Shown: piece after piece, positions 1 to 42,087 of the stretch
Layout: each line of letters starts with the position of its first letter
Numbering within the stretch: the stretch's first letter is position 1
Source: a virus
DNA length: 42,087 bases
IMG/VR virus record: IMGVR_UViG_3300023184_000242
Location: 1 to 42,087 of that record
Strand: one strand, 5' to 3'
The notes under the pieces: generated by a model
Database searches by the model: none
What the model saw: the letters and a program-made list of their open reading frames with translations, nothing else
Told to the model about the DNA's origin: nothing
Made by a program: the position numbers and the translations under genes

Positions 1-368
1 TTATAGTCTCCAACTGGTATTAAAAAGTATTCTGCACCAAACAATCCATGTCGATTAGAATTATAAGAGGCATATACAATGTGTTCAATTTTAAACTTGT
101 CAACTAACTCTTTAAATAACTTTCCTAAATCTTTATCATACACTGAAGATTTAGAATTTACAGCAGATCCTATTCTACCTTTATTCCATGGACCTGATGT
201 TACCTTTGCAGCTCCCATTCTAATGCCTCCTGACTCTCTGACTAACATAGACTTACTTCCTAGTTTTTTAATGTGAGGTAAAGCTTCTGTTAATGTGTCT
301 AGTACACTTGAACTTTCAATAATGTCCTCTAATAGTATGTCTTTTAATATGTCTTTAAGTTTAATCAT
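1..368 (-). CDS. Putative packaged phage protein with capsid-targeting-like N-terminus (partial, runs off left edge)
   Basis: Reading the minus strand from the ATG at 368 gives an open frame of 122 codons to the window edge with no stop, so the C-terminus is missing. The N-terminus MIKLKDILKDILLE is a short amphipathic helix ending in Leu-Leu-Glu at residues 12-14, followed by Asp. This matches the capsid-targeting-like leaders at 39795, 40747, 41064 and 41486. The rest contains a Gly-rich stretch around residues 42-65 (ESGGIRMGAAKVTSGPWNKG) and ends near NRHGLFGAEYFLIPVGDY; I do not recognise the domain. Its start overlaps the stop of the upstream gene (361-624) by 8 nt (ATGATTAA), so the two are translationally coupled. 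Packaging into the virion is inferred from the leader only. Confidence 0.75.
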   Translation of the reverse strand, partial: MIKLKDILKDILLEDIIESSSVLDTLTEALPHIKKLGSKSMLVRESGGIRMGAAKVTSGPWNKGRIGSAVNSKSSVYDKDLGKLFKELVDKFKIEHIVYASYNSNRHGLFGAEYFLIPVGDY

Positions 369-624
369 TTTCTTCTTCTTTAACAGCTTCTACTATGTCT
401 TTTTTAGCTTTAGTAAATTTGTCTACTGACGATAATCCTAAACATCCAAATGCCAACAGTGCAACTGCGTTAACTACTGCATCTGATGGTTTAATGTCAC
501 CATGAGAACAACAATTAATAAATAAGGATGCACATAGTGACAGTGAACATACTATGCCTACAAATCTTTTTGACGATGGACATCCTGTTTCATCTTTAAA
601 CAATCCTCCTATCCAACTTTTCAT
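361..624 (-). CDS. Small membrane protein, holin-like
   Basis: This 87-aa protein has two hydrophobic segments (about residues 21-38 and 48-64), a short N-terminal stretch with KDETGCPSSKRFVG, and a charged C-terminus ending KEEEND. The 'KDxxGxPSSKR' start followed by a membrane segment is familiar from small phage membrane proteins often listed as holin-like; this is recall, not a search. Size and topology fit a class II holin or a late inner-membrane protein. It is the first gene of a minus-strand late unit: a TATTTATAA motif ends 3 nt before its ATG, and it overlaps the next gene by 8 nt. A role in lysis would pair with the amidase at 34716, which lies far away on the other strand, so a non-lysis membrane role remains possible. 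Confidence 0.6.
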   Translation of the reverse strand: MKSWIGGLFKDETGCPSSKRFVGIVCSLSLCASLFINCCSHGDIKPSDAVVNAVALLAFGCLGLSSVDKFTKAKKDIVEAVKEEEND

Positions 625-627
625 TTA

Positions 628-636
628 TTATAAATA
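628..636 (-). promoter_or_regulatory. Candidate late promoter motif TATTTATAA
   Basis: On the minus strand the 9-mer TATTTATAA ends 3 nt before the ATG at 624. The same 9-mer precedes plus-strand first genes at 1587, 2962, 5855, 9409, 19993, 30259, 33976 and 40364. Finding it on the minus strand in front of a minus-strand gene supports that it is directional and functional. Confidence 0.5.
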
Positions 637-682
637 TATTAAGCTTGTTAATTGATAAAATGATATATATATTAAGTTAAGA

Positions 683-756
683 GTCTTTGTAGCTCAACTG
701 GATAGAGCACATGTTTTCTAAACCTGCGGTTTTGTGTTCGAGTCACAACAGAGACA
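683..756 (+). tRNA. tRNA-Arg (anticodon TCT)
   Basis: A cloverleaf can be drawn by hand: acceptor GTCTTTG (683-689) pairs with CAGAGAC (749-755) with one G-T pair; D stem GCTC/GAGC; anticodon stem CATGT/ACCTG with one mismatch and loop TTTCTAA (anticodon TCT); T stem TTGTG/CACAA with loop TTCGAGT. The discriminator is A756 and no CCA is encoded. It would read AGA/AGG, the arginine codons that dominate this AT-rich genome. Confidence 0.9.
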
Positions 757-770
757 CAGTATATATGTAT

Positions 771-845
771 GGTCGGTTCGTCTAGCTGGTCTAGGACATT
801 AGATTTTCATTCTAAAGATCACGGGTTCGAATCCCGTACCGACTA
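771..845 (+). tRNA. tRNA-Glu (anticodon TTC)
   Basis: The acceptor GGTCGGT (771-777) pairs with ACCGACT (838-844). The anticodon stem TTAGA/TCTAA closes the loop TTTTCAT, giving anticodon TTC. The T arm is CGGG-TTCGAAT-CCCG. No CCA is encoded; the 3' trailer ACTACTAAA is shared with the tRNA-like element at 1032-1102. Confidence 0.92.
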
Positions 846-881
846 CTAAAAGTAGAAACAACGCGTCCCCAGTTTCTTGTT
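846..881 (+). repeat. Hairpin-forming direct repeat, copy 1
   Basis: The unit starts with CTAAAAGTAGAAACAAC and ends with GTTTCTTGTT, with a variable centre. AGAAAC and GTTTCT can pair into a 6-bp stem. It begins directly at the 3' end of tRNA-Glu. The second copy is at 914-948. Their role is unknown; a structured RNA or a tRNA-processing element is possible. Confidence 0.55.
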
Positions 882-913
882 GACCATGCACAGTCAAAGG
901 ATTTATAAGGATG

Positions 914-948
914 CTAAAAGTAGAAACAACATCTCTGAGTTTCTTGTT
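914..948 (+). repeat. Hairpin-forming direct repeat, copy 2
   Basis: This copy repeats the 17-nt CTAAAAGTAGAAACAAC start and the GTTTCTTGTT end of 846-881, again with a different loop (ATCTCTGA against GCGTCCCCA), so the stem is conserved and the loop varies. Both copies are followed by a TGCA-containing stretch (CCATGCACAG and CCGTGCATAG). The stretch 949-1031 up to the tRNA-like element holds no gene or other feature I can support. Confidence 0.55.
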
Positions 949-1031
949 CCGTGCATAGGGAAGGAGTTAAAGGGGAGTGAGATTGGGTGACGTTTGTCTT
1001 TTGTAACTCAACAATAAATAGAAAAAGGCGG

Positions 1032-1102
1032 AGTCAGGTGGTGAAACGGTAAACACAAAGGGCGTTGCTCTAAATATGCAGGTTCGAATCCTGTCCCGAC
1101 TA
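1032..1102 (+). tRNA. tRNA-like element with aberrant anticodon arm
   Basis: The acceptor AGTCAGG (1032-1038) pairs with CCCGACT (1095-1101) with one A-C mismatch. The D arm is GTG-AAACGGTAAA-CAC with the conserved GG, and the T arm is GCAGG-TTCGAAT-CCTGT. The tRNA elbow is therefore intact. Between the D and T arms lie only 21 nt, and they do not form a 5-bp stem with a 7-nt loop. They form instead a tight hairpin AGGGC-GTT-GCTCT (1059-1071), so no anticodon can be assigned. It may be a degenerate tRNA or a tRNA mimic. Confidence 0.45.
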
Positions 1103-1104
1103 CT

Positions 1105-1120
1105 AAAGTGTAGGTTCTTT
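1105..1120 (+). repeat. Inverted repeat, left arm (16 bp)
   Basis: AAAGTGTAGGTTCTTT here is the exact reverse complement of AAAGAACCTACACTTT at 1533-1548. The two arms flank the coiled-coil membrane protein gene at 1145-1519. The left arm starts 3 nt after the tRNA-like element. Confidence 0.7.
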
Positions 1121-1144
1121 GACATAAAAAACAAAATAAACAAT

Positions 1145-1519
1145 ATGGAAATATTATCATTTACTTTTGGAATACTTACGATGGTTGCTATTATTATAGT
1201 AGTGGCTGCTGTTGTTGGTGTTGTGAAGGTAGTAAAACAGCAAGAACAATTAGAACAATTACAAAAAGACATTGAATGGATCAATAATCGATTTGATAAT
1301 GAACGACGTGATTTAGAAACTCTAATCAACAATGTTGAAACTTCAACAGATGGACGATTTGATCAAATTGAACGTCACATTAGTGAAATAGCAGATAACA
1401 TCAATCAAAGAATTAATAAGGAGAATGAGCAAATTTATCGTAACATACATGATACTCATTCATATATCGATTCCCGAATTGACAAATTAGAAGCAAAAAA
1501 ACAATTAATTAAAGGATAA
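1145..1519 (+). CDS. Membrane-anchored coiled-coil protein
   Basis: I chose the ATG at 1145 (MEILSFTFG...) over an in-frame ATG at 1076, because that one lies inside the tRNA-like element. The 124-aa product has one N-terminal membrane segment (about residues 8-28, rich in Val, Ile and Ala) followed by a long heptad-rich coiled coil to the C-terminus, with many Gln, Glu and Asn. There is no signal-peptide cleavage site, so it is probably an anchored protein with a cytoplasmic or periplasmic rod. The gene is bracketed by a perfect 16-bp inverted repeat, which none of its neighbours has. Its function is not recognised; spanin-like or superinfection roles would both fit the shape. Confidence 0.75.
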   Translation: MEILSFTFGILTMVAIIIVVAAVVGVVKVVKQQEQLEQLQKDIEWINNRFDNERRDLETLINNVETSTDGRFDQIERHISEIADNINQRINKENEQIYRNIHDTHSYIDSRIDKLEAKKQLIKG

Positions 1520-1532
1520 ATTAAACCCGTTA

Positions 1533-1548
1533 AAAGAACCTACACTTT
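1533..1548 (+). repeat. Inverted repeat, right arm (16 bp)
   Basis: AAAGAACCTACACTTT is the exact reverse complement of 1105-1120. It lies 13 nt after the stop of the enclosed gene and 14 nt before a TATTTATAA motif. It is too far from its partner for a terminator hairpin, so an RNA long-range pairing or a boundary of an inserted cassette are the options. Confidence 0.7.
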
Positions 1549-1562
1549 TTAAAATTTCTACA

Positions 1563-1571
1563 TATTTATAA
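1563..1571 (+). promoter_or_regulatory. Candidate late promoter motif TATTTATAA
   Basis: The 9-mer lies 15 nt upstream of the ATG at 1587, the first gene after the inverted-repeat cassette. See the 628-636 entry for the series. Confidence 0.5.
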
Positions 1572-1586
1572 TAAAATTAAAACAAC

Positions 1587-1958
1587 ATGAAAAAATCACA
1601 ACTACGTCAAATTATCAGAGAAGAAATTTCTAAAGCTATCAATGAAAATCCCTTAAATATTGATGAAGGAGCTCCAAATTTACTAAGAATGGCTGGAGAA
1701 TTTTTTAGCATTCCTGGTGTTTACAGCGATAAAACTAAAATGAATTTAAAAGATTTAGAAGCTAAAATGGAAGAAATGGGATTTGCAAGAGGTGGTGCAA
1801 TATGGAATGCTATTTTAGATAAAGCAGTAGAATATGGTTTTAAAGGAGAAGTTGGAATGACTGGCAAAATGGCAACATTCACAGGAGAAAAAAGTGCAGC
1901 GCAAAAAATTGGCGCAACAGCAGCGGGTGTCACTAGTACACGTAGAAAAGCTGAGTAA
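1587..1958 (+). CDS. Putative packaged protein with capsid-targeting-like leader
   Basis: The 123-aa product starts MKKSQLRQIIREEI and continues SKAINE (residues 15-20), an amphipathic helix ending Ile-Asn-Glu with Asn next. The leader is the same type as at 12043 and at residue 145 of the protein at 32160, and the similarity extends to the DNA (TACGTCAAATTAT then AGAGAAGAAAT). By analogy with T4 internal proteins, cleavage after Glu20 would leave a 103-aa mature protein. The body contains a helical segment around 51-85 and ends in a Gly/Ala/Thr-rich, basic tail (STRRKAE). I do not recognise a fold. It stands alone behind a TATTTATAA motif, so it is probably late. Confidence 0.75.
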   Translation: MKKSQLRQIIREEISKAINENPLNIDEGAPNLLRMAGEFFSIPGVYSDKTKMNLKDLEAKMEEMGFARGGAIWNAILDKAVEYGFKGEVGMTGKMATFTGEKSAAQKIGATAAGVTSTRRKAE

Positions 1959-2021
1959 TATTAACAGTTAGGCTTCCAAGATCCTTTAACATATATTTAA
2001 TCATAATTAAAAATAAAGGTT

Positions 2022-2432
2022 ATGATGATTTACAAAATTGAACGATTTAAAGAATTAGAAGTAGGTTTTCCATTTGCTCGTTTTACCGATGATGAATGGG
2101 GCAAAATTGATGACTTAGAAAAAACCGGAATTGATTTAGAAGAAACTTCATGTATTTCAATTGGAATGTACACACACGCATACATTGATTGTCTAACTAA
2201 ATTATTCTCAAAATACGATATTCCACTTAAGGTTACAGACGTTACAGCTCAATATACCCATACTCAATCTACATTTGATGAATTTACTAATAAATATATT
2301 TCCCAATTAGATAAAATAGAAGAATTTATGTTAGCGAATACATCAGTAGATGATGTGTTAGATAAAATTAATGGATTTGGAATTGAATCACTTAATAAAA
2401 TTGACAAACAAATTTTAGAAAGTATTAATTAA
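2022..2432 (+). CDS. Hypothetical protein, acidic
   Basis: This 136-aa protein begins MMIYKIERFKELEVGFPFAR; the second Met (2025) is an equally good start because the codons are adjacent. It is acidic, with no membrane segment and no motif I recognise. The C-terminal half is predicted helical from its heptad-like Leu/Ile spacing (about residues 90-135). The gene follows the 17-nt leader AATTAAAAATAAAGGTT, which is repeated exactly before the next gene at 2444, and a close variant precedes 3967. The three genes are therefore likely expressed in the same way, possibly early or middle rather than late because the TATTTATAA motif is missing. Confidence 0.7.
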   Translation: MMIYKIERFKELEVGFPFARFTDDEWGKIDDLEKTGIDLEETSCISIGMYTHAYIDCLTKLFSKYDIPLKVTDVTAQYTHTQSTFDEFTNKYISQLDKIEEFMLANTSVDDVLDKINGFGIESLNKIDKQILESIN

Positions 2433-2443
2433 AAATAAAGGTT

Positions 2444-2923
2444 ATGGAAAAACGATTTAAACCCCTTAAACGGATTACTATTCCTGAGTCAGATGTTTAC
2501 ATATCTGCTGATGAAGATTTTCAAAATAACTTTATTAGTTTTTATACGCTAGAAAAAATAGACAATGAATGGGATGATGTAAAATACTTTACTAAACGTA
2601 CTAAAAAGCCTATTCCTAGTTTTGGAGAGGGTAAAGAAATTATTTACGTTATGTCTAATCCATCAATGCCTAACTTAATTAAAATAGGATACACTGGTAA
2701 AGAAATAGAAATAAGACGTTCTATTTTGTCTAAACCAACAGGTGTTCCCACCCCATTTAAAATTGAATATTTTTATAAACTACAAGGAAGGGGAATGGAA
2801 CTAGAAAGAGAAATACATAAATATTTAAAAGAATATAGACTCAACAATGACCGTGAATTTTTTGAGTTAACATTAAAACAAGCTATAGACGCAATAAACT
2901 TTATTGGAAAAAATTACACTTAA
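2444..2923 (+). CDS. T5orf172/MUG113-type GIY-YIG superfamily protein
   Basis: The core of this 159-aa protein (about residues 64-150) reads IIYVMSNPSMPNLIKIGYTG, then an Arg-rich helix, then TGVPTPFKIEYF, an ELEREIHKYL helix and REFFEL. This order is that of the T5orf172 (MUG113) family, a branch of the GIY-YIG nuclease superfamily. The Tyr of 'IYVM', the 'IGYT' strand, the Arg in the following helix and the Glu of the IH helix are the expected active-site positions. About 60 N-terminal residues are unassigned. Such proteins are common single genes in phages; their targets are generally unknown. The leader is the same as at 2022. Confidence 0.8.
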   Translation: MEKRFKPLKRITIPESDVYISADEDFQNNFISFYTLEKIDNEWDDVKYFTKRTKKPIPSFGEGKEIIYVMSNPSMPNLIKIGYTGKEIEIRRSILSKPTGVPTPFKIEYFYKLQGRGMELEREIHKYLKEYRLNNDREFFELTLKQAIDAINFIGKNYT

Positions 2924-2950
2924 ACTTGCTGATTTAAAAATAAATCATTA

Positions 2951-2959
2951 TATTTATAA
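2951..2959 (+). promoter_or_regulatory. Candidate late promoter motif TATTTATAA, near-leaderless
   Basis: The 9-mer ends only 2 nt before the ATG of the lipoprotein gene at 2962. If it acts as a -10 element, the transcript would begin at or inside the start codon region. Confidence 0.45.
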
Positions 2960-2961
2960 CT

Positions 2962-3126
2962 ATGAAACAAATACTTTTTACATTAACATTAGCCCTCGCA
3001 GTTATCTCTTGCGGAACAAAATCAACGAACACAGTAGTTGACACAGTTAAAACAGTTGATACCATAATCACAGTTGATTCTGTTAAAGTGGATTCCATTA
3101 AAATTGACACAACTGTCAAAAAATAA
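2962..3126 (+). CDS. Small phage lipoprotein with Val-Asp/Thr repeats
   Basis: This short gene codes for 54 aa. MKQILFTLTLALAVISCG is a lipoprotein signal peptide with Cys17 as the lipidation site; the short h-region and 'SCG' lipobox look like Bacteroidota lipoproteins. The mature part is a run of VDTVK/VDTII/VDSVK/VDSIK/IDTTVK units (about 5-6 residues each), suggesting an extended strand-forming tether. It is a single-gene unit with a TATTTATAA motif just before the ATG and a strong terminator after it. Phage lipoproteins of this size may act in superinfection exclusion (as T5 Llp does) or in lysis (Rz1-like); which applies here is not determined. Confidence 0.8.
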   Translation: MKQILFTLTLALAVISCGTKSTNTVVDTVKTVDTIITVDSVKVDSIKIDTTVKK

Positions 3127-3149
3127 ATTAAAATGGATTTAAAAAATTT

Positions 3150-3178
3150 GCTCTATATTAAATATAGAGCTTTTTTTA
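3150..3178 (+). terminator. Rho-independent terminator
   Basis: GCTCTATAT and ATATAGAGC form a perfect 9-bp stem around the loop TAA (3150-3170), followed by seven T. It sits 24 nt after the lipoprotein stop and closes that single-gene unit. Confidence 0.88.
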
Positions 3179-3203
3179 TTTTAAACTACCTTTATAAAAT
3201 ACA

Positions 3204-3212
3204 TATTTATCA
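3204..3212 (+). promoter_or_regulatory. Variant of the TATTTATAA motif (TATTTATCA)
   Basis: The motif has one change at position 8 and lies 46 nt upstream of the ATG at 3259. A 9-codon reading frame, ATG at 3221 to TAG at 3250 (MFNTLKNVF), lies between them and could be a leader peptide or chance. Confidence 0.3.
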
Positions 3213-3258
3213 TTAAATATATGTTTAACACTCTTAAAAACGTTTTTTAGCATTTTAT

Positions 3259-3690
3259 ATGTTGGATATTAATAATATATTAAATATATTTGACTCTACT
3301 GACAATAGTAAAGATGATGAGGTGTCGTCATTAATAGATTTTTCTGAACATCCGTTGTTTTGGATTGGTGGATATAATAAAATTGTAAATAATTACACTT
3401 TCTTTTTTCAATATTCTATTAAAAATTTTAAAGATATTTTAAAAGATGATGAAGATTTAGTAAATGTAGAAAATGCAACAAAACAAGTACTGTTCAATAA
3501 AGCCTGGGAGTATATACGAAATATAAATGTGTTTAATACATTTCATGTTGAATGTATAAAATTAAAGTCTAGTGATTCATTAATACAGACTTTAGATTTA
3601 GGCATAAAATTTTTTGAAGAAAAAGAAGAATTTGAAAAATGCGCATTATTAAAAAACATTCAAGATATAGCTAAAGGTTTTGTAATTTAA
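3259..3690 (+). CDS. Hypothetical protein
   Basis: The 143-aa product begins MLDINNILNIF and is acidic and largely helical in the C-terminal half. It contains an aromatic patch around residues 34-53 (HPLFWIGGYNKIVNNYTFFF). No membrane segment or known motif is visible, and I do not recognise the family. It lies alone between the terminator at 3150 and the small gene at 3761, with about 70 nt of AT-rich sequence and no clear hairpin after it. The reading frame is intact and its codon use matches its neighbours, so it is a real gene of unknown role. Confidence 0.65.
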   Translation: MLDINNILNIFDSTDNSKDDEVSSLIDFSEHPLFWIGGYNKIVNNYTFFFQYSIKNFKDILKDDEDLVNVENATKQVLFNKAWEYIRNINVFNTFHVECIKLKSSDSLIQTLDLGIKFFEEKEEFEKCALLKNIQDIAKGFVI

Positions 3691-3760
3691 ATTTGGCTGT
3701 TTAATTTTTACAATGTATATTAATACTACGGGAAAAAAAGAAACATAAATAAACAATAAT

Positions 3761-3946
3761 ATGAAATATAGAGATGCAATTTTGAAAAAATTAGACAATG
3801 TTGACTCAAGTTTAAACCGCCTAAATTTAACTTTAAATCAAGGTGACAGAGATGGATCTTACACAGTTATAGAAACCTTAAGAGAACAAATTGAACAAAT
3901 TAAAGGTTATATCGAAGCTGAAGGTATGACTGGAAACGAAGGATAA
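3761..3946 (+). CDS. Small helical hypothetical protein
   Basis: A 61-aa product, MKYRDAILKKLDNVDSSLNR..., with heptad-like Leu/Ile spacing over residues 5-53. This suggests a two-helix hairpin or a small coiled coil. The upstream stretch AACATAAATAAACAATAAT is A-rich without a Shine-Dalgarno. It sits 20 nt before the HD hydrolase gene in the same direction and may share its transcript. No function can be proposed. Confidence 0.6.
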   Translation: MKYRDAILKKLDNVDSSLNRLNLTLNQGDRDGSYTVIETLREQIEQIKGYIEAEGMTGNEG

Positions 3947-3966
3947 TTAATTTAAAAATAAAAGTT

Positions 3967-4752
3967 ATGAAGCTTACCGCTGAACAAATTCAAGACAACT
4001 GGATTAAGTTTGAAAAAACTATAACCTCTTACATTTCAGAGCCTAGACGCTCTAAATTGTTAGATTTCTATCAAAAACACAGTGAACGTTTTATGTTGAT
4101 GCCTGCGTCACATAAAAAAGAATACCATAATGCATTTCCAGGAGGATACATTGATCATGTTAACAGAGTAGTTGACTGTGCTTTAAAAGTAAATCAACTA
4201 TGGATTGAAATGGGAGTTAACTCTTCTACATATACAGAAGAAGAAGTTGTATTTTCAGCTTTAAATCATGATTTAGGAAAATTTGGAGATGAAAATAATG
4301 AATCTTACCTGCCACAAACTGATCAATGGCGTAAAGATAAATTAGGAGAAGATTATAAATTCAATGACAATTTAGAATATATGTCTGTTCCAGATCGTGG
4401 ACTGCATTTACTTATGTCTAATGACATTCCTTTTTCTAAAAATGAAATGTTAGCTATTAAATTACATGATGGGCTGTATGATGATTCTAATAAATCCTAC
4501 TTAATGAGTTGGAGACCAGAAACAAGACCACGTACTTCATTAATATTTATTGTTCATCAAGCTGACTTAATGGCTGCTCGAATTGAATTTGAACATGAGT
4601 GGTTGCCTAAATTTAAGAATAACTTGTCTACTGCAAATAAGGACATTATATTAACTCCGAAATTGAAAAAAACACCAACTAAAGTGAAGGCTTTAAGCAG
4701 CATTAAAAGTGAAGGTTTAAAAGGTGTAATGGATAATTTTTTTAAAGATTAA
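3967..4752 (+). CDS. HD-domain phosphohydrolase
   Basis: This 261-aa protein shows the ligands of an HD hydrolase in order: His64 (YIDHVNRV), His101-Asp102 (ALNHDLGKFGD) and Asp200 (IVHQADLMAAR). HD proteins of this type hydrolyse phosphomonoesters or phosphodiesters of nucleotides using a divalent metal. A role in nucleotide pools or in removing a host signalling nucleotide would both fit, but the substrate cannot be read from the sequence. The last ~45 residues are Lys/Ser/Thr-rich and probably flexible. It uses the A-rich leader TTAAAAATAAAAGTT close to that of 2022 and 2444, and it is followed by a long hairpin at 4774-4802. Confidence 0.85.
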   Translation: MKLTAEQIQDNWIKFEKTITSYISEPRRSKLLDFYQKHSERFMLMPASHKKEYHNAFPGGYIDHVNRVVDCALKVNQLWIEMGVNSSTYTEEEVVFSALNHDLGKFGDENNESYLPQTDQWRKDKLGEDYKFNDNLEYMSVPDRGLHLLMSNDIPFSKNEMLAIKLHDGLYDDSNKSYLMSWRPETRPRTSLIFIVHQADLMAARIEFEHEWLPKFKNNLSTANKDIILTPKLKKTPTKVKALSSIKSEGLKGVMDNFFKD

Positions 4753-4773
4753 ATAAAAATAAAAGTACTAAAT

Positions 4774-4802
4774 AAAGGTTGTGGTTTAAAGCCATGACCT
4801 TT
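4774..4802 (+). terminator. Terminator-like long hairpin
   Basis: A 13-bp stem with three-nt loop: AAAGGTTGTGGTT pairs (with several G-T pairs) with AGCCATGACCTTT, followed by TTATAATTTAATTT. It separates the HD gene from the membrane protein at 4829. The T-run is interrupted, so an attenuator or processing site is possible. Confidence 0.6.
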
Positions 4803-4828
4803 TATAATTTAATTTAAAACTTCAAATT

Positions 4829-5101
4829 ATGATAATAACAATTTTTATACTTACAATAATAATATTCATATCTGTTTACACTAACTATAATTTACTAGTG
4901 AAAAATGAAAAATATGAAGACATGGTTAAAAAATATGAAAAACACATCAGTGATGTTTCCAATGTTATTGAATTTTCAAACGCGAAACTAAAAGAAATAG
5001 ATGCTAGAGAAGCATTTAAAAGTGATGATGAAATAGGATGGTTTTTTGATCAAATAAAATATTTACAAACACAACTAGATGACTTTAAAATAAAAAAATA
5101 A
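4829..5101 (+). CDS. Membrane-anchored coiled-coil protein next to the late sigma gene
   Basis: The 90-aa product has an N-terminal hydrophobic segment (about residues 2-19) and then a charged coiled coil (25-60). It ends with DAREAFKSDDEIGWFFDQIK (59-78) and a short helical end. I recall a short phage protein with a similar 'DD(E/D)(I/V)G..F..IK' end close to late sigma genes in aquatic T4-like phages, but its function is not known. The stop is followed after one nt by the ATG of gp55 (5103), so the two are one transcript. A single membrane anchor with a coiled coil also resembles spanin subunits, but context argues against that. Confidence 0.7.
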   Translation: MIITIFILTIIIFISVYTNYNLLVKNEKYEDMVKKYEKHISDVSNVIEFSNAKLKEIDAREAFKSDDEIGWFFDQIKYLQTQLDDFKIKK

Positions 5102-5102
5102 T

Positions 5103-5819
5103 ATGAGAAAACCTAACCAAAAAAGATACTTTACTCAAGAAACACAGGATGCAATTGTGTTGTACAACAGTAGTATAGATCCTATTGAAAGAAGTAAAAT
5201 ATATGGTGAGCAAATTCACTATGCTTTTTTTAAACTTACCCAAAATATAATTCATACATTTAAATTTTACCATACAGAAGTAGAAAATATTGAAGATCTT
5301 CAACATGAAATTATTACATTTTTACTGTCTAAAATTCATTTGTTTGACGGAAATAAAGGAACAAAAGCATTTTCTTATTTTGGTACTATTGTTAAACGCT
5401 GGTTAATATTATATAATGAAAAAAACTATAAGAAAAAAGTAGTATCTGTTCCTATAATGTCTATAGAAGAAGATAATGGACATTCTTACACAATAGAAGA
5501 AAATAACTCGCCTAGTGATAAACTATCATCCAATGACAGATTATCTTTATTTATGGATTTATACACTGAACATTGTACTACAAATATTTACAAATTGTTT
5601 CCAAAAGAAAATGATGCTAAAGTGGCAGACGCCATTCTTGAACTGTTTAGACGGCGAGAGAATTTAAACATTTTCAATAAAAAGGCACTATACATATACA
5701 TTAAGGAAATTATAGACATCAAAACTCCAAAAATTACTAAAATAGCTGATAAATTATATAAAATATTTAAAAAAAGTTATGTCTTTTACTTAGAAAATGG
5801 ATATATAAAATTTCAATAA
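5103..5819 (+). CDS. 55: Late-transcription sigma factor, T4 gp55-like
   Basis: The 238-aa protein contains ENIEDLQHEIITFLLSKI (61-78), FDGNKG (81-86) and KAFSYFGTIVKRWLILY (88-104). This is the conserved sigma region 2-type core of T4 gp55-family factors, which direct host RNA polymerase to late promoters. The 'AFSYF.T...W' signature is the clearest part. Gp55 recognises only a -10-like element, TATAAATA in T4. The motif TATTTATAA found before late units in this window is the likely target here. The gene is larger than T4 gp55 (185 aa) because of a C-terminal extension (about 150-238) of unknown role. It lies just ahead of the baseplate operon. Confidence 0.85.
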   Translation: MRKPNQKRYFTQETQDAIVLYNSSIDPIERSKIYGEQIHYAFFKLTQNIIHTFKFYHTEVENIEDLQHEIITFLLSKIHLFDGNKGTKAFSYFGTIVKRWLILYNEKNYKKKVVSVPIMSIEEDNGHSYTIEENNSPSDKLSSNDRLSLFMDLYTEHCTTNIYKLFPKENDAKVADAILELFRRRENLNIFNKKALYIYIKEIIDIKTPKITKIADKLYKIFKKSYVFYLENGYIKFQ

Positions 5820-5825
5820 GTTCTA

Positions 5826-5834
5826 TATTTATAA
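5826..5834 (+). promoter_or_regulatory. Candidate late promoter motif TATTTATAA (baseplate operon)
   Basis: The 9-mer lies 20 nt upstream of the ATG at 5855, between the gp55 gene and the first baseplate-operon gene. It would start the long virion transcript. Confidence 0.55.
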
Positions 5835-5854
5835 CAAACACGCACAATTATACT

Positions 5855-6202
5855 ATGGAAGGCTTAAACTCAGAAATATTTGGTGACAAAAAGTTTAAAG
5901 ATCTATTAGAAGAAATTTATACAAACCAAAAGAAAAAAGAAAAACAAATATCAACATTAATTAATGAGTTAAAACCTATGGTAAGTGACATAGGTGACGC
6001 TACATTGATTGTTCCTTTAATTAAAGAATACTTAGAAATAGGTGTTAAAAATGATGAACAGTTAATTAAAATGGCTACCATTATTCAACGATGTATATCT
6101 ACATCTCAAGTTAACAGTGAAGGAGGATATACCATTTCTGAAGAAGAAAAATCTCAACTGTTATCTGAAATAAACAAATTAAATGATAAACCTGAAAAAT
6201 AA
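5855..6202 (+). CDS. Conserved phage protein heading the baseplate operon
   Basis: A 115-aa soluble, helical protein: MEGLNSEIFGDKKFKDLLEEIY..., with a charged helix at residues 12-40 and a second at 47-85. No enzyme motif is visible. Its stop overlaps the start of the spike gene (TAATG at 6200-6204), which suggests coupling. By position it may be a baseplate assembly factor or hub component; I do not recognise the family well enough to say. Confidence 0.65.
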   Translation: MEGLNSEIFGDKKFKDLLEEIYTNQKKKEKQISTLINELKPMVSDIGDATLIVPLIKEYLEIGVKNDEQLIKMATIIQRCISTSQVNSEGGYTISEEEKSQLLSEINKLNDKPEK

Positions 6203-7488
6203 TGGATTACGGTTACAGTGGTTTATTTAAAAGTCAAAATAGAGGTAATTCTAATAATATAGATTTATTTAGTGAAATTGGTACTTTAAAAAATAAAATT
6301 ACACCAAATAGAGTTAAAAGTATTATTTTAGATCAAAATCATGAAAAATTTGAAGATTTAGGAGGATGGAATGCTTTAGGAACTATAGAAACATCTGATG
6401 GAAGATTTATTAGACCTCTTAATTCAAACTCAAAAATTTTTCCTTTAATAAATGAAATTGTTTACATAGTTGAAGGATTAAATATAGCTGGAGAAAATCC
6501 TCAATTTACAATTCCTTCTTCCTATTATATTACTAATGTAGGAATTTGGAATCATCCTCATCATAATGCTTATCCAAATGAAAATGTAAATCAAAATGAA
6601 AATGATGCTAATGACTATGAACAAGCATTTAATGGAACTATTAATGATACAACAGATGATGTTACTGTAAGACGAGTAACAGATAACTCTACAGGAATAA
6701 ATTTAGGTAAAACATTTGTAGAACGTTCTAACATTCATCCACTATTACCTTTTGAAGGAGATTTTATACAAGAAGGTAGATGGGGAAATTCATTACGTTT
6801 TGGAAGTACAGTTCAAGAAACTCCAAATAATTGGTCTATGTATGGTCAAAATGGAGATCCCATTACTATACTTAGAAATGGACAAGGAAATCAAACTGAA
6901 GAAGGATGGATACCAATTATAGAAGACATAAATAATGACAATTCATCTATTTACTTAGCTAGTACACAACAAGTACCCTTAATAACATCAGGTAGATTAG
7001 ATGAAGGAGGAAAAACAGATTATTCTAGTTACAATAACTCAGATGTTTCAATACCTATATCTCCTACCCAATATACAGGAAATCAAATTATATTAAATGC
7101 AGGAAGACTAGTATTTAATGCTAAAGAAGATCATATATTATTAACTTCTCCTTTATCTATAAATTTAAATTCCCAAGATTCTATTAATATAGACACAACT
7201 AAATTTATAGTTCAATCAGATTTTATATATTTAGGAAATAAAAGTCAAGCAACTGAACCTTTAATGTTAGGTACTCAAACTATAGAATGGTTAAAATCAT
7301 TAATGGAAACTGTTGAAAATTTAAATAATGCTCTTACAGGATTAACATCTTTACCAGTTGCTCCATTTACTTCAGCTGTTTTTCCTGAATTGAATGCTTC
7401 TGCTTCAAATGCACAACCTATAATTTCATCTTTAAAACAATCATTAAATGATAATATATTAACTTCAAAAAATAACTTTACTATATAA
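6202..7488 (+). CDS. 5: Baseplate central spike protein, gp5-like
   Basis: The 428-aa protein has an N-terminal OB-fold-like region (about 37-105) with RVKSIILDQNHEKFEDLGGW and PLINEIVYIVEG, known from gp5-type spikes of far-T4 phages. A Gly/Asn-rich middle follows. The C-terminal repeat region (about 295-365) has short alternating strands such as ILLTSPLSINLNSQDSINID and the ending DFIYLGNKSQATEPLMLG, typical of the intertwined beta-helix of the membrane-puncturing needle. No lysozyme domain like that of T4 gp5 is visible, so cell-wall cutting may fall to a neighbour. It overlaps its neighbours on both sides by TAATG. Confidence 0.75.
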   Translation: MDYGYSGLFKSQNRGNSNNIDLFSEIGTLKNKITPNRVKSIILDQNHEKFEDLGGWNALGTIETSDGRFIRPLNSNSKIFPLINEIVYIVEGLNIAGENPQFTIPSSYYITNVGIWNHPHHNAYPNENVNQNENDANDYEQAFNGTINDTTDDVTVRRVTDNSTGINLGKTFVERSNIHPLLPFEGDFIQEGRWGNSLRFGSTVQETPNNWSMYGQNGDPITILRNGQGNQTEEGWIPIIEDINNDNSSIYLASTQQVPLITSGRLDEGGKTDYSSYNNSDVSIPISPTQYTGNQIILNAGRLVFNAKEDHILLTSPLSINLNSQDSINIDTTKFIVQSDFIYLGNKSQATEPLMLGTQTIEWLKSLMETVENLNNALTGLTSLPVAPFTSAVFPELNASASNAQPIISSLKQSLNDNILTSKNNFTI

Positions 7489-8459
7489 TGGCTAATGATT
7501 TAAATGTTATTGTTTATCAAAATAGAAATCCAAAAGATCTCCTTAAAGATGTAAATTATTATGGATGGTTTAATTTTCAAAAATTTATTGATAATTCTAA
7601 TAATCCAATAGCAATAAATTTTAGAAGTAAAGGAAGTATAATAAATACTAATGAAGGAAAACCTATAACTAATAATATAATTGCTGCTTATAATGCACAA
7701 ACAACTCCTCCATTACAAATTTCACAGATAAATATAATAGCTGCTCAAAAATTTCATAATAAAACAGATCCAAATGTGTTAATAGATGAAGGATGGGTAG
7801 GTACTCAAACTAGACAACTTAAATTTCCTGCTCTAATATTCTTTTACACTGCAAAATATTTATCTAAAGAAGGAGATAAAAAAACAATGAATAAAGAAAC
7901 ATTAGTAGAACCAATTCATGGTGGCTTAGATGATTATGGAATAGAATGGTATTCTCCAGTAATATGGGGCAATAAAAGATATGTAATTGAATCTAAAAAA
8001 ATACATGATATATGGGAAAAAAATAAAAGTACAATATCAAAATCATCTGAAAATGTAAAAGATAATAGTAAAGCATATGAACTTCAAGGTGCAACTTTTA
8101 ATAGAATATTATCTGAGTCAGGTCCAAAAATTAATGATATTAAAGAATATGATTCAACAATACATAAAAATATAGATGGAATTACCTTACAAGATGGTAA
8201 ATATCCATTTGTTCCCACTCGTACAATTTTAAGAAATTACAACCAAAATGCAGATATTGGAATTTCTTGGGGAGATAATGAGATAAATTCTACTTCTCAA
8301 AATTGGTTTAGTGAACAACCATTAAAACCAACTCCATGGCCTATTCCATCAATAATTAAAACTACCCCTACACAAACTACAACTAACATTAAAAATAATG
8401 CGACATTAAAAGACATAAATACAATTACTAATACAATTATTAGTAAATTACCTTCCTAA
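7488..8459 (+). CDS. Baseplate-associated protein with possible peptidoglycan-binding motif
   Basis: A 323-aa protein directly after the spike gene. Residues about 75-110 (INIIAAQKFHNKTDPNVLID, then EGWVGTQTRQLKFPAL) resemble the 'lQ...G..vDGwvGpqT..av' pattern of peptidoglycan-binding domains. Around 145-172 there is YGIEWYSPVIWGNKRYVIES. The C-terminus is Thr/Pro/Asn-rich. A virion cell-wall-active or wall-binding protein that accompanies the lysozyme-less spike would make sense, but the match is weak and no catalytic residues can be assigned. Confidence 0.6.
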   Translation: MANDLNVIVYQNRNPKDLLKDVNYYGWFNFQKFIDNSNNPIAINFRSKGSIINTNEGKPITNNIIAAYNAQTTPPLQISQINIIAAQKFHNKTDPNVLIDEGWVGTQTRQLKFPALIFFYTAKYLSKEGDKKTMNKETLVEPIHGGLDDYGIEWYSPVIWGNKRYVIESKKIHDIWEKNKSTISKSSENVKDNSKAYELQGATFNRILSESGPKINDIKEYDSTIHKNIDGITLQDGKYPFVPTRTILRNYNQNADIGISWGDNEINSTSQNWFSEQPLKPTPWPIPSIIKTTPTQTTTNIKNNATLKDINTITNTIISKLPS

Positions 8460-8467
8460 TTAAAAAT

Positions 8468-9391
8468 ATGAATGAAACTAAAATTTCATCTTTAATACTT
8501 AAATCTGGCCAAAAATTAATATCAATTTTAATTCCTAAAATTGTTGATTTAATAGCAGTAAAATCTAAAATTGATACTAAACTTATAATAAAAGTTATAT
8601 CAATGGATAAAGAGTCAGCTAAACAAGGAGGCATAGATGAAATACTTAAACAAGCAGGTAAAATAGGTGTATGCATTCCTGCTATACCATTACAAGCCAT
8701 TGTAGATGTAAGAAACTCAATGATGGATTCATTAAATGCTGCCTCTACATCTGTAGACACTTTAAGTAAAACTTTAAATCCATTAAAAACAACATCAGAT
8801 GGAGTAACTAAAACAATAGATGTCACAAATGTAGCCATTTCAGTAGCAAAAATAGCTGTGGCTCTTATTCCAACACCTCCTCCACCAATACCAAGCCCAG
8901 CATCAGCAGCATTACTTCAAGTTGGAACTGTAGAAAAATTAGTTGAAACTTTAAAATTTAATTTAAATGGTATTATAAACCAAATAACTTCAACACAAAG
9001 CGCAATAAATTCTGTCAATCCTATTTTTACTAAAATTACAAATTTATTTAAAGTAATAGATAAGTATTTATTAGGATGTAATGTAAATGCAGCAAATCTA
9101 ACACCACTAAATCCATCTTTACAAGCATTAGATAACATTCAAAAACAACAAGTGGTAGATGCTCAAAAACCAACTTCAACTTCCTTTTCTCCAATAACTT
9201 ATAAAGGATTTATATTAGATATAGTTACAGTACCTTTTTCACCAACAGTAAATAGAGTAAGAGCTGTTGCAAAAAATCCACAAGATATAATAATGTTGCA
9301 AACTCCACTTTCATTCACAACTACTCCGCAGGTATTAATAAGTGAAATTAAATTAATAATTGATTCAAATCCCAATTTAAAAGCAGAATAA
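8468..9391 (+). CDS. Helical virion protein of the baseplate operon
   Basis: This 307-aa protein is rich in Ile, Leu, Ser and Thr, with long amphipathic helices (about 1-110 and 150-215). A proline run PTPPPPIPSPAS occurs near residues 138-149, followed by an Ala-rich helix. The C-terminal 70 residues (YKGFILDIVTVPFSPTVNRV) look beta-rich. There is no enzyme motif. The Pro-rich hinge between two helical bundles suggests a hub or baseplate connector. I recognise it only as a virion-type protein by context. Confidence 0.6.
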   Translation: MNETKISSLILKSGQKLISILIPKIVDLIAVKSKIDTKLIIKVISMDKESAKQGGIDEILKQAGKIGVCIPAIPLQAIVDVRNSMMDSLNAASTSVDTLSKTLNPLKTTSDGVTKTIDVTNVAISVAKIAVALIPTPPPPIPSPASAALLQVGTVEKLVETLKFNLNGIINQITSTQSAINSVNPIFTKITNLFKVIDKYLLGCNVNAANLTPLNPSLQALDNIQKQQVVDAQKPTSTSFSPITYKGFILDIVTVPFSPTVNRVRAVAKNPQDIIMLQTPLSFTTTPQVLISEIKLIIDSNPNLKAE

Positions 9392-9396
9392 TTAAA

Positions 9397-9405
9397 TATT
9401 TATAA
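9397..9405 (+). promoter_or_regulatory. Candidate late promoter motif TATTTATAA, near-leaderless
   Basis: The 9-mer ends 3 nt before the ATG at 9409, inside the baseplate operon. It would give a second start for the gp25-gp6 part. Confidence 0.5.
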
Positions 9406-9408
9406 CAA

Positions 9409-9777
9409 ATGAACGCAGACACACTTAAAAAAATCATCAAATCAGCAGTAAAAGAAGCAATTCAAGAAGAATTGAAGGACATTTTATTAGAAGCTGTTAA
9501 AAGTAACAAACAGCCTATTAATGAATCATATCGATCTAATGATGATAGAACATTAAATTTTAACACAAATACTATACCTCATCAACAGTCTATAAAATCT
9601 CCAATTGATGCTAAAAAATCATATATGGACATTTTAAATGAAACAGCACAAGGATCCAAGTCAGGATTTGATGGTGAATTTAAAGTTAATGGTTCTGTAA
9701 ATACTATGTCTGAAGGAAGCGCACTTCCTGAAGGCCAACTTGGTTTAGATCAAATAATGAATTTAATTAAAAGATAA
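9409..9777 (+). CDS. Capsid-targeting-like leader protein in the baseplate operon
   Basis: The 122-aa product starts MNADTLKKIIKSAVKEAIQE, followed by ELKDILLEAVKSN; Leu-Leu-Glu-Ala at residues 26-29 fits the (L/I)xE|A cut. The body is Ser/Asn/Gly-rich, with KSYMDILNETAQGSKSGFDG (66-85) containing another Ile-Leu-Asn-Glu. The C-terminus is a helix, LGLDQIMNLIKR. It is unusual for a packaged-type leader to lie inside a baseplate operon, directly before gp25 (TAATG overlap). It may instead be a virion protein whose helix only resembles the leaders. Confidence 0.7.
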   Translation: MNADTLKKIIKSAVKEAIQEELKDILLEAVKSNKQPINESYRSNDDRTLNFNTNTIPHQQSIKSPIDAKKSYMDILNETAQGSKSGFDGEFKVNGSVNTMSEGSALPEGQLGLDQIMNLIKR

Positions 9778-10184
9778 TGGCATTTGGCGCTAAAAAAATA
9801 TTTCCAATTGACACTAGACCTGGAACAGCTATAGGTATTGCTATACCTTTTAATGCGCCCGCTGCTTTTTTTTCAACATATCTTACTAAAGATGCAATAC
9901 GAAATAATTTATTAAATTTCTTTTTAACTAATAAAACTGAAAGATATTTAAACAACAGTTTTGGAGCCAATTTAAGAGCATTTGTTTTTGAACAAATTAC
10001 AAATGACAATTTAGAAAATCTTAAATCAGACATTCAGTCATTAATAGCTCAATATTTTTCAAATATTAAAGTGGACAGTTTAAATTTACTACAATCTCCA
10101 GACAACAATGAAATTACAGTTCAATTAAATTACAGTATAATAAATACAGGAATAACTGATCAAATACAAATAAATTTTGGATAA
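9777..10184 (+). CDS. 25: Baseplate wedge protein, gp25-like
   Basis: A 135-aa protein of the GPW/gp25 family, the wedge component that joins the inner baseplate and nucleates the sheath in contractile systems. The family pattern is clear: a start loop, then residues 41-75 with DAIRNNLLNFFLTNKTERYL, NNSFGANLRAFVFEQ (start of a helix), a helical segment with 'IQSLIAQYFSNIKV', and a final pair of strands VQLNYSIINTGITDQIQINF. The length is normal for the family (T4 gp25 is 132 aa). It overlaps gp6 by TAATG, the usual gp25-gp6 order. Confidence 0.9.
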   Translation: MAFGAKKIFPIDTRPGTAIGIAIPFNAPAAFFSTYLTKDAIRNNLLNFFLTNKTERYLNNSFGANLRAFVFEQITNDNLENLKSDIQSLIAQYFSNIKVDSLNLLQSPDNNEITVQLNYSIINTGITDQIQINFG

Positions 10185-12031
10185 TGGCAAGTAATAAAAA
10201 CATAAAATATATAAATAAATCTTTTGATGAGTTTAGAGGCAGTCTTATAGATTACTCTAGAACTTACTTTCCAACCACATATAATGACTTCAGTGCTGCA
10301 TCACCAGGCATGATGTTTATGGAGATGGCTGCTTATGTAGGAGATGTTTTATCATTTTATTTAGACAATCAAGTACAAGAAAATTATCTTCAATTTGCTC
10401 GCCAGTCAAATAACTTATTTGAATTAGCATATATGTTTGGTTATAAACCAAAAGTAACAGGAGTAGCAGTAACAAGTGTAGATTTCTATCAAAAAGTTCC
10501 TTCTATACTTGTTGGTTCAACATATCTTCCTGACTTTAATTATACTTTATATATTAGTGAAAATGCAACTGTGTCTAATGGTTCAACAACTTTTTTAATG
10601 AGTGACACAGTAGATTTTTCTACTTCAAGTTCAACAGATTTAACTGAAATTACAATATATGAAACAACAGGAGGAAATCCAACATATTATTTGCTAAAAA
10701 AGACTCGTAAAGCTATTTCTTCCACTATTACTTCTCAAACTTTTAACTTTGGAAGTCCAGTTAGATTTTCAACAGTTGAATTAGATGCTACAAATTTAAT
10801 TGGCATTTTAGATTGCACAGATAGTGATGGAAATAAATGGTATGAAGTAGATCATTTAGGTCAAGAAATGGTATATGATTCAATTAAAAATACTAACATT
10901 AATGATCCTAATTTATCTCAATATAGTAGTGATGCTCCTCATTTATTAAAATTAAAAAAAGTACAACGTAGATTTACTACTCGTTTTAGAAATTCTTCTA
11001 CTTTAGAAATCCAATTTGGAGCAGGAACAACATCTGATTCAGATGAAGAAATAATTCCAAATCCAGACAATGTAGGTATAGGTTTACCTTTTGAACAAAC
11101 AAAATTATCAACTGCTTATTCTCCTACAAACTTTTTATTTACAAAAACATATGGTATTGCTCCTTCAAATACTACTTTAACATTTAGATATTTGACAGGA
11201 GGAGGAGTTACAGCTAATGTAGATGCTAATTCTTTAAACACATTAAGTGCAACAACAAAATTTTCAAATGTAGGACTTAACAGTGTAACAGCAAATGAAA
11301 TTTTTTCTTCTTTAACAGTCACTAATCCAAATGCAGCAAGTGGGGGAGGAGATGGAGATTCAATAGAAGAAATAAGACAAAATTCATCTGCTAATTTTGC
11401 AACCCAATTACGAAATGTAACACAAGATGATTATTTAGTAAGAGCTTTAAGTATGCCTTCTAAATATGGTTCTATAGCTAAAAGTTACATTGAACCTACA
11501 AAAGTACAAAATTTGTCAGCTGGAGAATCCAATAGTATTTTAGATTTATATATTTTAACTTATGATATAAGTAGAAAATTAACAACTTCATCTCAAGCAT
11601 TAAAACAAAATTTAATTACTTATCTTTCTCAACATAGAATGGTAAATGATGCTGTTAACATTAAAGATGGATTTGTTATTAATATTGGAGTTAGTTTTGA
11701 CATTATTATTCTTCCTAACTACAATAGTAATGACATTTTAACTAAATGTGTATCTGCTTTACAAACTCATTTTAATACTGATAAATGGCAAATGAATCAA
11801 CCTATTATTTTAAGAGATATTTATATTCTTTTAGATAGAATAGAAGGAGTTCAAACAGTTAAAACATGTAATATAACCAATAAAACAGGTGTAAATTTAG
11901 GATATTCACAATGGGCATATGATGTTGAAGGAGCTACAAGAAATAATGTGGTTTACCCTTCAATAGATCCTATGATTTTTGAAGTTAAATACCCAGCAAC
12001 AGACATTCAAGGTAGAGTAGTATCATTATAA
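10184..12031 (+). CDS. 6: Baseplate wedge protein, gp6-like
   Basis: This 615-aa protein carries the N-terminal gp6 signature: DYSRTYFPTTYNDFSAASPG (23-42), MMFMEMAAYVGDVLSFYLDN and a helix ENYLQFARQSNNLFELAYMF. It also has a late region with QNSSANFATQLRNVTQDDYLV like baseplate J proteins (about 400-425) and a C-terminal wedge domain (RDIYILLDRIEGVQTVKTCN). Gp6 dimers form the inner ring of the baseplate that changes shape when the sheath contracts. It follows gp25 with a TAATG overlap and is 11 nt from the small leader protein at 12043. Confidence 0.9.
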   Translation: MASNKNIKYINKSFDEFRGSLIDYSRTYFPTTYNDFSAASPGMMFMEMAAYVGDVLSFYLDNQVQENYLQFARQSNNLFELAYMFGYKPKVTGVAVTSVDFYQKVPSILVGSTYLPDFNYTLYISENATVSNGSTTFLMSDTVDFSTSSSTDLTEITIYETTGGNPTYYLLKKTRKAISSTITSQTFNFGSPVRFSTVELDATNLIGILDCTDSDGNKWYEVDHLGQEMVYDSIKNTNINDPNLSQYSSDAPHLLKLKKVQRRFTTRFRNSSTLEIQFGAGTTSDSDEEIIPNPDNVGIGLPFEQTKLSTAYSPTNFLFTKTYGIAPSNTTLTFRYLTGGGVTANVDANSLNTLSATTKFSNVGLNSVTANEIFSSLTVTNPNAASGGGDGDSIEEIRQNSSANFATQLRNVTQDDYLVRALSMPSKYGSIAKSYIEPTKVQNLSAGESNSILDLYILTYDISRKLTTSSQALKQNLITYLSQHRMVNDAVNIKDGFVINIGVSFDIIILPNYNSNDILTKCVSALQTHFNTDKWQMNQPIILRDIYILLDRIEGVQTVKTCNITNKTGVNLGYSQWAYDVEGATRNNVVYPSIDPMIFEVKYPATDIQGRVVSL

Positions 12032-12042
12032 AAAAATAAACA

Positions 12043-12234
12043 ATGAATAAATCAGAATTACGTCAAATTATTAAAGAAGAAATAAATAAAGCTATTAAAG
12101 AAAGATTCCAATATAATTTATCTGAATCTCAAAAGTTAAATACTCAACAAGAAATGAAAAACTTAATGAATGATATACTTGAATCAAATAAAAAAGTAAA
12201 ACAATTGATGAAACAAAAAGGATATGAAATTTAA
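12043..12234 (+). CDS. Short capsid-targeting-like leader protein
   Basis: The 63-aa product is little more than the leader: MNKSELRQIIKEEI then NKAIKE (15-20), giving Ile-Lys-Glu followed by Arg, and a second Leu-Ser-Glu|Ser at residues 26-29. A charged helix follows (36-60). The DNA of the leader is closely related to that at 1587 and 32592. The gene overlaps the next gene by 11 nt. Its insertion between gp6 and the following virion gene is odd, and suggests a recently inserted cassette. Confidence 0.7.
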   Translation: MNKSELRQIIKEEINKAIKERFQYNLSESQKLNTQQEMKNLMNDILESNKKVKQLMKQKGYEI

Positions 12235-12487
12235 ACTTTTAGAAGATAATAAAAATATAGAAGGATATGTTAAATATCTAGATAATTTAATAATAAAACT
12301 AAAAGATTCTAACAAATTAAAACACAATGATCCTTTATATAAAGAATTAATTTCAACAAATAATAAAATTGCTTCTTGGATGAAAAATTATATATTATTA
12401 AATAAAGAAATTGATCCTAAAGATGAAGAAATAATGATAAATGCTATTTTAGATAGAGTGAATAGTATAAATAAAATTTTAAACTAA
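12224..12487 (+). CDS. Small helical protein with short leader-like start
   Basis: The 87-aa product begins MKFKLLEDNKN, a minimal basic-hydrophobic start ending Leu-Leu-Glu|Asp (residues 5-8), as in the 28940 protein (MKYKYKLVEN). The rest is two or three charged helices without a known motif. It overlaps 12043 by 11 nt and the next gene by TAATG, so it is firmly inside the operon. Packaged cargo or a small chaperone are both possible. Confidence 0.65.
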   Translation: MKFKLLEDNKNIEGYVKYLDNLIIKLKDSNKLKHNDPLYKELISTNNKIASWMKNYILLNKEIDPKDEEIMINAILDRVNSINKILN

Positions 12488-13593
12488 TGGCCGTATATAA
12501 AATATTCCCAACTCAAGATACTACATTGTATTCTATGTATCCAACAATGAATACAGGAATTGATGAAATATTAGAAACTTCTTTAGATGTAAATGTTTCA
12601 CCAACAACATCACCTCAAACAAGTCGTTTTCTTATACAATTTTCATCAGCAGAAATAACTGATGTTATAAATAATAAAATAGCAGGTGCTACATGGCAAT
12701 CAAATTTAAGATGTTTTGTAGCAGATGTAACAGCCTTAAATGCAGACACTTCTTTAGAAGTATATCCTATTTCCCAATCATGGAACATGGGAACAGGAAG
12801 ATATGGAAACATACCAGAAACACAAAACGGAGCAAGTTGGAATTGGAGAGCATATTCAGGCAGTAATATTTGGACTACAGGAACTTTTAATGTTGGAACC
12901 ACAGCTTCCTATTCATCTTCAGTTTCTGTAGGTGGAGGAACATGGTATGTGACACAATCTTTAAGTGGCTCTCAAACATTTGGTTATTATGATGATAAAG
13001 ACATTAACATAAATGTTACTAAAATAACTACGGCTTGGTATAGTAGTTCTATTCCTAACAATGGTTTTATAGTTAAACAAGAACAAGAATTTATTAATGA
13101 CATAAATGTTCAACCTCATTTAAAATATTTTTCAATTGACACTCACACAATATATCCTCCATGTTTAGAATTTAAATGGAATGACACTATTATCAATTCA
13201 GGTTCATTACCATTTATTACAACTCAACCTTTTGATGTGTCAATAAATAACAATCCTGGAATATTCTACTCAGGGAGCATAAATAAATTTAGAGTATTTG
13301 CTAGACCTACATATCCAACTAGAGTATTTCAAACTGCGTCTTTATACACTCAAAATTCATACTTACCTACATCTTCATACTATGCAATAAAAGATTTAGA
13401 CACAAATGAATATGTAGTTGACTTTGACTCATCATATACAAAATTAAGCATTGACACTACAAGCAGTTACTTTTCACTTAACATGAATGGTTTTGAACCA
13501 GAAAGATATTATAAAATTTTAATTCAAACTATAGTAGAAGGAAGCACAATTACTTTAGACAATGATTATTACTTTAAAATAGTTAATGGATAA
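12487..13593 (+). CDS. Virion structural protein with DNRLRE-like beta domain
   Basis: The start AVYKIFPTQDTTLYSMYPTM, then NTGIDEILETSLD (residues 2-34), matches the opening of DNRLRE-type jelly-roll domains ('atiys..p..N.G....l.v'). The pattern SWNMGTGRYGN (about 98-108) and the many Ser/Thr-rich strands continue this fold to about residue 215. The C-terminal half (230-368) has short Tyr-rich strands and looks like a second beta domain. DNRLRE domains bind or scaffold on surfaces in many extracellular proteins. In this operon a baseplate or fibre-attachment role is likely. Confidence 0.7.
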   Translation: MAVYKIFPTQDTTLYSMYPTMNTGIDEILETSLDVNVSPTTSPQTSRFLIQFSSAEITDVINNKIAGATWQSNLRCFVADVTALNADTSLEVYPISQSWNMGTGRYGNIPETQNGASWNWRAYSGSNIWTTGTFNVGTTASYSSSVSVGGGTWYVTQSLSGSQTFGYYDDKDININVTKITTAWYSSSIPNNGFIVKQEQEFINDINVQPHLKYFSIDTHTIYPPCLEFKWNDTIINSGSLPFITTQPFDVSINNNPGIFYSGSINKFRVFARPTYPTRVFQTASLYTQNSYLPTSSYYAIKDLDTNEYVVDFDSSYTKLSIDTTSSYFSLNMNGFEPERYYKILIQTIVEGSTITLDNDYYFKIVNG

Positions 13594-13952
13594 TGGAAGA
13601 AAAATTAGATTTAAATAAAAAATCATTTAATAAAAATCAATATGAGAAGGTTATAGATACTAAATTTTCTCAATTGGCTACTTCATTTAATGAAGCAAAT
13701 AATCCACCATCCTTATCACCTCCTGTTTTAATAGATGAATTTTTTCAAAAATACAATCAATTATTTTTTGACATACCTAAAAATGGCGCTACAAATTCCC
13801 ATGAGTATTTAATAAAAAGAAGCTCTGAATATGTAGATTTTCAAGTGATGAATGATGAAATGTTAGCTTTAATTGATGAAATAAATGCTTTACAAGCACA
13901 AAATTTAGAATTAAATCAAAAATTAGTAGATGCACAATTACCTAAAATATAA
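13593..13952 (+). CDS. Small conserved virion-operon protein
   Basis: A 119-aa protein with a charged N-terminus, the conserved-looking core NPPSLSPPVLIDEFFQKYNQ, then LFFDIPKNGATNSHEYLIKR (about residues 37-78), and a C-terminal coiled coil (90-117). It overlaps both neighbours by TAATG. The 'NSHEYLI.RSSEYV' stretch is familiar to me from far-T4 virion operons, but no function is attached to it. The coiled coil suggests that it docks on one of the large flanking virion proteins. Confidence 0.65.
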   Translation: MEEKLDLNKKSFNKNQYEKVIDTKFSQLATSFNEANNPPSLSPPVLIDEFFQKYNQLFFDIPKNGATNSHEYLIKRSSEYVDFQVMNDEMLALIDEINALQAQNLELNQKLVDAQLPKI

Positions 13953-16900
13953 TGGATAAAATTGTAAATATTCAGTCTGTAGATCCTAATAATTATCAAC
14001 TGCAAAATTATAATGCCGAAGATGAATCACTTATTCAAAATTTCTCAACAGAAATAATTTTTGATTCTACTCAAGATTATTTAGAATATTTTGTTTTAGA
14101 TTTAAATTCAAATGTTTTATATAGTAACACAGCTGGGTACAATAACTATACAATTTTAGGTGATAATATAATAATTGACCCACAAAAAGATTTAGAAGTT
14201 ACTGGATATTTAGAAGGACAATATTATACAATATATAATTTTTTAAAAAGAAAACTATCTTCTTCTCCAAACAGTACTTTTTACATTCAAGATATAAGTT
14301 CTGACAGAACAGAGTTAAGATTAAATACTACTACAATTTCTTCTATAGACATAGTAGATTTAACAAATCAATTATCACAAGATATATTAAATAATAATTA
14401 TTACCAAGACTTTTACTTAAATTTTGGAAATAATAAATTAGTAATAGCTGTTAACATAGCTTTAGATAATACAGATCCTAATGATCCAACAGTTTTAATA
14501 AAACTTTATGAACCATTACCATCAGAATTTAATGTAAAATCAACATGTTGGGTTGTAGAACAAATAGCAGAATCTAAAGCATATCAAATAGAACTTACAA
14601 CAGTTTTTGATTTTACTCCAGTTTTAAATTATATAAGTGGTCCTAATTTAAATTTAGATCTTCAAGATCAAATAAATAATTCAACTCCTTATTACAACCA
14701 AAATACCTTAGCTTTAAATGCTTCTACTTTAGGAACAGGAAGTTTACTGTATCAAATCAATAGTTTACTAGCTGAAAAAGGAATTGAAATAAACATAGAC
14801 TACACAGACTATTCAGAATTTGTACATTTTTCCTCTGCTCAAACAAGACTAGAAAATTTTTACTATAAAATATCTTTACTTGAAAATTATACTGCTAACA
14901 GTAATCTTGCTTCTACATCCCCAACTAATACTTTTATTTCCAGCAGTCAAATAATATGGAACAATAAAATAAATGACATTATAACTAATTTTGATGGATA
15001 TGAATATTACTTATACTTTGAATCAGGCAGTTATGCTTGGCCTAAAGTAGCAGGTAGTACTCTTCCCCCATATGTAAATGTAACTACAGGTTCAGTTGCT
15101 GCAATAAATTGGTTTACTACTCAATCAATTTCCGCTTCATTTTATGACTCAGAAAACAACAACCATTTAATTAATGCCATACCAACATATTTAAGAGAAG
15201 ATCCTCAAAATGCTAAATATGAGTTGTTCATTCAAATGGCAGGACAACATTTTGACAATATATGGGTATATTTAAAAGACATTACTAATAAATTTAATAC
15301 TGACAATAGATTAAACTATGGCATTTCAAAAGACATAGTAGCACAAGCAATTAGAGATTTAGGAGTTAAAATTTACCAAAATAATTTTTCAGACGCAGAT
15401 ATATATTCTTCTTTAATTGGACTAACTCCTTCAGGAAGTACTTTATTATTACCATTTACAACTGGATCTTTACCTTCACCTGCAGGATTTGAATATATAA
15501 ATACTTACATTTCAGCCTCTGATGTAACTGCTGTATTATCTTTAAATGATACAAATAAAGAAATATATAAAAGAATATATCATAACTTACCTATTTTACT
15601 AAAGAAAAAAGGCACACCTGAAGGTTTAAGACTTTTAATTAACTTATATGGCATTCCAGACACAATTTTAAGAATAAATGAATTTGGAGGAAAATCTAAT
15701 TCTATAAACAACAATTGGGATAACTTTCAAGACCAATTTAACTATGCTTTTAATGTGTCCGGCTCAGGATATGTAAGAGTTCCTATAACAACAAGTTCAA
15801 TTGCTATACCTACAGGCGCTTATGAATTTAGATTTAAAACACCAGGTATTCCAACATCAAATTTATCACAAAGCTTATTAGTAATGCAGCCTACTAATAA
15901 CACAAATTTTTTCACTGTAGCATTAGAATACTCAGGCTCAAAATACACATCAGCTTCCTATTCTGGCTCAATAGCTGATCCTTATAATGAATATGGAACT
16001 TTAAAACTTATATCAACTGCTCTTACTTCTGCAAGTATATATTTACCCTTCTTTGACGGCGGTTGGTGGTCAGTATTAGTTAATAATACAGGTAATAATA
16101 GTTTACTTTATGCTAAAAATAAAATTTATGAAGGATATGATGGAAATGCTATAGGTTTTCAAGGATCTGGAAGTGTAAATTTATCTACAGGTACTTTTGC
16201 TAGTGCCAGTTTATATTTACCTTTCTCAAGTTCTTTAACTATAGCAACTAAAGTATATCAACCATTTTCTGGTTCTTTTCAAGAATTAAGATATTATAAC
16301 ATTCCATTAAGTGAAAGTCAATTTAATGATTATGTAATGGATCCTTACTCAATGGAGGGAAATTTACTAAGTGGTTCTCAATCGTCTTTAAGTAGTCTAA
16401 AATTTAGAGCACCTTTAGGGACCATGTTAGACAACAACACTAGCTCTATAGTTAGAACTTCTATTCATCCTTCATACACTTCCAATCCAGTCACTCAATC
16501 ATTTACTTCAGGAAGTACCTATTATTTATCTGGTTCTTTTAGCTTTACACCTAACACAGAAGTCACATATCAAGACCAATTTGCTTCAGGTTTAAAAAAT
16601 GCAGTAACAGAAAAAATAAAAATAACAAACACCATATATCCATCAGGTAATACTCTATCCCAATATATTTCTATTCAGCAAACATCACATGTAAGTGAAA
16701 GCTTTACAAGAGACATAGACTATGTTGAGGTAGCTTTTTCACCCCAAGATGAAGTTAACGATGATATTATATCACAGCTTGGCTCATTCAACATTGGTCA
16801 GTATATTGGTGATCCAAGACAAGTATCTTCTTCATTAAACTACTATCCAGATTTTAATGTGTTAAGAGATGAATATTTTTCAAAATATACTCATAGTTAT

Positions 16901-17119
16901 GATTTGTGGGACTATATGCGACTTATTAAATTTTATGATAATTCACTGTTTAAGATGATTAAAGATTTTACACCAGCAAGAACTAGTCTAGCAACAGGTA
17001 TTGTTATAAAGCCAACATTGTTAGAAAGATGTAAATATCCTTTACCTCAAGCTAATACCAACACAACACAAACATATGTAGGAAGTCCTACTACAAAGCA
17101 AAAAAACATACCATACTAA
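13952..17119 (+). CDS. Large virion/baseplate protein with LamG-like domain
   Basis: This 1055-aa protein is one of the two giants of the operon. The N-terminal third is beta-rich (QNFSTEIIFDSTQDYLEYFV). Around residues 420-460 comes a helical region (FIQMAGQHFDNIWVYLKDIT). Residues about 545-580 hold LLKKKGTPEGLRLLINLYGI followed by PDTILRINEFGG, a signature I associate with large far-T4 baseplate proteins. A jelly-roll, LamG-like segment follows (about 600-790, with SGSYVRV, FDGGWWSVLVNN and ELRYYNIPLS). The C-terminus (about 945-1020) is helical and aromatic. It probably forms the outer baseplate or a fibre-attachment arm; gp7-like function is a guess by size and place. Confidence 0.7.
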   Translation: MDKIVNIQSVDPNNYQLQNYNAEDESLIQNFSTEIIFDSTQDYLEYFVLDLNSNVLYSNTAGYNNYTILGDNIIIDPQKDLEVTGYLEGQYYTIYNFLKRKLSSSPNSTFYIQDISSDRTELRLNTTTISSIDIVDLTNQLSQDILNNNYYQDFYLNFGNNKLVIAVNIALDNTDPNDPTVLIKLYEPLPSEFNVKSTCWVVEQIAESKAYQIELTTVFDFTPVLNYISGPNLNLDLQDQINNSTPYYNQNTLALNASTLGTGSLLYQINSLLAEKGIEINIDYTDYSEFVHFSSAQTRLENFYYKISLLENYTANSNLASTSPTNTFISSSQIIWNNKINDIITNFDGYEYYLYFESGSYAWPKVAGSTLPPYVNVTTGSVAAINWFTTQSISASFYDSENNNHLINAIPTYLREDPQNAKYELFIQMAGQHFDNIWVYLKDITNKFNTDNRLNYGISKDIVAQAIRDLGVKIYQNNFSDADIYSSLIGLTPSGSTLLLPFTTGSLPSPAGFEYINTYISASDVTAVLSLNDTNKEIYKRIYHNLPILLKKKGTPEGLRLLINLYGIPDTILRINEFGGKSNSINNNWDNFQDQFNYAFNVSGSGYVRVPITTSSIAIPTGAYEFRFKTPGIPTSNLSQSLLVMQPTNNTNFFTVALEYSGSKYTSASYSGSIADPYNEYGTLKLISTALTSASIYLPFFDGGWWSVLVNNTGNNSLLYAKNKIYEGYDGNAIGFQGSGSVNLSTGTFASASLYLPFSSSLTIATKVYQPFSGSFQELRYYNIPLSESQFNDYVMDPYSMEGNLLSGSQSSLSSLKFRAPLGTMLDNNTSSIVRTSIHPSYTSNPVTQSFTSGSTYYLSGSFSFTPNTEVTYQDQFASGLKNAVTEKIKITNTIYPSGNTLSQYISIQQTSHVSESFTRDIDYVEVAFSPQDEVNDDIISQLGSFNIGQYIGDPRQVSSSLNYYPDFNVLRDEYFSKYTHSYDLWDYMRLIKFYDNSLFKMIKDFTPARTSLATGIVIKPTLLERCKYPLPQANTNTTQTYVGSPTTKQKNIPY

Positions 17120-17122
17120 AAA

Positions 17123-19945
17123 ATGCCATTAAAAAATATTATATTAACAGGATCAATAGGTAGTATTCCTACTCAGTCATATGGTCAAAAGATGTACATT
17201 TCATCTACTGAACAACAGTCCTTTCCAATAGAAAGAATTACAGGCAGCAGTGGAGGAACTTTTCAAAATTTCAATTCATCAATTGGACTTCATACTGGCA
17301 CTGAATTATTCATTAATGTAACACAATCATATTCAGAATCCATTGACACCATAGCAGGTATAAGAACATTTCTTCATGACACTCAAGAAGAATTTATAAA
17401 TGGAGAATTTAGTGGTTCTAATTTAATAGTGGCAAATCAACGTTTAATTGATGAAGATTGTGTAGAATTTTTAAGTGTAAACACAGCTTTAGTAAACTAC
17501 AAAATCTATTTTTACTACTCATCAGCTTCATTATACAATGAAACACCAATTGCAAACTTTTTAAATAACAACACTTCTCCAAATGATGGAGAAATATATT
17601 TATATTGGAATAAAACAATTCCTGCACCATTTGATTTAAACCCAATTATATTAGGAATACGTTACATTAAAATAGCAAATAGAGACTCTCAAGGAAACGA
17701 CAATACTTTATCACTTCAAGAATTAACTAGTTTAAGATTAAAATTTAGTGATGTTAGTACAGTATCAACTTATCCTATTTATTCTATAACCCCACGCTCT
17801 ACTTATCATTTATATAGTATACTACCACAAATAAATGTAACATCATCTGCAGACAATAATGTATTAAATCATGCTTTTAGTGCTTCTGCTGCTACTGATT
17901 CATCAGTTTATGTTGCATCAGGTGGAATATATTATATTAATAGCTTTACAGAAAATACAGATATTTTAAATTACTTTAACCCAACTACAGGAATTTACAC
18001 TTATGGTGACACTCCTAATCATACCATACACTATACATCATCAATATTTATTACACCATCAGGACCATCTCAACCAATGGCCTTCTATTTAAAGGGAGAT
18101 TCAGGATCTTCTTTTGATATATCTTCTTCTATGACAATAAGTGTTGGAACTACTTTTACACTTAAAGGCACAGCATCTTTTTTTGAAACCCAAAATCTCC
18201 AATTAGTAGTAGGTCCTAAAGGTGAAACTGAAGATCATCCTCCTTATAGTTTTAGTCAAGTTCAATGGTCCTTTACCCAATCTCTTAGTCCATACAGCAT
18301 TACCACTCAAACAATATTAGAACCTTACCTACTCCATAATTTTAGAAACACTGACTGTGATGTTACAATGAACAATGTTAGTGAGCAAGAAGTTAGTGGA
18401 TTTTACAGAAGAGTAAACTACAACTCAGGAGCTACAATTCCAACTAATCAACAGCAGATCATTTCACAATCTGCAGAATTTGCAGATGTAAAAGATTACA
18501 ATTACTCAGCGCGGGCTCACATTTTACCAAGATACAATGGTGTTAGAACAGTACAATTAAATGAAAATGTTTACACTGAAGGAGAATATGTTATTGATGA
18601 TGAAACCACTGTAGATGTTGGTTTTGGCAAAACACCTTCTGTTCAATCTTTAGAAACATATTTTGTATATTTTGATTATTTAGGAGGAACCAATCCTGAA
18701 CTTATAGGTAAAGCAGCAGCTCACATTTTATATTTAATAGACATAGATGGAAATATATTAACTCCTTCACTTTCAAGTTCATACTACTATAATTTAATTG
18801 ACAACTTTGAATCAAATAAAAAAGCAAATGTTATATTAAATGCTACATCTGGCAATCCTTTAACAATAGGAGACATTCCTATTATTAGAGCAGGAACTAT
18901 TCCTATGCCTATTATAGCATCTCAAACAGGAAGTCTTCCCTATCAAATCAACATTCAACCTACAATGTCTTTTGGAACATCTGGCTCTGCCATTCCAAAT
19001 TACAATAGTATGTTTACTGCATCTGTTCAACAAACTGTCTCTGCAAATACCTTTCCACAAATAACGTTAGGTGGCACTACTTATGCTAATAACACAACCA
19101 GATCAGGTAATGAAATAACAATTGGCACTACTTCAAATTTATTATACATAGCCTTACAAATTTCCTTTCCAAATGGAATTTTACCTACAAATCTCAATTC
19201 AAGTTATTATCCTTTTAATAGTTTTATAAAATTCCAAGAGTCAACAGATGGAGGAGCTACTTTTAATATAATATATGAAGCTCCTTTTACAATGACTGGT
19301 CCTACTAATCTTATAAAACCCATCATTACCTCTCAACCTTTTAGACCAATAAACGGCTATAAATACCGAGCAGCTATGTATAATCCTACAGCGCAGTCTA
19401 ATCTTATTTTTGATTTTGTTCAACTTCAAGTTATTCAAAATCCTCAAACAACAATACAAGAAGTACGCTCAGGTTCAGGAGGAGGATATTTCACATCATC
19501 ATTACAATCTGCTAATGTACTAACAGGATCTTACTCTATGTCATTAATGTATAATCCTTCCAATCCATTAACTCAACAAAATAATACTCCTCAATTTTCA
19601 TCTTCAGGTTACTATCCGTTTCTACCTTTTGCTATTCAGCCAGGAGACCAAATACGATTTGAAGGAGATGAAAATCAAGTATATGGAATAATTTCAGCAA
19701 CACCACAATTTCACAATGTCTCAATGAGCATATTATTGGATGGTAATGTAGCAGCAGGTACAAATCTTAACTCATTTTTAATAAGAAGATTTCAGCCAAA
19801 TCCAAATTTTATTACTATAGACTCTAATTTATCAACATACACTGGAGGTGGTGGATTTATTTTACCTAAATTTATTACTAATGAAATGCAGGAAAATTTT
19901 GACAAAAATGTAGTCTCTTTAAAAGAAAAAGGATTAATAACATAA
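17123..19945 (+). CDS. Large Ser/Thr-rich virion protein
   Basis: A 940-aa protein with low-complexity beta strands rich in Ser, Thr, Asn, Tyr and Gly, no helices of length and no enzyme motif. Repeats of 'SGS', 'TSS' and 'YSI' spacing run through it. The C-terminal 130 residues include GDQIRFEGDENQVYGIISAT and a Gly-rich hinge TGGGGFILPKF before a final helix (NEMQENFDKNVVSLKEKG). It starts 3 nt after 13952-17119 and ends the first virion transcript block, before a new TATTTATAA motif. Fibre or outer baseplate is the likely place. Confidence 0.65.
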   Translation: MPLKNIILTGSIGSIPTQSYGQKMYISSTEQQSFPIERITGSSGGTFQNFNSSIGLHTGTELFINVTQSYSESIDTIAGIRTFLHDTQEEFINGEFSGSNLIVANQRLIDEDCVEFLSVNTALVNYKIYFYYSSASLYNETPIANFLNNNTSPNDGEIYLYWNKTIPAPFDLNPIILGIRYIKIANRDSQGNDNTLSLQELTSLRLKFSDVSTVSTYPIYSITPRSTYHLYSILPQINVTSSADNNVLNHAFSASAATDSSVYVASGGIYYINSFTENTDILNYFNPTTGIYTYGDTPNHTIHYTSSIFITPSGPSQPMAFYLKGDSGSSFDISSSMTISVGTTFTLKGTASFFETQNLQLVVGPKGETEDHPPYSFSQVQWSFTQSLSPYSITTQTILEPYLLHNFRNTDCDVTMNNVSEQEVSGFYRRVNYNSGATIPTNQQQIISQSAEFADVKDYNYSARAHILPRYNGVRTVQLNENVYTEGEYVIDDETTVDVGFGKTPSVQSLETYFVYFDYLGGTNPELIGKAAAHILYLIDIDGNILTPSLSSSYYYNLIDNFESNKKANVILNATSGNPLTIGDIPIIRAGTIPMPIIASQTGSLPYQINIQPTMSFGTSGSAIPNYNSMFTASVQQTVSANTFPQITLGGTTYANNTTRSGNEITIGTTSNLLYIALQISFPNGILPTNLNSSYYPFNSFIKFQESTDGGATFNIIYEAPFTMTGPTNLIKPIITSQPFRPINGYKYRAAMYNPTAQSNLIFDFVQLQVIQNPQTTIQEVRSGSGGGYFTSSLQSANVLTGSYSMSLMYNPSNPLTQQNNTPQFSSSGYYPFLPFAIQPGDQIRFEGDENQVYGIISATPQFHNVSMSILLDGNVAAGTNLNSFLIRRFQPNPNFITIDSNLSTYTGGGGFILPKFITNEMQENFDKNVVSLKEKGLIT

Positions 19946-19967
19946 TAATAAAAACGTAATTTATCAA

Positions 19968-19976
19968 TATTTATAA
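19968..19976 (+). promoter_or_regulatory. Candidate late promoter motif TATTTATAA
   Basis: The 9-mer lies 16 nt upstream of the ATG at 19993 and starts the three-gene block 19993-22700. Confidence 0.55.
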
Positions 19977-19992
19977 TAAAATACACATATAA

Positions 19993-20646
19993 ATGGGCTA
20001 TTTAAACAACGCAGTCATTACATTAGACGCAATCTTAACAACCAAAGGAAGACAACTATTAGCTAAAAACGATGGTTCTTTTAAAATAACACAATTTGCA
20101 TTAGCAGATGATGAAATTGACTATACATTGTACAATCCAACACATCCATCTGGTTCTTCATATTATGGAGAGGCAATTTTAAACATGCCATTGTTAGAGG
20201 CATTTCCTCAAGAAACACAAATTATGAAGTATAAACTTGTGACACTTCCTAGAGGTACAGCTAAGTTGCCTATTTTAGACTTAGGATACTCTAAAATTAC
20301 ACTTAAACAAGGATCATCTTTAGCTCTTTCTCCACAAACTTTAAATTATTTTGGTGGCAACACATTTGAAACTATGGGTTACACAGCTACAATATCTGAT
20401 GTGCGTTTAATGAGCACATTTGAAGGAATAGGTGTTAACACTCCTGATGCACAAATGTTAAATACAACTACTACTTTAGGCACAAGTGTTTCTAAAACAG
20501 TTGTAGGAACTACTATTAATTTTAGAGCAACAACAGTCAATACATTGTTTGGTAGCAACACATCATTGTTTGCTACATTAACTGTAGTAGGTAGAGACAG
20601 TGGAGCAAGAGTTCAAATTCCAATAGAAATAACTAAAATATCTTAA
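19993..20646 (+). CDS. Conserved virion protein (MGYLNNAVITLDAIL type)
   Basis: The 217-aa protein opens with MGYLNNAVITLDAILTTKGR, then QLLAKNDGSFKITQFALADD and EIDYTLYNPTHPSGSSYYGE. I know this opening as very conserved among far-T4 and aquatic phages, always among structural genes, but without an assigned function. The remainder is beta-rich, with two short Thr-rich strands and a final immunoglobulin-like stretch (about 150-217). It is the first gene after a late motif and probably made in many copies. Confidence 0.7.
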   Translation: MGYLNNAVITLDAILTTKGRQLLAKNDGSFKITQFALADDEIDYTLYNPTHPSGSSYYGEAILNMPLLEAFPQETQIMKYKLVTLPRGTAKLPILDLGYSKITLKQGSSLALSPQTLNYFGGNTFETMGYTATISDVRLMSTFEGIGVNTPDAQMLNTTTTLGTSVSKTVVGTTINFRATTVNTLFGSNTSLFATLTVVGRDSGARVQIPIEITKIS

Positions 20647-20649
20647 AAT

Positions 20650-21669
20650 ATGGCCTTTAATCGTTTAGCACCTGAAGATTTTGTAATAAGTTCTGATTCA
20701 ATAACAGCCACTTTGTGGTCTGAAGGAACAGTAACTTTAACAAATTTCAACTCATCATCAACTCAAGAAGCTGGTACTTCTGGAGATTTTTACTTAAATG
20801 TATTTCAAACTGGTTCAACTCTTTCAAGTGCAGCAGTGCAATTTGCTATAGCATATGGCAATAGATATGCCAGTGGAAGTGCTTTTTACAACAATGGAGT
20901 AACAACAGCCTCTCCAACACGTACTACTTATGGACAATATAGAAATCTTATATTAGGAGATGAAAACGCTCAATTTGTATTTGGAGCAGTTACATCATCA
21001 GATTTTTGGGTAATAAATATTGACAGAACTCGCTATAAAGAATCTTTACTTCCAGGTTCTTTAACATTGATACTTTCAGGAAGTCAAGTAGGATCTGGAG
21101 GAGGTAAATTATCATTAACAGATGATAGTCAAATTTCATCTACTGTTATTTTTAATGATGCTGGTCGTGTTTATCAAATTGTAAGTGGAGCAGCAGGAGT
21201 TGTATACACAGGAATTAATTCTAATGGTTATTCCACAAATTCAGGTTCATATGGATGGTTTATGCCAGATATTGGTGCTATTCTATTAAATCCTTTAGCT
21301 ATTTCATCATCACTTCAAGTAGGTCCAAATCGTACAGTTAATTCTGATGGATTAAATTACCAAAGATTATTTACAGCTATTAGTGGAGGAGCAAGTTTTA
21401 AAATAAACAGTCAAGAAACTATATCTTCAGACTACATATTTATTAGAGCTAGAAATGCAGAATTTAACTACTCTGAAAATCCAAGCTTCATATCTGGCAG
21501 CACAGGAGAAATTGTGTTCAATCAATTTATAAACAACCCACAAACATTCCTTACAACAATAGGACTATATAATGACAATATGGAACTATTAGCTGTAGCT
21601 AAAATGTCAAGACCTTTATTAAAAGACTTTACAAAGGAAGCACTTGTAAGAGTAAAATTAGATTTCTAA
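20650..21669 (+). CDS. Virion protein, paralog of the next gene
   Basis: The 339-aa protein starts MAFNRLAPEDFVISSDSITA and is beta-rich. Its C-terminal 65 residues contain NPSFISGSTGEIV, then FLTTIGLYNDNMELLAVAKM. The next protein (21675) ends with the corresponding NPSITSGSTSISS and YITTVGLYDEAQNLLAVAKL, so the two share at least a C-terminal domain and similar length (339 and 341 aa). They may assemble together as two subunits of one structure. No function is known to me. Confidence 0.7.
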   Translation: MAFNRLAPEDFVISSDSITATLWSEGTVTLTNFNSSSTQEAGTSGDFYLNVFQTGSTLSSAAVQFAIAYGNRYASGSAFYNNGVTTASPTRTTYGQYRNLILGDENAQFVFGAVTSSDFWVINIDRTRYKESLLPGSLTLILSGSQVGSGGGKLSLTDDSQISSTVIFNDAGRVYQIVSGAAGVVYTGINSNGYSTNSGSYGWFMPDIGAILLNPLAISSSLQVGPNRTVNSDGLNYQRLFTAISGGASFKINSQETISSDYIFIRARNAEFNYSENPSFISGSTGEIVFNQFINNPQTFLTTIGLYNDNMELLAVAKMSRPLLKDFTKEALVRVKLDF

Positions 21670-21674
21670 AATGA

Positions 21675-22700
21675 ATGGGCGCTTACAAACAATTTCTAGC
21701 TTCTGATATAGTTGTTACTCCTTTTACAGTAAATAAAAGTTTTACTTTTCAAGGAATAGCAGCGTTAACTGGCTCCAATGTAGGCATTGAAAGACTTTTA
21801 GGACAAAATATAACATCATCCTTATTTTCTTCTGCATCTGAAGCAACTACAGGATTGTTAGGACCTCAATTTCAAAGACTAGTTTATAGATCAATAAGAG
21901 AACTTTACTATTCAAATTACCTAAGTTCAAGTTATGGAGATGTTATTAATGAAGCTGTACTAGTACCAGGTAGAGATGTAGATGGAGATAGATTAATAGG
22001 CCCACCCAGTGGATTTACAACACCTTCTTATGACAATTACTTACAAACCACTTTATCATATTCTAAATTTTATCCTACAGCCTCAGATAGCATTATAGGA
22101 GTTATATCTATTCCTACTCGTTTATTTGGAGATTATATAAAACCCAACACATTTGTTTTTACAACAGACAGTGGAAGTTTAACAGATGATGGAGAAGGAA
22201 ACATACTATTAAACTCCAACATAGTAGGAAATATATTTTACCCACATGGTATTGTAACAATTACAGGAAATGGTAATGCATATATTACTGCCTCAATTTA
22301 TGGAACAGCATCATATGGAATATCAGCATATGGTGGTTCAACTTTTGCTGATGAAACATTAAATTTTATAACATCCTCAAATGTCACCTGTTCCTTTTCA
22401 AGTACATATACTATTCATGAAACACAGTACAAATGCACTATTAGAGAAAATGAATTTAGTTTTACTTTAAATCCAAGTATAACTTCAGGCAGCACATCAA
22501 TTTCTAGTTCTATAGGAATATTTTCAACCCCAAGTGAAAATGTATATGGGTATGTTACTGAATCTTATTTTTCTCCTTACATTACTACAGTAGGTTTATA
22601 TGATGAAGCACAAAATCTCTTAGCAGTAGCTAAATTAGCTCAACCTTTACCTTCATCACCAACAACAGACACAACAATTCTAATAAGTTTAGACAGATAA
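21675..22700 (+). CDS. Virion protein, paralog of the preceding gene
   Basis: A 341-aa beta-rich protein starting MGAYKQFLASDIVVTPFTVN. An ATG four nt upstream (21671) is out of frame, so 21675 is the start. The C-terminal domain matches that of 20650 (ITTVGLYDEAQNLLAVAKLA...). The N-terminal part contains RLVYRSIRELYYSNYLSSSY and a Gly/Ser-rich middle. It closes the virion block; the following gene begins 3 nt later but encodes a nuclease. Confidence 0.7.
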   Translation: MGAYKQFLASDIVVTPFTVNKSFTFQGIAALTGSNVGIERLLGQNITSSLFSSASEATTGLLGPQFQRLVYRSIRELYYSNYLSSSYGDVINEAVLVPGRDVDGDRLIGPPSGFTTPSYDNYLQTTLSYSKFYPTASDSIIGVISIPTRLFGDYIKPNTFVFTTDSGSLTDDGEGNILLNSNIVGNIFYPHGIVTITGNGNAYITASIYGTASYGISAYGGSTFADETLNFITSSNVTCSFSSTYTIHETQYKCTIRENEFSFTLNPSITSGSTSISSSIGIFSTPSENVYGYVTESYFSPYITTVGLYDEAQNLLAVAKLAQPLPSSPTTDTTILISLDR

Positions 22701-22702
22701 AA

Positions 22703-23140
22703 ATGTGGTTACATAAAAATAAAGTTATAAATAAAATAGAAGATTTCCCTGAAAATATATTTGGATTTATTTACAAAATTACCAACAATGAAACTGGAAA
22801 GTTTTACATTGGTAAAAAACAGTTAATGTCTAAAACCAATGTTAAATTAGGTAAAAAGGAAAAAGCAGCACTACCAACACAGCGTGGTAGAACTCCATCT
22901 AAAAAATTAGTAGTTAAAGAAGCTGACTGGCAAAACTATTGGGGCAGCAACAAACCACTACTTGAAGAGTTAAAATTAGGTAAAGATAAATTTACAAGAG
23001 AAATATTAATGGTATGTTCAAGTAAAAAAATGTTAACATATTGGGAGGCAGCATATCAAATAAAATTAGATGTACTGCTAATAGACAGCTACAATGAAAC
23101 AATTTTAGGACACTACTATAAAAAAGACTTTTTAAGTTAG
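22703..23140 (+). CDS. GIY-YIG endonuclease
   Basis: A 145-aa protein with the GIY-YIG core at residues 20-38: FGFIYKITNNETGKFYIGKK ('IYKI' and 'YIG' strands, with Gly-Lys-Lys). The middle carries the ...DWQNYWGSNKPLLEELKLGK stretch (72-92) followed by FTREILMVCSSKKMLTYWEA, where the Glu of 'YWEA' (residue about 114) is the probable metal ligand. This is the compact phage form, with no DNA-binding extension, so it could be a homing nuclease or a repair or restriction nuclease. It starts 3 nt after the last virion gene. Confidence 0.8.
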   Translation: MWLHKNKVINKIEDFPENIFGFIYKITNNETGKFYIGKKQLMSKTNVKLGKKEKAALPTQRGRTPSKKLVVKEADWQNYWGSNKPLLEELKLGKDKFTREILMVCSSKKMLTYWEAAYQIKLDVLLIDSYNETILGHYYKKDFLS

Positions 23141-23173
23141 GCATTTTAATATATTTTTATTATATTAATATCA

Positions 23174-24106
23174 ATGGCTAACAATGCTTTAATCTACTTA
23201 ATAGATTCTATTTTAGGCAAAGGAAAATCAACATCCAAAGGTAACAGAGCGTACCATTGTCCTGAATGCAAACACCAAAAACAAAAACTGGAAGTAAATG
23301 TAGAAGAATCTTCTATACATTTTCAGTTTTACAACTGTTGGACATGTGGTTTTAAAGGAAAAAAACTAACTACCCTATTTAAAAGAATAGGAACTGATTC
23401 AAGTAAAATAAATGAATTAAGATTTTTAATAAATTCTACATCTAAAGAGGACAAGTCAGAACTAACAATTGATAAAAAAATTGCATTGCCTAAAGAATTT
23501 ATATCTTTAATTTCTCCACCCACATCCATTACTGCTAAACATGCCTTATACTATTTAAAACAAAGAAATATTAGTAAAGAAGACATTATAAAATACAATA
23601 TAGGATACTGTGAATTTGGTAAATATTCTAACATGATAATTGTTCCTTCATACAATGCTAAAGGTGATCTCAATTATTTTATATCTCGCAATTTCAATAA
23701 AAATTCTACAGTCAAATATAAAAATCCAGATGTGTCAAGAGACATAATTGGATTTGAACTTTTTATAAACTGGAATGTGCCTATAATTTTATGTGAAGGA
23801 GTATTTGACGCTATAGCTATAAAACGAAACGCTATTCCACTATTAGGAAAAACAATACAAAAAAGTTTAATGAAAAAAATTATAAATTCATCTGTTAAAA
23901 ATATATATATAGCCTTAGATAAAGACGCTATTAAACAAGCGTTAAATTTTTGTGAATCACTAATAAACGAAGGTAAAGAGGTTTATTTAGTTGATTTAAA
24001 AGATAAGGATCCCAGCGACATGGGATTTGAAAAATTTACTAATCTAATTCAAAACACTTTACCTTTAACATTCTCAAATTTACTTGAGAAAAAACTACAA
24101 CTATGA
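23174..24106 (+). CDS. 61: DNA primase, gp61-like
   Basis: The 310-aa protein has an N-terminal zinc ribbon (Cys29-x2-Cys32 ... Cys55-x2-Cys58) and a central TOPRIM domain with Glu208 in ILCEGVFDAIA and Asp249/Asp251 in IYIALDKDA. This is the DnaG-type layout, compact as in T4 gp61, which makes RNA primers together with the replicative helicase. No helicase domain is fused, so a separate gp41-type gene should lie elsewhere. It is preceded by an AT-only hairpin (TTAATATA/TATATTAA, 23146-23168) and overlaps the next gene by 4 nt (ATGA). Confidence 0.88.
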   Translation: MANNALIYLIDSILGKGKSTSKGNRAYHCPECKHQKQKLEVNVEESSIHFQFYNCWTCGFKGKKLTTLFKRIGTDSSKINELRFLINSTSKEDKSELTIDKKIALPKEFISLISPPTSITAKHALYYLKQRNISKEDIIKYNIGYCEFGKYSNMIIVPSYNAKGDLNYFISRNFNKNSTVKYKNPDVSRDIIGFELFINWNVPIILCEGVFDAIAIKRNAIPLLGKTIQKSLMKKIINSSVKNIYIALDKDAIKQALNFCESLINEGKEVYLVDLKDKDPSDMGFEKFTNLIQNTLPLTFSNLLEKKLQL

Positions 24107-24897
24107 TAGAAAAAAATGTAAACGTTAATAAAAAAAGCGTTAAGAGATTATTAGAAATTGATGAGACTTCTAAAAGAGTAACAATAATGGACAATAGATA
24201 CTACACCAGAAATGGAAATCTTTACCCATCAGTTACTAGTATTCTACAGTTTATGCCTAAAAATAAGTTTTTTGAAACTTGGTTAAAAGATGTAGGACAC
24301 AATTCAGACATCATAATGAGAAAAGCAGCAGATGAAGGCACACAAGTACATGATGCTATTGAAAAATATCTTTTAGGAGAAAAATTAGCGTTAATTGATG
24401 AAAAAGGATTTTCAATATACTCTTTATTTGTGTGGCAGATGATTTTAAAATTTCATGACTTTTGGTTAACATATAAACCTACACTGGTAGAAAGTGAAGC
24501 TCATCTATTTTCAGACAAATATCAATTTGCAGGTACATGTGACTTAGTAGTAGAAATCAATGGTGTAAAATGGTTGTTAGACATTAAAACGTCAAACTCA
24601 TTACACACCAGCCATGATTTACAATTGTCAGCATATGCTCAAGCATGGAATGAGTTGTATGAAGAAAAAATTGAGCGTGTAGGTATCATATGGTTAAAGT
24701 CTGCTAAACAAAAACCTGATAAAAAAGGTGACAACATGCAGGGCAAAGGATGGGAAATATATGAGCCATCACGCACTATTGATGAAAACTTTAAATTATT
24801 TGGATACATACATGAATTGTACAAATTAGAACATCCTAATTTAAAACAGTCATTTAATACATTTCCAACTGAAATCCAAATTAGTCCAACTGTTTAA
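24103..24897 (+). CDS. PD-(D/E)XK exonuclease, RecB/Cas4-like
   Basis: The 264-aa protein has the RecB-family nuclease motifs: His83 in GTQVHDAIE (motif I helix), Glu130, Gly144-Asp147 in FAGTCDLVVE, Asp160-Ile-Lys162 in WLLDIKTSN, and the Gln/Tyr helix LQLSAYAQAW (174-182). The order and spacing fit a single-strand or double-strand DNA exonuclease of the PDDEXK type, common in phages next to replication genes. No Cas4-like cysteine cluster is visible, so it is not a typical [4Fe-4S] Cas4. Overlap with the primase suggests a role in replication or recombination. Confidence 0.85.
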   Translation: MIEKNVNVNKKSVKRLLEIDETSKRVTIMDNRYYTRNGNLYPSVTSILQFMPKNKFFETWLKDVGHNSDIIMRKAADEGTQVHDAIEKYLLGEKLALIDEKGFSIYSLFVWQMILKFHDFWLTYKPTLVESEAHLFSDKYQFAGTCDLVVEINGVKWLLDIKTSNSLHTSHDLQLSAYAQAWNELYEEKIERVGIIWLKSAKQKPDKKGDNMQGKGWEIYEPSRTIDENFKLFGYIHELYKLEHPNLKQSFNTFPTEIQISPTV

Positions 24898-24899
24898 CA

Positions 24900-24908
24900 T
24901 ATTTATGA
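24900..24908 (+). promoter_or_regulatory. Variant late promoter motif TATTTATGA
   Basis: One change from TATTTATAA, 12 nt upstream of the ATG at 24921. It separates the replication genes from the packaged-protein block. Confidence 0.45.
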
Positions 24909-24920
24909 CAAAGCCAATTT

Positions 24921-25886
24921 ATGATTTCACTAGTACAACTTTTACAGGAAATATGTATCTTTGAAGGAGGAAATGTTTTTGGTACTACATCATCTATTAA
25001 AAAAGAAAACATACAACCAACCTTAAAAAAATTTATAATAGAATTAAAACAAATTTACCCAAAAGTAGATTTTAAATTTAACACATTAGGTTCTGTTGGT
25101 AAAAAAGATGAATCTGGAGATATTGACTTAGGTATGAGTGTTGACCAATTTATAACTAAAGATGGTACACCACTACTAGATAATTGGAACATTGATAAAG
25201 CAGAATTTGACGCTTTATATGAAAAAATAAGAAAACGTACAAGATCAGCTACTGAAACTCAAAGTAAATTAAGAGCTATGTTAGAATTAGCAGCTATAGA
25301 TATTGAAAAAAATTCACAGTTTATAAACACTGACATTAAAGCAGCAGGTGGTGGTTCAATATTTTGTATGTTTCCTCAATTTGATAAAGAGAATAAAGAA
25401 CTACCTGAAAAATCAGTACAAATAGATATTAATGTAGGCAACTTAGATTGGTTAACTTTCAGTTACTATTCAAATACATATAAAGATAATGTTAAAGGTT
25501 TACATAGAACACAGTTAATGTTAGCTATGTTTCAAGCCTTAAATATGATGTTTAAACATAGTACTGGTGTTACTTCAAAAACGACAGGAGAAACTTTAGC
25601 AACAAATTCTCAAGAAGCAATAAATGTATTAAATAAAGGCTTCAATCTTAGTTTATCTCAAGATATATTAAATGACTATTTTGAATTAATGAATGCTTTA
25701 AAGAAAAATTTACCTAAAGAAAAGTTAAATCAAATACTAGATATATATTTAAAAATATTAGATTCAACAAGAGCAGATATCCCATTTGATATACAAGACT
25801 ATTGGATTGCAAATCAAGAACGTTTAGGATTAAAAGGTAAATTTTTACCAGACAATTCTAACTTAACTAAATATAAAAAAGTATAA
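24921..25886 (+). CDS. Putative packaged nucleotidyltransferase
   Basis: This 321-aa protein begins MISLVQLLQEICIFEGG, a leader of the MIKLL type ending Ile-Phe-Glu|Gly at residues 13-16. The enzyme part carries LGSVGKKDESGDIDLGMS (56-73): the Gly-Ser helix start and the Asp67-x-Asp69 pair of the polymerase-beta-type nucleotidyltransferase fold. A third acidic position is likely in QIDINVG (about residues 173-179). Substrates of this superfamily range from tRNA to proteins and antibiotics, so none can be named. It overlaps the polyprotein gene, which starts with a second nucleotidyltransferase domain, by TAATG. The pair may act together. Confidence 0.75.
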   Translation: MISLVQLLQEICIFEGGNVFGTTSSIKKENIQPTLKKFIIELKQIYPKVDFKFNTLGSVGKKDESGDIDLGMSVDQFITKDGTPLLDNWNIDKAEFDALYEKIRKRTRSATETQSKLRAMLELAAIDIEKNSQFINTDIKAAGGGSIFCMFPQFDKENKELPEKSVQIDINVGNLDWLTFSYYSNTYKDNVKGLHRTQLMLAMFQALNMMFKHSTGVTSKTTGETLATNSQEAINVLNKGFNLSLSQDILNDYFELMNALKKNLPKEKLNQILDIYLKILDSTRADIPFDIQDYWIANQERLGLKGKFLPDNSNLTKYKKV

Positions 25887-28800
25887 TGTCAGGATCAATA
25901 GGAGCAAATAGAATTCCAAGAGCTGCAGTTGAAACTACTCTTAAAGCATACATTGATAAAGTGCTGAAAAAATTCCCTGGATTTAAATCAGCTAAAATAT
26001 CAGGTTCATATAACACTACAGTAAAACCAGATCATGGTGACATTGATTTAGTTATTAATATTGAAGGAGACGAACAAGATAGAAAAAAACTTAAACAAAA
26101 TTTTGCAGCATATATATCATCATTGCCAGATGATATAACTATTCCTTTTACATCTGGTCGACATGTTGGCAAAAAAGCAGCCGGTACAGGAGACATAGTA
26201 ATAGTACAATTTGCTATTGAAGGTTATCCTGACTTAACAGTTCAAATAGACAACATGATTGTTGCTTCTGAACAGGAAAGTGAATATAGAAAAAGTTTTT
26301 TAGATTTACCTGCTGAAAAACAAGGTTTGTTGGTTGGTTTAGCTAAAGCTCAATTGTTAGAAGAAGATCCAATAGAAATATTTAAACGTTTAGGAATTAC
26401 TAACATTCCTAAATTAGACAAAAATCAAGAACTTGAATTCAATTTATCAAATAAAGGCTTAACATTACGTTTAGTTACATTAGGAGATAATTTTAAAGAA
26501 TTAGGACGAAACGAAATATGGACTTCATTTAATTGGAGTGATGTAGAAAAATTATTTAAAGATTATAAACTAGATGGAACCTGGGAAGAATTATTAGAAT
26601 CTATTAATTCTAAATTAAAAAATTCCCGTTCACGAAATCGTGTAAAAGGAATATTTAACTCATTAGTAGTAATAAATGCTGGTGAAGCAGGAACTGATAA
26701 AGGTAATAACAAATTAAAAGCAAAAAAGACAGTTGATAATCTCTTAGAAAATATGTTGTTTAAAGGTTTAGTTAAAGAACTAATTATGCCACTATTAGAA
26801 GATGAATTTCAAGAAACAATAGCTATATATCCAGGTAAGTTTAAACCTCCACATAAAGGACATTTTGAAGTAGCTAAACAATTAATTGGTAAAGTAGATA
26901 AAATAATTATAGCAATATCTGCTAAAGAACATGATGGCATAACTGCTCAACAAAGTGAAGCAGTATGGAAATTGTACAATACACTATTAGATGGAAAACT
27001 TGACATAGAAATAATTAAAGGTGCTCCTGTAGGATATGTACTTGATACTATTAAAGAAAATCCAAATAATCACTATGTAGCAGTATATGGTAAAGGAGAG
27101 GAAGGTAGATATAAAGCTATAGGTAAAGATCCTCGCTATATGAACGCTGAAATATTTGATGGAGGAACAGCAGAAGATGAAGAAGGTAAAATAGATGCTT
27201 CAAATTTAAGAATAGCATTAAATAAAAATAAAAATATATCTAAATTTTTACCTAAAGGTATTACTCCTGAAGAATACAAACAAGCATTAGGACTTTCATT
27301 AAATGAATTAGAAGATTATGAAATTAAATATTGGGCTTTACACGCTGATCTTTACAAAGCTTTAAAAGATAATCCAGATAAAGAATATGAAATTTTAAAA
27401 AATGAATTAAAAGGAGAGAGACTTAAAGCCTTAAATTATTTTTATTATAGTTATCTTGCTAAAGATGCACCTAAGAAGATTAATGAAGATAAAGAACAAA
27501 AACTTCGAATATTTGACTTTGACGATACATTAGCTCATGTTAATGCTACAATATATATAACTCATAAAGATGGAACAGAGGAAGAACTTACACCAGCAGA
27601 ATATGCTGTATATGAACCACAACCTGGTGACACATCAAACTTTAGAGAATTTAATGCTGTTATTAAAAATGCATCACCTATAGAAAAAAACATAAATTTA
27701 CTCAAACAAGCTGCTTCTGATTCAAACACTAGAGTTACAATATTAACAGCTCGTGGATTAGGCTATCCAGTTAGCAAATATTTAAAAGATAAATTTAATT
27801 TAGACATTTATGTAGTAGCATTAGGCAGTAGTGATCCACAAAAGAAAGCAGAATACATAGAAGATCAAATTGAAAAAGGATATTCAGACATTGAATTTAT
27901 TGATGACTCAACAAAAAATGTAAATGCTGTCAATCAATTAAAATTAAAATATCCAGACATAAGATTAAACGCAGAAATAGCTGAAAATATACTCCTTGAA
28001 AATACATCATTTCAACTACCTGATTTCAAAACACATTTAACATCTTTAACTAAATATATGGTTGATCAAGGTATGAACATTAAACCATATCCTACGTTAA
28101 AAATCATAAATAACGATTTTAAAAACGCTGAAAACATGTTAGGTAAAACAGCATATTATGATCCAACTAATTGTTCAATCACTTTATACACATTAAATAG
28201 ACATCCAAAAGACATATTGCGTTCATATGCTCATGAAATGATTCACCGCATGCAAGATAATGAAGGTAGATTGAAAAATATTACTACTACTAACACCAAT
28301 GAAGATGGAGATTTAGAAGAATTAGAAAAAGAAGCATATTTAAAAGGTAACATGTGTTTTAGAAATTGGGAAGACACTATCAAAACTCCATTAAATGAAT
28401 GGGTTGCAAATATTTTAAAATATAATTACACTCCAAAGCTTTCAAATAAAATTTTTTCTCAACTTCATGAATTAAAAGTAAATGAAATAGCTCTTAATTC
28501 AAACAATGCTGTTGAAATATATGGAAATTTAACCAATGGAGATTTTACTGTAGGAGAACATGATTATAATTACAGAATAATAAAATTAGATAAAAATCCA
28601 TACAACAGTAACTTATTTTACAACATTGATTTTCATGAAATAGGAAATAAAAATCCTAATCCTTCTTCACCAACAGGAAATGCTAAGGAAAACTACATAA
28701 AAATACTATCAACTATGTATAAAATTATATTAGATTTTACTAAAGAAGAAAAACCAGAATATATAGGAATATCAAGTTTAGACGAAAGTGGATATGGAAA

Positions 28801-28927
28801 TATTTACAATAACTTAACTAAAACAAATAAAATTCCAGACTACTCCAGAAAAGATGCAGGTTTACAATTTAAAGATAAAGATGGAAAAACTGGAAAGTTT
28901 ATAATATTAAAAAGAAATAAAATATAA
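25886..28927 (+). CDS. Multidomain packaged polyprotein: nucleotidyltransferase, NMN/cytidylyltransferase-like, HAD, HExxH peptidase
   Basis: The 1013-aa protein has domains in this order. (1) About 15-135: nucleotidyltransferase, SGSYNTTVKPDHGDIDLVIN, with Asp52/Asp54. (2) About 312-455: nucleotidylyl transferase with YPGKFKPPHKGH (315-326, the HxGH site). (3) About 538-690: HAD hydrolase with DFDDT (544-548), TILTARG (618-624) and FIDDS (671-675). (4) About 710-850: HEMIH (783-787), a zinc peptidase HExxH motif. (5) About 865-1013: unassigned, GNAT-like at best. Between (1) and (2) lies ENMLFKGLVKELIMPLLEDE (288-307), a leader-like helix ending Leu-Leu-Glu|Asp. Before (3) comes Ile-Asn-Glu|Asp (532-535), and before (4) AEIAENILLENTSF (696-709, Leu-Leu-Glu|Asn). 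The linkers look like prohead protease sites, so it may be cut into separate enzymes. No leader is seen at its own N-terminus. Confidence 0.75.
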   Translation: MSGSIGANRIPRAAVETTLKAYIDKVLKKFPGFKSAKISGSYNTTVKPDHGDIDLVINIEGDEQDRKKLKQNFAAYISSLPDDITIPFTSGRHVGKKAAGTGDIVIVQFAIEGYPDLTVQIDNMIVASEQESEYRKSFLDLPAEKQGLLVGLAKAQLLEEDPIEIFKRLGITNIPKLDKNQELEFNLSNKGLTLRLVTLGDNFKELGRNEIWTSFNWSDVEKLFKDYKLDGTWEELLESINSKLKNSRSRNRVKGIFNSLVVINAGEAGTDKGNNKLKAKKTVDNLLENMLFKGLVKELIMPLLEDEFQETIAIYPGKFKPPHKGHFEVAKQLIGKVDKIIIAISAKEHDGITAQQSEAVWKLYNTLLDGKLDIEIIKGAPVGYVLDTIKENPNNHYVAVYGKGEEGRYKAIGKDPRYMNAEIFDGGTAEDEEGKIDASNLRIALNKNKNISKFLPKGITPEEYKQALGLSLNELEDYEIKYWALHADLYKALKDNPDKEYEILKNELKGERLKALNYFYYSYLAKDAPKKINEDKEQKLRIFDFDDTLAHVNATIYITHKDGTEEELTPAEYAVYEPQPGDTSNFREFNAVIKNASPIEKNINLLKQAASDSNTRVTILTARGLGYPVSKYLKDKFNLDIYVVALGSSDPQKKAEYIEDQIEKGYSDIEFIDDSTKNVNAVNQLKLKYPDIRLNAEIAENILLENTSFQLPDFKTHLTSLTKYMVDQGMNIKPYPTLKIINNDFKNAENMLGKTAYYDPTNCSITLYTLNRHPKDILRSYAHEMIHRMQDNEGRLKNITTTNTNEDGDLEELEKEAYLKGNMCFRNWEDTIKTPLNEWVANILKYNYTPKLSNKIFSQLHELKVNEIALNSNNAVEIYGNLTNGDFTVGEHDYNYRIIKLDKNPYNSNLFYNIDFHEIGNKNPNPSSPTGNAKENYIKILSTMYKIILDFTKEEKPEYIGISSLDESGYGNIYNNLTKTNKIPDYSRKDAGLQFKDKDGKTGKFIILKRNKI

Positions 28928-28939
28928 ACATTTAAAATT

Positions 28940-29638
28940 ATGAAATATAAATATAAATTAGTAGAAAACACAGGTGGAGAAGATACTCCTATTGGTGGTG
29001 GAAGTAAAGGTATTCCAAAATCTTCTGTAGATATAGTATTAACACCTTCTTCTGACACAACTGTAAAAGACATAGAAGATGCACTTTCCAACCCAGAAAA
29101 CTATGAAGGAAAATTTATCACTGACAAAAATCTAAAACAGGCTGTAGATGATTTCTATGGCCCATCAGGTGGATTTGGTGTAAAAAAAGGAGCAGCAAAA
29201 AAAGCATGGAATGCATCTGATAAATCATGGAAAGAACTAAAAATTAAAGACATAAAAAAGCGCAATCCTACAATGGATTTTACTGAAATGAATTTTAAAG
29301 TTAATTTTGAATCACTTCCTGAAAAAATTCAAGATCCTAAAGTATTTTATCCTCCATTTCGAACTAAAGATGGAATAACAGCCATCCAATCAGACATTAA
29401 AAATTTAAAAGTTAAAGAATTACGTTGGGAAGAAAAAGAAAATACACTTATATTTAGTCATTCAAGTAATCCGTCAGTGGAAAAAACTAAAAAAATGATT
29501 AAAGATGTTATAAACACAGCCAATGAAAAAGGAGAAAAACAACTTGATTATTCTTTAGAAGAAATAACTGCAACTGATGAAAACAAAATACGTGAAGTAA
29601 TTAAAGAACAATTAAAAAAATTAATAAACAAAAAATAA
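28940..29638 (+). CDS. Putative packaged protein with short leader
   Basis: A 232-aa protein starting MKYKYKLVENTGGEDTPIGG. Leu-Val-Glu|Asn at residues 7-10 is a possible prohead protease site, as in MKFKLLED at 12224. The body (about 25-180) contains VDDFYGPSGGFGVKKGAAKK and is otherwise unassigned. The C-terminus DENKIREVIKEQLKKLINKK again resembles a leader helix, but at the wrong end. The start is preceded by TTTAAAATT. It ends 3 nt before the next gene. Function is unknown. Confidence 0.65.
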   Translation: MKYKYKLVENTGGEDTPIGGGSKGIPKSSVDIVLTPSSDTTVKDIEDALSNPENYEGKFITDKNLKQAVDDFYGPSGGFGVKKGAAKKAWNASDKSWKELKIKDIKKRNPTMDFTEMNFKVNFESLPEKIQDPKVFYPPFRTKDGITAIQSDIKNLKVKELRWEEKENTLIFSHSSNPSVEKTKKMIKDVINTANEKGEKQLDYSLEEITATDENKIREVIKEQLKKLINKK

Positions 29639-29641
29639 GTT

Positions 29642-30217
29642 ATGTCAGATCACACTTTAAAAAAACCATTTGAACAAAAAGACATTCAACGTCTTCGCAA
29701 TCTGGTTCAAGGTAAACATGGAGATAAAACAACCATAGGAATTGGTTATGAAAAACAGCAACAATTTCATAGTGAAGGTGACATATGGGAAGTAGATGGA
29801 AGACAATGGACTATCAAAAATGGCATCAAACAAAATATTACTAAGTTAGACAAAGCAAAAAAATCAGTAGTTTTGCCATTATTTTGTCCATGTTGTGCTA
29901 GTTTAATGAAAAATAGATATGATAAACTGTTTTACATTCAACACAACAGATGTTTTAATTGTCAAATTGATTTTGAAGCAAATCTTCGCAAATCAGGTTT
30001 GTGGGAAGAACACAACAAAAATATTATCAATTCAGACATAGATCATACCATTAAAGACTACACTAAATGGATGGATGAGATTATAAATAATGACACAAAT
30101 GATTCATTTATTACAGAAGCTGGCGACATTGAAAGCTGGGTTGGATCTTCTAAAAAAAAGTTATTAGAAAATAAAGAAGAAACAATAAAATATTTGCAAA
30201 ACTTAAAAAAACATTAA
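29642..30217 (+). CDS. Conserved phage zinc-ribbon protein
   Basis: A 191-aa protein with EGDIWEVDGRQWTIKNGIKQ (40-59) and NITKLDKAKKSVVLPLF, then a zinc ribbon: two Cys in CPCC (about 83-86) and a second pair in CFNCQIDFE (about 104-112). The first block is strongly conserved, in my memory, among aquatic T4-like phages, without known function. The C-terminal third is helical and acidic. It precedes the TATTTATAA motif of the next unit by 18 nt and probably ends the unit that began at 24921. A nucleic-acid or virion-assembly role would fit the zinc ribbon, but this is a guess. Confidence 0.7.
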   Translation: MSDHTLKKPFEQKDIQRLRNLVQGKHGDKTTIGIGYEKQQQFHSEGDIWEVDGRQWTIKNGIKQNITKLDKAKKSVVLPLFCPCCASLMKNRYDKLFYIQHNRCFNCQIDFEANLRKSGLWEEHNKNIINSDIDHTIKDYTKWMDEIINNDTNDSFITEAGDIESWVGSSKKKLLENKEETIKYLQNLKKH

Positions 30218-30235
30218 ACTTAACATAATTTCTAA

Positions 30236-30244
30236 TATTTATAA
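30236..30244 (+). promoter_or_regulatory. Candidate late promoter motif TATTTATAA
   Basis: The 9-mer lies 14 nt upstream of the ATG at 30259. Confidence 0.55.
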
Positions 30245-30258
30245 TAAAAATTACAACA

Positions 30259-30858
30259 ATGAATAAACAATTCGAAAACATGCAAAAATTGGCTTTTGGT
30301 AAAACACTTATCAATGAATCCACCAGAAAAATGACTAAATCTGCATTCACAACTCAAATTAAAGAAATGATTTTGAATGAAATGAATGAAGCTAAAAAGA
30401 AAAAAGATGAAAAAGCAGATGTAGCTCCTCAAGAAGATGTAGACATCAATGTTGACAGTGAAACTCCACCAGTGGAAATGCCTACAGATACAATGGCGCC
30501 AGAAGTTGGCAACACAGCTGACATTAATCCAACAGTAAAATCAATTCAAGATTCATTGCAAAAAGCATTTGCTCAAGCTAAAGAATTAGGTGACGCTAAA
30601 TTGACAACTCAAATTGGAAACACAATTACAATGCTTGTGAGAGATCAAGTATTAGGTGGTGGACAACAAGCAGTTGCTGAAGGTATGGAAGAAATGAACG
30701 ACGAAATATTTAAAAAAATAAGTGCAGCAGTTTCAGATGAAGATTATAATCGTTTCATAGATGCAGCTACTGCAATATCTGAGGATTTAATAAGTAAAGG
30801 CTTTGAAGCAGAAGATATTTATGACTATTTAAATAATATAACATTAAATGAAGCATAA
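30259..30858 (+). CDS. Conserved acidic phage protein, probably internal/virion
   Basis: A 199-aa protein: basic N-terminal helix MNKQFENMQKLAFGKTLINE (residues 1-20, ending Ile-Asn-Glu|Ser) and a second helix TQIKEMILNEMNEAKKKKDE. Next comes an acidic, Pro-rich linker (55-90), then a four-helix-like C-terminal domain (93-199). Both N-terminal helices fit the leader pattern. It heads the block that also carries the histone-like gene 30902. A head-internal or scaffold-like role is plausible. Confidence 0.65.
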   Translation: MNKQFENMQKLAFGKTLINESTRKMTKSAFTTQIKEMILNEMNEAKKKKDEKADVAPQEDVDINVDSETPPVEMPTDTMAPEVGNTADINPTVKSIQDSLQKAFAQAKELGDAKLTTQIGNTITMLVRDQVLGGGQQAVAEGMEEMNDEIFKKISAAVSDEDYNRFIDAATAISEDLISKGFEAEDIYDYLNNITLNEA

Positions 30859-30901
30859 TAAACAATAAACAATTAAACAATAAACCAAAAACCAAAACAA
30901 A

Positions 30902-31072
30902 ATGACACAAGAACTATTTGAACAAATTAGTGGGTTGTATGAAACAGCAAAACTAAACCATGAAGAAACAAGTAAAGCAGCAAAAGGTAGAGCTCGTAAA
31001 GCACTATCAGAAATGAAAAAAATCATTGCTGCTTACAATAAAGCATCAGTTGCTGAGGCAAAAGCAAAATAA
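30902..31072 (+). CDS. Histone H1-like (Hc1-type) small DNA-binding protein
   Basis: A 56-aa gene: MTQELFEQISGLYETAKLNH, then EETSKAAKGRARKALSEMKK and IIAAYNKASVAEAKAK. The central 'KGRARKAL.E..K....Y.KAS..EAK' pattern matches Hc1-type histone H1-like proteins of chlamydiae and phages (N-terminal helix pair). It lacks the long Lys/Ala-rich tail of chlamydial Hc1. Such a protein could condense phage DNA in the head or act on host DNA. It is directly followed by a strong hairpin at 31077-31100, so its transcript probably ends there or is protected. Confidence 0.75.
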   Translation: MTQELFEQISGLYETAKLNHEETSKAAKGRARKALSEMKKIIAAYNKASVAEAKAK

Positions 31073-31076
31073 ACAT

Positions 31077-31109
31077 AATGGGGAGAGAAATCTCCCCATT
31101 TATTAAATT
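31077..31109 (+). terminator. Terminator-like hairpin with GAAA tetraloop
   Basis: AATGGGGAGA (31077-31086) and TCTCCCCATT (31091-31100) form a perfect 10-bp stem closed by a GAAA (GNRA) loop, followed by TATTAAATT. It sits 4 nt after the stop of the histone-like gene and before the start of the next gene. The tail is not a clean T-run, so a 3'-end stabiliser of an abundant mRNA is an alternative. Confidence 0.75.
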
Positions 31110-31116
31110 TCACAAA

Positions 31117-31629
31117 ATGGGTAAATTAACAGAAAGATTATCCACTAGAGAGTTAGAACTTAAAAACCAACTTTATAGTCAATATAAATCTAATAAAAAA
31201 GAATTTGTTAAAAATTATAAAGATAAGGCAGAACAAGTAATGACTGGACGAGCTATTAAAACAGCTAAGAGTATGGCAAGTAAAGAACAAAAAAAGCGAA
31301 TAAGTGAAATGATCAAAGTTAGTTTAGCTAATGGACCAGCTGAGGAAATCAATTCAATAGAATATGTTCAAAATCGCAAGCCAGTTAATGAAAAAAATCC
31401 TATAGACACAGTTAGAATGGACATTCCATTATTAATTCGTGTTATGGAATTTGCTAAAGAAGATGCTAAAACAGACATGGATTTACACTCAGCAGCAGAA
31501 AATATGATTGAACTGTCTAAAAGTGACAGAGTACTTAACATGAATGATTACAATAATATAGTAACACCAGATGAAGAAAACCAAATAAATGAATTGGTTA
31601 AAAAGGTAATGACAAAATTAAAGGCCTAA
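31117..31629 (+). CDS. Conserved phage protein
   Basis: I place the start at 31117 (MGKLTERLSTREL), because an in-frame ATG at 31078 lies inside the hairpin stem. The 170-aa product is basic and helical in the first half (about 1-70) and then has DTVRMDIPLLIRVMEFAKED and AKTDMDLHSAAENMIELSK (about 108-145), a block I recall as conserved in aquatic T4-like phages near the head genes, without known function. It is followed by three further genes with 2-6 nt gaps or TAATG overlaps, so it heads a post-hairpin operon segment. Confidence 0.65.
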   Translation: MGKLTERLSTRELELKNQLYSQYKSNKKEFVKNYKDKAEQVMTGRAIKTAKSMASKEQKKRISEMIKVSLANGPAEEINSIEYVQNRKPVNEKNPIDTVRMDIPLLIRVMEFAKEDAKTDMDLHSAAENMIELSKSDRVLNMNDYNNIVTPDEENQINELVKKVMTKLKA

Positions 31630-31631
31630 TA

Positions 31632-32153
31632 ATGACTAAAGACGAATTTAAAGATAAGATAAAAACACTAGTTAAACAAGTGTATGCTAAAACTGAAAAA
31701 TCATCTGAAGTAAATTTAGACAATCCATCTAATGTGTCTTTAGACAGTGTTCGATTTCCAGTGTTAGTAAAATTTCCCACATTAAATGACATTATTGTTA
31801 AACTATTAACAGACCAATTTGAACTATTTTTAAAAGACATTGAATGGGTAGCTCCGCGCCCAACCACATTTCGTATTGTGTTAGCAAATGATCAAGTGTT
31901 TTACTTGATTTTTACTGACAGAACATGGATTGGTAAAGTGGAAGGCAAAAAATACTACTTATTAAACTTAAGTGAAGAGCAAAATTGCATTGAATCTATA
32001 GCTCGAATTTTAGCTTATGGAGCTAAAGTAGTAACTGATGTTCCAACTGAAACACCAGTACCAGAATCACCTACTGCTCCTGAGACACCAGTAGAAGAAC
32101 CAGCACCTGAAGCAGAAGCACCAGCAGAAGAAACAGTTCCACCCCAAGCGTAA
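31632..32153 (+). CDS. Conserved phage protein with acidic Pro/Ala tail
   Basis: A 173-aa protein. Residues 1-125 form a compact alpha/beta domain (FPVLVKFPTLNDIIVKLLTD, then VFYLIFTDRTWIGKVEGKKY). Residues 126-173 are a low-complexity tail of Pro, Glu, Ala and Thr (PVPESPTAPETPVEEPAPEA). Tails like this are common as flexible tethers on virion proteins. No membrane segment or enzyme motif is visible, and the folded part is not recognised. It is linked by short spacers to both neighbours. Confidence 0.65.
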   Translation: MTKDEFKDKIKTLVKQVYAKTEKSSEVNLDNPSNVSLDSVRFPVLVKFPTLNDIIVKLLTDQFELFLKDIEWVAPRPTTFRIVLANDQVFYLIFTDRTWIGKVEGKKYYLLNLSEEQNCIESIARILAYGAKVVTDVPTETPVPESPTAPETPVEEPAPEAEAPAEETVPPQA

Positions 32154-32159
32154 TAAAAT

Positions 32160-32912
32160 ATGGCAAACGAACTAAAAACATATGGTGATTTAAAAAAATT
32201 AATACAAGGTATTAGTAGACAACAAAAAGGTGAAAAAATCCTATCTAAAGGAAAAGAAGTTGCTTTAGATACTCTTTTAGGCTTCATTCCATTTGCATCA
32301 GCAGCAAAAACCACATTTGATTTTATGCGTGCTGCTATATCTAAACCAGATGGTAAAAAAACAGATACATGGTTAGATAAATTAGACATTGATGATGATA
32401 TGTCTAAAATAGTTGATGACACTGTAGAAAATGGATTTATGCAAATGATGGCTAAAACTATAGAAGGAGAATCTGATACTAAACCTTTAGAACAAGATTT
32501 TAACATGAATGCTAAAATGGTGGACTATTTAAAAACACATTATGGTGGCAGAACAGTAGCAGGAATAAAAGAAAATAAAATAAAAAATAAAATGAAAGAA
32601 TCACAATTACGCCAAATCATTAAAGAAGAAATTTCTAAAATAATAGAAGCAGAAGTAGCTCCTGCAGCCCCAGCTATAACTACAGCAAAACCAGCAGTAA
32701 AACAAACAGCCGCTTCAACTGCATATCAAAAAACAGCACAAAAAGCAACAACTGTAACTTCAAAAGCTGCTCAAATTAAAAGTATAAATGATTTACCAGG
32801 TGTATTTGAAGTTTGGTTTAGTTCATTAGGACTTAAAGGACAAGCAGGTGTTAGTCAAACAGCTATTTTATCTAAAATAAGAGATACCCTAACAAAAATG
32901 GAAATAAAATAA
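32160..32912 (+). CDS. Fusion protein with an internal capsid-targeting-like leader
   Basis: The 250-aa protein has two parts. Residues 1-139 are a conserved helical phage domain (LDTLLGFIPFASAAKTTFDF, TDTWLDKLDIDDDMSKIVDD). At Met145 a complete second leader begins: MKESQLRQIIKEEISKIIE|A (Ile-Ile-Glu-Ala, 161-164), followed by an Ala/Pro/Lys-rich linker and a small C-terminal domain (about 210-250). The junction codons GAA AAT AAA ATA AAA AAT AAA ATG read like an A-rich intergenic leader that lost its stop codon. Either two genes fused or translation also starts at 32592, giving a separate 106-aa packaged protein. Confidence 0.7.
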   Translation: MANELKTYGDLKKLIQGISRQQKGEKILSKGKEVALDTLLGFIPFASAAKTTFDFMRAAISKPDGKKTDTWLDKLDIDDDMSKIVDDTVENGFMQMMAKTIEGESDTKPLEQDFNMNAKMVDYLKTHYGGRTVAGIKENKIKNKMKESQLRQIIKEEISKIIEAEVAPAAPAITTAKPAVKQTAASTAYQKTAQKATTVTSKAAQIKSINDLPGVFEVWFSSLGLKGQAGVSQTAILSKIRDTLTKMEIK

Positions 32913-33964
32913 TGGACATACTAGACATATTTTTAAATAAATACTCATATAAATTTCCAAAAGGATATCCTGACATGAACAATGAGCAGGATGTTTTATT
33001 AATGGAAAGTTTATTGAGTGAATTAGAAATAAATAAGGAAGAAACTCCTGATTATGATGGAGAAATATTAAATTTATTAACAACTTTATCTGATGAAGAA
33101 GCTAAAAAGAAAGTTATTAGTTATTTAAATAAAATAAATAAAAAAGAAGATAAAGATGATGACAAGTTAGAAGCAGAACTAGAAAAACAATTAAAATCAA
33201 AAAATATTAATGAAGAAATTACAGAATATATTACATTATTAGCTTCAAAATATAATATAATTCAACCATTAAAAGACTACTTAGAATCTAATAAATTATT
33301 ATCATTAAATGATTTAGATAAAGATGGAAATTTATATAACATAATAAAATCAAACACAGATTTTCCTGAAGCATTTATTAAAAAAATAATAAACTATACC
33401 CCTAGTGAAGGAAATAAAGCTTTAGGTATTGGTGAAATAGCATTGGTGTTATTCACTAACGGTGAAAAACAAGCAGTAGGAGATATTGGATTTGGAAATA
33501 CAACAGTTGAATTAAAAGGATCTGGAGCTAGATTTCCAGGAAATGGAAGAGGTAGATCCGGGGATATTAGCTCAATATATCAAGATTTTGCTAAAAAATA
33601 TCCTAATATAAAATTTAAAACTAAAGAATCTTCTCTTAGTGTTTATATAAGTAAGATTCTTAATCAAGATCCAAATAGTTTAGATTTTATCAATAAAGAA
33701 TTAAATAATTTATATCCAAATTCTGAAAATATAAAAATAGAATCTGGAGATGATATTGGAATTATTAAAAATATAATCTATAAAAAATATATAAGTAGTT
33801 ATGTAAATTCATATAAAAATAATTATTATATGCTTATATCAAAAAATACATCAGACTATAATTTATATACACCTGATGAACTTATAGATGCTGTGGGTAA
33901 AGGAAACATACCTTTTACAAGTAATGTTACAAAATCAACTTCATACCCTCAGCTAGCTATCTAA
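32912..33964 (+). CDS. Possible PD-(D/E)XK-like nuclease with 'KFPKGYPD' N-terminus
   Basis: This 350-aa protein begins MDILDIFLNKYSYKFPKGYP, followed by DMNNEQDVLLMESLLSELE (ending Leu-Ser-Glu|Leu). I recall such a 'YKFPKGYPD...D..LL..LL' opening from other phage proteins, which suggests a reusable N-terminal module. The core (about 168-213) reads NKALGIGEIALVLF, GDIGFGNTTVELKGSGARFP: Glu in GIGE, Asp in GDIGF and Glu-x-Lys in VELKG have the spacing of a PD-(D/E)XK active site. The C-terminal part is Asn/Tyr/Ile-rich and unassigned. A TAATG overlap couples it to 32160. Confidence 0.6.
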   Translation: MDILDIFLNKYSYKFPKGYPDMNNEQDVLLMESLLSELEINKEETPDYDGEILNLLTTLSDEEAKKKVISYLNKINKKEDKDDDKLEAELEKQLKSKNINEEITEYITLLASKYNIIQPLKDYLESNKLLSLNDLDKDGNLYNIIKSNTDFPEAFIKKIINYTPSEGNKALGIGEIALVLFTNGEKQAVGDIGFGNTTVELKGSGARFPGNGRGRSGDISSIYQDFAKKYPNIKFKTKESSLSVYISKILNQDPNSLDFINKELNNLYPNSENIKIESGDDIGIIKNIIYKKYISSYVNSYKNNYYMLISKNTSDYNLYTPDELIDAVGKGNIPFTSNVTKSTSYPQLAI

Positions 33965-33973
33965 TATTTATAA
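33965..33973 (+). promoter_or_regulatory. Candidate late promoter motif TATTTATAA, near-leaderless
   Basis: The 9-mer begins directly after the stop of 32912-33964 and ends 2 nt before the ATG at 33976. Confidence 0.5.
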
Positions 33974-33975
33974 CC

Positions 33976-34713
33976 ATGAATCGTATAACAAAACTTATAA
34001 GAGAAATACTTGCAACACCTCCAAAAAAAGACTCATGCAACTGCGGTTGTCACTCTTGCAAGAATGTTGGCAATAAAGGACCGGTAATCAATGAGAATCT
34101 AAACGCTCGCGTAGTAATGTCAGAGGATATGAAATATCATATTACTAACAAATTATCGCTTATTGAAAGCCACCTCCCATATGGAACAGAAGCCTTTTTA
34201 AATTTATGGGCTGAAGCGCGTTATTTATACTCACGTGAAGCAATTCATGTTAATGAGGCAGACAAAAAAATACTAGTTGAAAGTAATTTAGGCGAATATG
34301 GAATGTACAAAGGTAAAAAAGTACCCTTGGATTTAACAGAACAAAAACATATATTCACCTTAAATAAGGGTAAAATTAAAAAAACATTAAATGAAAATTC
34401 TGCTGAAAAACTTTACAAAGTTGAAGGATTGTTGGTGACTAACAATGATCTTTTATTTCAAAAAGAATTAATTTCAGACATTAGATCAATAACAGGTGTC
34501 ACAACAGTAGACACTCGTGAATATATACCTCGCTTACCTAAAGCAAATTATTCATACAATAAATTAACAGTAAAAATTGATCCTTATCCATATTTAAAAA
34601 ACGGTAAATTTGACATAGAAACTATAAAACAAATTATAGTAAATATTAACAACATAAGAGGAGTAGTTAAATTTAAAGTTGAAAATCCACAAATGATAAA
34701 CATAGGAGTATAA
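33976..34713 (+). CDS. Modular packaged protein with Cys-rich start (probable polyprotein)
   Basis: The 245-aa protein starts with a helix MNRITKLIREILA and a Cys/His cluster CNCGCHSC (21-28), likely metal-binding. Three LxE/IxE sites then separate blocks: Ile-Asn-Glu|Asn (38-41), Leu-Val-Glu|Ser (100-103) and Leu-Asn-Glu|Asn (138-141). The blocks are a helical unit (41-102, with MKYHITNKLSLIESHLPYGT), a short unit SNLGEYGMYKGKKVPLDL (103-120) and an alpha/beta unit (141-245, KLYKVEGLLVTNNDLLFQKE). The 'LGEYGMYKGKKVPLD' unit is familiar to me as an independent module of phage proteins. Cutting at the sites would release four pieces. Confidence 0.7.
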   Translation: MNRITKLIREILATPPKKDSCNCGCHSCKNVGNKGPVINENLNARVVMSEDMKYHITNKLSLIESHLPYGTEAFLNLWAEARYLYSREAIHVNEADKKILVESNLGEYGMYKGKKVPLDLTEQKHIFTLNKGKIKKTLNENSAEKLYKVEGLLVTNNDLLFQKELISDIRSITGVTTVDTREYIPRLPKANYSYNKLTVKIDPYPYLKNGKFDIETIKQIIVNINNIRGVVKFKVENPQMINIGV

Positions 34714-34715
34714 TT

Positions 34716-35375
34716 ATGAAATTAACCCAACATGACTTTCCAGCAATACAATACTACACTGAGGAACATCCTAAAACACAAATATACTTACATCACACAG
34801 CAGGTAACGCTGATCCTTTTGGTACATTTAACTTTTGGGCAAGCAATCCTATTAGAGTAGCTACTTGTGTAACCATTGGTGGCAAACCAAAGTCTAACAG
34901 TTCTTGGGCTGATGGTGAAGTGGCACAAGGATTTAGCAGTAAATATTGGGCATACCATTTAGGTTTAAAAACTGACACTTTTAAAAAAGAAGGTGTTGTG
35001 TATAAATCTTTAGATAAAATATCTGTAGCTATTGAAATTTGCAATTTTGGACCTATATCTTTTAAAGGTGGAAAATATTATACTTATGTAGGTTCTGAAA
35101 TGTCTAAAGAGGAAGTTGTAGAATTAGACAAACCATTTAAAGGCTATAAACTATATCATGCTTACACAGATGCTCAAATTGCAGCTGTAAAAGATTTACT
35201 GTTACTTTGGAAAGAAAAATATAAAATTCCACTAACATACAATGAAGACATTTGGGACATAACAGTTCGAGCTCTAAAAGGAGAACCAGGTGTTTACACT
35301 CACAACAGTGTACGCACTGATAAATCAGATGTTTCTCCTCAGCCTAAATTAATTCAAATGCTTAAATCTTTATAA
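34716..35375 (+). CDS. N-acetylmuramoyl-L-alanine amidase (endolysin)
   Basis: A 219-aa amidase_2 (T7 lysozyme/PGRP-like) protein. IYLHHTAG (24-30, His26/His27) holds the first zinc ligand; near the C-terminus VYTHNSVRTDKSDVSPQPKL (193-212) holds the second His (196) and the Lys203/Asp205 pair that replaces the usual K-x-C. The middle has SWADGEVAQGF and ISVAIEICNFG, also typical. It cleaves the bond between muramic acid and L-Ala in peptidoglycan at the end of infection. No signal peptide is present, so a holin must release it; the membrane protein at 35381 follows after 5 nt. Confidence 0.88.
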   Translation: MKLTQHDFPAIQYYTEEHPKTQIYLHHTAGNADPFGTFNFWASNPIRVATCVTIGGKPKSNSSWADGEVAQGFSSKYWAYHLGLKTDTFKKEGVVYKSLDKISVAIEICNFGPISFKGGKYYTYVGSEMSKEEVVELDKPFKGYKLYHAYTDAQIAAVKDLLLLWKEKYKIPLTYNEDIWDITVRALKGEPGVYTHNSVRTDKSDVSPQPKLIQMLKSL

Positions 35376-35380
35376 AATAT

Positions 35381-35983
35381 ATGAACCCAGTAATAATAGC
35401 ATCTGTTATAGCAGGCATTTTAGGACCAGTATTAACATTATTTATTAAAAATTATTTTGACAATAAGCAAAATAAACCAGACATAGTAGCTGAAGCTTTA
35501 GAAACAAGCACTAAAATAATGGTAAAATTAGATGCAATTAAAGAAGAATTTAAAGCAGATAGAATTTGGATAACACAATTTCATAATGGAGGCAACTTTT
35601 ATCCAACAGGAAAATCCATGGCAAAGTTTAGTGTGATTTATGAAACAGTAAACATAGGTGTTGGTTCTATTCAAAATATGTTTCAAAACATACAAGTAAA
35701 TTTGTTTAGTAAGAGTATTAATGAATTACTAGAAAACGACAGCATACAAATAGCAGATTATAAAGATGAAACAATAGCAACTTTTGGATTGAAATACATA
35801 GCAGATGATACAGGATGTAAATCTGGTTACTTATTTACAATTAAAACTATTGACAATAAATTTATTGGTATTTTAGGATTAGACTACACAAAAAAGAAAG
35901 CAAAGCTTACAGAAGAAAACATAAATGAATTGTTAAACTATGCCACAGCAATTGGTGGAGTATTATCTGGACATAAAGAATAA
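35381..35983 (+). CDS. Membrane-anchored GAF-like protein (lysis cassette)
   Basis: The 200-aa protein has one N-terminal membrane helix (about 3-24, PVIIASVIAGILGPVLTLFI), a short coil, then a GAF-like sensor domain (about 52-195) with ADRIWITQFHNGGNFYPTGK, SVIYETVNIGVG and GYLFTIKTIDNKFIGILGLD. This combination recurs in phages and plasmids beside lysis or envelope genes. Whether it acts as a holin or as a sensor that times lysis is unknown; a holin usually has little beyond its membrane segments, so the large soluble domain favours regulation. It lies 5 nt after the amidase. Confidence 0.7.
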   Translation: MNPVIIASVIAGILGPVLTLFIKNYFDNKQNKPDIVAEALETSTKIMVKLDAIKEEFKADRIWITQFHNGGNFYPTGKSMAKFSVIYETVNIGVGSIQNMFQNIQVNLFSKSINELLENDSIQIADYKDETIATFGLKYIADDTGCKSGYLFTIKTIDNKFIGILGLDYTKKKAKLTEENINELLNYATAIGGVLSGHKE

Positions 35984-35988
35984 AAGTA

Positions 35989-38514
35989 ATGATAATAGAA
36001 AAAAACATACATAAATTTATAACACACATTGTAAACAATTTGTTTCCTCTTAACGAATATCAAGAGGGAGAAATAAAACTTTTAATAAATAAATTTAAGC
36101 AAGAAGCTGAAGATTTAAACATTGACATTAATGACACTCAACTTAGAAAATACATTGAACGTTTTGACCAATTAAAAGATTCTTCTAAAATAGAAGATAA
36201 AAACTTACGCAACTATCCTTTAAGTAAACTAATAAAATTAGTTACATCATCAAAAGGTGCAGATGTTGAAGATGAAGAAACAGGTCCAGATGTAGTATAC
36301 AGTGAAAATGGCATTACAGTTTACAGTGGAGCAAATGAAGAATTATGTCAAAGACATAGATCTGAGGTTCCATGGTGTATTACTAAAAGTGCTTTTGGAA
36401 ATTACAGATACAGTAAAGACAGAGGATTTCCATCATTTTACCTAATAAAAAATGACACAGATGAATATAGGGATAATGAAAAATTAAGTTTTGTAGCAAT
36501 TCAAGTTAGAGATGGTTCATTTCCAACAAATAAAAAATACATTTGGACTCCTAAAGATAATCGACCAAATGAATCTGAACCAATGGGTTGGAGTAAATTA
36601 ACATCAGATATTCCATGGTTAACTCAAATTCCAAACATTGAAAATATACTTAAATACATTCCTTTATCTTCTACTGAAAAAGCTACTCAATTATATGGTA
36701 AAGATGAAATAACAATACGTGAATGGTCTAATCTTCCTTTTGAAATAAAAAAACAATATTTAGTAATTAGAAAAGAACTTACAATACTATTTAAAGATAT
36801 TACTATAGATGAGTTTGTGTCAAAATATTTACCAAAATACCCTCAAATAGCTACATTTATAGCTACAAATGCTGGTGTAATTGCTCCTAAAATATTAGTT
36901 AAAAATTTAGATAAATTTTCCAATAATGATAGAAAATCTATTATTGAAAACTTAAGAGAATCATTTAAAACTGATGAATTAAGTAAAGATTTTCTTCCAT
37001 TTGACGTAAAATTACTATTAACAAAATTAAAAAAATGGAATCTTGGCTCAGATGAAAGAATATACATTACTAAAAATAATGAAGCTATAGTCAAACTAAG
37101 ATTTACATCAGGTGATGTTCAAATGGGAATATTTACAGCAGAAGATGAATATCCAAATGTCAAATTAAACACTCGTACCTCAAAGTACTTACTTGACTAT
37201 CCAGAAATAGATGAAATTCCATTCAATACTCTTATTAAACTAACAAATGATGAAGCAATTGATAAAAGTTTTATTGAAAAAGTAATAGTAAAAGCCGAAG
37301 AAGATCCAAACTCAGCTATAGTAATTAAAGATGTAGAAGATGGTAAAATATTATTAGATTCCAACACATTTACTTCTTATAAGATTAAAGATGGTAAAAT
37401 AAGTTCTATACCATTCAACGATGAAGAAGTACAAAACGTATTAAGTACAGAAACTAACAATACTGGTTTTCAAGAATCAGCTGTTAATTTAGTATTTCAA
37501 CAAAAAGATCTTTCACCTTCAATAGATAAAAATGCTTTTCTTAACATATTAAAAAATACTCCATACGATAAAAGAACAAAAGATGGTTCAGTAATATTAA
37601 TTGATGATAATCCAGAATCTACTAATCCAATATTTGCTATGCCAACTGAAATTCCATTTCGTATTAAAACTGGTTTTAGTTATGGAAGGGGGGATACTTG
37701 GAACCAATATTTTTCTAGAAACCAAGATTTAGATACGGACACAATTAAACCATATTTTAATTATTTAAGAAGTAAAAATGTAGGATTTAATGATGAAACA
37801 TTAATAAGATGGTTAGACAGCAGTTACACTGGTCTTTCTAAAAAAATAATATCATTAAATCCCCCTATGGAACCAAATAGTATATACTATCCAGCAGTAA
37901 TTGGAGATAAATATGTACTTATCAACAAAAGCAATCCAGCAGCAAGTAAAGCAATAGGTAAAAATAATACATTTGTTAGAGCAAATATACCTCTAAGTGT
38001 AGCAAGAGAAATAACAGGTGTAGGAGCAGAACAAACTCCTAGAGCGCCTAGAACACCAAGACCTACAACTCCTCAAGCAGCAGTGGCGCCTAATACTACA
38101 GTAAACAATGTACTTGATTTTAATGGATTAACAGCAGGATTTAATAGTTTACCAACAAGTATAAAATCTAGAATAGGAGGAGGAGACATTGTTCCTTACA
38201 ATAGACGTAATGCATCAGTAGACGCAATAGGTAGAGTTCGAACATTTATACAAAATGGACAAAGCAAATTTTACATAATCAGACTTAATAGTGGAACAAT
38301 GATTGGTTTTGCCACCATGCAACCTGACGCTAGACATTATATAGTAACTGCTACTACTTCCTATCAAGTGCCAAGAGTAGGCCAACTAGCATCAGTGTTA
38401 CAACAGCGAAATATATCTGAAGGAACAAAAACAGCATTAAAAATGCACGCTGCTGCTTATCCTGAAGAAGCAAATGAAATAAAGAAAATTTTACAAAAAT
38501 TAAAAATAAAATGA
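35989..38514 (+). CDS. Large conserved phage protein with WCI-type domain
   Basis: An 841-aa protein. The start MIIEKNIHKFITHIVNNLFP, then LNE|Y, is compatible with the leader pattern. Residues about 95-190 hold the block VVYSENGITVYSGANEELCQ, then EVPWCITKSAFGNYRYSK and SFYLIKND. This 'y.e.g..vy...n.......g....WCI......y..y......fyli.d' signature occurs in many large phage proteins and has no known activity. The rest is a long alpha/beta series, a Pro/Arg/Ala-rich linker (TPRAPRTPRPTTPQAAVAPN, about 683-702) and a C-terminal domain (705-841). The linker suggests two separable parts. Probably packaged cargo or a large virion protein. Confidence 0.6.
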   Translation: MIIEKNIHKFITHIVNNLFPLNEYQEGEIKLLINKFKQEAEDLNIDINDTQLRKYIERFDQLKDSSKIEDKNLRNYPLSKLIKLVTSSKGADVEDEETGPDVVYSENGITVYSGANEELCQRHRSEVPWCITKSAFGNYRYSKDRGFPSFYLIKNDTDEYRDNEKLSFVAIQVRDGSFPTNKKYIWTPKDNRPNESEPMGWSKLTSDIPWLTQIPNIENILKYIPLSSTEKATQLYGKDEITIREWSNLPFEIKKQYLVIRKELTILFKDITIDEFVSKYLPKYPQIATFIATNAGVIAPKILVKNLDKFSNNDRKSIIENLRESFKTDELSKDFLPFDVKLLLTKLKKWNLGSDERIYITKNNEAIVKLRFTSGDVQMGIFTAEDEYPNVKLNTRTSKYLLDYPEIDEIPFNTLIKLTNDEAIDKSFIEKVIVKAEEDPNSAIVIKDVEDGKILLDSNTFTSYKIKDGKISSIPFNDEEVQNVLSTETNNTGFQESAVNLVFQQKDLSPSIDKNAFLNILKNTPYDKRTKDGSVILIDDNPESTNPIFAMPTEIPFRIKTGFSYGRGDTWNQYFSRNQDLDTDTIKPYFNYLRSKNVGFNDETLIRWLDSSYTGLSKKIISLNPPMEPNSIYYPAVIGDKYVLINKSNPAASKAIGKNNTFVRANIPLSVAREITGVGAEQTPRAPRTPRPTTPQAAVAPNTTVNNVLDFNGLTAGFNSLPTSIKSRIGGGDIVPYNRRNASVDAIGRVRTFIQNGQSKFYIIRLNSGTMIGFATMQPDARHYIVTATTSYQVPRVGQLASVLQQRNISEGTKTALKMHAAAYPEEANEIKKILQKLKIK

Positions 38515-38759
38515 AACTAGACGAATTAAAAAAAATTATCAAGGAGGAATTAAAGTCAATTTTAGAAGCAAACACTCCTGAAAAAAAACCAGGTACAAAA
38601 GAAGCACCTCCAAAAGAAAAACCAGGCACAACTCCAAAACGTAGAGGATTTGATAAACCTGAACCAGGTGTAAATCCAAAACCAAAAGCATCTTTAAAAG
38701 AAACTGAAAAAAATCTAGTAAATAAAATTACAGCTCGTTTTTTAAAATCTAAAAAATAA
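38511..38759 (+). CDS. Small basic packaged protein with capsid-targeting-like leader
   Basis: The 82-aa product is a leader plus a basic, Pro/Lys-rich body: MKLDELKKIIKEELKSILEA (Ile-Leu-Glu|Ala at residues 17-20), then repeats of 'KKPGTKEAPP', 'EKPGTTPKRRG' and 'KPEPGVNPKPK', and a final helix with KITARFLKSKK. The mature part would be a positively charged peptide, like the small basic internal proteins of T4 heads. It probably binds the packaged DNA. It overlaps 35989 by 4 nt (ATGA) and 38759 by TAATG. Confidence 0.75.
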   Translation: MKLDELKKIIKEELKSILEANTPEKKPGTKEAPPKEKPGTTPKRRGFDKPEPGVNPKPKASLKETEKNLVNKITARFLKSKK

Positions 38760-39763
38760 TGGGAAAGTTACTAGAAATTGAATATGAAAAAATATTCAGA
38801 CCTGAAACAATGGCTAGTCTAAAAGGCAAGTCAGGTGAGTCTCTTAAACAAATGTTAGGCAACAAATCATTGATGCAAACAATAATGCGTTCATCAGAAT
38901 TAATACCTGAAATTATTGAAGCAGAAAAAAATCACATCACTACACTAGAAGGAATAGCTGTTGACATGGTTACCCAAGCATATCCTATCATTGACTATGC
39001 TAACATCAGAATTGATGCTAAAATAGTTACAATGGGAGACATTGCAATTCCACCACCATCAGAAGAAGAAGAATCACTTCCTAATCCTGAATTTTTAGAG
39101 GCAAAAAGACGTATTATCAATGGTATTACTCAAGGTGCATCAATTAGAGGAGCATTTGCTTTTTATTTGTTTAAAGAGTACTTAGACCTTTTAGACGACA
39201 CTTTAGTAGACAAGTATGGTGAAATTTTAAAACTTTCATTTGGCATTTATGACAGTGAAGAGGCAATTGCTATGTTATTGGCAATGATAGCACAAAATAA
39301 AAATATGCCAGGTGGTGAAAGTCAAATGGAATATGATGAAGAAGCTCAACAATTTGTTATTAAAGCTAGAGCCATTTGTTTTCCAATGTTAGTTCATGAA
39401 ATTGTAAAAGGATTGTATGAAATTGTTGGCACACAAGGATTTGGGAAAGACAAAGAACAAAATAAAGCAGTCATAGGAGCAGTAGACAAATTGTCTAATG
39501 AACCTCGTGATTTCCAGTACGGTAAATTCATATATGATTCTTTAAACAACTTATATGGTGAAAGCAACATTAATGATGCTCGTGTTAGAGAATTGTTTTT
39601 TACTGAAGTGTATAAATTAGACGAAGAAGAATTTGTTAATTTTATTGAAAATTTAATTAACAACAAATTAACCACTATCCAAAAACAATGGGCTATGGGT
39701 GAAATGAAAGCAATTGAAAAAGATCTTAAAAAAGATGACACTGGTTTAGAAAATTTAGACTAA
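38759..39763 (+). CDS. Conserved phage protein of unknown function
   Basis: The 334-aa protein (MGKLLEIEYEKIFRPETMAS) is acidic and mostly helical. It has RRIINGITQGASIRGAFAFY (about 116-135) and ICFPMLVHEIVKGLYEIVGT (about 209-228), which I recall as conserved between aquatic T4-like phages, with no assigned activity. There is no leader of the clear MIKLL or LRQII type. It is coupled to 38511 by TAATG. After its stop come 31 nt of A-rich spacer before the GTG start of 39795. Virion or assembly roles are equally possible. Confidence 0.65.
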   Translation: MGKLLEIEYEKIFRPETMASLKGKSGESLKQMLGNKSLMQTIMRSSELIPEIIEAEKNHITTLEGIAVDMVTQAYPIIDYANIRIDAKIVTMGDIAIPPPSEEEESLPNPEFLEAKRRIINGITQGASIRGAFAFYLFKEYLDLLDDTLVDKYGEILKLSFGIYDSEEAIAMLLAMIAQNKNMPGGESQMEYDEEAQQFVIKARAICFPMLVHEIVKGLYEIVGTQGFGKDKEQNKAVIGAVDKLSNEPRDFQYGKFIYDSLNNLYGESNINDARVRELFFTEVYKLDEEEFVNFIENLINNKLTTIQKQWAMGEMKAIEKDLKKDDTGLENLD

Positions 39764-39794
39764 AAGTAAAGATAAAATATTAAGTAAAAATACT

Positions 39795-40331
39795 GTGATT
39801 AAACTATTAAACATATTAAAAGAAACATTATTAGAAAGTGATCCTAAAACAGGTACAGGTAAAAAACCTAAAGGATCAGGTCGTCGCTTATACACAGATG
39901 AAAATCCAAATGATACTGTGTCTATTAAGTTTAAAACTAAAGAAGATATAGTTGACACATTAAATAAAGATTCATTTAAGACTAAATCACACGTTCGTCA
40001 ATCACAAATTATCAATTTAATTCATCAACGTGTTAGAGCATCATACAATAAAGCTAAAGATTCTGAAGTAAAATCTCGTTTAAAACGTGCTTTAGACTAT
40101 ATTGAAAAACGTAAAGAAGCATCTAAAGCAAAAACAGAACGTTTGCGTAAATTAAAAGAAACATCAGATCCACAATCAGGTAAAGCAGCACCATATGGTT
40201 CTGGTTATGCTCCTATTAAAAATACAAATTTAGAAGAAGATACACTTACAGAAAAATGTTGGAAAGGATACACTCAAAAAGGTATGAAAACAATGTTTGG
40301 TAAAAAATATCCAAACTGTGTGAAAAAGTAA
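39795..40331 (+). CDS. Packaged two-module protein with capsid-targeting-like leader (GTG start)
   Basis: The start is GTG at 39795: it gives the full leader (M)IKLLNILKETLLE|S (Leu-Leu-Glu-Ser, 12-15), while no in-frame ATG precedes it. The 178-aa product has a main domain (16-125) with KTGTGKKPKGSGRRLYTDEN and SHVRQSQIINLIHQRVRASY, a conserved phage domain of unknown function, then a linker and, after Leu-Thr-Glu|Lys (about 151-154), a short module KCWKGYTQKGMKTMFGKKYP with NCV. The 'CW.GY...G.K......PNCV' unit is a small module I recall from the ends of many aquatic phage proteins. The second site would separate the two modules. Confidence 0.75.
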   Translation: MIKLLNILKETLLESDPKTGTGKKPKGSGRRLYTDENPNDTVSIKFKTKEDIVDTLNKDSFKTKSHVRQSQIINLIHQRVRASYNKAKDSEVKSRLKRALDYIEKRKEASKAKTERLRKLKETSDPQSGKAAPYGSGYAPIKNTNLEEDTLTEKCWKGYTQKGMKTMFGKKYPNCVKK

Positions 40332-40333
40332 TA

Positions 40334-40342
40334 TATTTATAA
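40334..40342 (+). promoter_or_regulatory. Candidate late promoter motif TATTTATAA
   Basis: The 9-mer lies 21 nt upstream of the ATG at 40364. Confidence 0.55.
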
Positions 40343-40363
40343 TCAAATTAAACATAAAATAAA

Positions 40364-40735
40364 ATGAACACAGAATTTTTAAAACTAGTATCGTACTTGT
40401 TCCACTCATCAACACAAGTTCATGTATTCCATCTTCAAACAAAGTCATACGCTGAACATAAAGCGTTAAATAAGTATTATGACGGAATAGTTGATTTAAC
40501 AGATAGTTTAATTGAGTCTTTTCAAGGCAAATATAATATCTTAACAGGATATGAAAACTATGCTTTAGACGACTATAAAGACAATGCTCAAACTATCGTA
40601 TACTTTAAAGCATTATTAAAAACAGTAGAAACCTTAAGAACATCAGTATCAAGCGATTCATATTTGCAAAATCAAATTGACACTATAATCGAGTTAATTA
40701 CATCTACTTTGTATAAATTAAGATTTTTACATTAA
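40364..40735 (+). CDS. Dps/ferritin-like helical phage protein
   Basis: A 123-aa all-helical protein: LVSYLFHSSTQVHVFHLQTK, then SYAEHKALNKYYDGIVDLTD (residues 7-46). The spacing of His, Glu-His and Asp in the first two helices (H...H..HLQT.S.AEHKAL..YYD) resembles the metal site of Dps/ferritin-like four-helix bundles, and the length is close to a minimal bundle. Conserved phage relatives of unknown function have this same start. It could bind iron or protect DNA, but the metal site is inferred from spacing only. No capsid-targeting leader is visible. Confidence 0.7.
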   Translation: MNTEFLKLVSYLFHSSTQVHVFHLQTKSYAEHKALNKYYDGIVDLTDSLIESFQGKYNILTGYENYALDDYKDNAQTIVYFKALLKTVETLRTSVSSDSYLQNQIDTIIELITSTLYKLRFLH

Positions 40736-40746
40736 TATAAAACACA

Positions 40747-41064
40747 ATGATAAAACTACTCCAACTATTAACTGAAGCTAAAGAAAGCTTTGAACAATTT
40801 GCTAGTACCAGACTAAAAGGTGCTGAAAAAATAGCTGACACTACTCAAGAAGCAGGTGGACTATCTTTATTAACTTACAAACACTATAAAGTTAAATTAC
40901 CATACTATAAAAAAGCAGCAGCAGGTAAATTAGACAAAGAAGCTGCTAAAAAAGAATTTAATGAAACTTTAAAAAGTATTTCATTAAACATGACTCAAAA
41001 TGAATTTCAAACTGAAATGGGACGTTTAGAGGTATTAGGAGAATTATTAATAAGAGAAAAATAA
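40747..41064 (+). CDS. Putative packaged protein with MIKLL-type leader
   Basis: A 105-aa protein that starts MIKLLQLLTEAKESFEQFAS; Leu-Thr-Glu|Ala at residues 8-11 is a textbook-like T4 prohead protease site. The mature part (95 aa) is helical, with ASTRLKGAEKIADTTQEAGG (19-38), then LSLLTYKHYKVKLPYYKKAA, a Lys-rich stretch, and a C-terminal helix. No fold is recognised. The gene overlaps the next one by TAATG and belongs to a run of three genes sharing the same leader. Confidence 0.78.
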   Translation: MIKLLQLLTEAKESFEQFASTRLKGAEKIADTTQEAGGLSLLTYKHYKVKLPYYKKAAAGKLDKEAAKKEFNETLKSISLNMTQNEFQTEMGRLEVLGELLIREK

Positions 41065-41489
41065 TGATAAAACTTATAAACATATTAAGCGAAGCTGAAC
41101 TAAATAAATGTCCTGCTCCAACTCAAAACATTGAACTTAATCTTCAAAATAGACAAAAGGCAATTAATGAGTATGGTTATGGACCTTTAAATCCAAATAA
41201 ACCAAATGATAAATTTTGGCAAGCTAAAGTAGACATGTGGAAGCTTGATTCTGTAGAAGAAGCTAAATCATCTCGTTGTGGTAATTGTGCAGCTTTTGAT
41301 CAAACAACTAAAACATTAGATTGCATTGCCAAAGGTATTGGAAACGATGAAGGATCAGAAAATCCATATGATGTTATTGATGCAGGACAATTAGGATATT
41401 GTAGATTTTTAAAATTTAAATGTGCCGCTGCTCGAACTTGTGACGCTTGGGTTGTTGGTGGTCCTTTAACAGATAATAAAACTGTATGA
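41064..41489 (+). CDS. Putative packaged Cys-rich (metal-binding) protein
   Basis: The 141-aa protein has the leader MIKLINILSE|A (Leu-Ser-Glu-Ala, 8-11). The mature domain contains six closely placed cysteines: SRCGNCAAFD (about 71-80), LDCIAKG, GYCRFLKFKCAAARTCDAWV (about 115-134). The pattern C-x2-C ... C ... C-x5/6-C-x4-C suggests a metal or iron-sulfur site; it resembles high-potential iron-sulfur-type folds by eye, without proof. Such domains recur in aquatic phages. It overlaps the next gene by 4 nt (ATGA). A redox or structural factor carried in the head is a possible role. Confidence 0.75.
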   Translation: MIKLINILSEAELNKCPAPTQNIELNLQNRQKAINEYGYGPLNPNKPNDKFWQAKVDMWKLDSVEEAKSSRCGNCAAFDQTTKTLDCIAKGIGNDEGSENPYDVIDAGQLGYCRFLKFKCAAARTCDAWVVGGPLTDNKTV

Positions 41490-42087
41490 TTAAACTAGTA
41501 GAAATATTACAAGACATTTTGGCTGAAAAGAAGCTATGCCCTAAAGGTAGAGCGTACTATAATCGTCGTAGAGCAGCAGGTGAAAAACCTTCAGCTTATC
41601 TTTCTGGTCGTTCTGTCAAAGTGTGTAAAGGATTAATGGAAGAAGATGATTTAGATTTACATGAATCACTTCGTGATTGGTTTAAAAAAGAAGATTGGGT
41701 TAGAATTGACACACAAGGTAACATTACAGGCCCATGTGGTACAATGAAAAAAGGTAAAAAAACAACTCGTTGTTTACCTCGTGCTAAAGCAAACAGCTTA
41801 ACTAAAGCTGAAAGAGCAGCCACATCACAGAAAAAAGCAGCATCAGACAAACAATTTGTGCCTAACACTAAAAAAGCTAAAGTAAAACTTACAGAATTAA
41901 GACAAATTATTTATAATATAATTAATGAATCATTACATTTAAATGAAGACAATATAGATGAATATGATGTTGAAAGTCCACAAGATGTAAAAGAATTTGT
42001 TCAGTTTATGCGAGAGTATAAACAACCTCTACATGAAGCAGAGTACCATGGTCGTAAAGTACAACTTGGCAAGCCAATGCAAGGTGA
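41486..42087 (+). CDS. Packaged polyprotein, several small modules (partial, open at right edge)
   Basis: The ATG at 41486 overlaps the upstream stop (ATGA). 200 codons are visible and the frame stays open. The leader is MIKLVEILQDILAE|K (12-15). Modules: KKLCPKGRAYYNRRRAAGEK (15-34) ending in KVCKG; after Leu-His-Glu|Ser (58-61) a basic unit SLRDWFKKEDWVRIDTQGNI, with two Cys and KANSLTKAERAAT (61-125), which resembles the phage family I know as DUF6321; then a second internal leader TELRQIIYNIINE|S (136-149); then Leu-His-Glu|Ala (182-185) and AEYHGRKVQLGKPMQG, the opening of another recurrent phage module (DUF5754-like). Family numbers are from memory. Confidence 0.72.
   Translation, partial: MIKLVEILQDILAEKKLCPKGRAYYNRRRAAGEKPSAYLSGRSVKVCKGLMEEDDLDLHESLRDWFKKEDWVRIDTQGNITGPCGTMKKGKKTTRCLPRAKANSLTKAERAATSQKKAASDKQFVPNTKKAKVKLTELRQIIYNIINESLHLNEDNIDEYDVESPQDVKEFVQFMREYKQPLHEAEYHGRKVQLGKPMQG

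Follow-up and report, generated by a model that had tools for sequence, protein, structure and literature searches.

A set of short leader peptides, carried by otherwise unrelated proteins of an uncultured T4-like phage and its relatives, is most likely a much larger and modular version of T4 capsid targeting, its function being inferred. Judging from sequence data, we consider it very probable that these leaders are removable head-targeting tags cut by a gp21-type protease, with packaging, cleavage and injection as inferences. In T4, internal proteins carry N-terminal capsid-targeting sequences (CTS) that gp21 cuts after L/I-x-E, and only a few proteins are tagged for head loading. New here are the existence of at least six leader classes (A to F), the occurrence of one protein body under differing classes, and the match of class C to the tail of the scaffold protein; our literature searches found no paper describing these leaders. 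Head targeting had been proposed in an earlier note on this DNA, and the proposal is supported, having passed every computational test available.

Source phage and its relatives

The window, i.e., the entire stretch of DNA analysed, is a viral contig of 42,087 bases given in full, from a record that is itself partial. Its baseplate gp6-like protein is 45–46% identical over its full length to those of Flavobacterium phage immuto (160 kb) and Microcystis phage Mel-JY01 (190 kb), and the source is an uncultured T4-like phage of a group related to immuto. Lack of a prohead protease gene in the genome would, according to the earlier note, refute head targeting; in the relatives the enzyme is present, since both cultured phages encode a Peptidase_S77, the family of T4 gp21 (PF03420 in immuto, 8.9e-35). 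A gp23 major capsid protein is found in immuto (Pfam), the capsid gene of Mel-JY01 is annotated as T4-like, and S77 and gp23 occur together in 13 of 21 longer relatives, the rest of which may be fragments. The gp21-type protease itself has (L/I/V)-x-E within residues 5–30 in 51 of 52 cases. Peptidase_S77 was not found in the window, which is uninformative given that the contig is partial. The gene order in immuto (primase, exonuclease, homolog of the 24921 protein, NadR-like protein, terminase, gp20, protease, scaffold, gp23) implies that the window appears to end ahead of the head cluster, and it holds no head genes because the contig ends.

Leaders in the window

All 13 leaders listed in the earlier note were recovered at their coordinates, each with an (L/I)-x-E motif, although some details needed correction: the gene at 39795 starts with GTG, the leader at 41486 has LQD rather than L-x-E at residues 8–10, and the one at 32592 is internal and in frame, with no separate N-terminus. 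The list was also incomplete, lacking the leaders at 30259 and 32912, an internal class B-like stretch in the 41486 protein and an internal junction in the 33976 protein. The complete set is as follows (a slash follows the Glu of each motif).

327..368, minus strand: class A leader MIKLKDILKDILLE/D, LLE/D at residue 14; gene 368-3 runs off the left end
1587..1646, plus strand: class B leader MKKSQLRQIIREEISKAINE/N of the 1587-1958 protein, INE/N at 20; aligned with relatives
9409..9492, plus strand: class B leader MNADTLKKIIKSAVKEAIQEELKDILLE/A of the 9409-9777 protein, LLE/A at 28
12043..12126, plus strand: class B leader MNKSELRQIIKEEINKAIKE/RFQYNLSE/S of the 12043-12234 protein, IKE/R at 20 or LSE/S at 28
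12224..12244, plus strand: short leader-like start MKFKLLE/D, LLE/D at 7; weak by itself
24921..24965, plus strand: class A leader MISLVQLLQEICIFE/G of the 24921-25886 protein, IFE/G at 15
28940..28966, plus strand: short leader MKYKYKLVE/N of the 28940-29638 protein, LVE/N at 9
30259..30318, plus strand: class C leader MNKQFENMQKLAFGKTLINE/S, i.e., MNKQFENMQKLAF...INE/S
32592..32648, plus strand: internal class B leader MKESQLRQIIKEEISKIIE/A, in frame within the 32160-32912 protein, IIE/A at 19
32912..33022, plus strand: class F leader MDILDIFLNKYSYKFPKGYPDMNNEQDVLLMESLLSE/L (YKFPKGYPDMN) of the 32912-33964 protein
33976..34005, plus strand: leader-like N-terminus MNRITKLIRE/I of the 33976-34713 protein
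34363..34395, plus strand: internal junction NKGKIKKTLNE/NSAEKLYK within the 33976-34713 protein, matching the leader/body border of stand-alone relatives
38511..38567, plus strand: class B leader MKLDELKKIIKEELKSILE/A of the 38511-38759 protein, ILE/A at 19
39795..39836, plus strand: class A leader MIKLLNILKE/TLLE/S of the 39795-40331 protein, LKE/T at 10 or LLE/S at 14; GTG start
40747..40776, plus strand: class A leader MIKLLQLLTE/A of the 40747-41064 protein, LTE/A at 10
41064..41093, plus strand: class A leader MIKLINILSE/A of the 41064-41489 cysteine-rich protein, LSE/A at 10
41486..41527, plus strand: class A leader MIKLVEILQDILAE/K, LAE/K at 14; the protein runs off the right end
41897..41929, plus strand: internal class B-like stretch LRQIIYNIINE/S inside the 41486 protein (14.1 bits)

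Leader length ranges from about 7 to 40 residues. In the 28940 protein YKLVE is conserved in two relatives, and the C-terminus also has a class B-like helix. The internal leader of the 32160 protein follows a conserved first domain and has a positional counterpart in two relatives whose C-terminal parts differ, an architecture reminiscent of a polyprotein that is processed within the head. [LI]-x-E is retained in 44 of the 50 distinct short extensions found at the N-termini of viral homologs of the 41064 protein. In immuto, which is grown on Flavobacterium sp. LMO8, leaders with a predicted Glu cut site are carried by, for example, genes 40, 157, 188, 191, 195 and 202. Some orthologs lose the leader or its Glu: the 24921 homolog in immuto has no leader, and a homolog of the 38511 protein (in L012) has no Glu (KKAVSANAP).

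Leader profiles recur at the N-termini of unrelated proteins

Score matrices (PSSMs) were built from window leaders only (six class A and five class B) and run over 1,387 proteins of 12 other, related contigs with a threshold of 14 bits. At or above this threshold, class A gave 38 N-terminal matches (vs 0.05 in shuffles and none in 6,306 internal pieces) and class B gave 44 (vs 0.45 in shuffles and two in internal pieces), so that the profiles match dozens of unrelated proteins in related phages. The class B count includes a few terminase large subunits, whose start LRQIIREEY scores as class B; being part of the conserved terminase family they were excluded, leaving 40 in 1,400 genes. No match at 14 bits was obtained in the control phages T4, crAss001, N4, P-SSM2 and RM378 (335 genes). 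An eight-residue class A matrix matched one of these 335 genes, T4 gp24, vs 69 of 1,449 in the immuto-related group; gp24 is a gp21 substrate (annotation; PMC5694885). Signal peptides and membrane starts also score as class A at a low threshold. A BLAST search with a 21-residue class B consensus, intended as a further control, returned one weak match in phages and none in plasmids, and is of no useful value because the query is too short and of low complexity.

The bare (L/I)-x-E motif was rejected as evidence since 15% of 13-residue windows drawn at random from these proteins contain it; it is the fixed register that counts. Here we restricted the matrices to residues 1–8 (class A) and 1–12 (class B) and grouped the matches by body similarity into families with unrelated bodies, 54 for class A and 39 for class B. 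The Glu, at a position outside the training columns, fell at residue 10 in 33 of the 54 class A families and at residue 15 in 23 of the 39 class B families (p = 4e-25 and 2e-17, respectively, one protein per family). These p values are guides only, as the families are not fully independent. By position, class A has L/I in 93% at residue 8, which was a trained column, and E in 64% at residue 10, which was not; in class B neither residue 13 (L/I in 65%) nor residue 15 (E in 55%) had been trained on. The background for Glu is 6.8%, and past the Glu conservation drops to background. The profile scan that the earlier note had put forward as a check thus gave a strong signal in proteins outside the training set, in which the Glu position is fixed. 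In 11 of the 33 class A families the residue after E10 is Ile, vs a small or charged residue in the T4 examples, which means that the true cut may often be at a later site.

At least six classes, exchanged between bodies

An unbiased search for patterns confined to residues 1–30, over 732 families, recovered classes A and B and added C, D, E and F, so that the two leader types of the earlier note give way to at least six.

Class C: MKKQILSEEFKRMQKLAGIITE (core RMQKLAGI)
Class D: MENFNLKKFLVENKLTTNSRLLxE
Class E: FNIHNWQAKFLKE
Class F: YKFPKGYPDMN, N-terminal in 10 of 10 cases

The same bodies were found behind different tags. An ART-like body occurs under class A (L018, MIKLTDLLNEINE/SKQIGNLYHFT), under class B (L386, MKYPQLRQIIKEEISKILNE/SRQVGNLYHFT; body 63% identical) and under class F (G019, ...EILGE/AKQVGILYHFT), with the terminal Glu invariant across the three tags. 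The ART-like identity was confirmed neither by folding (mean pLDDT 36) nor by sequence (DarT, E 0.076). Similarly, the 41064 body is found under class A and class D tags, a class D/E swap joins bodies that are 76% identical, and the C-terminal body of the 33976 protein occurs under class A, under class B, or fused with the KIKKTLNE/N junction kept. This exchange implies that the six or more classes serve the same end.

Across 3,086 proteins (693,457 residues), the class C motif has 16 occurrences within the first 30 residues, 56 within the last 25, and a single one outside these ends. Scaffold-like N-termini are present on 51 of the 56 proteins with the C-terminal motif, and the motif ends 32 of 33 scaffolds, as identified by their position before gp23. 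The scaffold tail (IISEVSEQVxRWQKLAGIIK) and the class C leader (ILSEEFKRMQKLAGII) are similar over the entire stretch. Class C is thus a copy of the scaffold C-terminal tail, and this suggests, as an inference, that at least class C probably docks at the scaffold-tail site. Class D-like C-terminal tails were rejected as a scaffold feature, being mostly on proteins with class D leaders and not on scaffolds.

Cargo bodies

Among the bodies in relatives, recognisable enzymatic folds are limited to a few. They include an Fe/Mn superoxide dismutase with the leader MINLIQLLTE/AK, whose canonical fold is aligned from residue 13, directly behind the leader, two zeta-toxin-like proteins above the Pfam cut-off, and an NT5C-like phosphatase. 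Within the window, the 24921 body has a weak fold match to pol-beta-like nucleotidyltransferases (best E 2.4e-5, TM about 0.35), with leader residues 1–17 disordered in the structure model; no domain was recognised in most other window bodies, and PADLOC matches to the cargo were weak. For these reasons, "effectors" is a reasonable label for the set that remains unproven for most of its members.

Comparison with known systems

As with the T4 CTS (IPI–III, Alt, gp24), the leaders are short, N-terminal and set on unrelated, diverse cargo, in a phage group with a T4-type S77 protease, gp20 and gp23. The class A register of ten residues, with L/I at 8 and E at 10, coincides with that of T4 IPII/IPIII (MKTYQEFIAE), Alt (MELITELFDE) and gp24 (MAKINELLRE/S); in the IPIII leader, targeting depends on residues 4 and 7 and processing on residues 8 and 10 (PMC9026906). 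However, class A residues differ from MKTYQEFIAE, and on the class A profile IPI–III all score below zero (−5.4 bits for IPII and IPIII) vs 9.1 for gp24, the closest T4 match, so the resemblance is one of register and of gp24, not of the internal-protein sequences. Also unlike T4 are the at least six classes exchanged between bodies, the copying of the scaffold tail by class C, the internal leaders in fused proteins, and a density of about 4–20 leader genes for every 100 genes in the group's contigs, vs a handful in T4. Since the window leaders differ from internal-protein leaders, and packaging and cleavage have not been shown, we regard the system as a variant of the T4 CTS and no plain member.

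In SPN3US/phiKZ, a prohead protease likewise trims many head proteins at x-x-E motifs, removing N-terminal propeptides, but the propeptides of ejected head proteins are mostly longer than 100 residues and the protease family and motif are different (PMC5694885); the short leaders and S77 protease found here do not meet this description. Polyvalent proteins of phages and conjugative elements are multi-domain and have been proposed to be delivered with DNA (PMC5512222), and some window proteins (25886, 32160, 33976) are also fused. Polyvalent proteins are grouped by domain content, and the searched passages of that paper describe no short cleavable tag; delivery here, in contrast, would use a short tag on many small proteins.

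Proposed mechanism and alternative readings

The leader families, the fixed Glu, the T4 register, tag swapping, the protease and gp23 of relatives and the class C/scaffold-tail match can be read off the sequences themselves; docking, cleavage, packaging, injection and effector function are inferred. As the prohead assembles, each cargo protein would dock by its tag on the prohead core or inner shell, which would trap unrelated proteins inside; a gp21-type prohead protease would then cut after the Glu of (L/I)-x-E and free the bodies, which would stay in the head and probably enter the host with the DNA. In T4 IPIII, replacing the Glu of the cut site by Asp stops processing without preventing packaging. 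The published work on Baltic Flavobacterium phages (PMC7077304) includes no virion proteomics for these phages. A tentative extension, possible but held with less than even confidence, is a plug-in address code, in which class C, and perhaps others, mimic the scaffold tail, occupy its docking site and carry any tagged protein into the head, and different classes may address different prohead sites or layers.

The leaders could instead recruit assembly factors to the prohead that are then degraded or left behind, without injection. T4 gp22, gp67 and gp68 are gp21 substrates cut to fragments (PMC5694885), and some leader proteins, such as that at 38511, are short and of low complexity; yet complete enzyme folds such as superoxide dismutase and zeta toxin would be odd components of a scaffold, and different phages carry different cargo sets, which leaves this reading unlikely in our view. 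It seems more doubtful still that the leaders are docking peptides for another part of the virion (baseplate, tail tube) with an incidental Glu motif. The 9409 and 12043 genes do lie among baseplate genes, and the 9409 family, the most conserved of all (60 relatives), directly precedes a gp25-like gene, so some leader proteins may belong to the tail. Against such docking as the general explanation stand the identity of class C with the scaffold tail, the class B, D and E leaders on genes within the gp20-gp21-scaffold-gp23 cluster of relatives, the match of T4 gp24 to the class A profile, and a Glu register fixed across unrelated families.

The short, Ile/Leu-rich leaders of classes A and B, helical and amphipathic as judged by eye, would also be compatible with membrane helices or with a gene-start sequence bias such as a translation signal. 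We find this hardly credible, because leader codons vary synonymously while the residues stay, classes C to F have no simple amphipathic repeats, motifs also occur at C-termini (class C) and internal junctions, and the Glu is fixed.

Implications

Read as head-targeting tags, the leaders allow virion-borne phage proteins to be predicted by a rule based on sequence. The rule applies to a widespread aquatic group of T4-like phages in which the function of most genes is unknown, and it could move many "hypothetical" genes into the category of candidate head cargo. Because a cargo tag matches the scaffold tail, what capsid-targeting sequences bind becomes a directly testable question, and swappable tags could serve for loading proteins into phage heads. 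If the address code is true, at least 10 proteins would be delivered per infection, including superoxide dismutase and zeta-toxin-like kinases.

Further proteins of note

Leaders, or possible protease sites, accompany several other proteins in related phage loci (handles beginning with L). Some of these are listed here, together with a fused protein of the window.

L005:22429-23592, Mel-JY01 protein flanked by gp21 and the scaffold gene, leader MYEYVEYILE (predicted cut after the final Glu, before K)
Window 25886-28927, large fusion whose parts include a nucleotidyltransferase-like and a cytidylyltransferase-like one, without a clear leader
L247:16509-17306, minus, zeta-toxin-like kinase immediately preceded by a class A leader
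L260:13666-14418, minus, zeta-toxin-like kinase, likewise
L260:2228-2881 (contig G021), minus, phage-encoded Fe/Mn superoxide dismutase with a class A leader

The Mel-JY01 protein had no match in Pfam; by eye, its C-terminal part looks like an ADP-ribosyltransferase and recalls T4 Alt. HAD-like and metalloprotease-like parts of the fused window protein were noticed by eye only.

Proteins of L123, L129, L142, L148, L149, L157, L159, and L187 start with a class D leader and end in a class D-like tail (EGFDLRKFLAENRK). Long proteins in L368, L371, and L376 contain (P/G)VAE motifs followed by fused domains of the 41064 type (the cysteine-rich window protein), the motifs possibly being multiple protease sites of a polyprotein. 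The superoxide dismutase may protect the DNA or the host at entry.

What the first reader, a model, noticed from the sequence alone, without database searches (positions are those of the whole stretch)
25886..28927. 1013-aa polyprotein: four enzyme-like domains joined by leader-like cleavage linkers
A nucleotidyltransferase (D52xD54), an HxGH nucleotidylyl transferase (315-326), a HAD phosphatase (544-675) and an HExxH peptidase (783-787) sit in one frame. The linkers carry leader-like helices ending LLE|D (303-306), INE|D (532-535) and LLE|N (703-706), placed at domain borders. This looks like a virion-packaged polyprotein processed by the prohead protease, a use of the T4-type protease that I do not know as described for such enzymes. 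The combination of nucleotide chemistry (possibly NAD or tRNA related) and a peptidase suggests takeover functions active right after injection.
Basis: partly seen in the sequence, partly recalled or inferred. Interest (0 to 1): 0.9.

Follow-up and report, generated by a model that had tools for sequence, protein, structure and literature searches.

The report
Phage enzyme polyprotein with cleavage leaders
A T4-type phage, probably infecting Flavobacterium-like bacteria, encodes a chain of enzymes joined by short leader-like cutting signals; comparison with hundreds of relatives suggests the capsid-maturation protease releases them as separate cargo, a virus-style polyprotein that I could not find described for tailed phages.

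Summary
The ORF (25886-28927, 1013 aa) and all reported motifs and sites are real. The site motif alone (hydrophobic-x-Glu) is near chance: it occurs 22 times in this protein. Comparison is what carries the claim. In relatives, each tested enzyme unit also occurs as a separate gene. Its N-terminal leader ends hydrophobic-x-Glu at the same border, and the linkers inside polyproteins are Met-less copies of those leaders. Leaderless relatives start right after the Glu. When two genes fuse, L-[T/N]-E appears at the join (4 of 4). A near-identical relative lacks exactly the phosphatase cassette, and its homology stops at the last base of the E534 codon. AlphaFold places all five candidate sites (305, 474, 534, 705, 838) in its lowest-confidence linkers. 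Related long genomes carry the S77 (gp21-type) prohead protease and gp23 capsid proteins with LLE/LVTE leaders; leaders concentrate in the head/cargo region. Best explanation: a head-cargo polyprotein cut by the prohead protease into about six parts. Packaging and cutting are inferred, not observed; enzyme substrates are unknown. The parts (capsid-targeting leaders, gp21, polyvalent proteins) are known; their combination into a combinatorial cargo polyprotein appears new.

The parts
24921..25886 (+). Upstream gene: second nucleotidyltransferase-like protein (321 aa) with N-terminal leader MISLVQLLQEICIFE|GGNVF; leader codons 24921-24965
   Evidence: Relatives: 80 leadered ORFs (54 unique leaders), residue before GGN[VI]F is E in 54/54; 8 leaderless relatives start M|GGNVF. 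Fused to the polyprotein in L005, L187, L196, L227
25886..26749 (+). Unit 1 (aa 1-288): Pol-beta-type nucleotidyltransferase, D52/D54
   Evidence: Pfam DNA_pol_B_palm weak; Foldseek to DNA polymerase lambda/beta; invariant D52, D54; 78 relatives start M|SG.., 4 fused ones have L-[TN]-E|SG
26750..26803 (+). Internal leader NMLFKGLVKELIMPLLE and candidate cut E305|D306
   Evidence: Met-less copy of leaders such as MNSLVKELIQPLLE of stand-alone genes; pLDDT <50 at 289-308
26801..27307 (+). Unit 2 (aa 306-474): HxGH nucleotidylyltransferase of the PPAT/NMNAT superfamily
   Evidence: Pfam CTP_transf_like; PDB profile and fold matches to phosphopantetheine adenylyltransferase, TM 0.72 on target length
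27305..27310 (+). Candidate cut SLNE474|L475
   Evidence: LNE at the start of the same mini-module in L012 behind an unrelated domain; pLDDT <50 at 473-479
27308..27487 (+). Unit 3 (aa 475-534): 60-aa helical mini-module
   Evidence: Shared with L004, L012, L027, L030 only
27485..27490 (+). Candidate cut INE534|D535
   Evidence: Stand-alone phosphatases begin MILLRDLLNE|DKKLRIFDFDDT or MPLARTLFTE|DKKLRIFDFDDT; nucleotide homology to L004 ends at the last base of codon 534; pLDDT <50 at 526-554
27488..28000 (+). Unit 4 (aa 535-705): HAD phosphatase, D544/D546, D673/D674
   Evidence: PHROG 415 E=7e-11; separate AlphaFold model pLDDT 86, ordered about 539-698; HAD fold matches MDP-1 and others
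27998..28003 (+). Candidate cut LLE705|N706
   Evidence: Stand-alone peptidases begin MNHLVKELIQPLLNE|IETPQP.., MLSLVKELIQPLLQE|GCGC.., MIKLSSLLSE|IYAEP..; pLDDT <50 at 685-712
28001..28399 (+). Unit 5 (aa 706-838): minimal HExxH metallopeptidase (783-787)
   Evidence: 13-member alignment with invariant H783, E784, H787; only weak Pfam zincin matches
28397..28402 (+). Candidate cut PLNE838|W839
   Evidence: Relatives SPINE|W, NNINE|W, DTITE|W, NPINE|H; pLDDT <50 at 834-880
28400..28927 (+). Unit 6 (aa 839-1013 plus stop): C-terminal domain of unknown function
   Evidence: Occurs elsewhere in the chain in L007 and as a 178-aa free gene in L080
39795..42085 (+). Further unrelated genes with the same kind of leader: MIKLLNILKETLLE|S, MIKLLQLLTE|A, MIKLINILSE|A, MIKLVEILQDILAE|K
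   Evidence: strict leader in 8 of 23 ORFs of 22.7-42 kb against 3 of 26 of the tail region and 4% of control segments

Best explanation
The gene encodes a head-cargo polyprotein of a T4-type myovirus. Short amphipathic leaders ending hydrophobic-x-Glu, the same kind that sits at the N-terminus of many separately encoded cargo proteins of these phages, sit between the enzyme units. Inferred mechanism: the leaders bring the chain into the prohead core, the phage's S77 (gp21-type) prohead protease cuts after each Glu during head maturation (about 305, 474, 534, 705, 838), and the freed units (a Pol-beta-type nucleotidyltransferase, a PPAT/NMNAT-type nucleotidylyltransferase, a helical mini-module, a HAD phosphatase, an HExxH peptidase and a C-terminal domain) stay in the head and enter the host with the DNA. 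The leader plus unit behaves as an exchangeable cassette. Shown here: cassette structure, border-exact placement of the sites, linker position, protease and matching capsid leaders in relatives. Inferred: packaging, cutting and early action in the host.
For: Leaders before the HxGH domain: hydrophobic-x-E within 18 aa in 67/67 leadered stand-alone genes and 55/56 internal linkers, against 26% of random windows of the same proteins and shuffled means of 39.0 and 35.7; the linkers are Met-less copies of the leaders. Upstream gene: E before GGN[VI]F in 54/54 unique leaders, leaderless relatives start M|GGNVF. Fusions: L-[TN]-E|SG in 4/4 where free genes start M|SG (78 ORFs). Phosphatase and peptidase as single genes with leaders. 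Cassette absence in L004 with homology ending at the last base of codon 534. Five sites in pLDDT<50 linkers. S77 protease (Pfam E=9e-35) and gp23 with LLE/L-V-[TVAM]-E leaders in relatives, gene order portal-protease-scaffold-capsid as in T4. Leaders enriched in the head/cargo region: 38% against 4-13% elsewhere in phage immuto. T4 gp21 cuts after L/I-X-E, and 10-19-residue leaders target internal proteins into the head (PMC9026906).
Against: No proteomic or biochemical data. Unit 1 has no N-terminal leader in most relatives, and capsid targeting by an internal leader is not established in T4. The motif is common by chance (22 copies; unspecific matrix). The window fragment itself does not contain the protease or capsid gene.
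Confidence: 0.7

Rival explanations
1. A polyvalent protein that is packaged and injected as one intact chain; the leader-like stretches only target it to the head or serve as flexible linkers.
For: Phage N4 virion RNA polymerase and plasmid ArdC/TraC1 are transferred uncut although they hold metallopeptidase domains (PMC5512222). No cleavage data exist for this family.
Against: The Glu is the conserved residue exactly at each border (54/54 in the upstream gene), and gene fusion creates L-[TN]-E at the join, which targeting or flexibility would not require.
Confidence: 0.12
2. The chain cuts itself with its own HExxH metallopeptidase unit, before or after packaging.
For: Self-processing by zincin-like domains is the proposal made for polyvalent proteins such as P1 DdrB (PMC5512222).
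Against: The same borders occur in chains and single genes without that unit (L187, L196 and L231; upstream gene), and the same L-x-E pattern is in the gp23 capsid leaders. Hydrophobic-x-E fits the gp21 rule.
Confidence: 0.06
3. A cytoplasmic multi-enzyme of nucleotide or cofactor metabolism that is never packaged; the helices are docking or oligomerisation elements.
For: Enzyme folds are nucleotide-related; the gene lies next to primase and exonuclease genes.
Against: It sits in a cluster dense in leadered genes leading into the head module, and the order and choice of units vary freely between relatives, unlike a fixed pathway enzyme.
Confidence: 0.1

Closest known systems
T4 internal proteins IPI-IPIII and Alt with capsid targeting sequences, cut by gp21 prohead protease
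   Same: Short N-terminal amphipathic leader, cut after hydrophobic-x-Glu, cargo inside the head injected into the host (PMC9026906, PMC9958956); related genomes here carry an S77 protease in the T4 gene order
   Different: In T4 each protein has a terminal leader; here leaders lie inside one chain between several enzyme units
Polyvalent proteins of phages and conjugative elements (Iyer et al. 2017)
   Same: Multi-domain, shuffled chains with Pol-beta nucleotidyltransferase and zincin-like domains, proposed to be delivered with DNA (PMC5512222)
   Different: That work proposes self-processing by metallopeptidase domains and holds no mention of capsid targeting; no gp21-type inter-domain leaders are described in the passages read
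Prohead-protease processing in giant phages (SPN3US gp245, phiKZ gp175)
   Same: Many head-cargo proteins cut after a short motif ending in Glu
   Different: In SPN3US all mapped cuts release N-terminal propeptides except one C-terminal self-cut (PMC10052503)
Flavobacterium phage vB_FspM_immuto gene 182 (QQO92100.1, annotated NadR)
   Same: Orthologous 907-aa polyprotein, about 40% identical over the shared part, same gene neighbourhood
   Different: Lacks the HAD cassette and the matching C-terminal domain, has another C-terminal HExxH-containing domain

Membership tests
Head-targeted internal proteins cut by a gp21/S77 prohead protease | The phage encodes a Peptidase_S77 prohead protease | tested here: inconclusive
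   Not in the 42-kb window fragment; present in phage immuto (Pfam PF03420 E=9e-35) and in 12 of 15 long related records, the other three being fragments
Head-targeted internal proteins cut by a gp21/S77 prohead protease | Short leader ending hydrophobic-x-Glu immediately before the mature protein | tested here: met
   Upstream gene 54/54 with E, 51/54 with I/L/V at P3; HxGH unit 67/67 and 55/56
Head-targeted internal proteins cut by a gp21/S77 prohead protease | Capsid protein of the same phages has the same kind of cut site | tested here: met
   gp23 relatives have leaders with LLE repeats and L-V-[TVAM]-E|[ASG] before the mature part; exact cut not mapped
Head-targeted internal proteins cut by a gp21/S77 prohead protease | Protein found inside mature heads in cut form | not testable with these tools
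   No virion proteomics in the library searched
Polyvalent proteins | Several unrelated catalytic domains in one chain with shuffled architecture in mobile elements | tested here: met
   Six units here; domain order and inserts vary among 50 polyprotein relatives of 428-1535 aa
Polyvalent proteins | Delivered into the host with the DNA | not testable with these tools
   Inferred only from leaders and gene position
NMN adenylyltransferase / NadR (annotation of the immuto homolog) | NadR/NMNAT substrate-specific relationship | tested here: inconclusive
   Best PDB profile hit is an archaeal NMNAT-type protein MJ0541, most others PPAT; best folds PPAT

The most novel reading that the evidence does not exclude
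Tailed phages of this group run a combinatorial cargo-polyprotein system: leader-plus-enzyme cassettes are strung together, imported into the prohead by internal leaders, and freed by the capsid-maturation protease, a phage counterpart of Gag-Pol-type processing coupled to assembly.
Probability: 0.6. Interest if true: 0.87.

Novelty: new variant of a known kind. Interest (0 to 1): 0.78.

Why it matters
If true, phage head maturation doubles as an enzyme-release step. Head cargo can then be predicted genome-wide from the leaders, and many 'hypothetical' late genes of aquatic T4-type phages become testable candidates for proteins injected at infection. It also explains why unrelated enzymes are fused in changing orders, and gives a natural design of a leader cassette for packaging and releasing several proteins in one head. 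A cultured relative (phage immuto on Flavobacterium sp. LMO8) makes it directly testable by virion proteomics.

Tried and rejected
Motif counting alone was rejected as evidence: 22 hydrophobic-x-E sites in the chain. A gapless 10-residue matrix trained on upstream-gene leaders was not specific: in 46 of 54 polyproteins its top hit lies inside unit 1, usually at a folded helix (GLAKxILLE). A mixed alignment of all domain fragments misaligned and was dropped for one of whole chains. The HAD unit alone finds nothing in annotated phages, but viral contigs gave 80 loci. A scan of bacterial and archaeal genomes with unit 1 found no relative, so no host or provirus link. PDB sequence profiles found no relative of the peptidase or HAD units and only insignificant ones for unit 1. 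Literature searches for this kind of phage polyprotein found no match, but the library lacks most subscription journals. NadR as substrate assignment was not accepted.

Full report
The observation. ORF 25886-28927 on the + strand encodes 1013 aa. The window is a 42,087-base virus record. Its closest annotated relative is the Flavobacterium myovirus vB_FspM_immuto, whose gene 182 (907 aa, annotated NadR) is about 40% identical over the shared parts and lies in the same gene neighbourhood.

What chance gives. The pattern hydrophobic-x-Glu occurs 22 times in the chain, and a matrix built from real leaders of the upstream gene also scores a helix inside the first domain near the top. The motif therefore proves nothing alone. 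The question is whether it sits at borders and behaves as a border in relatives.

Relatives: single genes with leaders. Scans of viral contigs gave several hundred relatives. After removing near-duplicates, the HxGH unit occurs N-terminally in 79 genes and internally in 56 chains. Stand-alone genes begin with leaders such as MNSLVKELIQPLLE|ATTQTVALYPGKFKP or MNLGQYIAQQLLE|ADKQTIAIFPGAFKP; some are leaderless (MIALYPGAFKP). Internal linkers are the same leaders without Met, e.g. NLGRYLVSLLLE|QDQPTIALFPGKFKP and, in the window, FKGLVKELIMPLLE|DEFQETIAIYPGKFKP. Hydrophobic-x-E lies within 18 aa of the domain in 67/67 leadered genes and 55/56 internal linkers, against 26% of random windows of the same proteins; composition-preserving shuffles give 39.0 (SD 3.8) and 35.7 (SD 3.5). 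These counts are not independent by descent.

The HAD phosphatase occurs alone as MILLRDLLNE|DKKLRIFDFDDT and MPLARTLFTE|DKKLRIFDFDDT (window PKKINE|DKEQKLRIFDFDDT). The peptidase occurs alone as MNHLVKELIQPLLNE|IETPQP, MLSLVKELIQPLLQE|GCGC and MIKLSSLLSE|IYAEP. The upstream nucleotidyltransferase gene (window 24921) shows the border most sharply: in 54 unique leaders the residue before GGN[VI]F is always Glu, with I, L or V two residues earlier in 51, while leaderless relatives start M|GGNVF.

Fusions and cassettes. In 78 ORFs unit 1 starts M|SG; in the four chains where it is fused to the upstream gene the join reads TLTE|SG, KLNE|SG, RLTE|SG or TLNE|SG, so a cut there would give the N-terminus that the free protein has after Met removal. 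Locus L004, 96% identical in DNA over the last 905 bases, lacks the phosphatase: its upstream homology to the window ends at nucleotide 1602 of the gene, the last base of codon E534.

Structure. AlphaFold on the whole chain gives folded units separated by segments under pLDDT 50 at 289-308, 473-479, 526-554, 685-712 and 834-880, which hold the five candidate sites 305, 474, 534, 705 and 838; other low segments lie inside the poorly modelled HAD and C-terminal units. The in-domain LLE at 159 is in a helix with pLDDT about 93. A separate model of the HAD unit is ordered from about 539 to 698. Unit 1 resembles polymerase lambda/beta and unit 2 phosphopantetheine adenylyltransferase; the HAD unit resembles several HAD phosphatases. 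Substrates remain unknown.

Protease and head. Phage immuto has a Peptidase_S77 gene and a gp23 capsid gene in the T4 order of portal, protease, scaffold, capsid. Both are found in 12 of 15 long related records; the other three are fragments. The gp23 leaders carry LLE repeats and end L-V-[TVAM]-E|[ASG]. T4 gp21 cuts after L/I-X-E, and 10-19-residue leaders bring internal proteins into the head (PMC9026906). Strict leaders occur in 38% of immuto ORFs at 100-131 kb (cargo and head) against 9%, 13% and 4% elsewhere, and in 35% of window ORFs at 22.7-42 kb against 12% before; control segments give about 4%.

Explanation and rivals. The best account is a head-cargo polyprotein cut by the prohead protease. 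Self-processing by the HExxH unit is disfavoured because the same borders exist in chains and genes without it. An intact injected chain does not explain why Glu is kept at the border and appears at gene joins. A cytoplasmic multi-enzyme does not explain the leaders or the changing unit order. Unexplained: how a chain whose first unit has no N-terminal leader is brought into the head, since internal targeting is not established.

Novelty. Capsid-targeting leaders, gp21-type cutting and polyvalent proteins are known (PMC9026906, PMC9958956, PMC10052503, PMC5512222). In SPN3US all mapped prohead cuts release terminal propeptides. Searches for a phage enzyme polyprotein cut by the prohead protease found none in the library held, which lacks most subscription journals. 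I rate it a new variant of a known kind.

Noticed in passing
window 1587-1958, 12043-12234, 32160-32912; L001 genes 176 and 190: A second leader type, MKKSQLRQIIKEE.., recurs on unrelated proteins, once in the interior of the ORF 32160-32912; immuto genes 178, 193 and 194 share a third type (FDLKKFLVENKLT.NS).
   Followed up: partly
L003 record (G001) 97902-101301 and L117 record (G011) 60985-64430: Two tandem gp23-type major capsid genes lie side by side in two related genomes.
   Followed up: no
window 22703-23140; immuto35A_170: Annotated 'NAD synthetase' (PHROG 447 too), but it also matches several homing endonuclease families, so the public label is probably wrong.
   Followed up: no
L018:13583-14824 (immuto35A_203): Annotated 'DNA polymerase phi-like protein', but it is acidic and lies between the prohead protease and the major capsid gene, where T4 has scaffold gp22; likely a mislabelled scaffold.
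   Followed up: no
window 35989-38514 and L003:8001-11450: By eye, the 841-aa ORF and an insert in the L003 polyprotein share a domain with a Cys-rich WCIT / FCISA motif; function unknown.
   Followed up: no
L001 16001-18724 (aa about 720-907), also L005, L008, L013: Relatives carry a different C-terminal unit starting LxE|GRYD with a second HE.EH motif, apparently another metallopeptidase-like cassette.
   Followed up: partly

Follow-up and report, generated by a model that had tools for sequence, protein, structure and literature searches.

A probable multi-module head-cargo polyprotein in a T4-related myovirus

Introduction

How do tailed phages place accessory proteins in their heads? In T4, capsid-targeting sequences span about ten residues, with positions 4 and 7 serving targeting and positions 8 and 10 processing; the first 10 residues of IPIII are enough for packaging, and an Asp at position 10 blocks processing but not targeting (PMC9026906). 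The prohead protease gp21 cleaves after L/I-X-E (PMC9026906), and gp24 (MAKINELLRE↓S, the arrow denoting a known or proposed cut here and below) loses its first 10 residues (PMC9958956). Comparable systems have also been described. Polyvalent proteins (Iyer et al. 2017, PMC5512222) are multi-domain chains that are likely packaged and delivered, typically with large effector domains and often their own peptidase. The ejection proteins of giant phages (phiKZ; gp53 and gp54 of SPN3US) are packaged and cut several times after short xxE motifs by a gp21-related protease. In cyanophages, long multi-module proteins of the T4-GC119/phrog_727 type (S-CREM2 gp160, S-SCSM1_29, Syn19_101) belong to a family without assigned function, whose processing is not described in the papers that we consulted.

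Here, we analysed an open reading frame (ORF) at the right edge of a virus record of 42,087 nt (the whole stretch is referred to as the window), which contains T4-type baseplate wedge genes. An earlier note had read this ORF as a polyprotein in which two types of leader sit at module borders and double as processing linkers. Our reading, which we consider probable, is that it encodes a head-cargo polyprotein of a T4-related myovirus that would be targeted by its leader and cut by a gp21-type protease into three basic modules.

Results

Layout of the ORF

The frame opens with an ATG at 41486, which overlaps the stop of the preceding ORF (41064-41489), and stays open to 42085 (200 aa); as the contig (G000) ends at 42,087 nt, module 3 is truncated after 16 residues (Table 1). 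Upon re-reading, the MIKL leader, the two basic modules, the internal leader and the LHE↓A motif were all found where the earlier note had seen them, confirming a fused multi-module ORF with an internal leader. The N-terminal leader (MIKLVEILQD over its first ten residues) is a proposed capsid-targeting sequence carrying Asp at position 10, with a proposed cut after Glu14. The module 1 fragment that would extend to Glu52 comprises 38 aa (pI 10.3, net charge +8.7), and SLRDWF, the start of module 2, directly follows DLHE (residue 60). Further downstream, LHE↓A, with a putative cut after residue 184, precedes AEYHGRKVQLGKP. Contrary to the earlier note, the internal leader does not itself lie at the border of module 3: the acidic spacer SLHLNEDNIDEYDVESPQDVKEFVQFMREYKQP separates it from LHE↓A.

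Table 1. Features of the ORF at 41486 and of leader-bearing genes upstream of it (positions in the window).
Feature	Position	Strand	Compared with
N-terminal leader MIKLVEILQDILAE, residues 1-14; proposed capsid-targeting sequence	41486-41527	+	154 MIKL leaders
Module 1, KKLCPKG...VCKGLMEE, Cys/Arg-rich, starts at residue 15	41528-41644	+	
Acidic spacer DDLDLHE, proposed cleavage site LHE↓S at its end	41645-41665	+	28/29 contexts
Module 2, SLRDWF...KAKVKLTE, basic, 77 aa, pI 10.3	41666-41896	+	
Fusion junction, old C-terminus now KVKLTE↓	41887-41898	+	split relatives
Internal second-type leader LRQIIYNIINE↓S, residues 138-148	41897-41929	+	
Acidic spacer EYDVE..., ends LHE↓A	41930-42037	+	
Module 3, first 16 residues AEYHGRKVQLGKPMQG, rest past contig end	42038-42085	+	
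Gene with leader MIKLINILSE↓A, Cys-rich passenger	41064-41489	+	
Gene with leader MIKLLQLLTE↓A	40747-41064	+	
Gene with leader (V)IKLLNILKETLLE↓S, C-terminal module 5 LTE↓KCWKGYTQKGMKTMFGKKYPNCVKK	39795-40331	+	
Gene with second-type leader MKLDELKKIIKEELKSILE↓A, basic Pro-rich passenger	38511-38759	+	

Origin of the internal leader by gene fusion

A search of viral contigs yielded 165 relatives, from which 80 loci were kept; all were retrieved through one protein, so the genomes are related. Most of these relatives are split, with gene 1 encoding modules 1 and 2 and ending in KAKVKLNK, followed a few bases on by gene 2, which has its own leader and module 3. Both the window and one relative, L005, lack 21 nt that are present in the split relatives (by DNA comparison, the 21 nt being counted by hand against L007), where this stretch holds the last codons of gene 1, its stop codon and the start codon (ATG) of gene 2. 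Gene 2 starts with MKITELRQLVKK... in L007 and with MKISELRQLIKE... in L015; the window reads KLTELRQIIYNIINE. Because this in-frame deletion removed the stop and the ATG, the internal leader is what was once the N-terminal leader of gene 2. The second leader that the earlier note had seen inside the protein is thus real, but its origin is simpler than that of a designed linker.

An ORF at a contig edge invites the suspicion of an assembly error. L005, however, stems from a different metagenome, is 81% identical to the window ORF, shares the same 21-nt deletion and encodes module 3 in full in an intact single frame of 271 aa, without the stop just past the edge that the earlier note had named as a refutation. 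The fusion is therefore real; an artefact was rejected on this evidence and strikes us as exceedingly improbable. The modules of L005 measure 39, 77 and 85 aa (pI 10.7-11.2), module 3 having a pI of 11.2, a charge of +22 and the C-terminal end RARHNCDNPGPRTKARYWSCRAW. Further single-chain versions occur in L009, L010, L034, L036 and L041, some with zinc-ribbon-like or other inserts between modules. Many close homologs are devoid of an internal leader, their halves being separate genes; the constant feature is the xxE↓A before module 3. As for the stand-alone modules with leaders of their own that the earlier note had proposed to look for, module 2 occurs by itself in L027, preceded by MIKLLDILNE, and module 3 is found as such on gene 2 of the split relatives.

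At the old C-terminus of gene 1, fused homologs read KVKLTE, KVKLKE, KVSLKE, KVSLNE or KVKINE, as opposed to KVKLNK-stop in split ones. By this comparison, an (L/I)xE motif has been created at the junction in nearly all fused homologs, through few events rather than one per sequence; the fused L034 has no [LIVM]xE there.

A short motif at module borders

Across the homologs, [LIVM]xE falls exactly at the border of modules 1, 2, 3 and 5 in 20/22, 28/29, 12/12 and 7/7 distinct contexts, respectively, i.e. in 67 of 70 over all four, although the border sequences counted are mutually related and the statistics overstate their independence. The background in the test on modules 1-3 was 0.031 per position, with values near zero at neighbouring offsets, which argues against chance even though a motif as short as that of gp21 also arises by chance. 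What lies upstream of the borders varies, from the leader or module 1 to a zinc ribbon or unrelated inserts. Sequence comparison hence supports the earlier proposal of a processing signal at module borders, which also fits the L/I-X-E specificity of T4 gp21; the conserved feature is, however, a site of three to four residues and not a full leader acting as linker.

Would such sites be used? The N-terminal leader might be a true capsid-targeting sequence that is removed, with the internal fusion being passive and the mature head protein a single multi-domain chain. In T4, the cuts in internal proteins indeed fall close to the termini and do not yield several retained domains (PMC9026906), and the coexistence of split and fused forms among close relatives could mean that separation does not matter. 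Yet a passive fusion would leave unexplained why, irrespective of the preceding sequence, [LIVM]xE stands exactly at the internal borders of modules 2, 3 and 5, and why almost every fused homolog has it at the former end of gene 1. We regard it as unlikely compared with the proposed release of separate modules.

Alternatively, the (L/I)xE residues might belong to the fold of the modules, capping a helix, instead of forming a protease site. The motif is nearly invariant, and a helix is predicted at the border of module 2 (model residues 61-67). On the other hand, the same motif is common to four unrelated modules, closes the leader at the N-terminus in 33 of the 35 clusters of passenger proteins (see below), and is missing where modules begin at Met in phages without gp21. 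In five phages lacking PF03420 (Kolga, Aegir, CRP-902, CRP-3 and HTVC106P), module 3 begins at Met, and in C75C1, likewise without PF03420, module 2 does so within one residue of the border (MGELKKW...). The gp21-encoding isolates HTVC008M and C48C1 read xxE↓AE[YF], module 3 following LEE↓A and LTE↓A, respectively. A role as helix cap thus appears improbable, and a protease site remains our favoured explanation.

Two further observations concern the modules. In Roseobacter phage CRP-6, gp55 (L134:1333-2022) consists of module 3 fused to an XkdF-type prohead protease domain (PF14550, E 7e-18), a profile match that links module 3 to head maturation in a phage without PF03420/gp21. In most homologs, the predicted cuts segregate basic modules from acidic spacers better than circular shifts of the cut pattern; random cuts at Glu were at least as good in a fraction of 0.03-0.26 in the closest homologs and of 0.75-0.81 in two. 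Not being clearly better than random cuts at Glu, charge segregation was dropped as proof of processing.

One leader on many passengers

To delineate the leader, ORFs in the loci were chosen on their first four residues only (M[IVF][KR]L; 154 distinct proteins). [LIVM]xE ends at residue 10 in 125/154 of these MIKL proteins versus 53/1076 other ORFs (95/112 without the largest passenger cluster), and by residue 16 it is present in 97% versus 31%. The passengers fall into 35 unrelated clusters, with the motif found in the majority of members in 31, and include a polyvalent-class ADP-ribosyltransferase (PF18760), ParB_N, phosphoribosyltransferase and P-loop proteins. One passenger (loci L002-L081) contains two ADP-ribosyltransferase-like stretches (PF18760, E 1e-27) with LNE↓T between them. 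The leader measures 10 residues in most relatives and 14 in the window; L4, I/L7 and L8 are nearly invariant over the 154 leaders, and Glu occupies position 10. Among leaders with Asp10, the type present in the window, 12/13 possess a second site at 13/14, compared with 45/126 among Glu10 leaders. Over all ORFs of two full genomes, the positional profile of (L/I)xE rises only slightly near residue 10, since few ORFs per genome bear the leader.

The likeness to the T4 capsid-targeting sequences (IPI-IPIII, Alt) and the gp24 propeptide extends to the length of about ten residues, the hydrophobic positions 4, 7 and 8, Glu10 and a putative (L/I)xE cut, as well as to the sharing of one leader by unrelated passengers and, in 10 of 12 relatives searched, the presence of gp21 and gp23 in the same genomes. 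The ADP-ribosyltransferase among the passengers is moreover reminiscent of the head-packaged Alt. Upon scoring ~269 T4 ORFs with a position matrix of the MIKL leader, gp24 ranked 1st-3rd and Alt 4th-11th, with IPII and IPIII reaching only ranks 17-34 and IPI 127-207 (no score).

Prohead protease and capsid protein in relatives

Among 12 relatives searched, 10 encode both gp21 (PF03420) and gp23 (PF07068), the other two being contigs of 56-74 kb. The protease gene is absent from the 42-kb window and we infer it from relatives; in two longer contigs (172 and 179 kb), the late region is colinear with the window. In the region corresponding to the T4 gp23 cut (FLTE↓A), the relatives' major capsid proteins carry LV[TVQ]E↓[AS], which makes the proposed specificity plausible for the protease of these phages. 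Five gp21 homologs display [LI][ST]E↓[GA] near their N-terminus.

Further leader genes and the question of destination

Besides the genes in Table 1, several ORFs of the window bear on the leader. The gene at 40364-40735 (+), encoding a DUF5856/phrog_858 protein, lies among the leader genes without having a leader itself; the T4 rI.-1 product carries the same name. At 30259-30858 (+), a 199-aa ORF contains LINE↓S and MNE↓A close to the N-terminus and ends ITLNE↓A-stop, a proposed cut site one residue short of the C-terminus. The ORF at 24921-25886 (+) starts MISLVQLLQEICIFE↓GGN and its homologs MIKLISIVKQILME↓GGNVFG, implying that either the leader has drifted or the start codon differs. Its neighbour at 25886-28927 (+) encodes a 1013-aa protein with matches to a DNA polymerase beta palm and a cytidylyltransferase; in relative G002, the cytidylyltransferase stands alone behind LLE↓A, and related NMNAT/cytidylyltransferases have been reported from cyanophage virions (PMC9602691). 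At the left edge, an ORF on the opposite strand (3-368, -) has a leader too (MIKLKDILKDILLE↓DIIE↓SSS).

The ORF at 9409-9777 (+), with counterparts in both full relatives, starts with a second-type leader (MNADTLKKIIKSAVKEAIQEELKDILLE↓A) directly before a baseplate wedge gene and between baseplate genes; the second-type leader may hence serve a virion part other than the head. Could leaders in general be docking helices for such a part (tail, baseplate) or for a host factor? The position of this ORF and the richness of the window region in tail genes would suit that idea. It is at odds with the ten-residue length, the register and Glu10, all of which fit T4 head targeting, with a polyvalent-class ADP-ribosyltransferase (PF18760) as passenger, akin to head-packaged Alt, and with the CRP-6 fusion of module 3 to a prohead protease domain. 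We give it little credence, and favour capsid targeting.

Cyanophage homologs and database matches

Module 5 occurs in ~100 cyanophage records, within long multi-module proteins of phrog_727 and related families. In S-CREM2 ORF160 (gp160), modules 2, 5 and 1 occur together, with LSE↓A, LEE↓K and ISE↓G in front of them, and 7 peptides of this protein were found in the proteome of purified virions (PMC10665884 Table 3). S-SCSM1_29 bears a virion-protein annotation, in a phage for which mass spectrometry identified 45 proteins (PMC9602691). Homologous modules do occur in cyanophage virions according to published proteomics. The likeness consists of related modules in one chain and of (L/I)xE at several borders. 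In contrast to the window, the examples compared have no MIKL leader, the chains are much longer and the borders looser (VTNE↓, FNE↓). Against cyanophage proteins, the module 5 profile matched strongly (E down to 1e-13) and that of module 2 weakly (E about 0.002); the module 1 profile gave no match, its resemblance around PSAYxSGxxVKC being seen by eye only.

The best PHROG match of module 2 was phrog_23735 (E 7e-15, residues 61-134), and its score against Pfam DUF5872 (PF19197) was 19.3 bits, below the curated cut-off of 27.5. Matches to phrog_727 were confined to module 2 (residues 51-146, E 4e-5) and to module 5 of the ORF at 39795 (E 3e-5) rather than spanning the full length. The full L005 protein had no match in Pfam, the PDB sequence search gave no credible match, and an AlphaFold model of L005 (mean pLDDT 58, pTM 0.28) returned no Foldseek match at E <= 0.001.

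Discussion

What might this ORF do for the phage? In the sequence of events that we propose, the precursor would be translated and its leader, acting as a capsid-targeting sequence, would direct it into the prohead core. A gp21-type prohead protease would then cut after (L/I)xE, leader and acidic spacers would be lost, and three separate, strongly basic modules would be released, kept in the head with the DNA and probably ejected with it. Targeting and cleavage are suggested by the sequence comparisons above, DNA binding and ejection by charge and the T4 precedent only. On the evolutionary side, two neighbouring genes, presumably for cargo, have fused, turning the leader of the second into an internal linker that still harbours putative cut sites.

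The principle, capsid targeting coupled to prohead proteolysis, is known from T4, where one leader precedes one mature body; here, by contrast, several modules share a chain, each with its own site, and leaders also occur internally. Polyvalent proteins resemble the present system in that an ART-PolyVal domain is found among the MIKL passengers, albeit in another MIKL protein, the ORF at 41486 containing no enzymatic domain; its modules are small and basic, and the putative protease is a separate prohead enzyme. Giant-phage ejection proteins differ in their motif (AxE in SPN3US) and in that the cuts remove N-terminal propeptides instead of separating retained modules (PMC10052503). In the literature that we searched, no description of a modular cargo polyprotein with a site at each border was found, which is limited evidence of novelty; as far as we found, the multi-module cargo polyprotein would be a new variation on this known principle.

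More broadly, aquatic T4-like phages might employ a plug-and-play cargo system, in which a short leader and (L/I)xE borders allow any module, single or as part of a chain, to enter the head and to be set free by the maturation protease, and in which modules shuffle freely between genes and phages; we put this forward as a tentative generalisation. T4 capsid targeting rests on a handful of proteins, whereas here a single leader is found on ~35 passenger groups in uncultured phages. If our interpretation is correct, the leader would furnish a list, obtained from sequence, of the proteins carried in the heads of aquatic T4-like phages and maybe injected, rendering the question of which proteins enter the cell along with the DNA testable. 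Among bacteriophages, the ORF described here would then exemplify a cargo polyprotein whose maturation depends on the capsid protease, and cyanophage virion proteins currently listed as unknown would gain a function.
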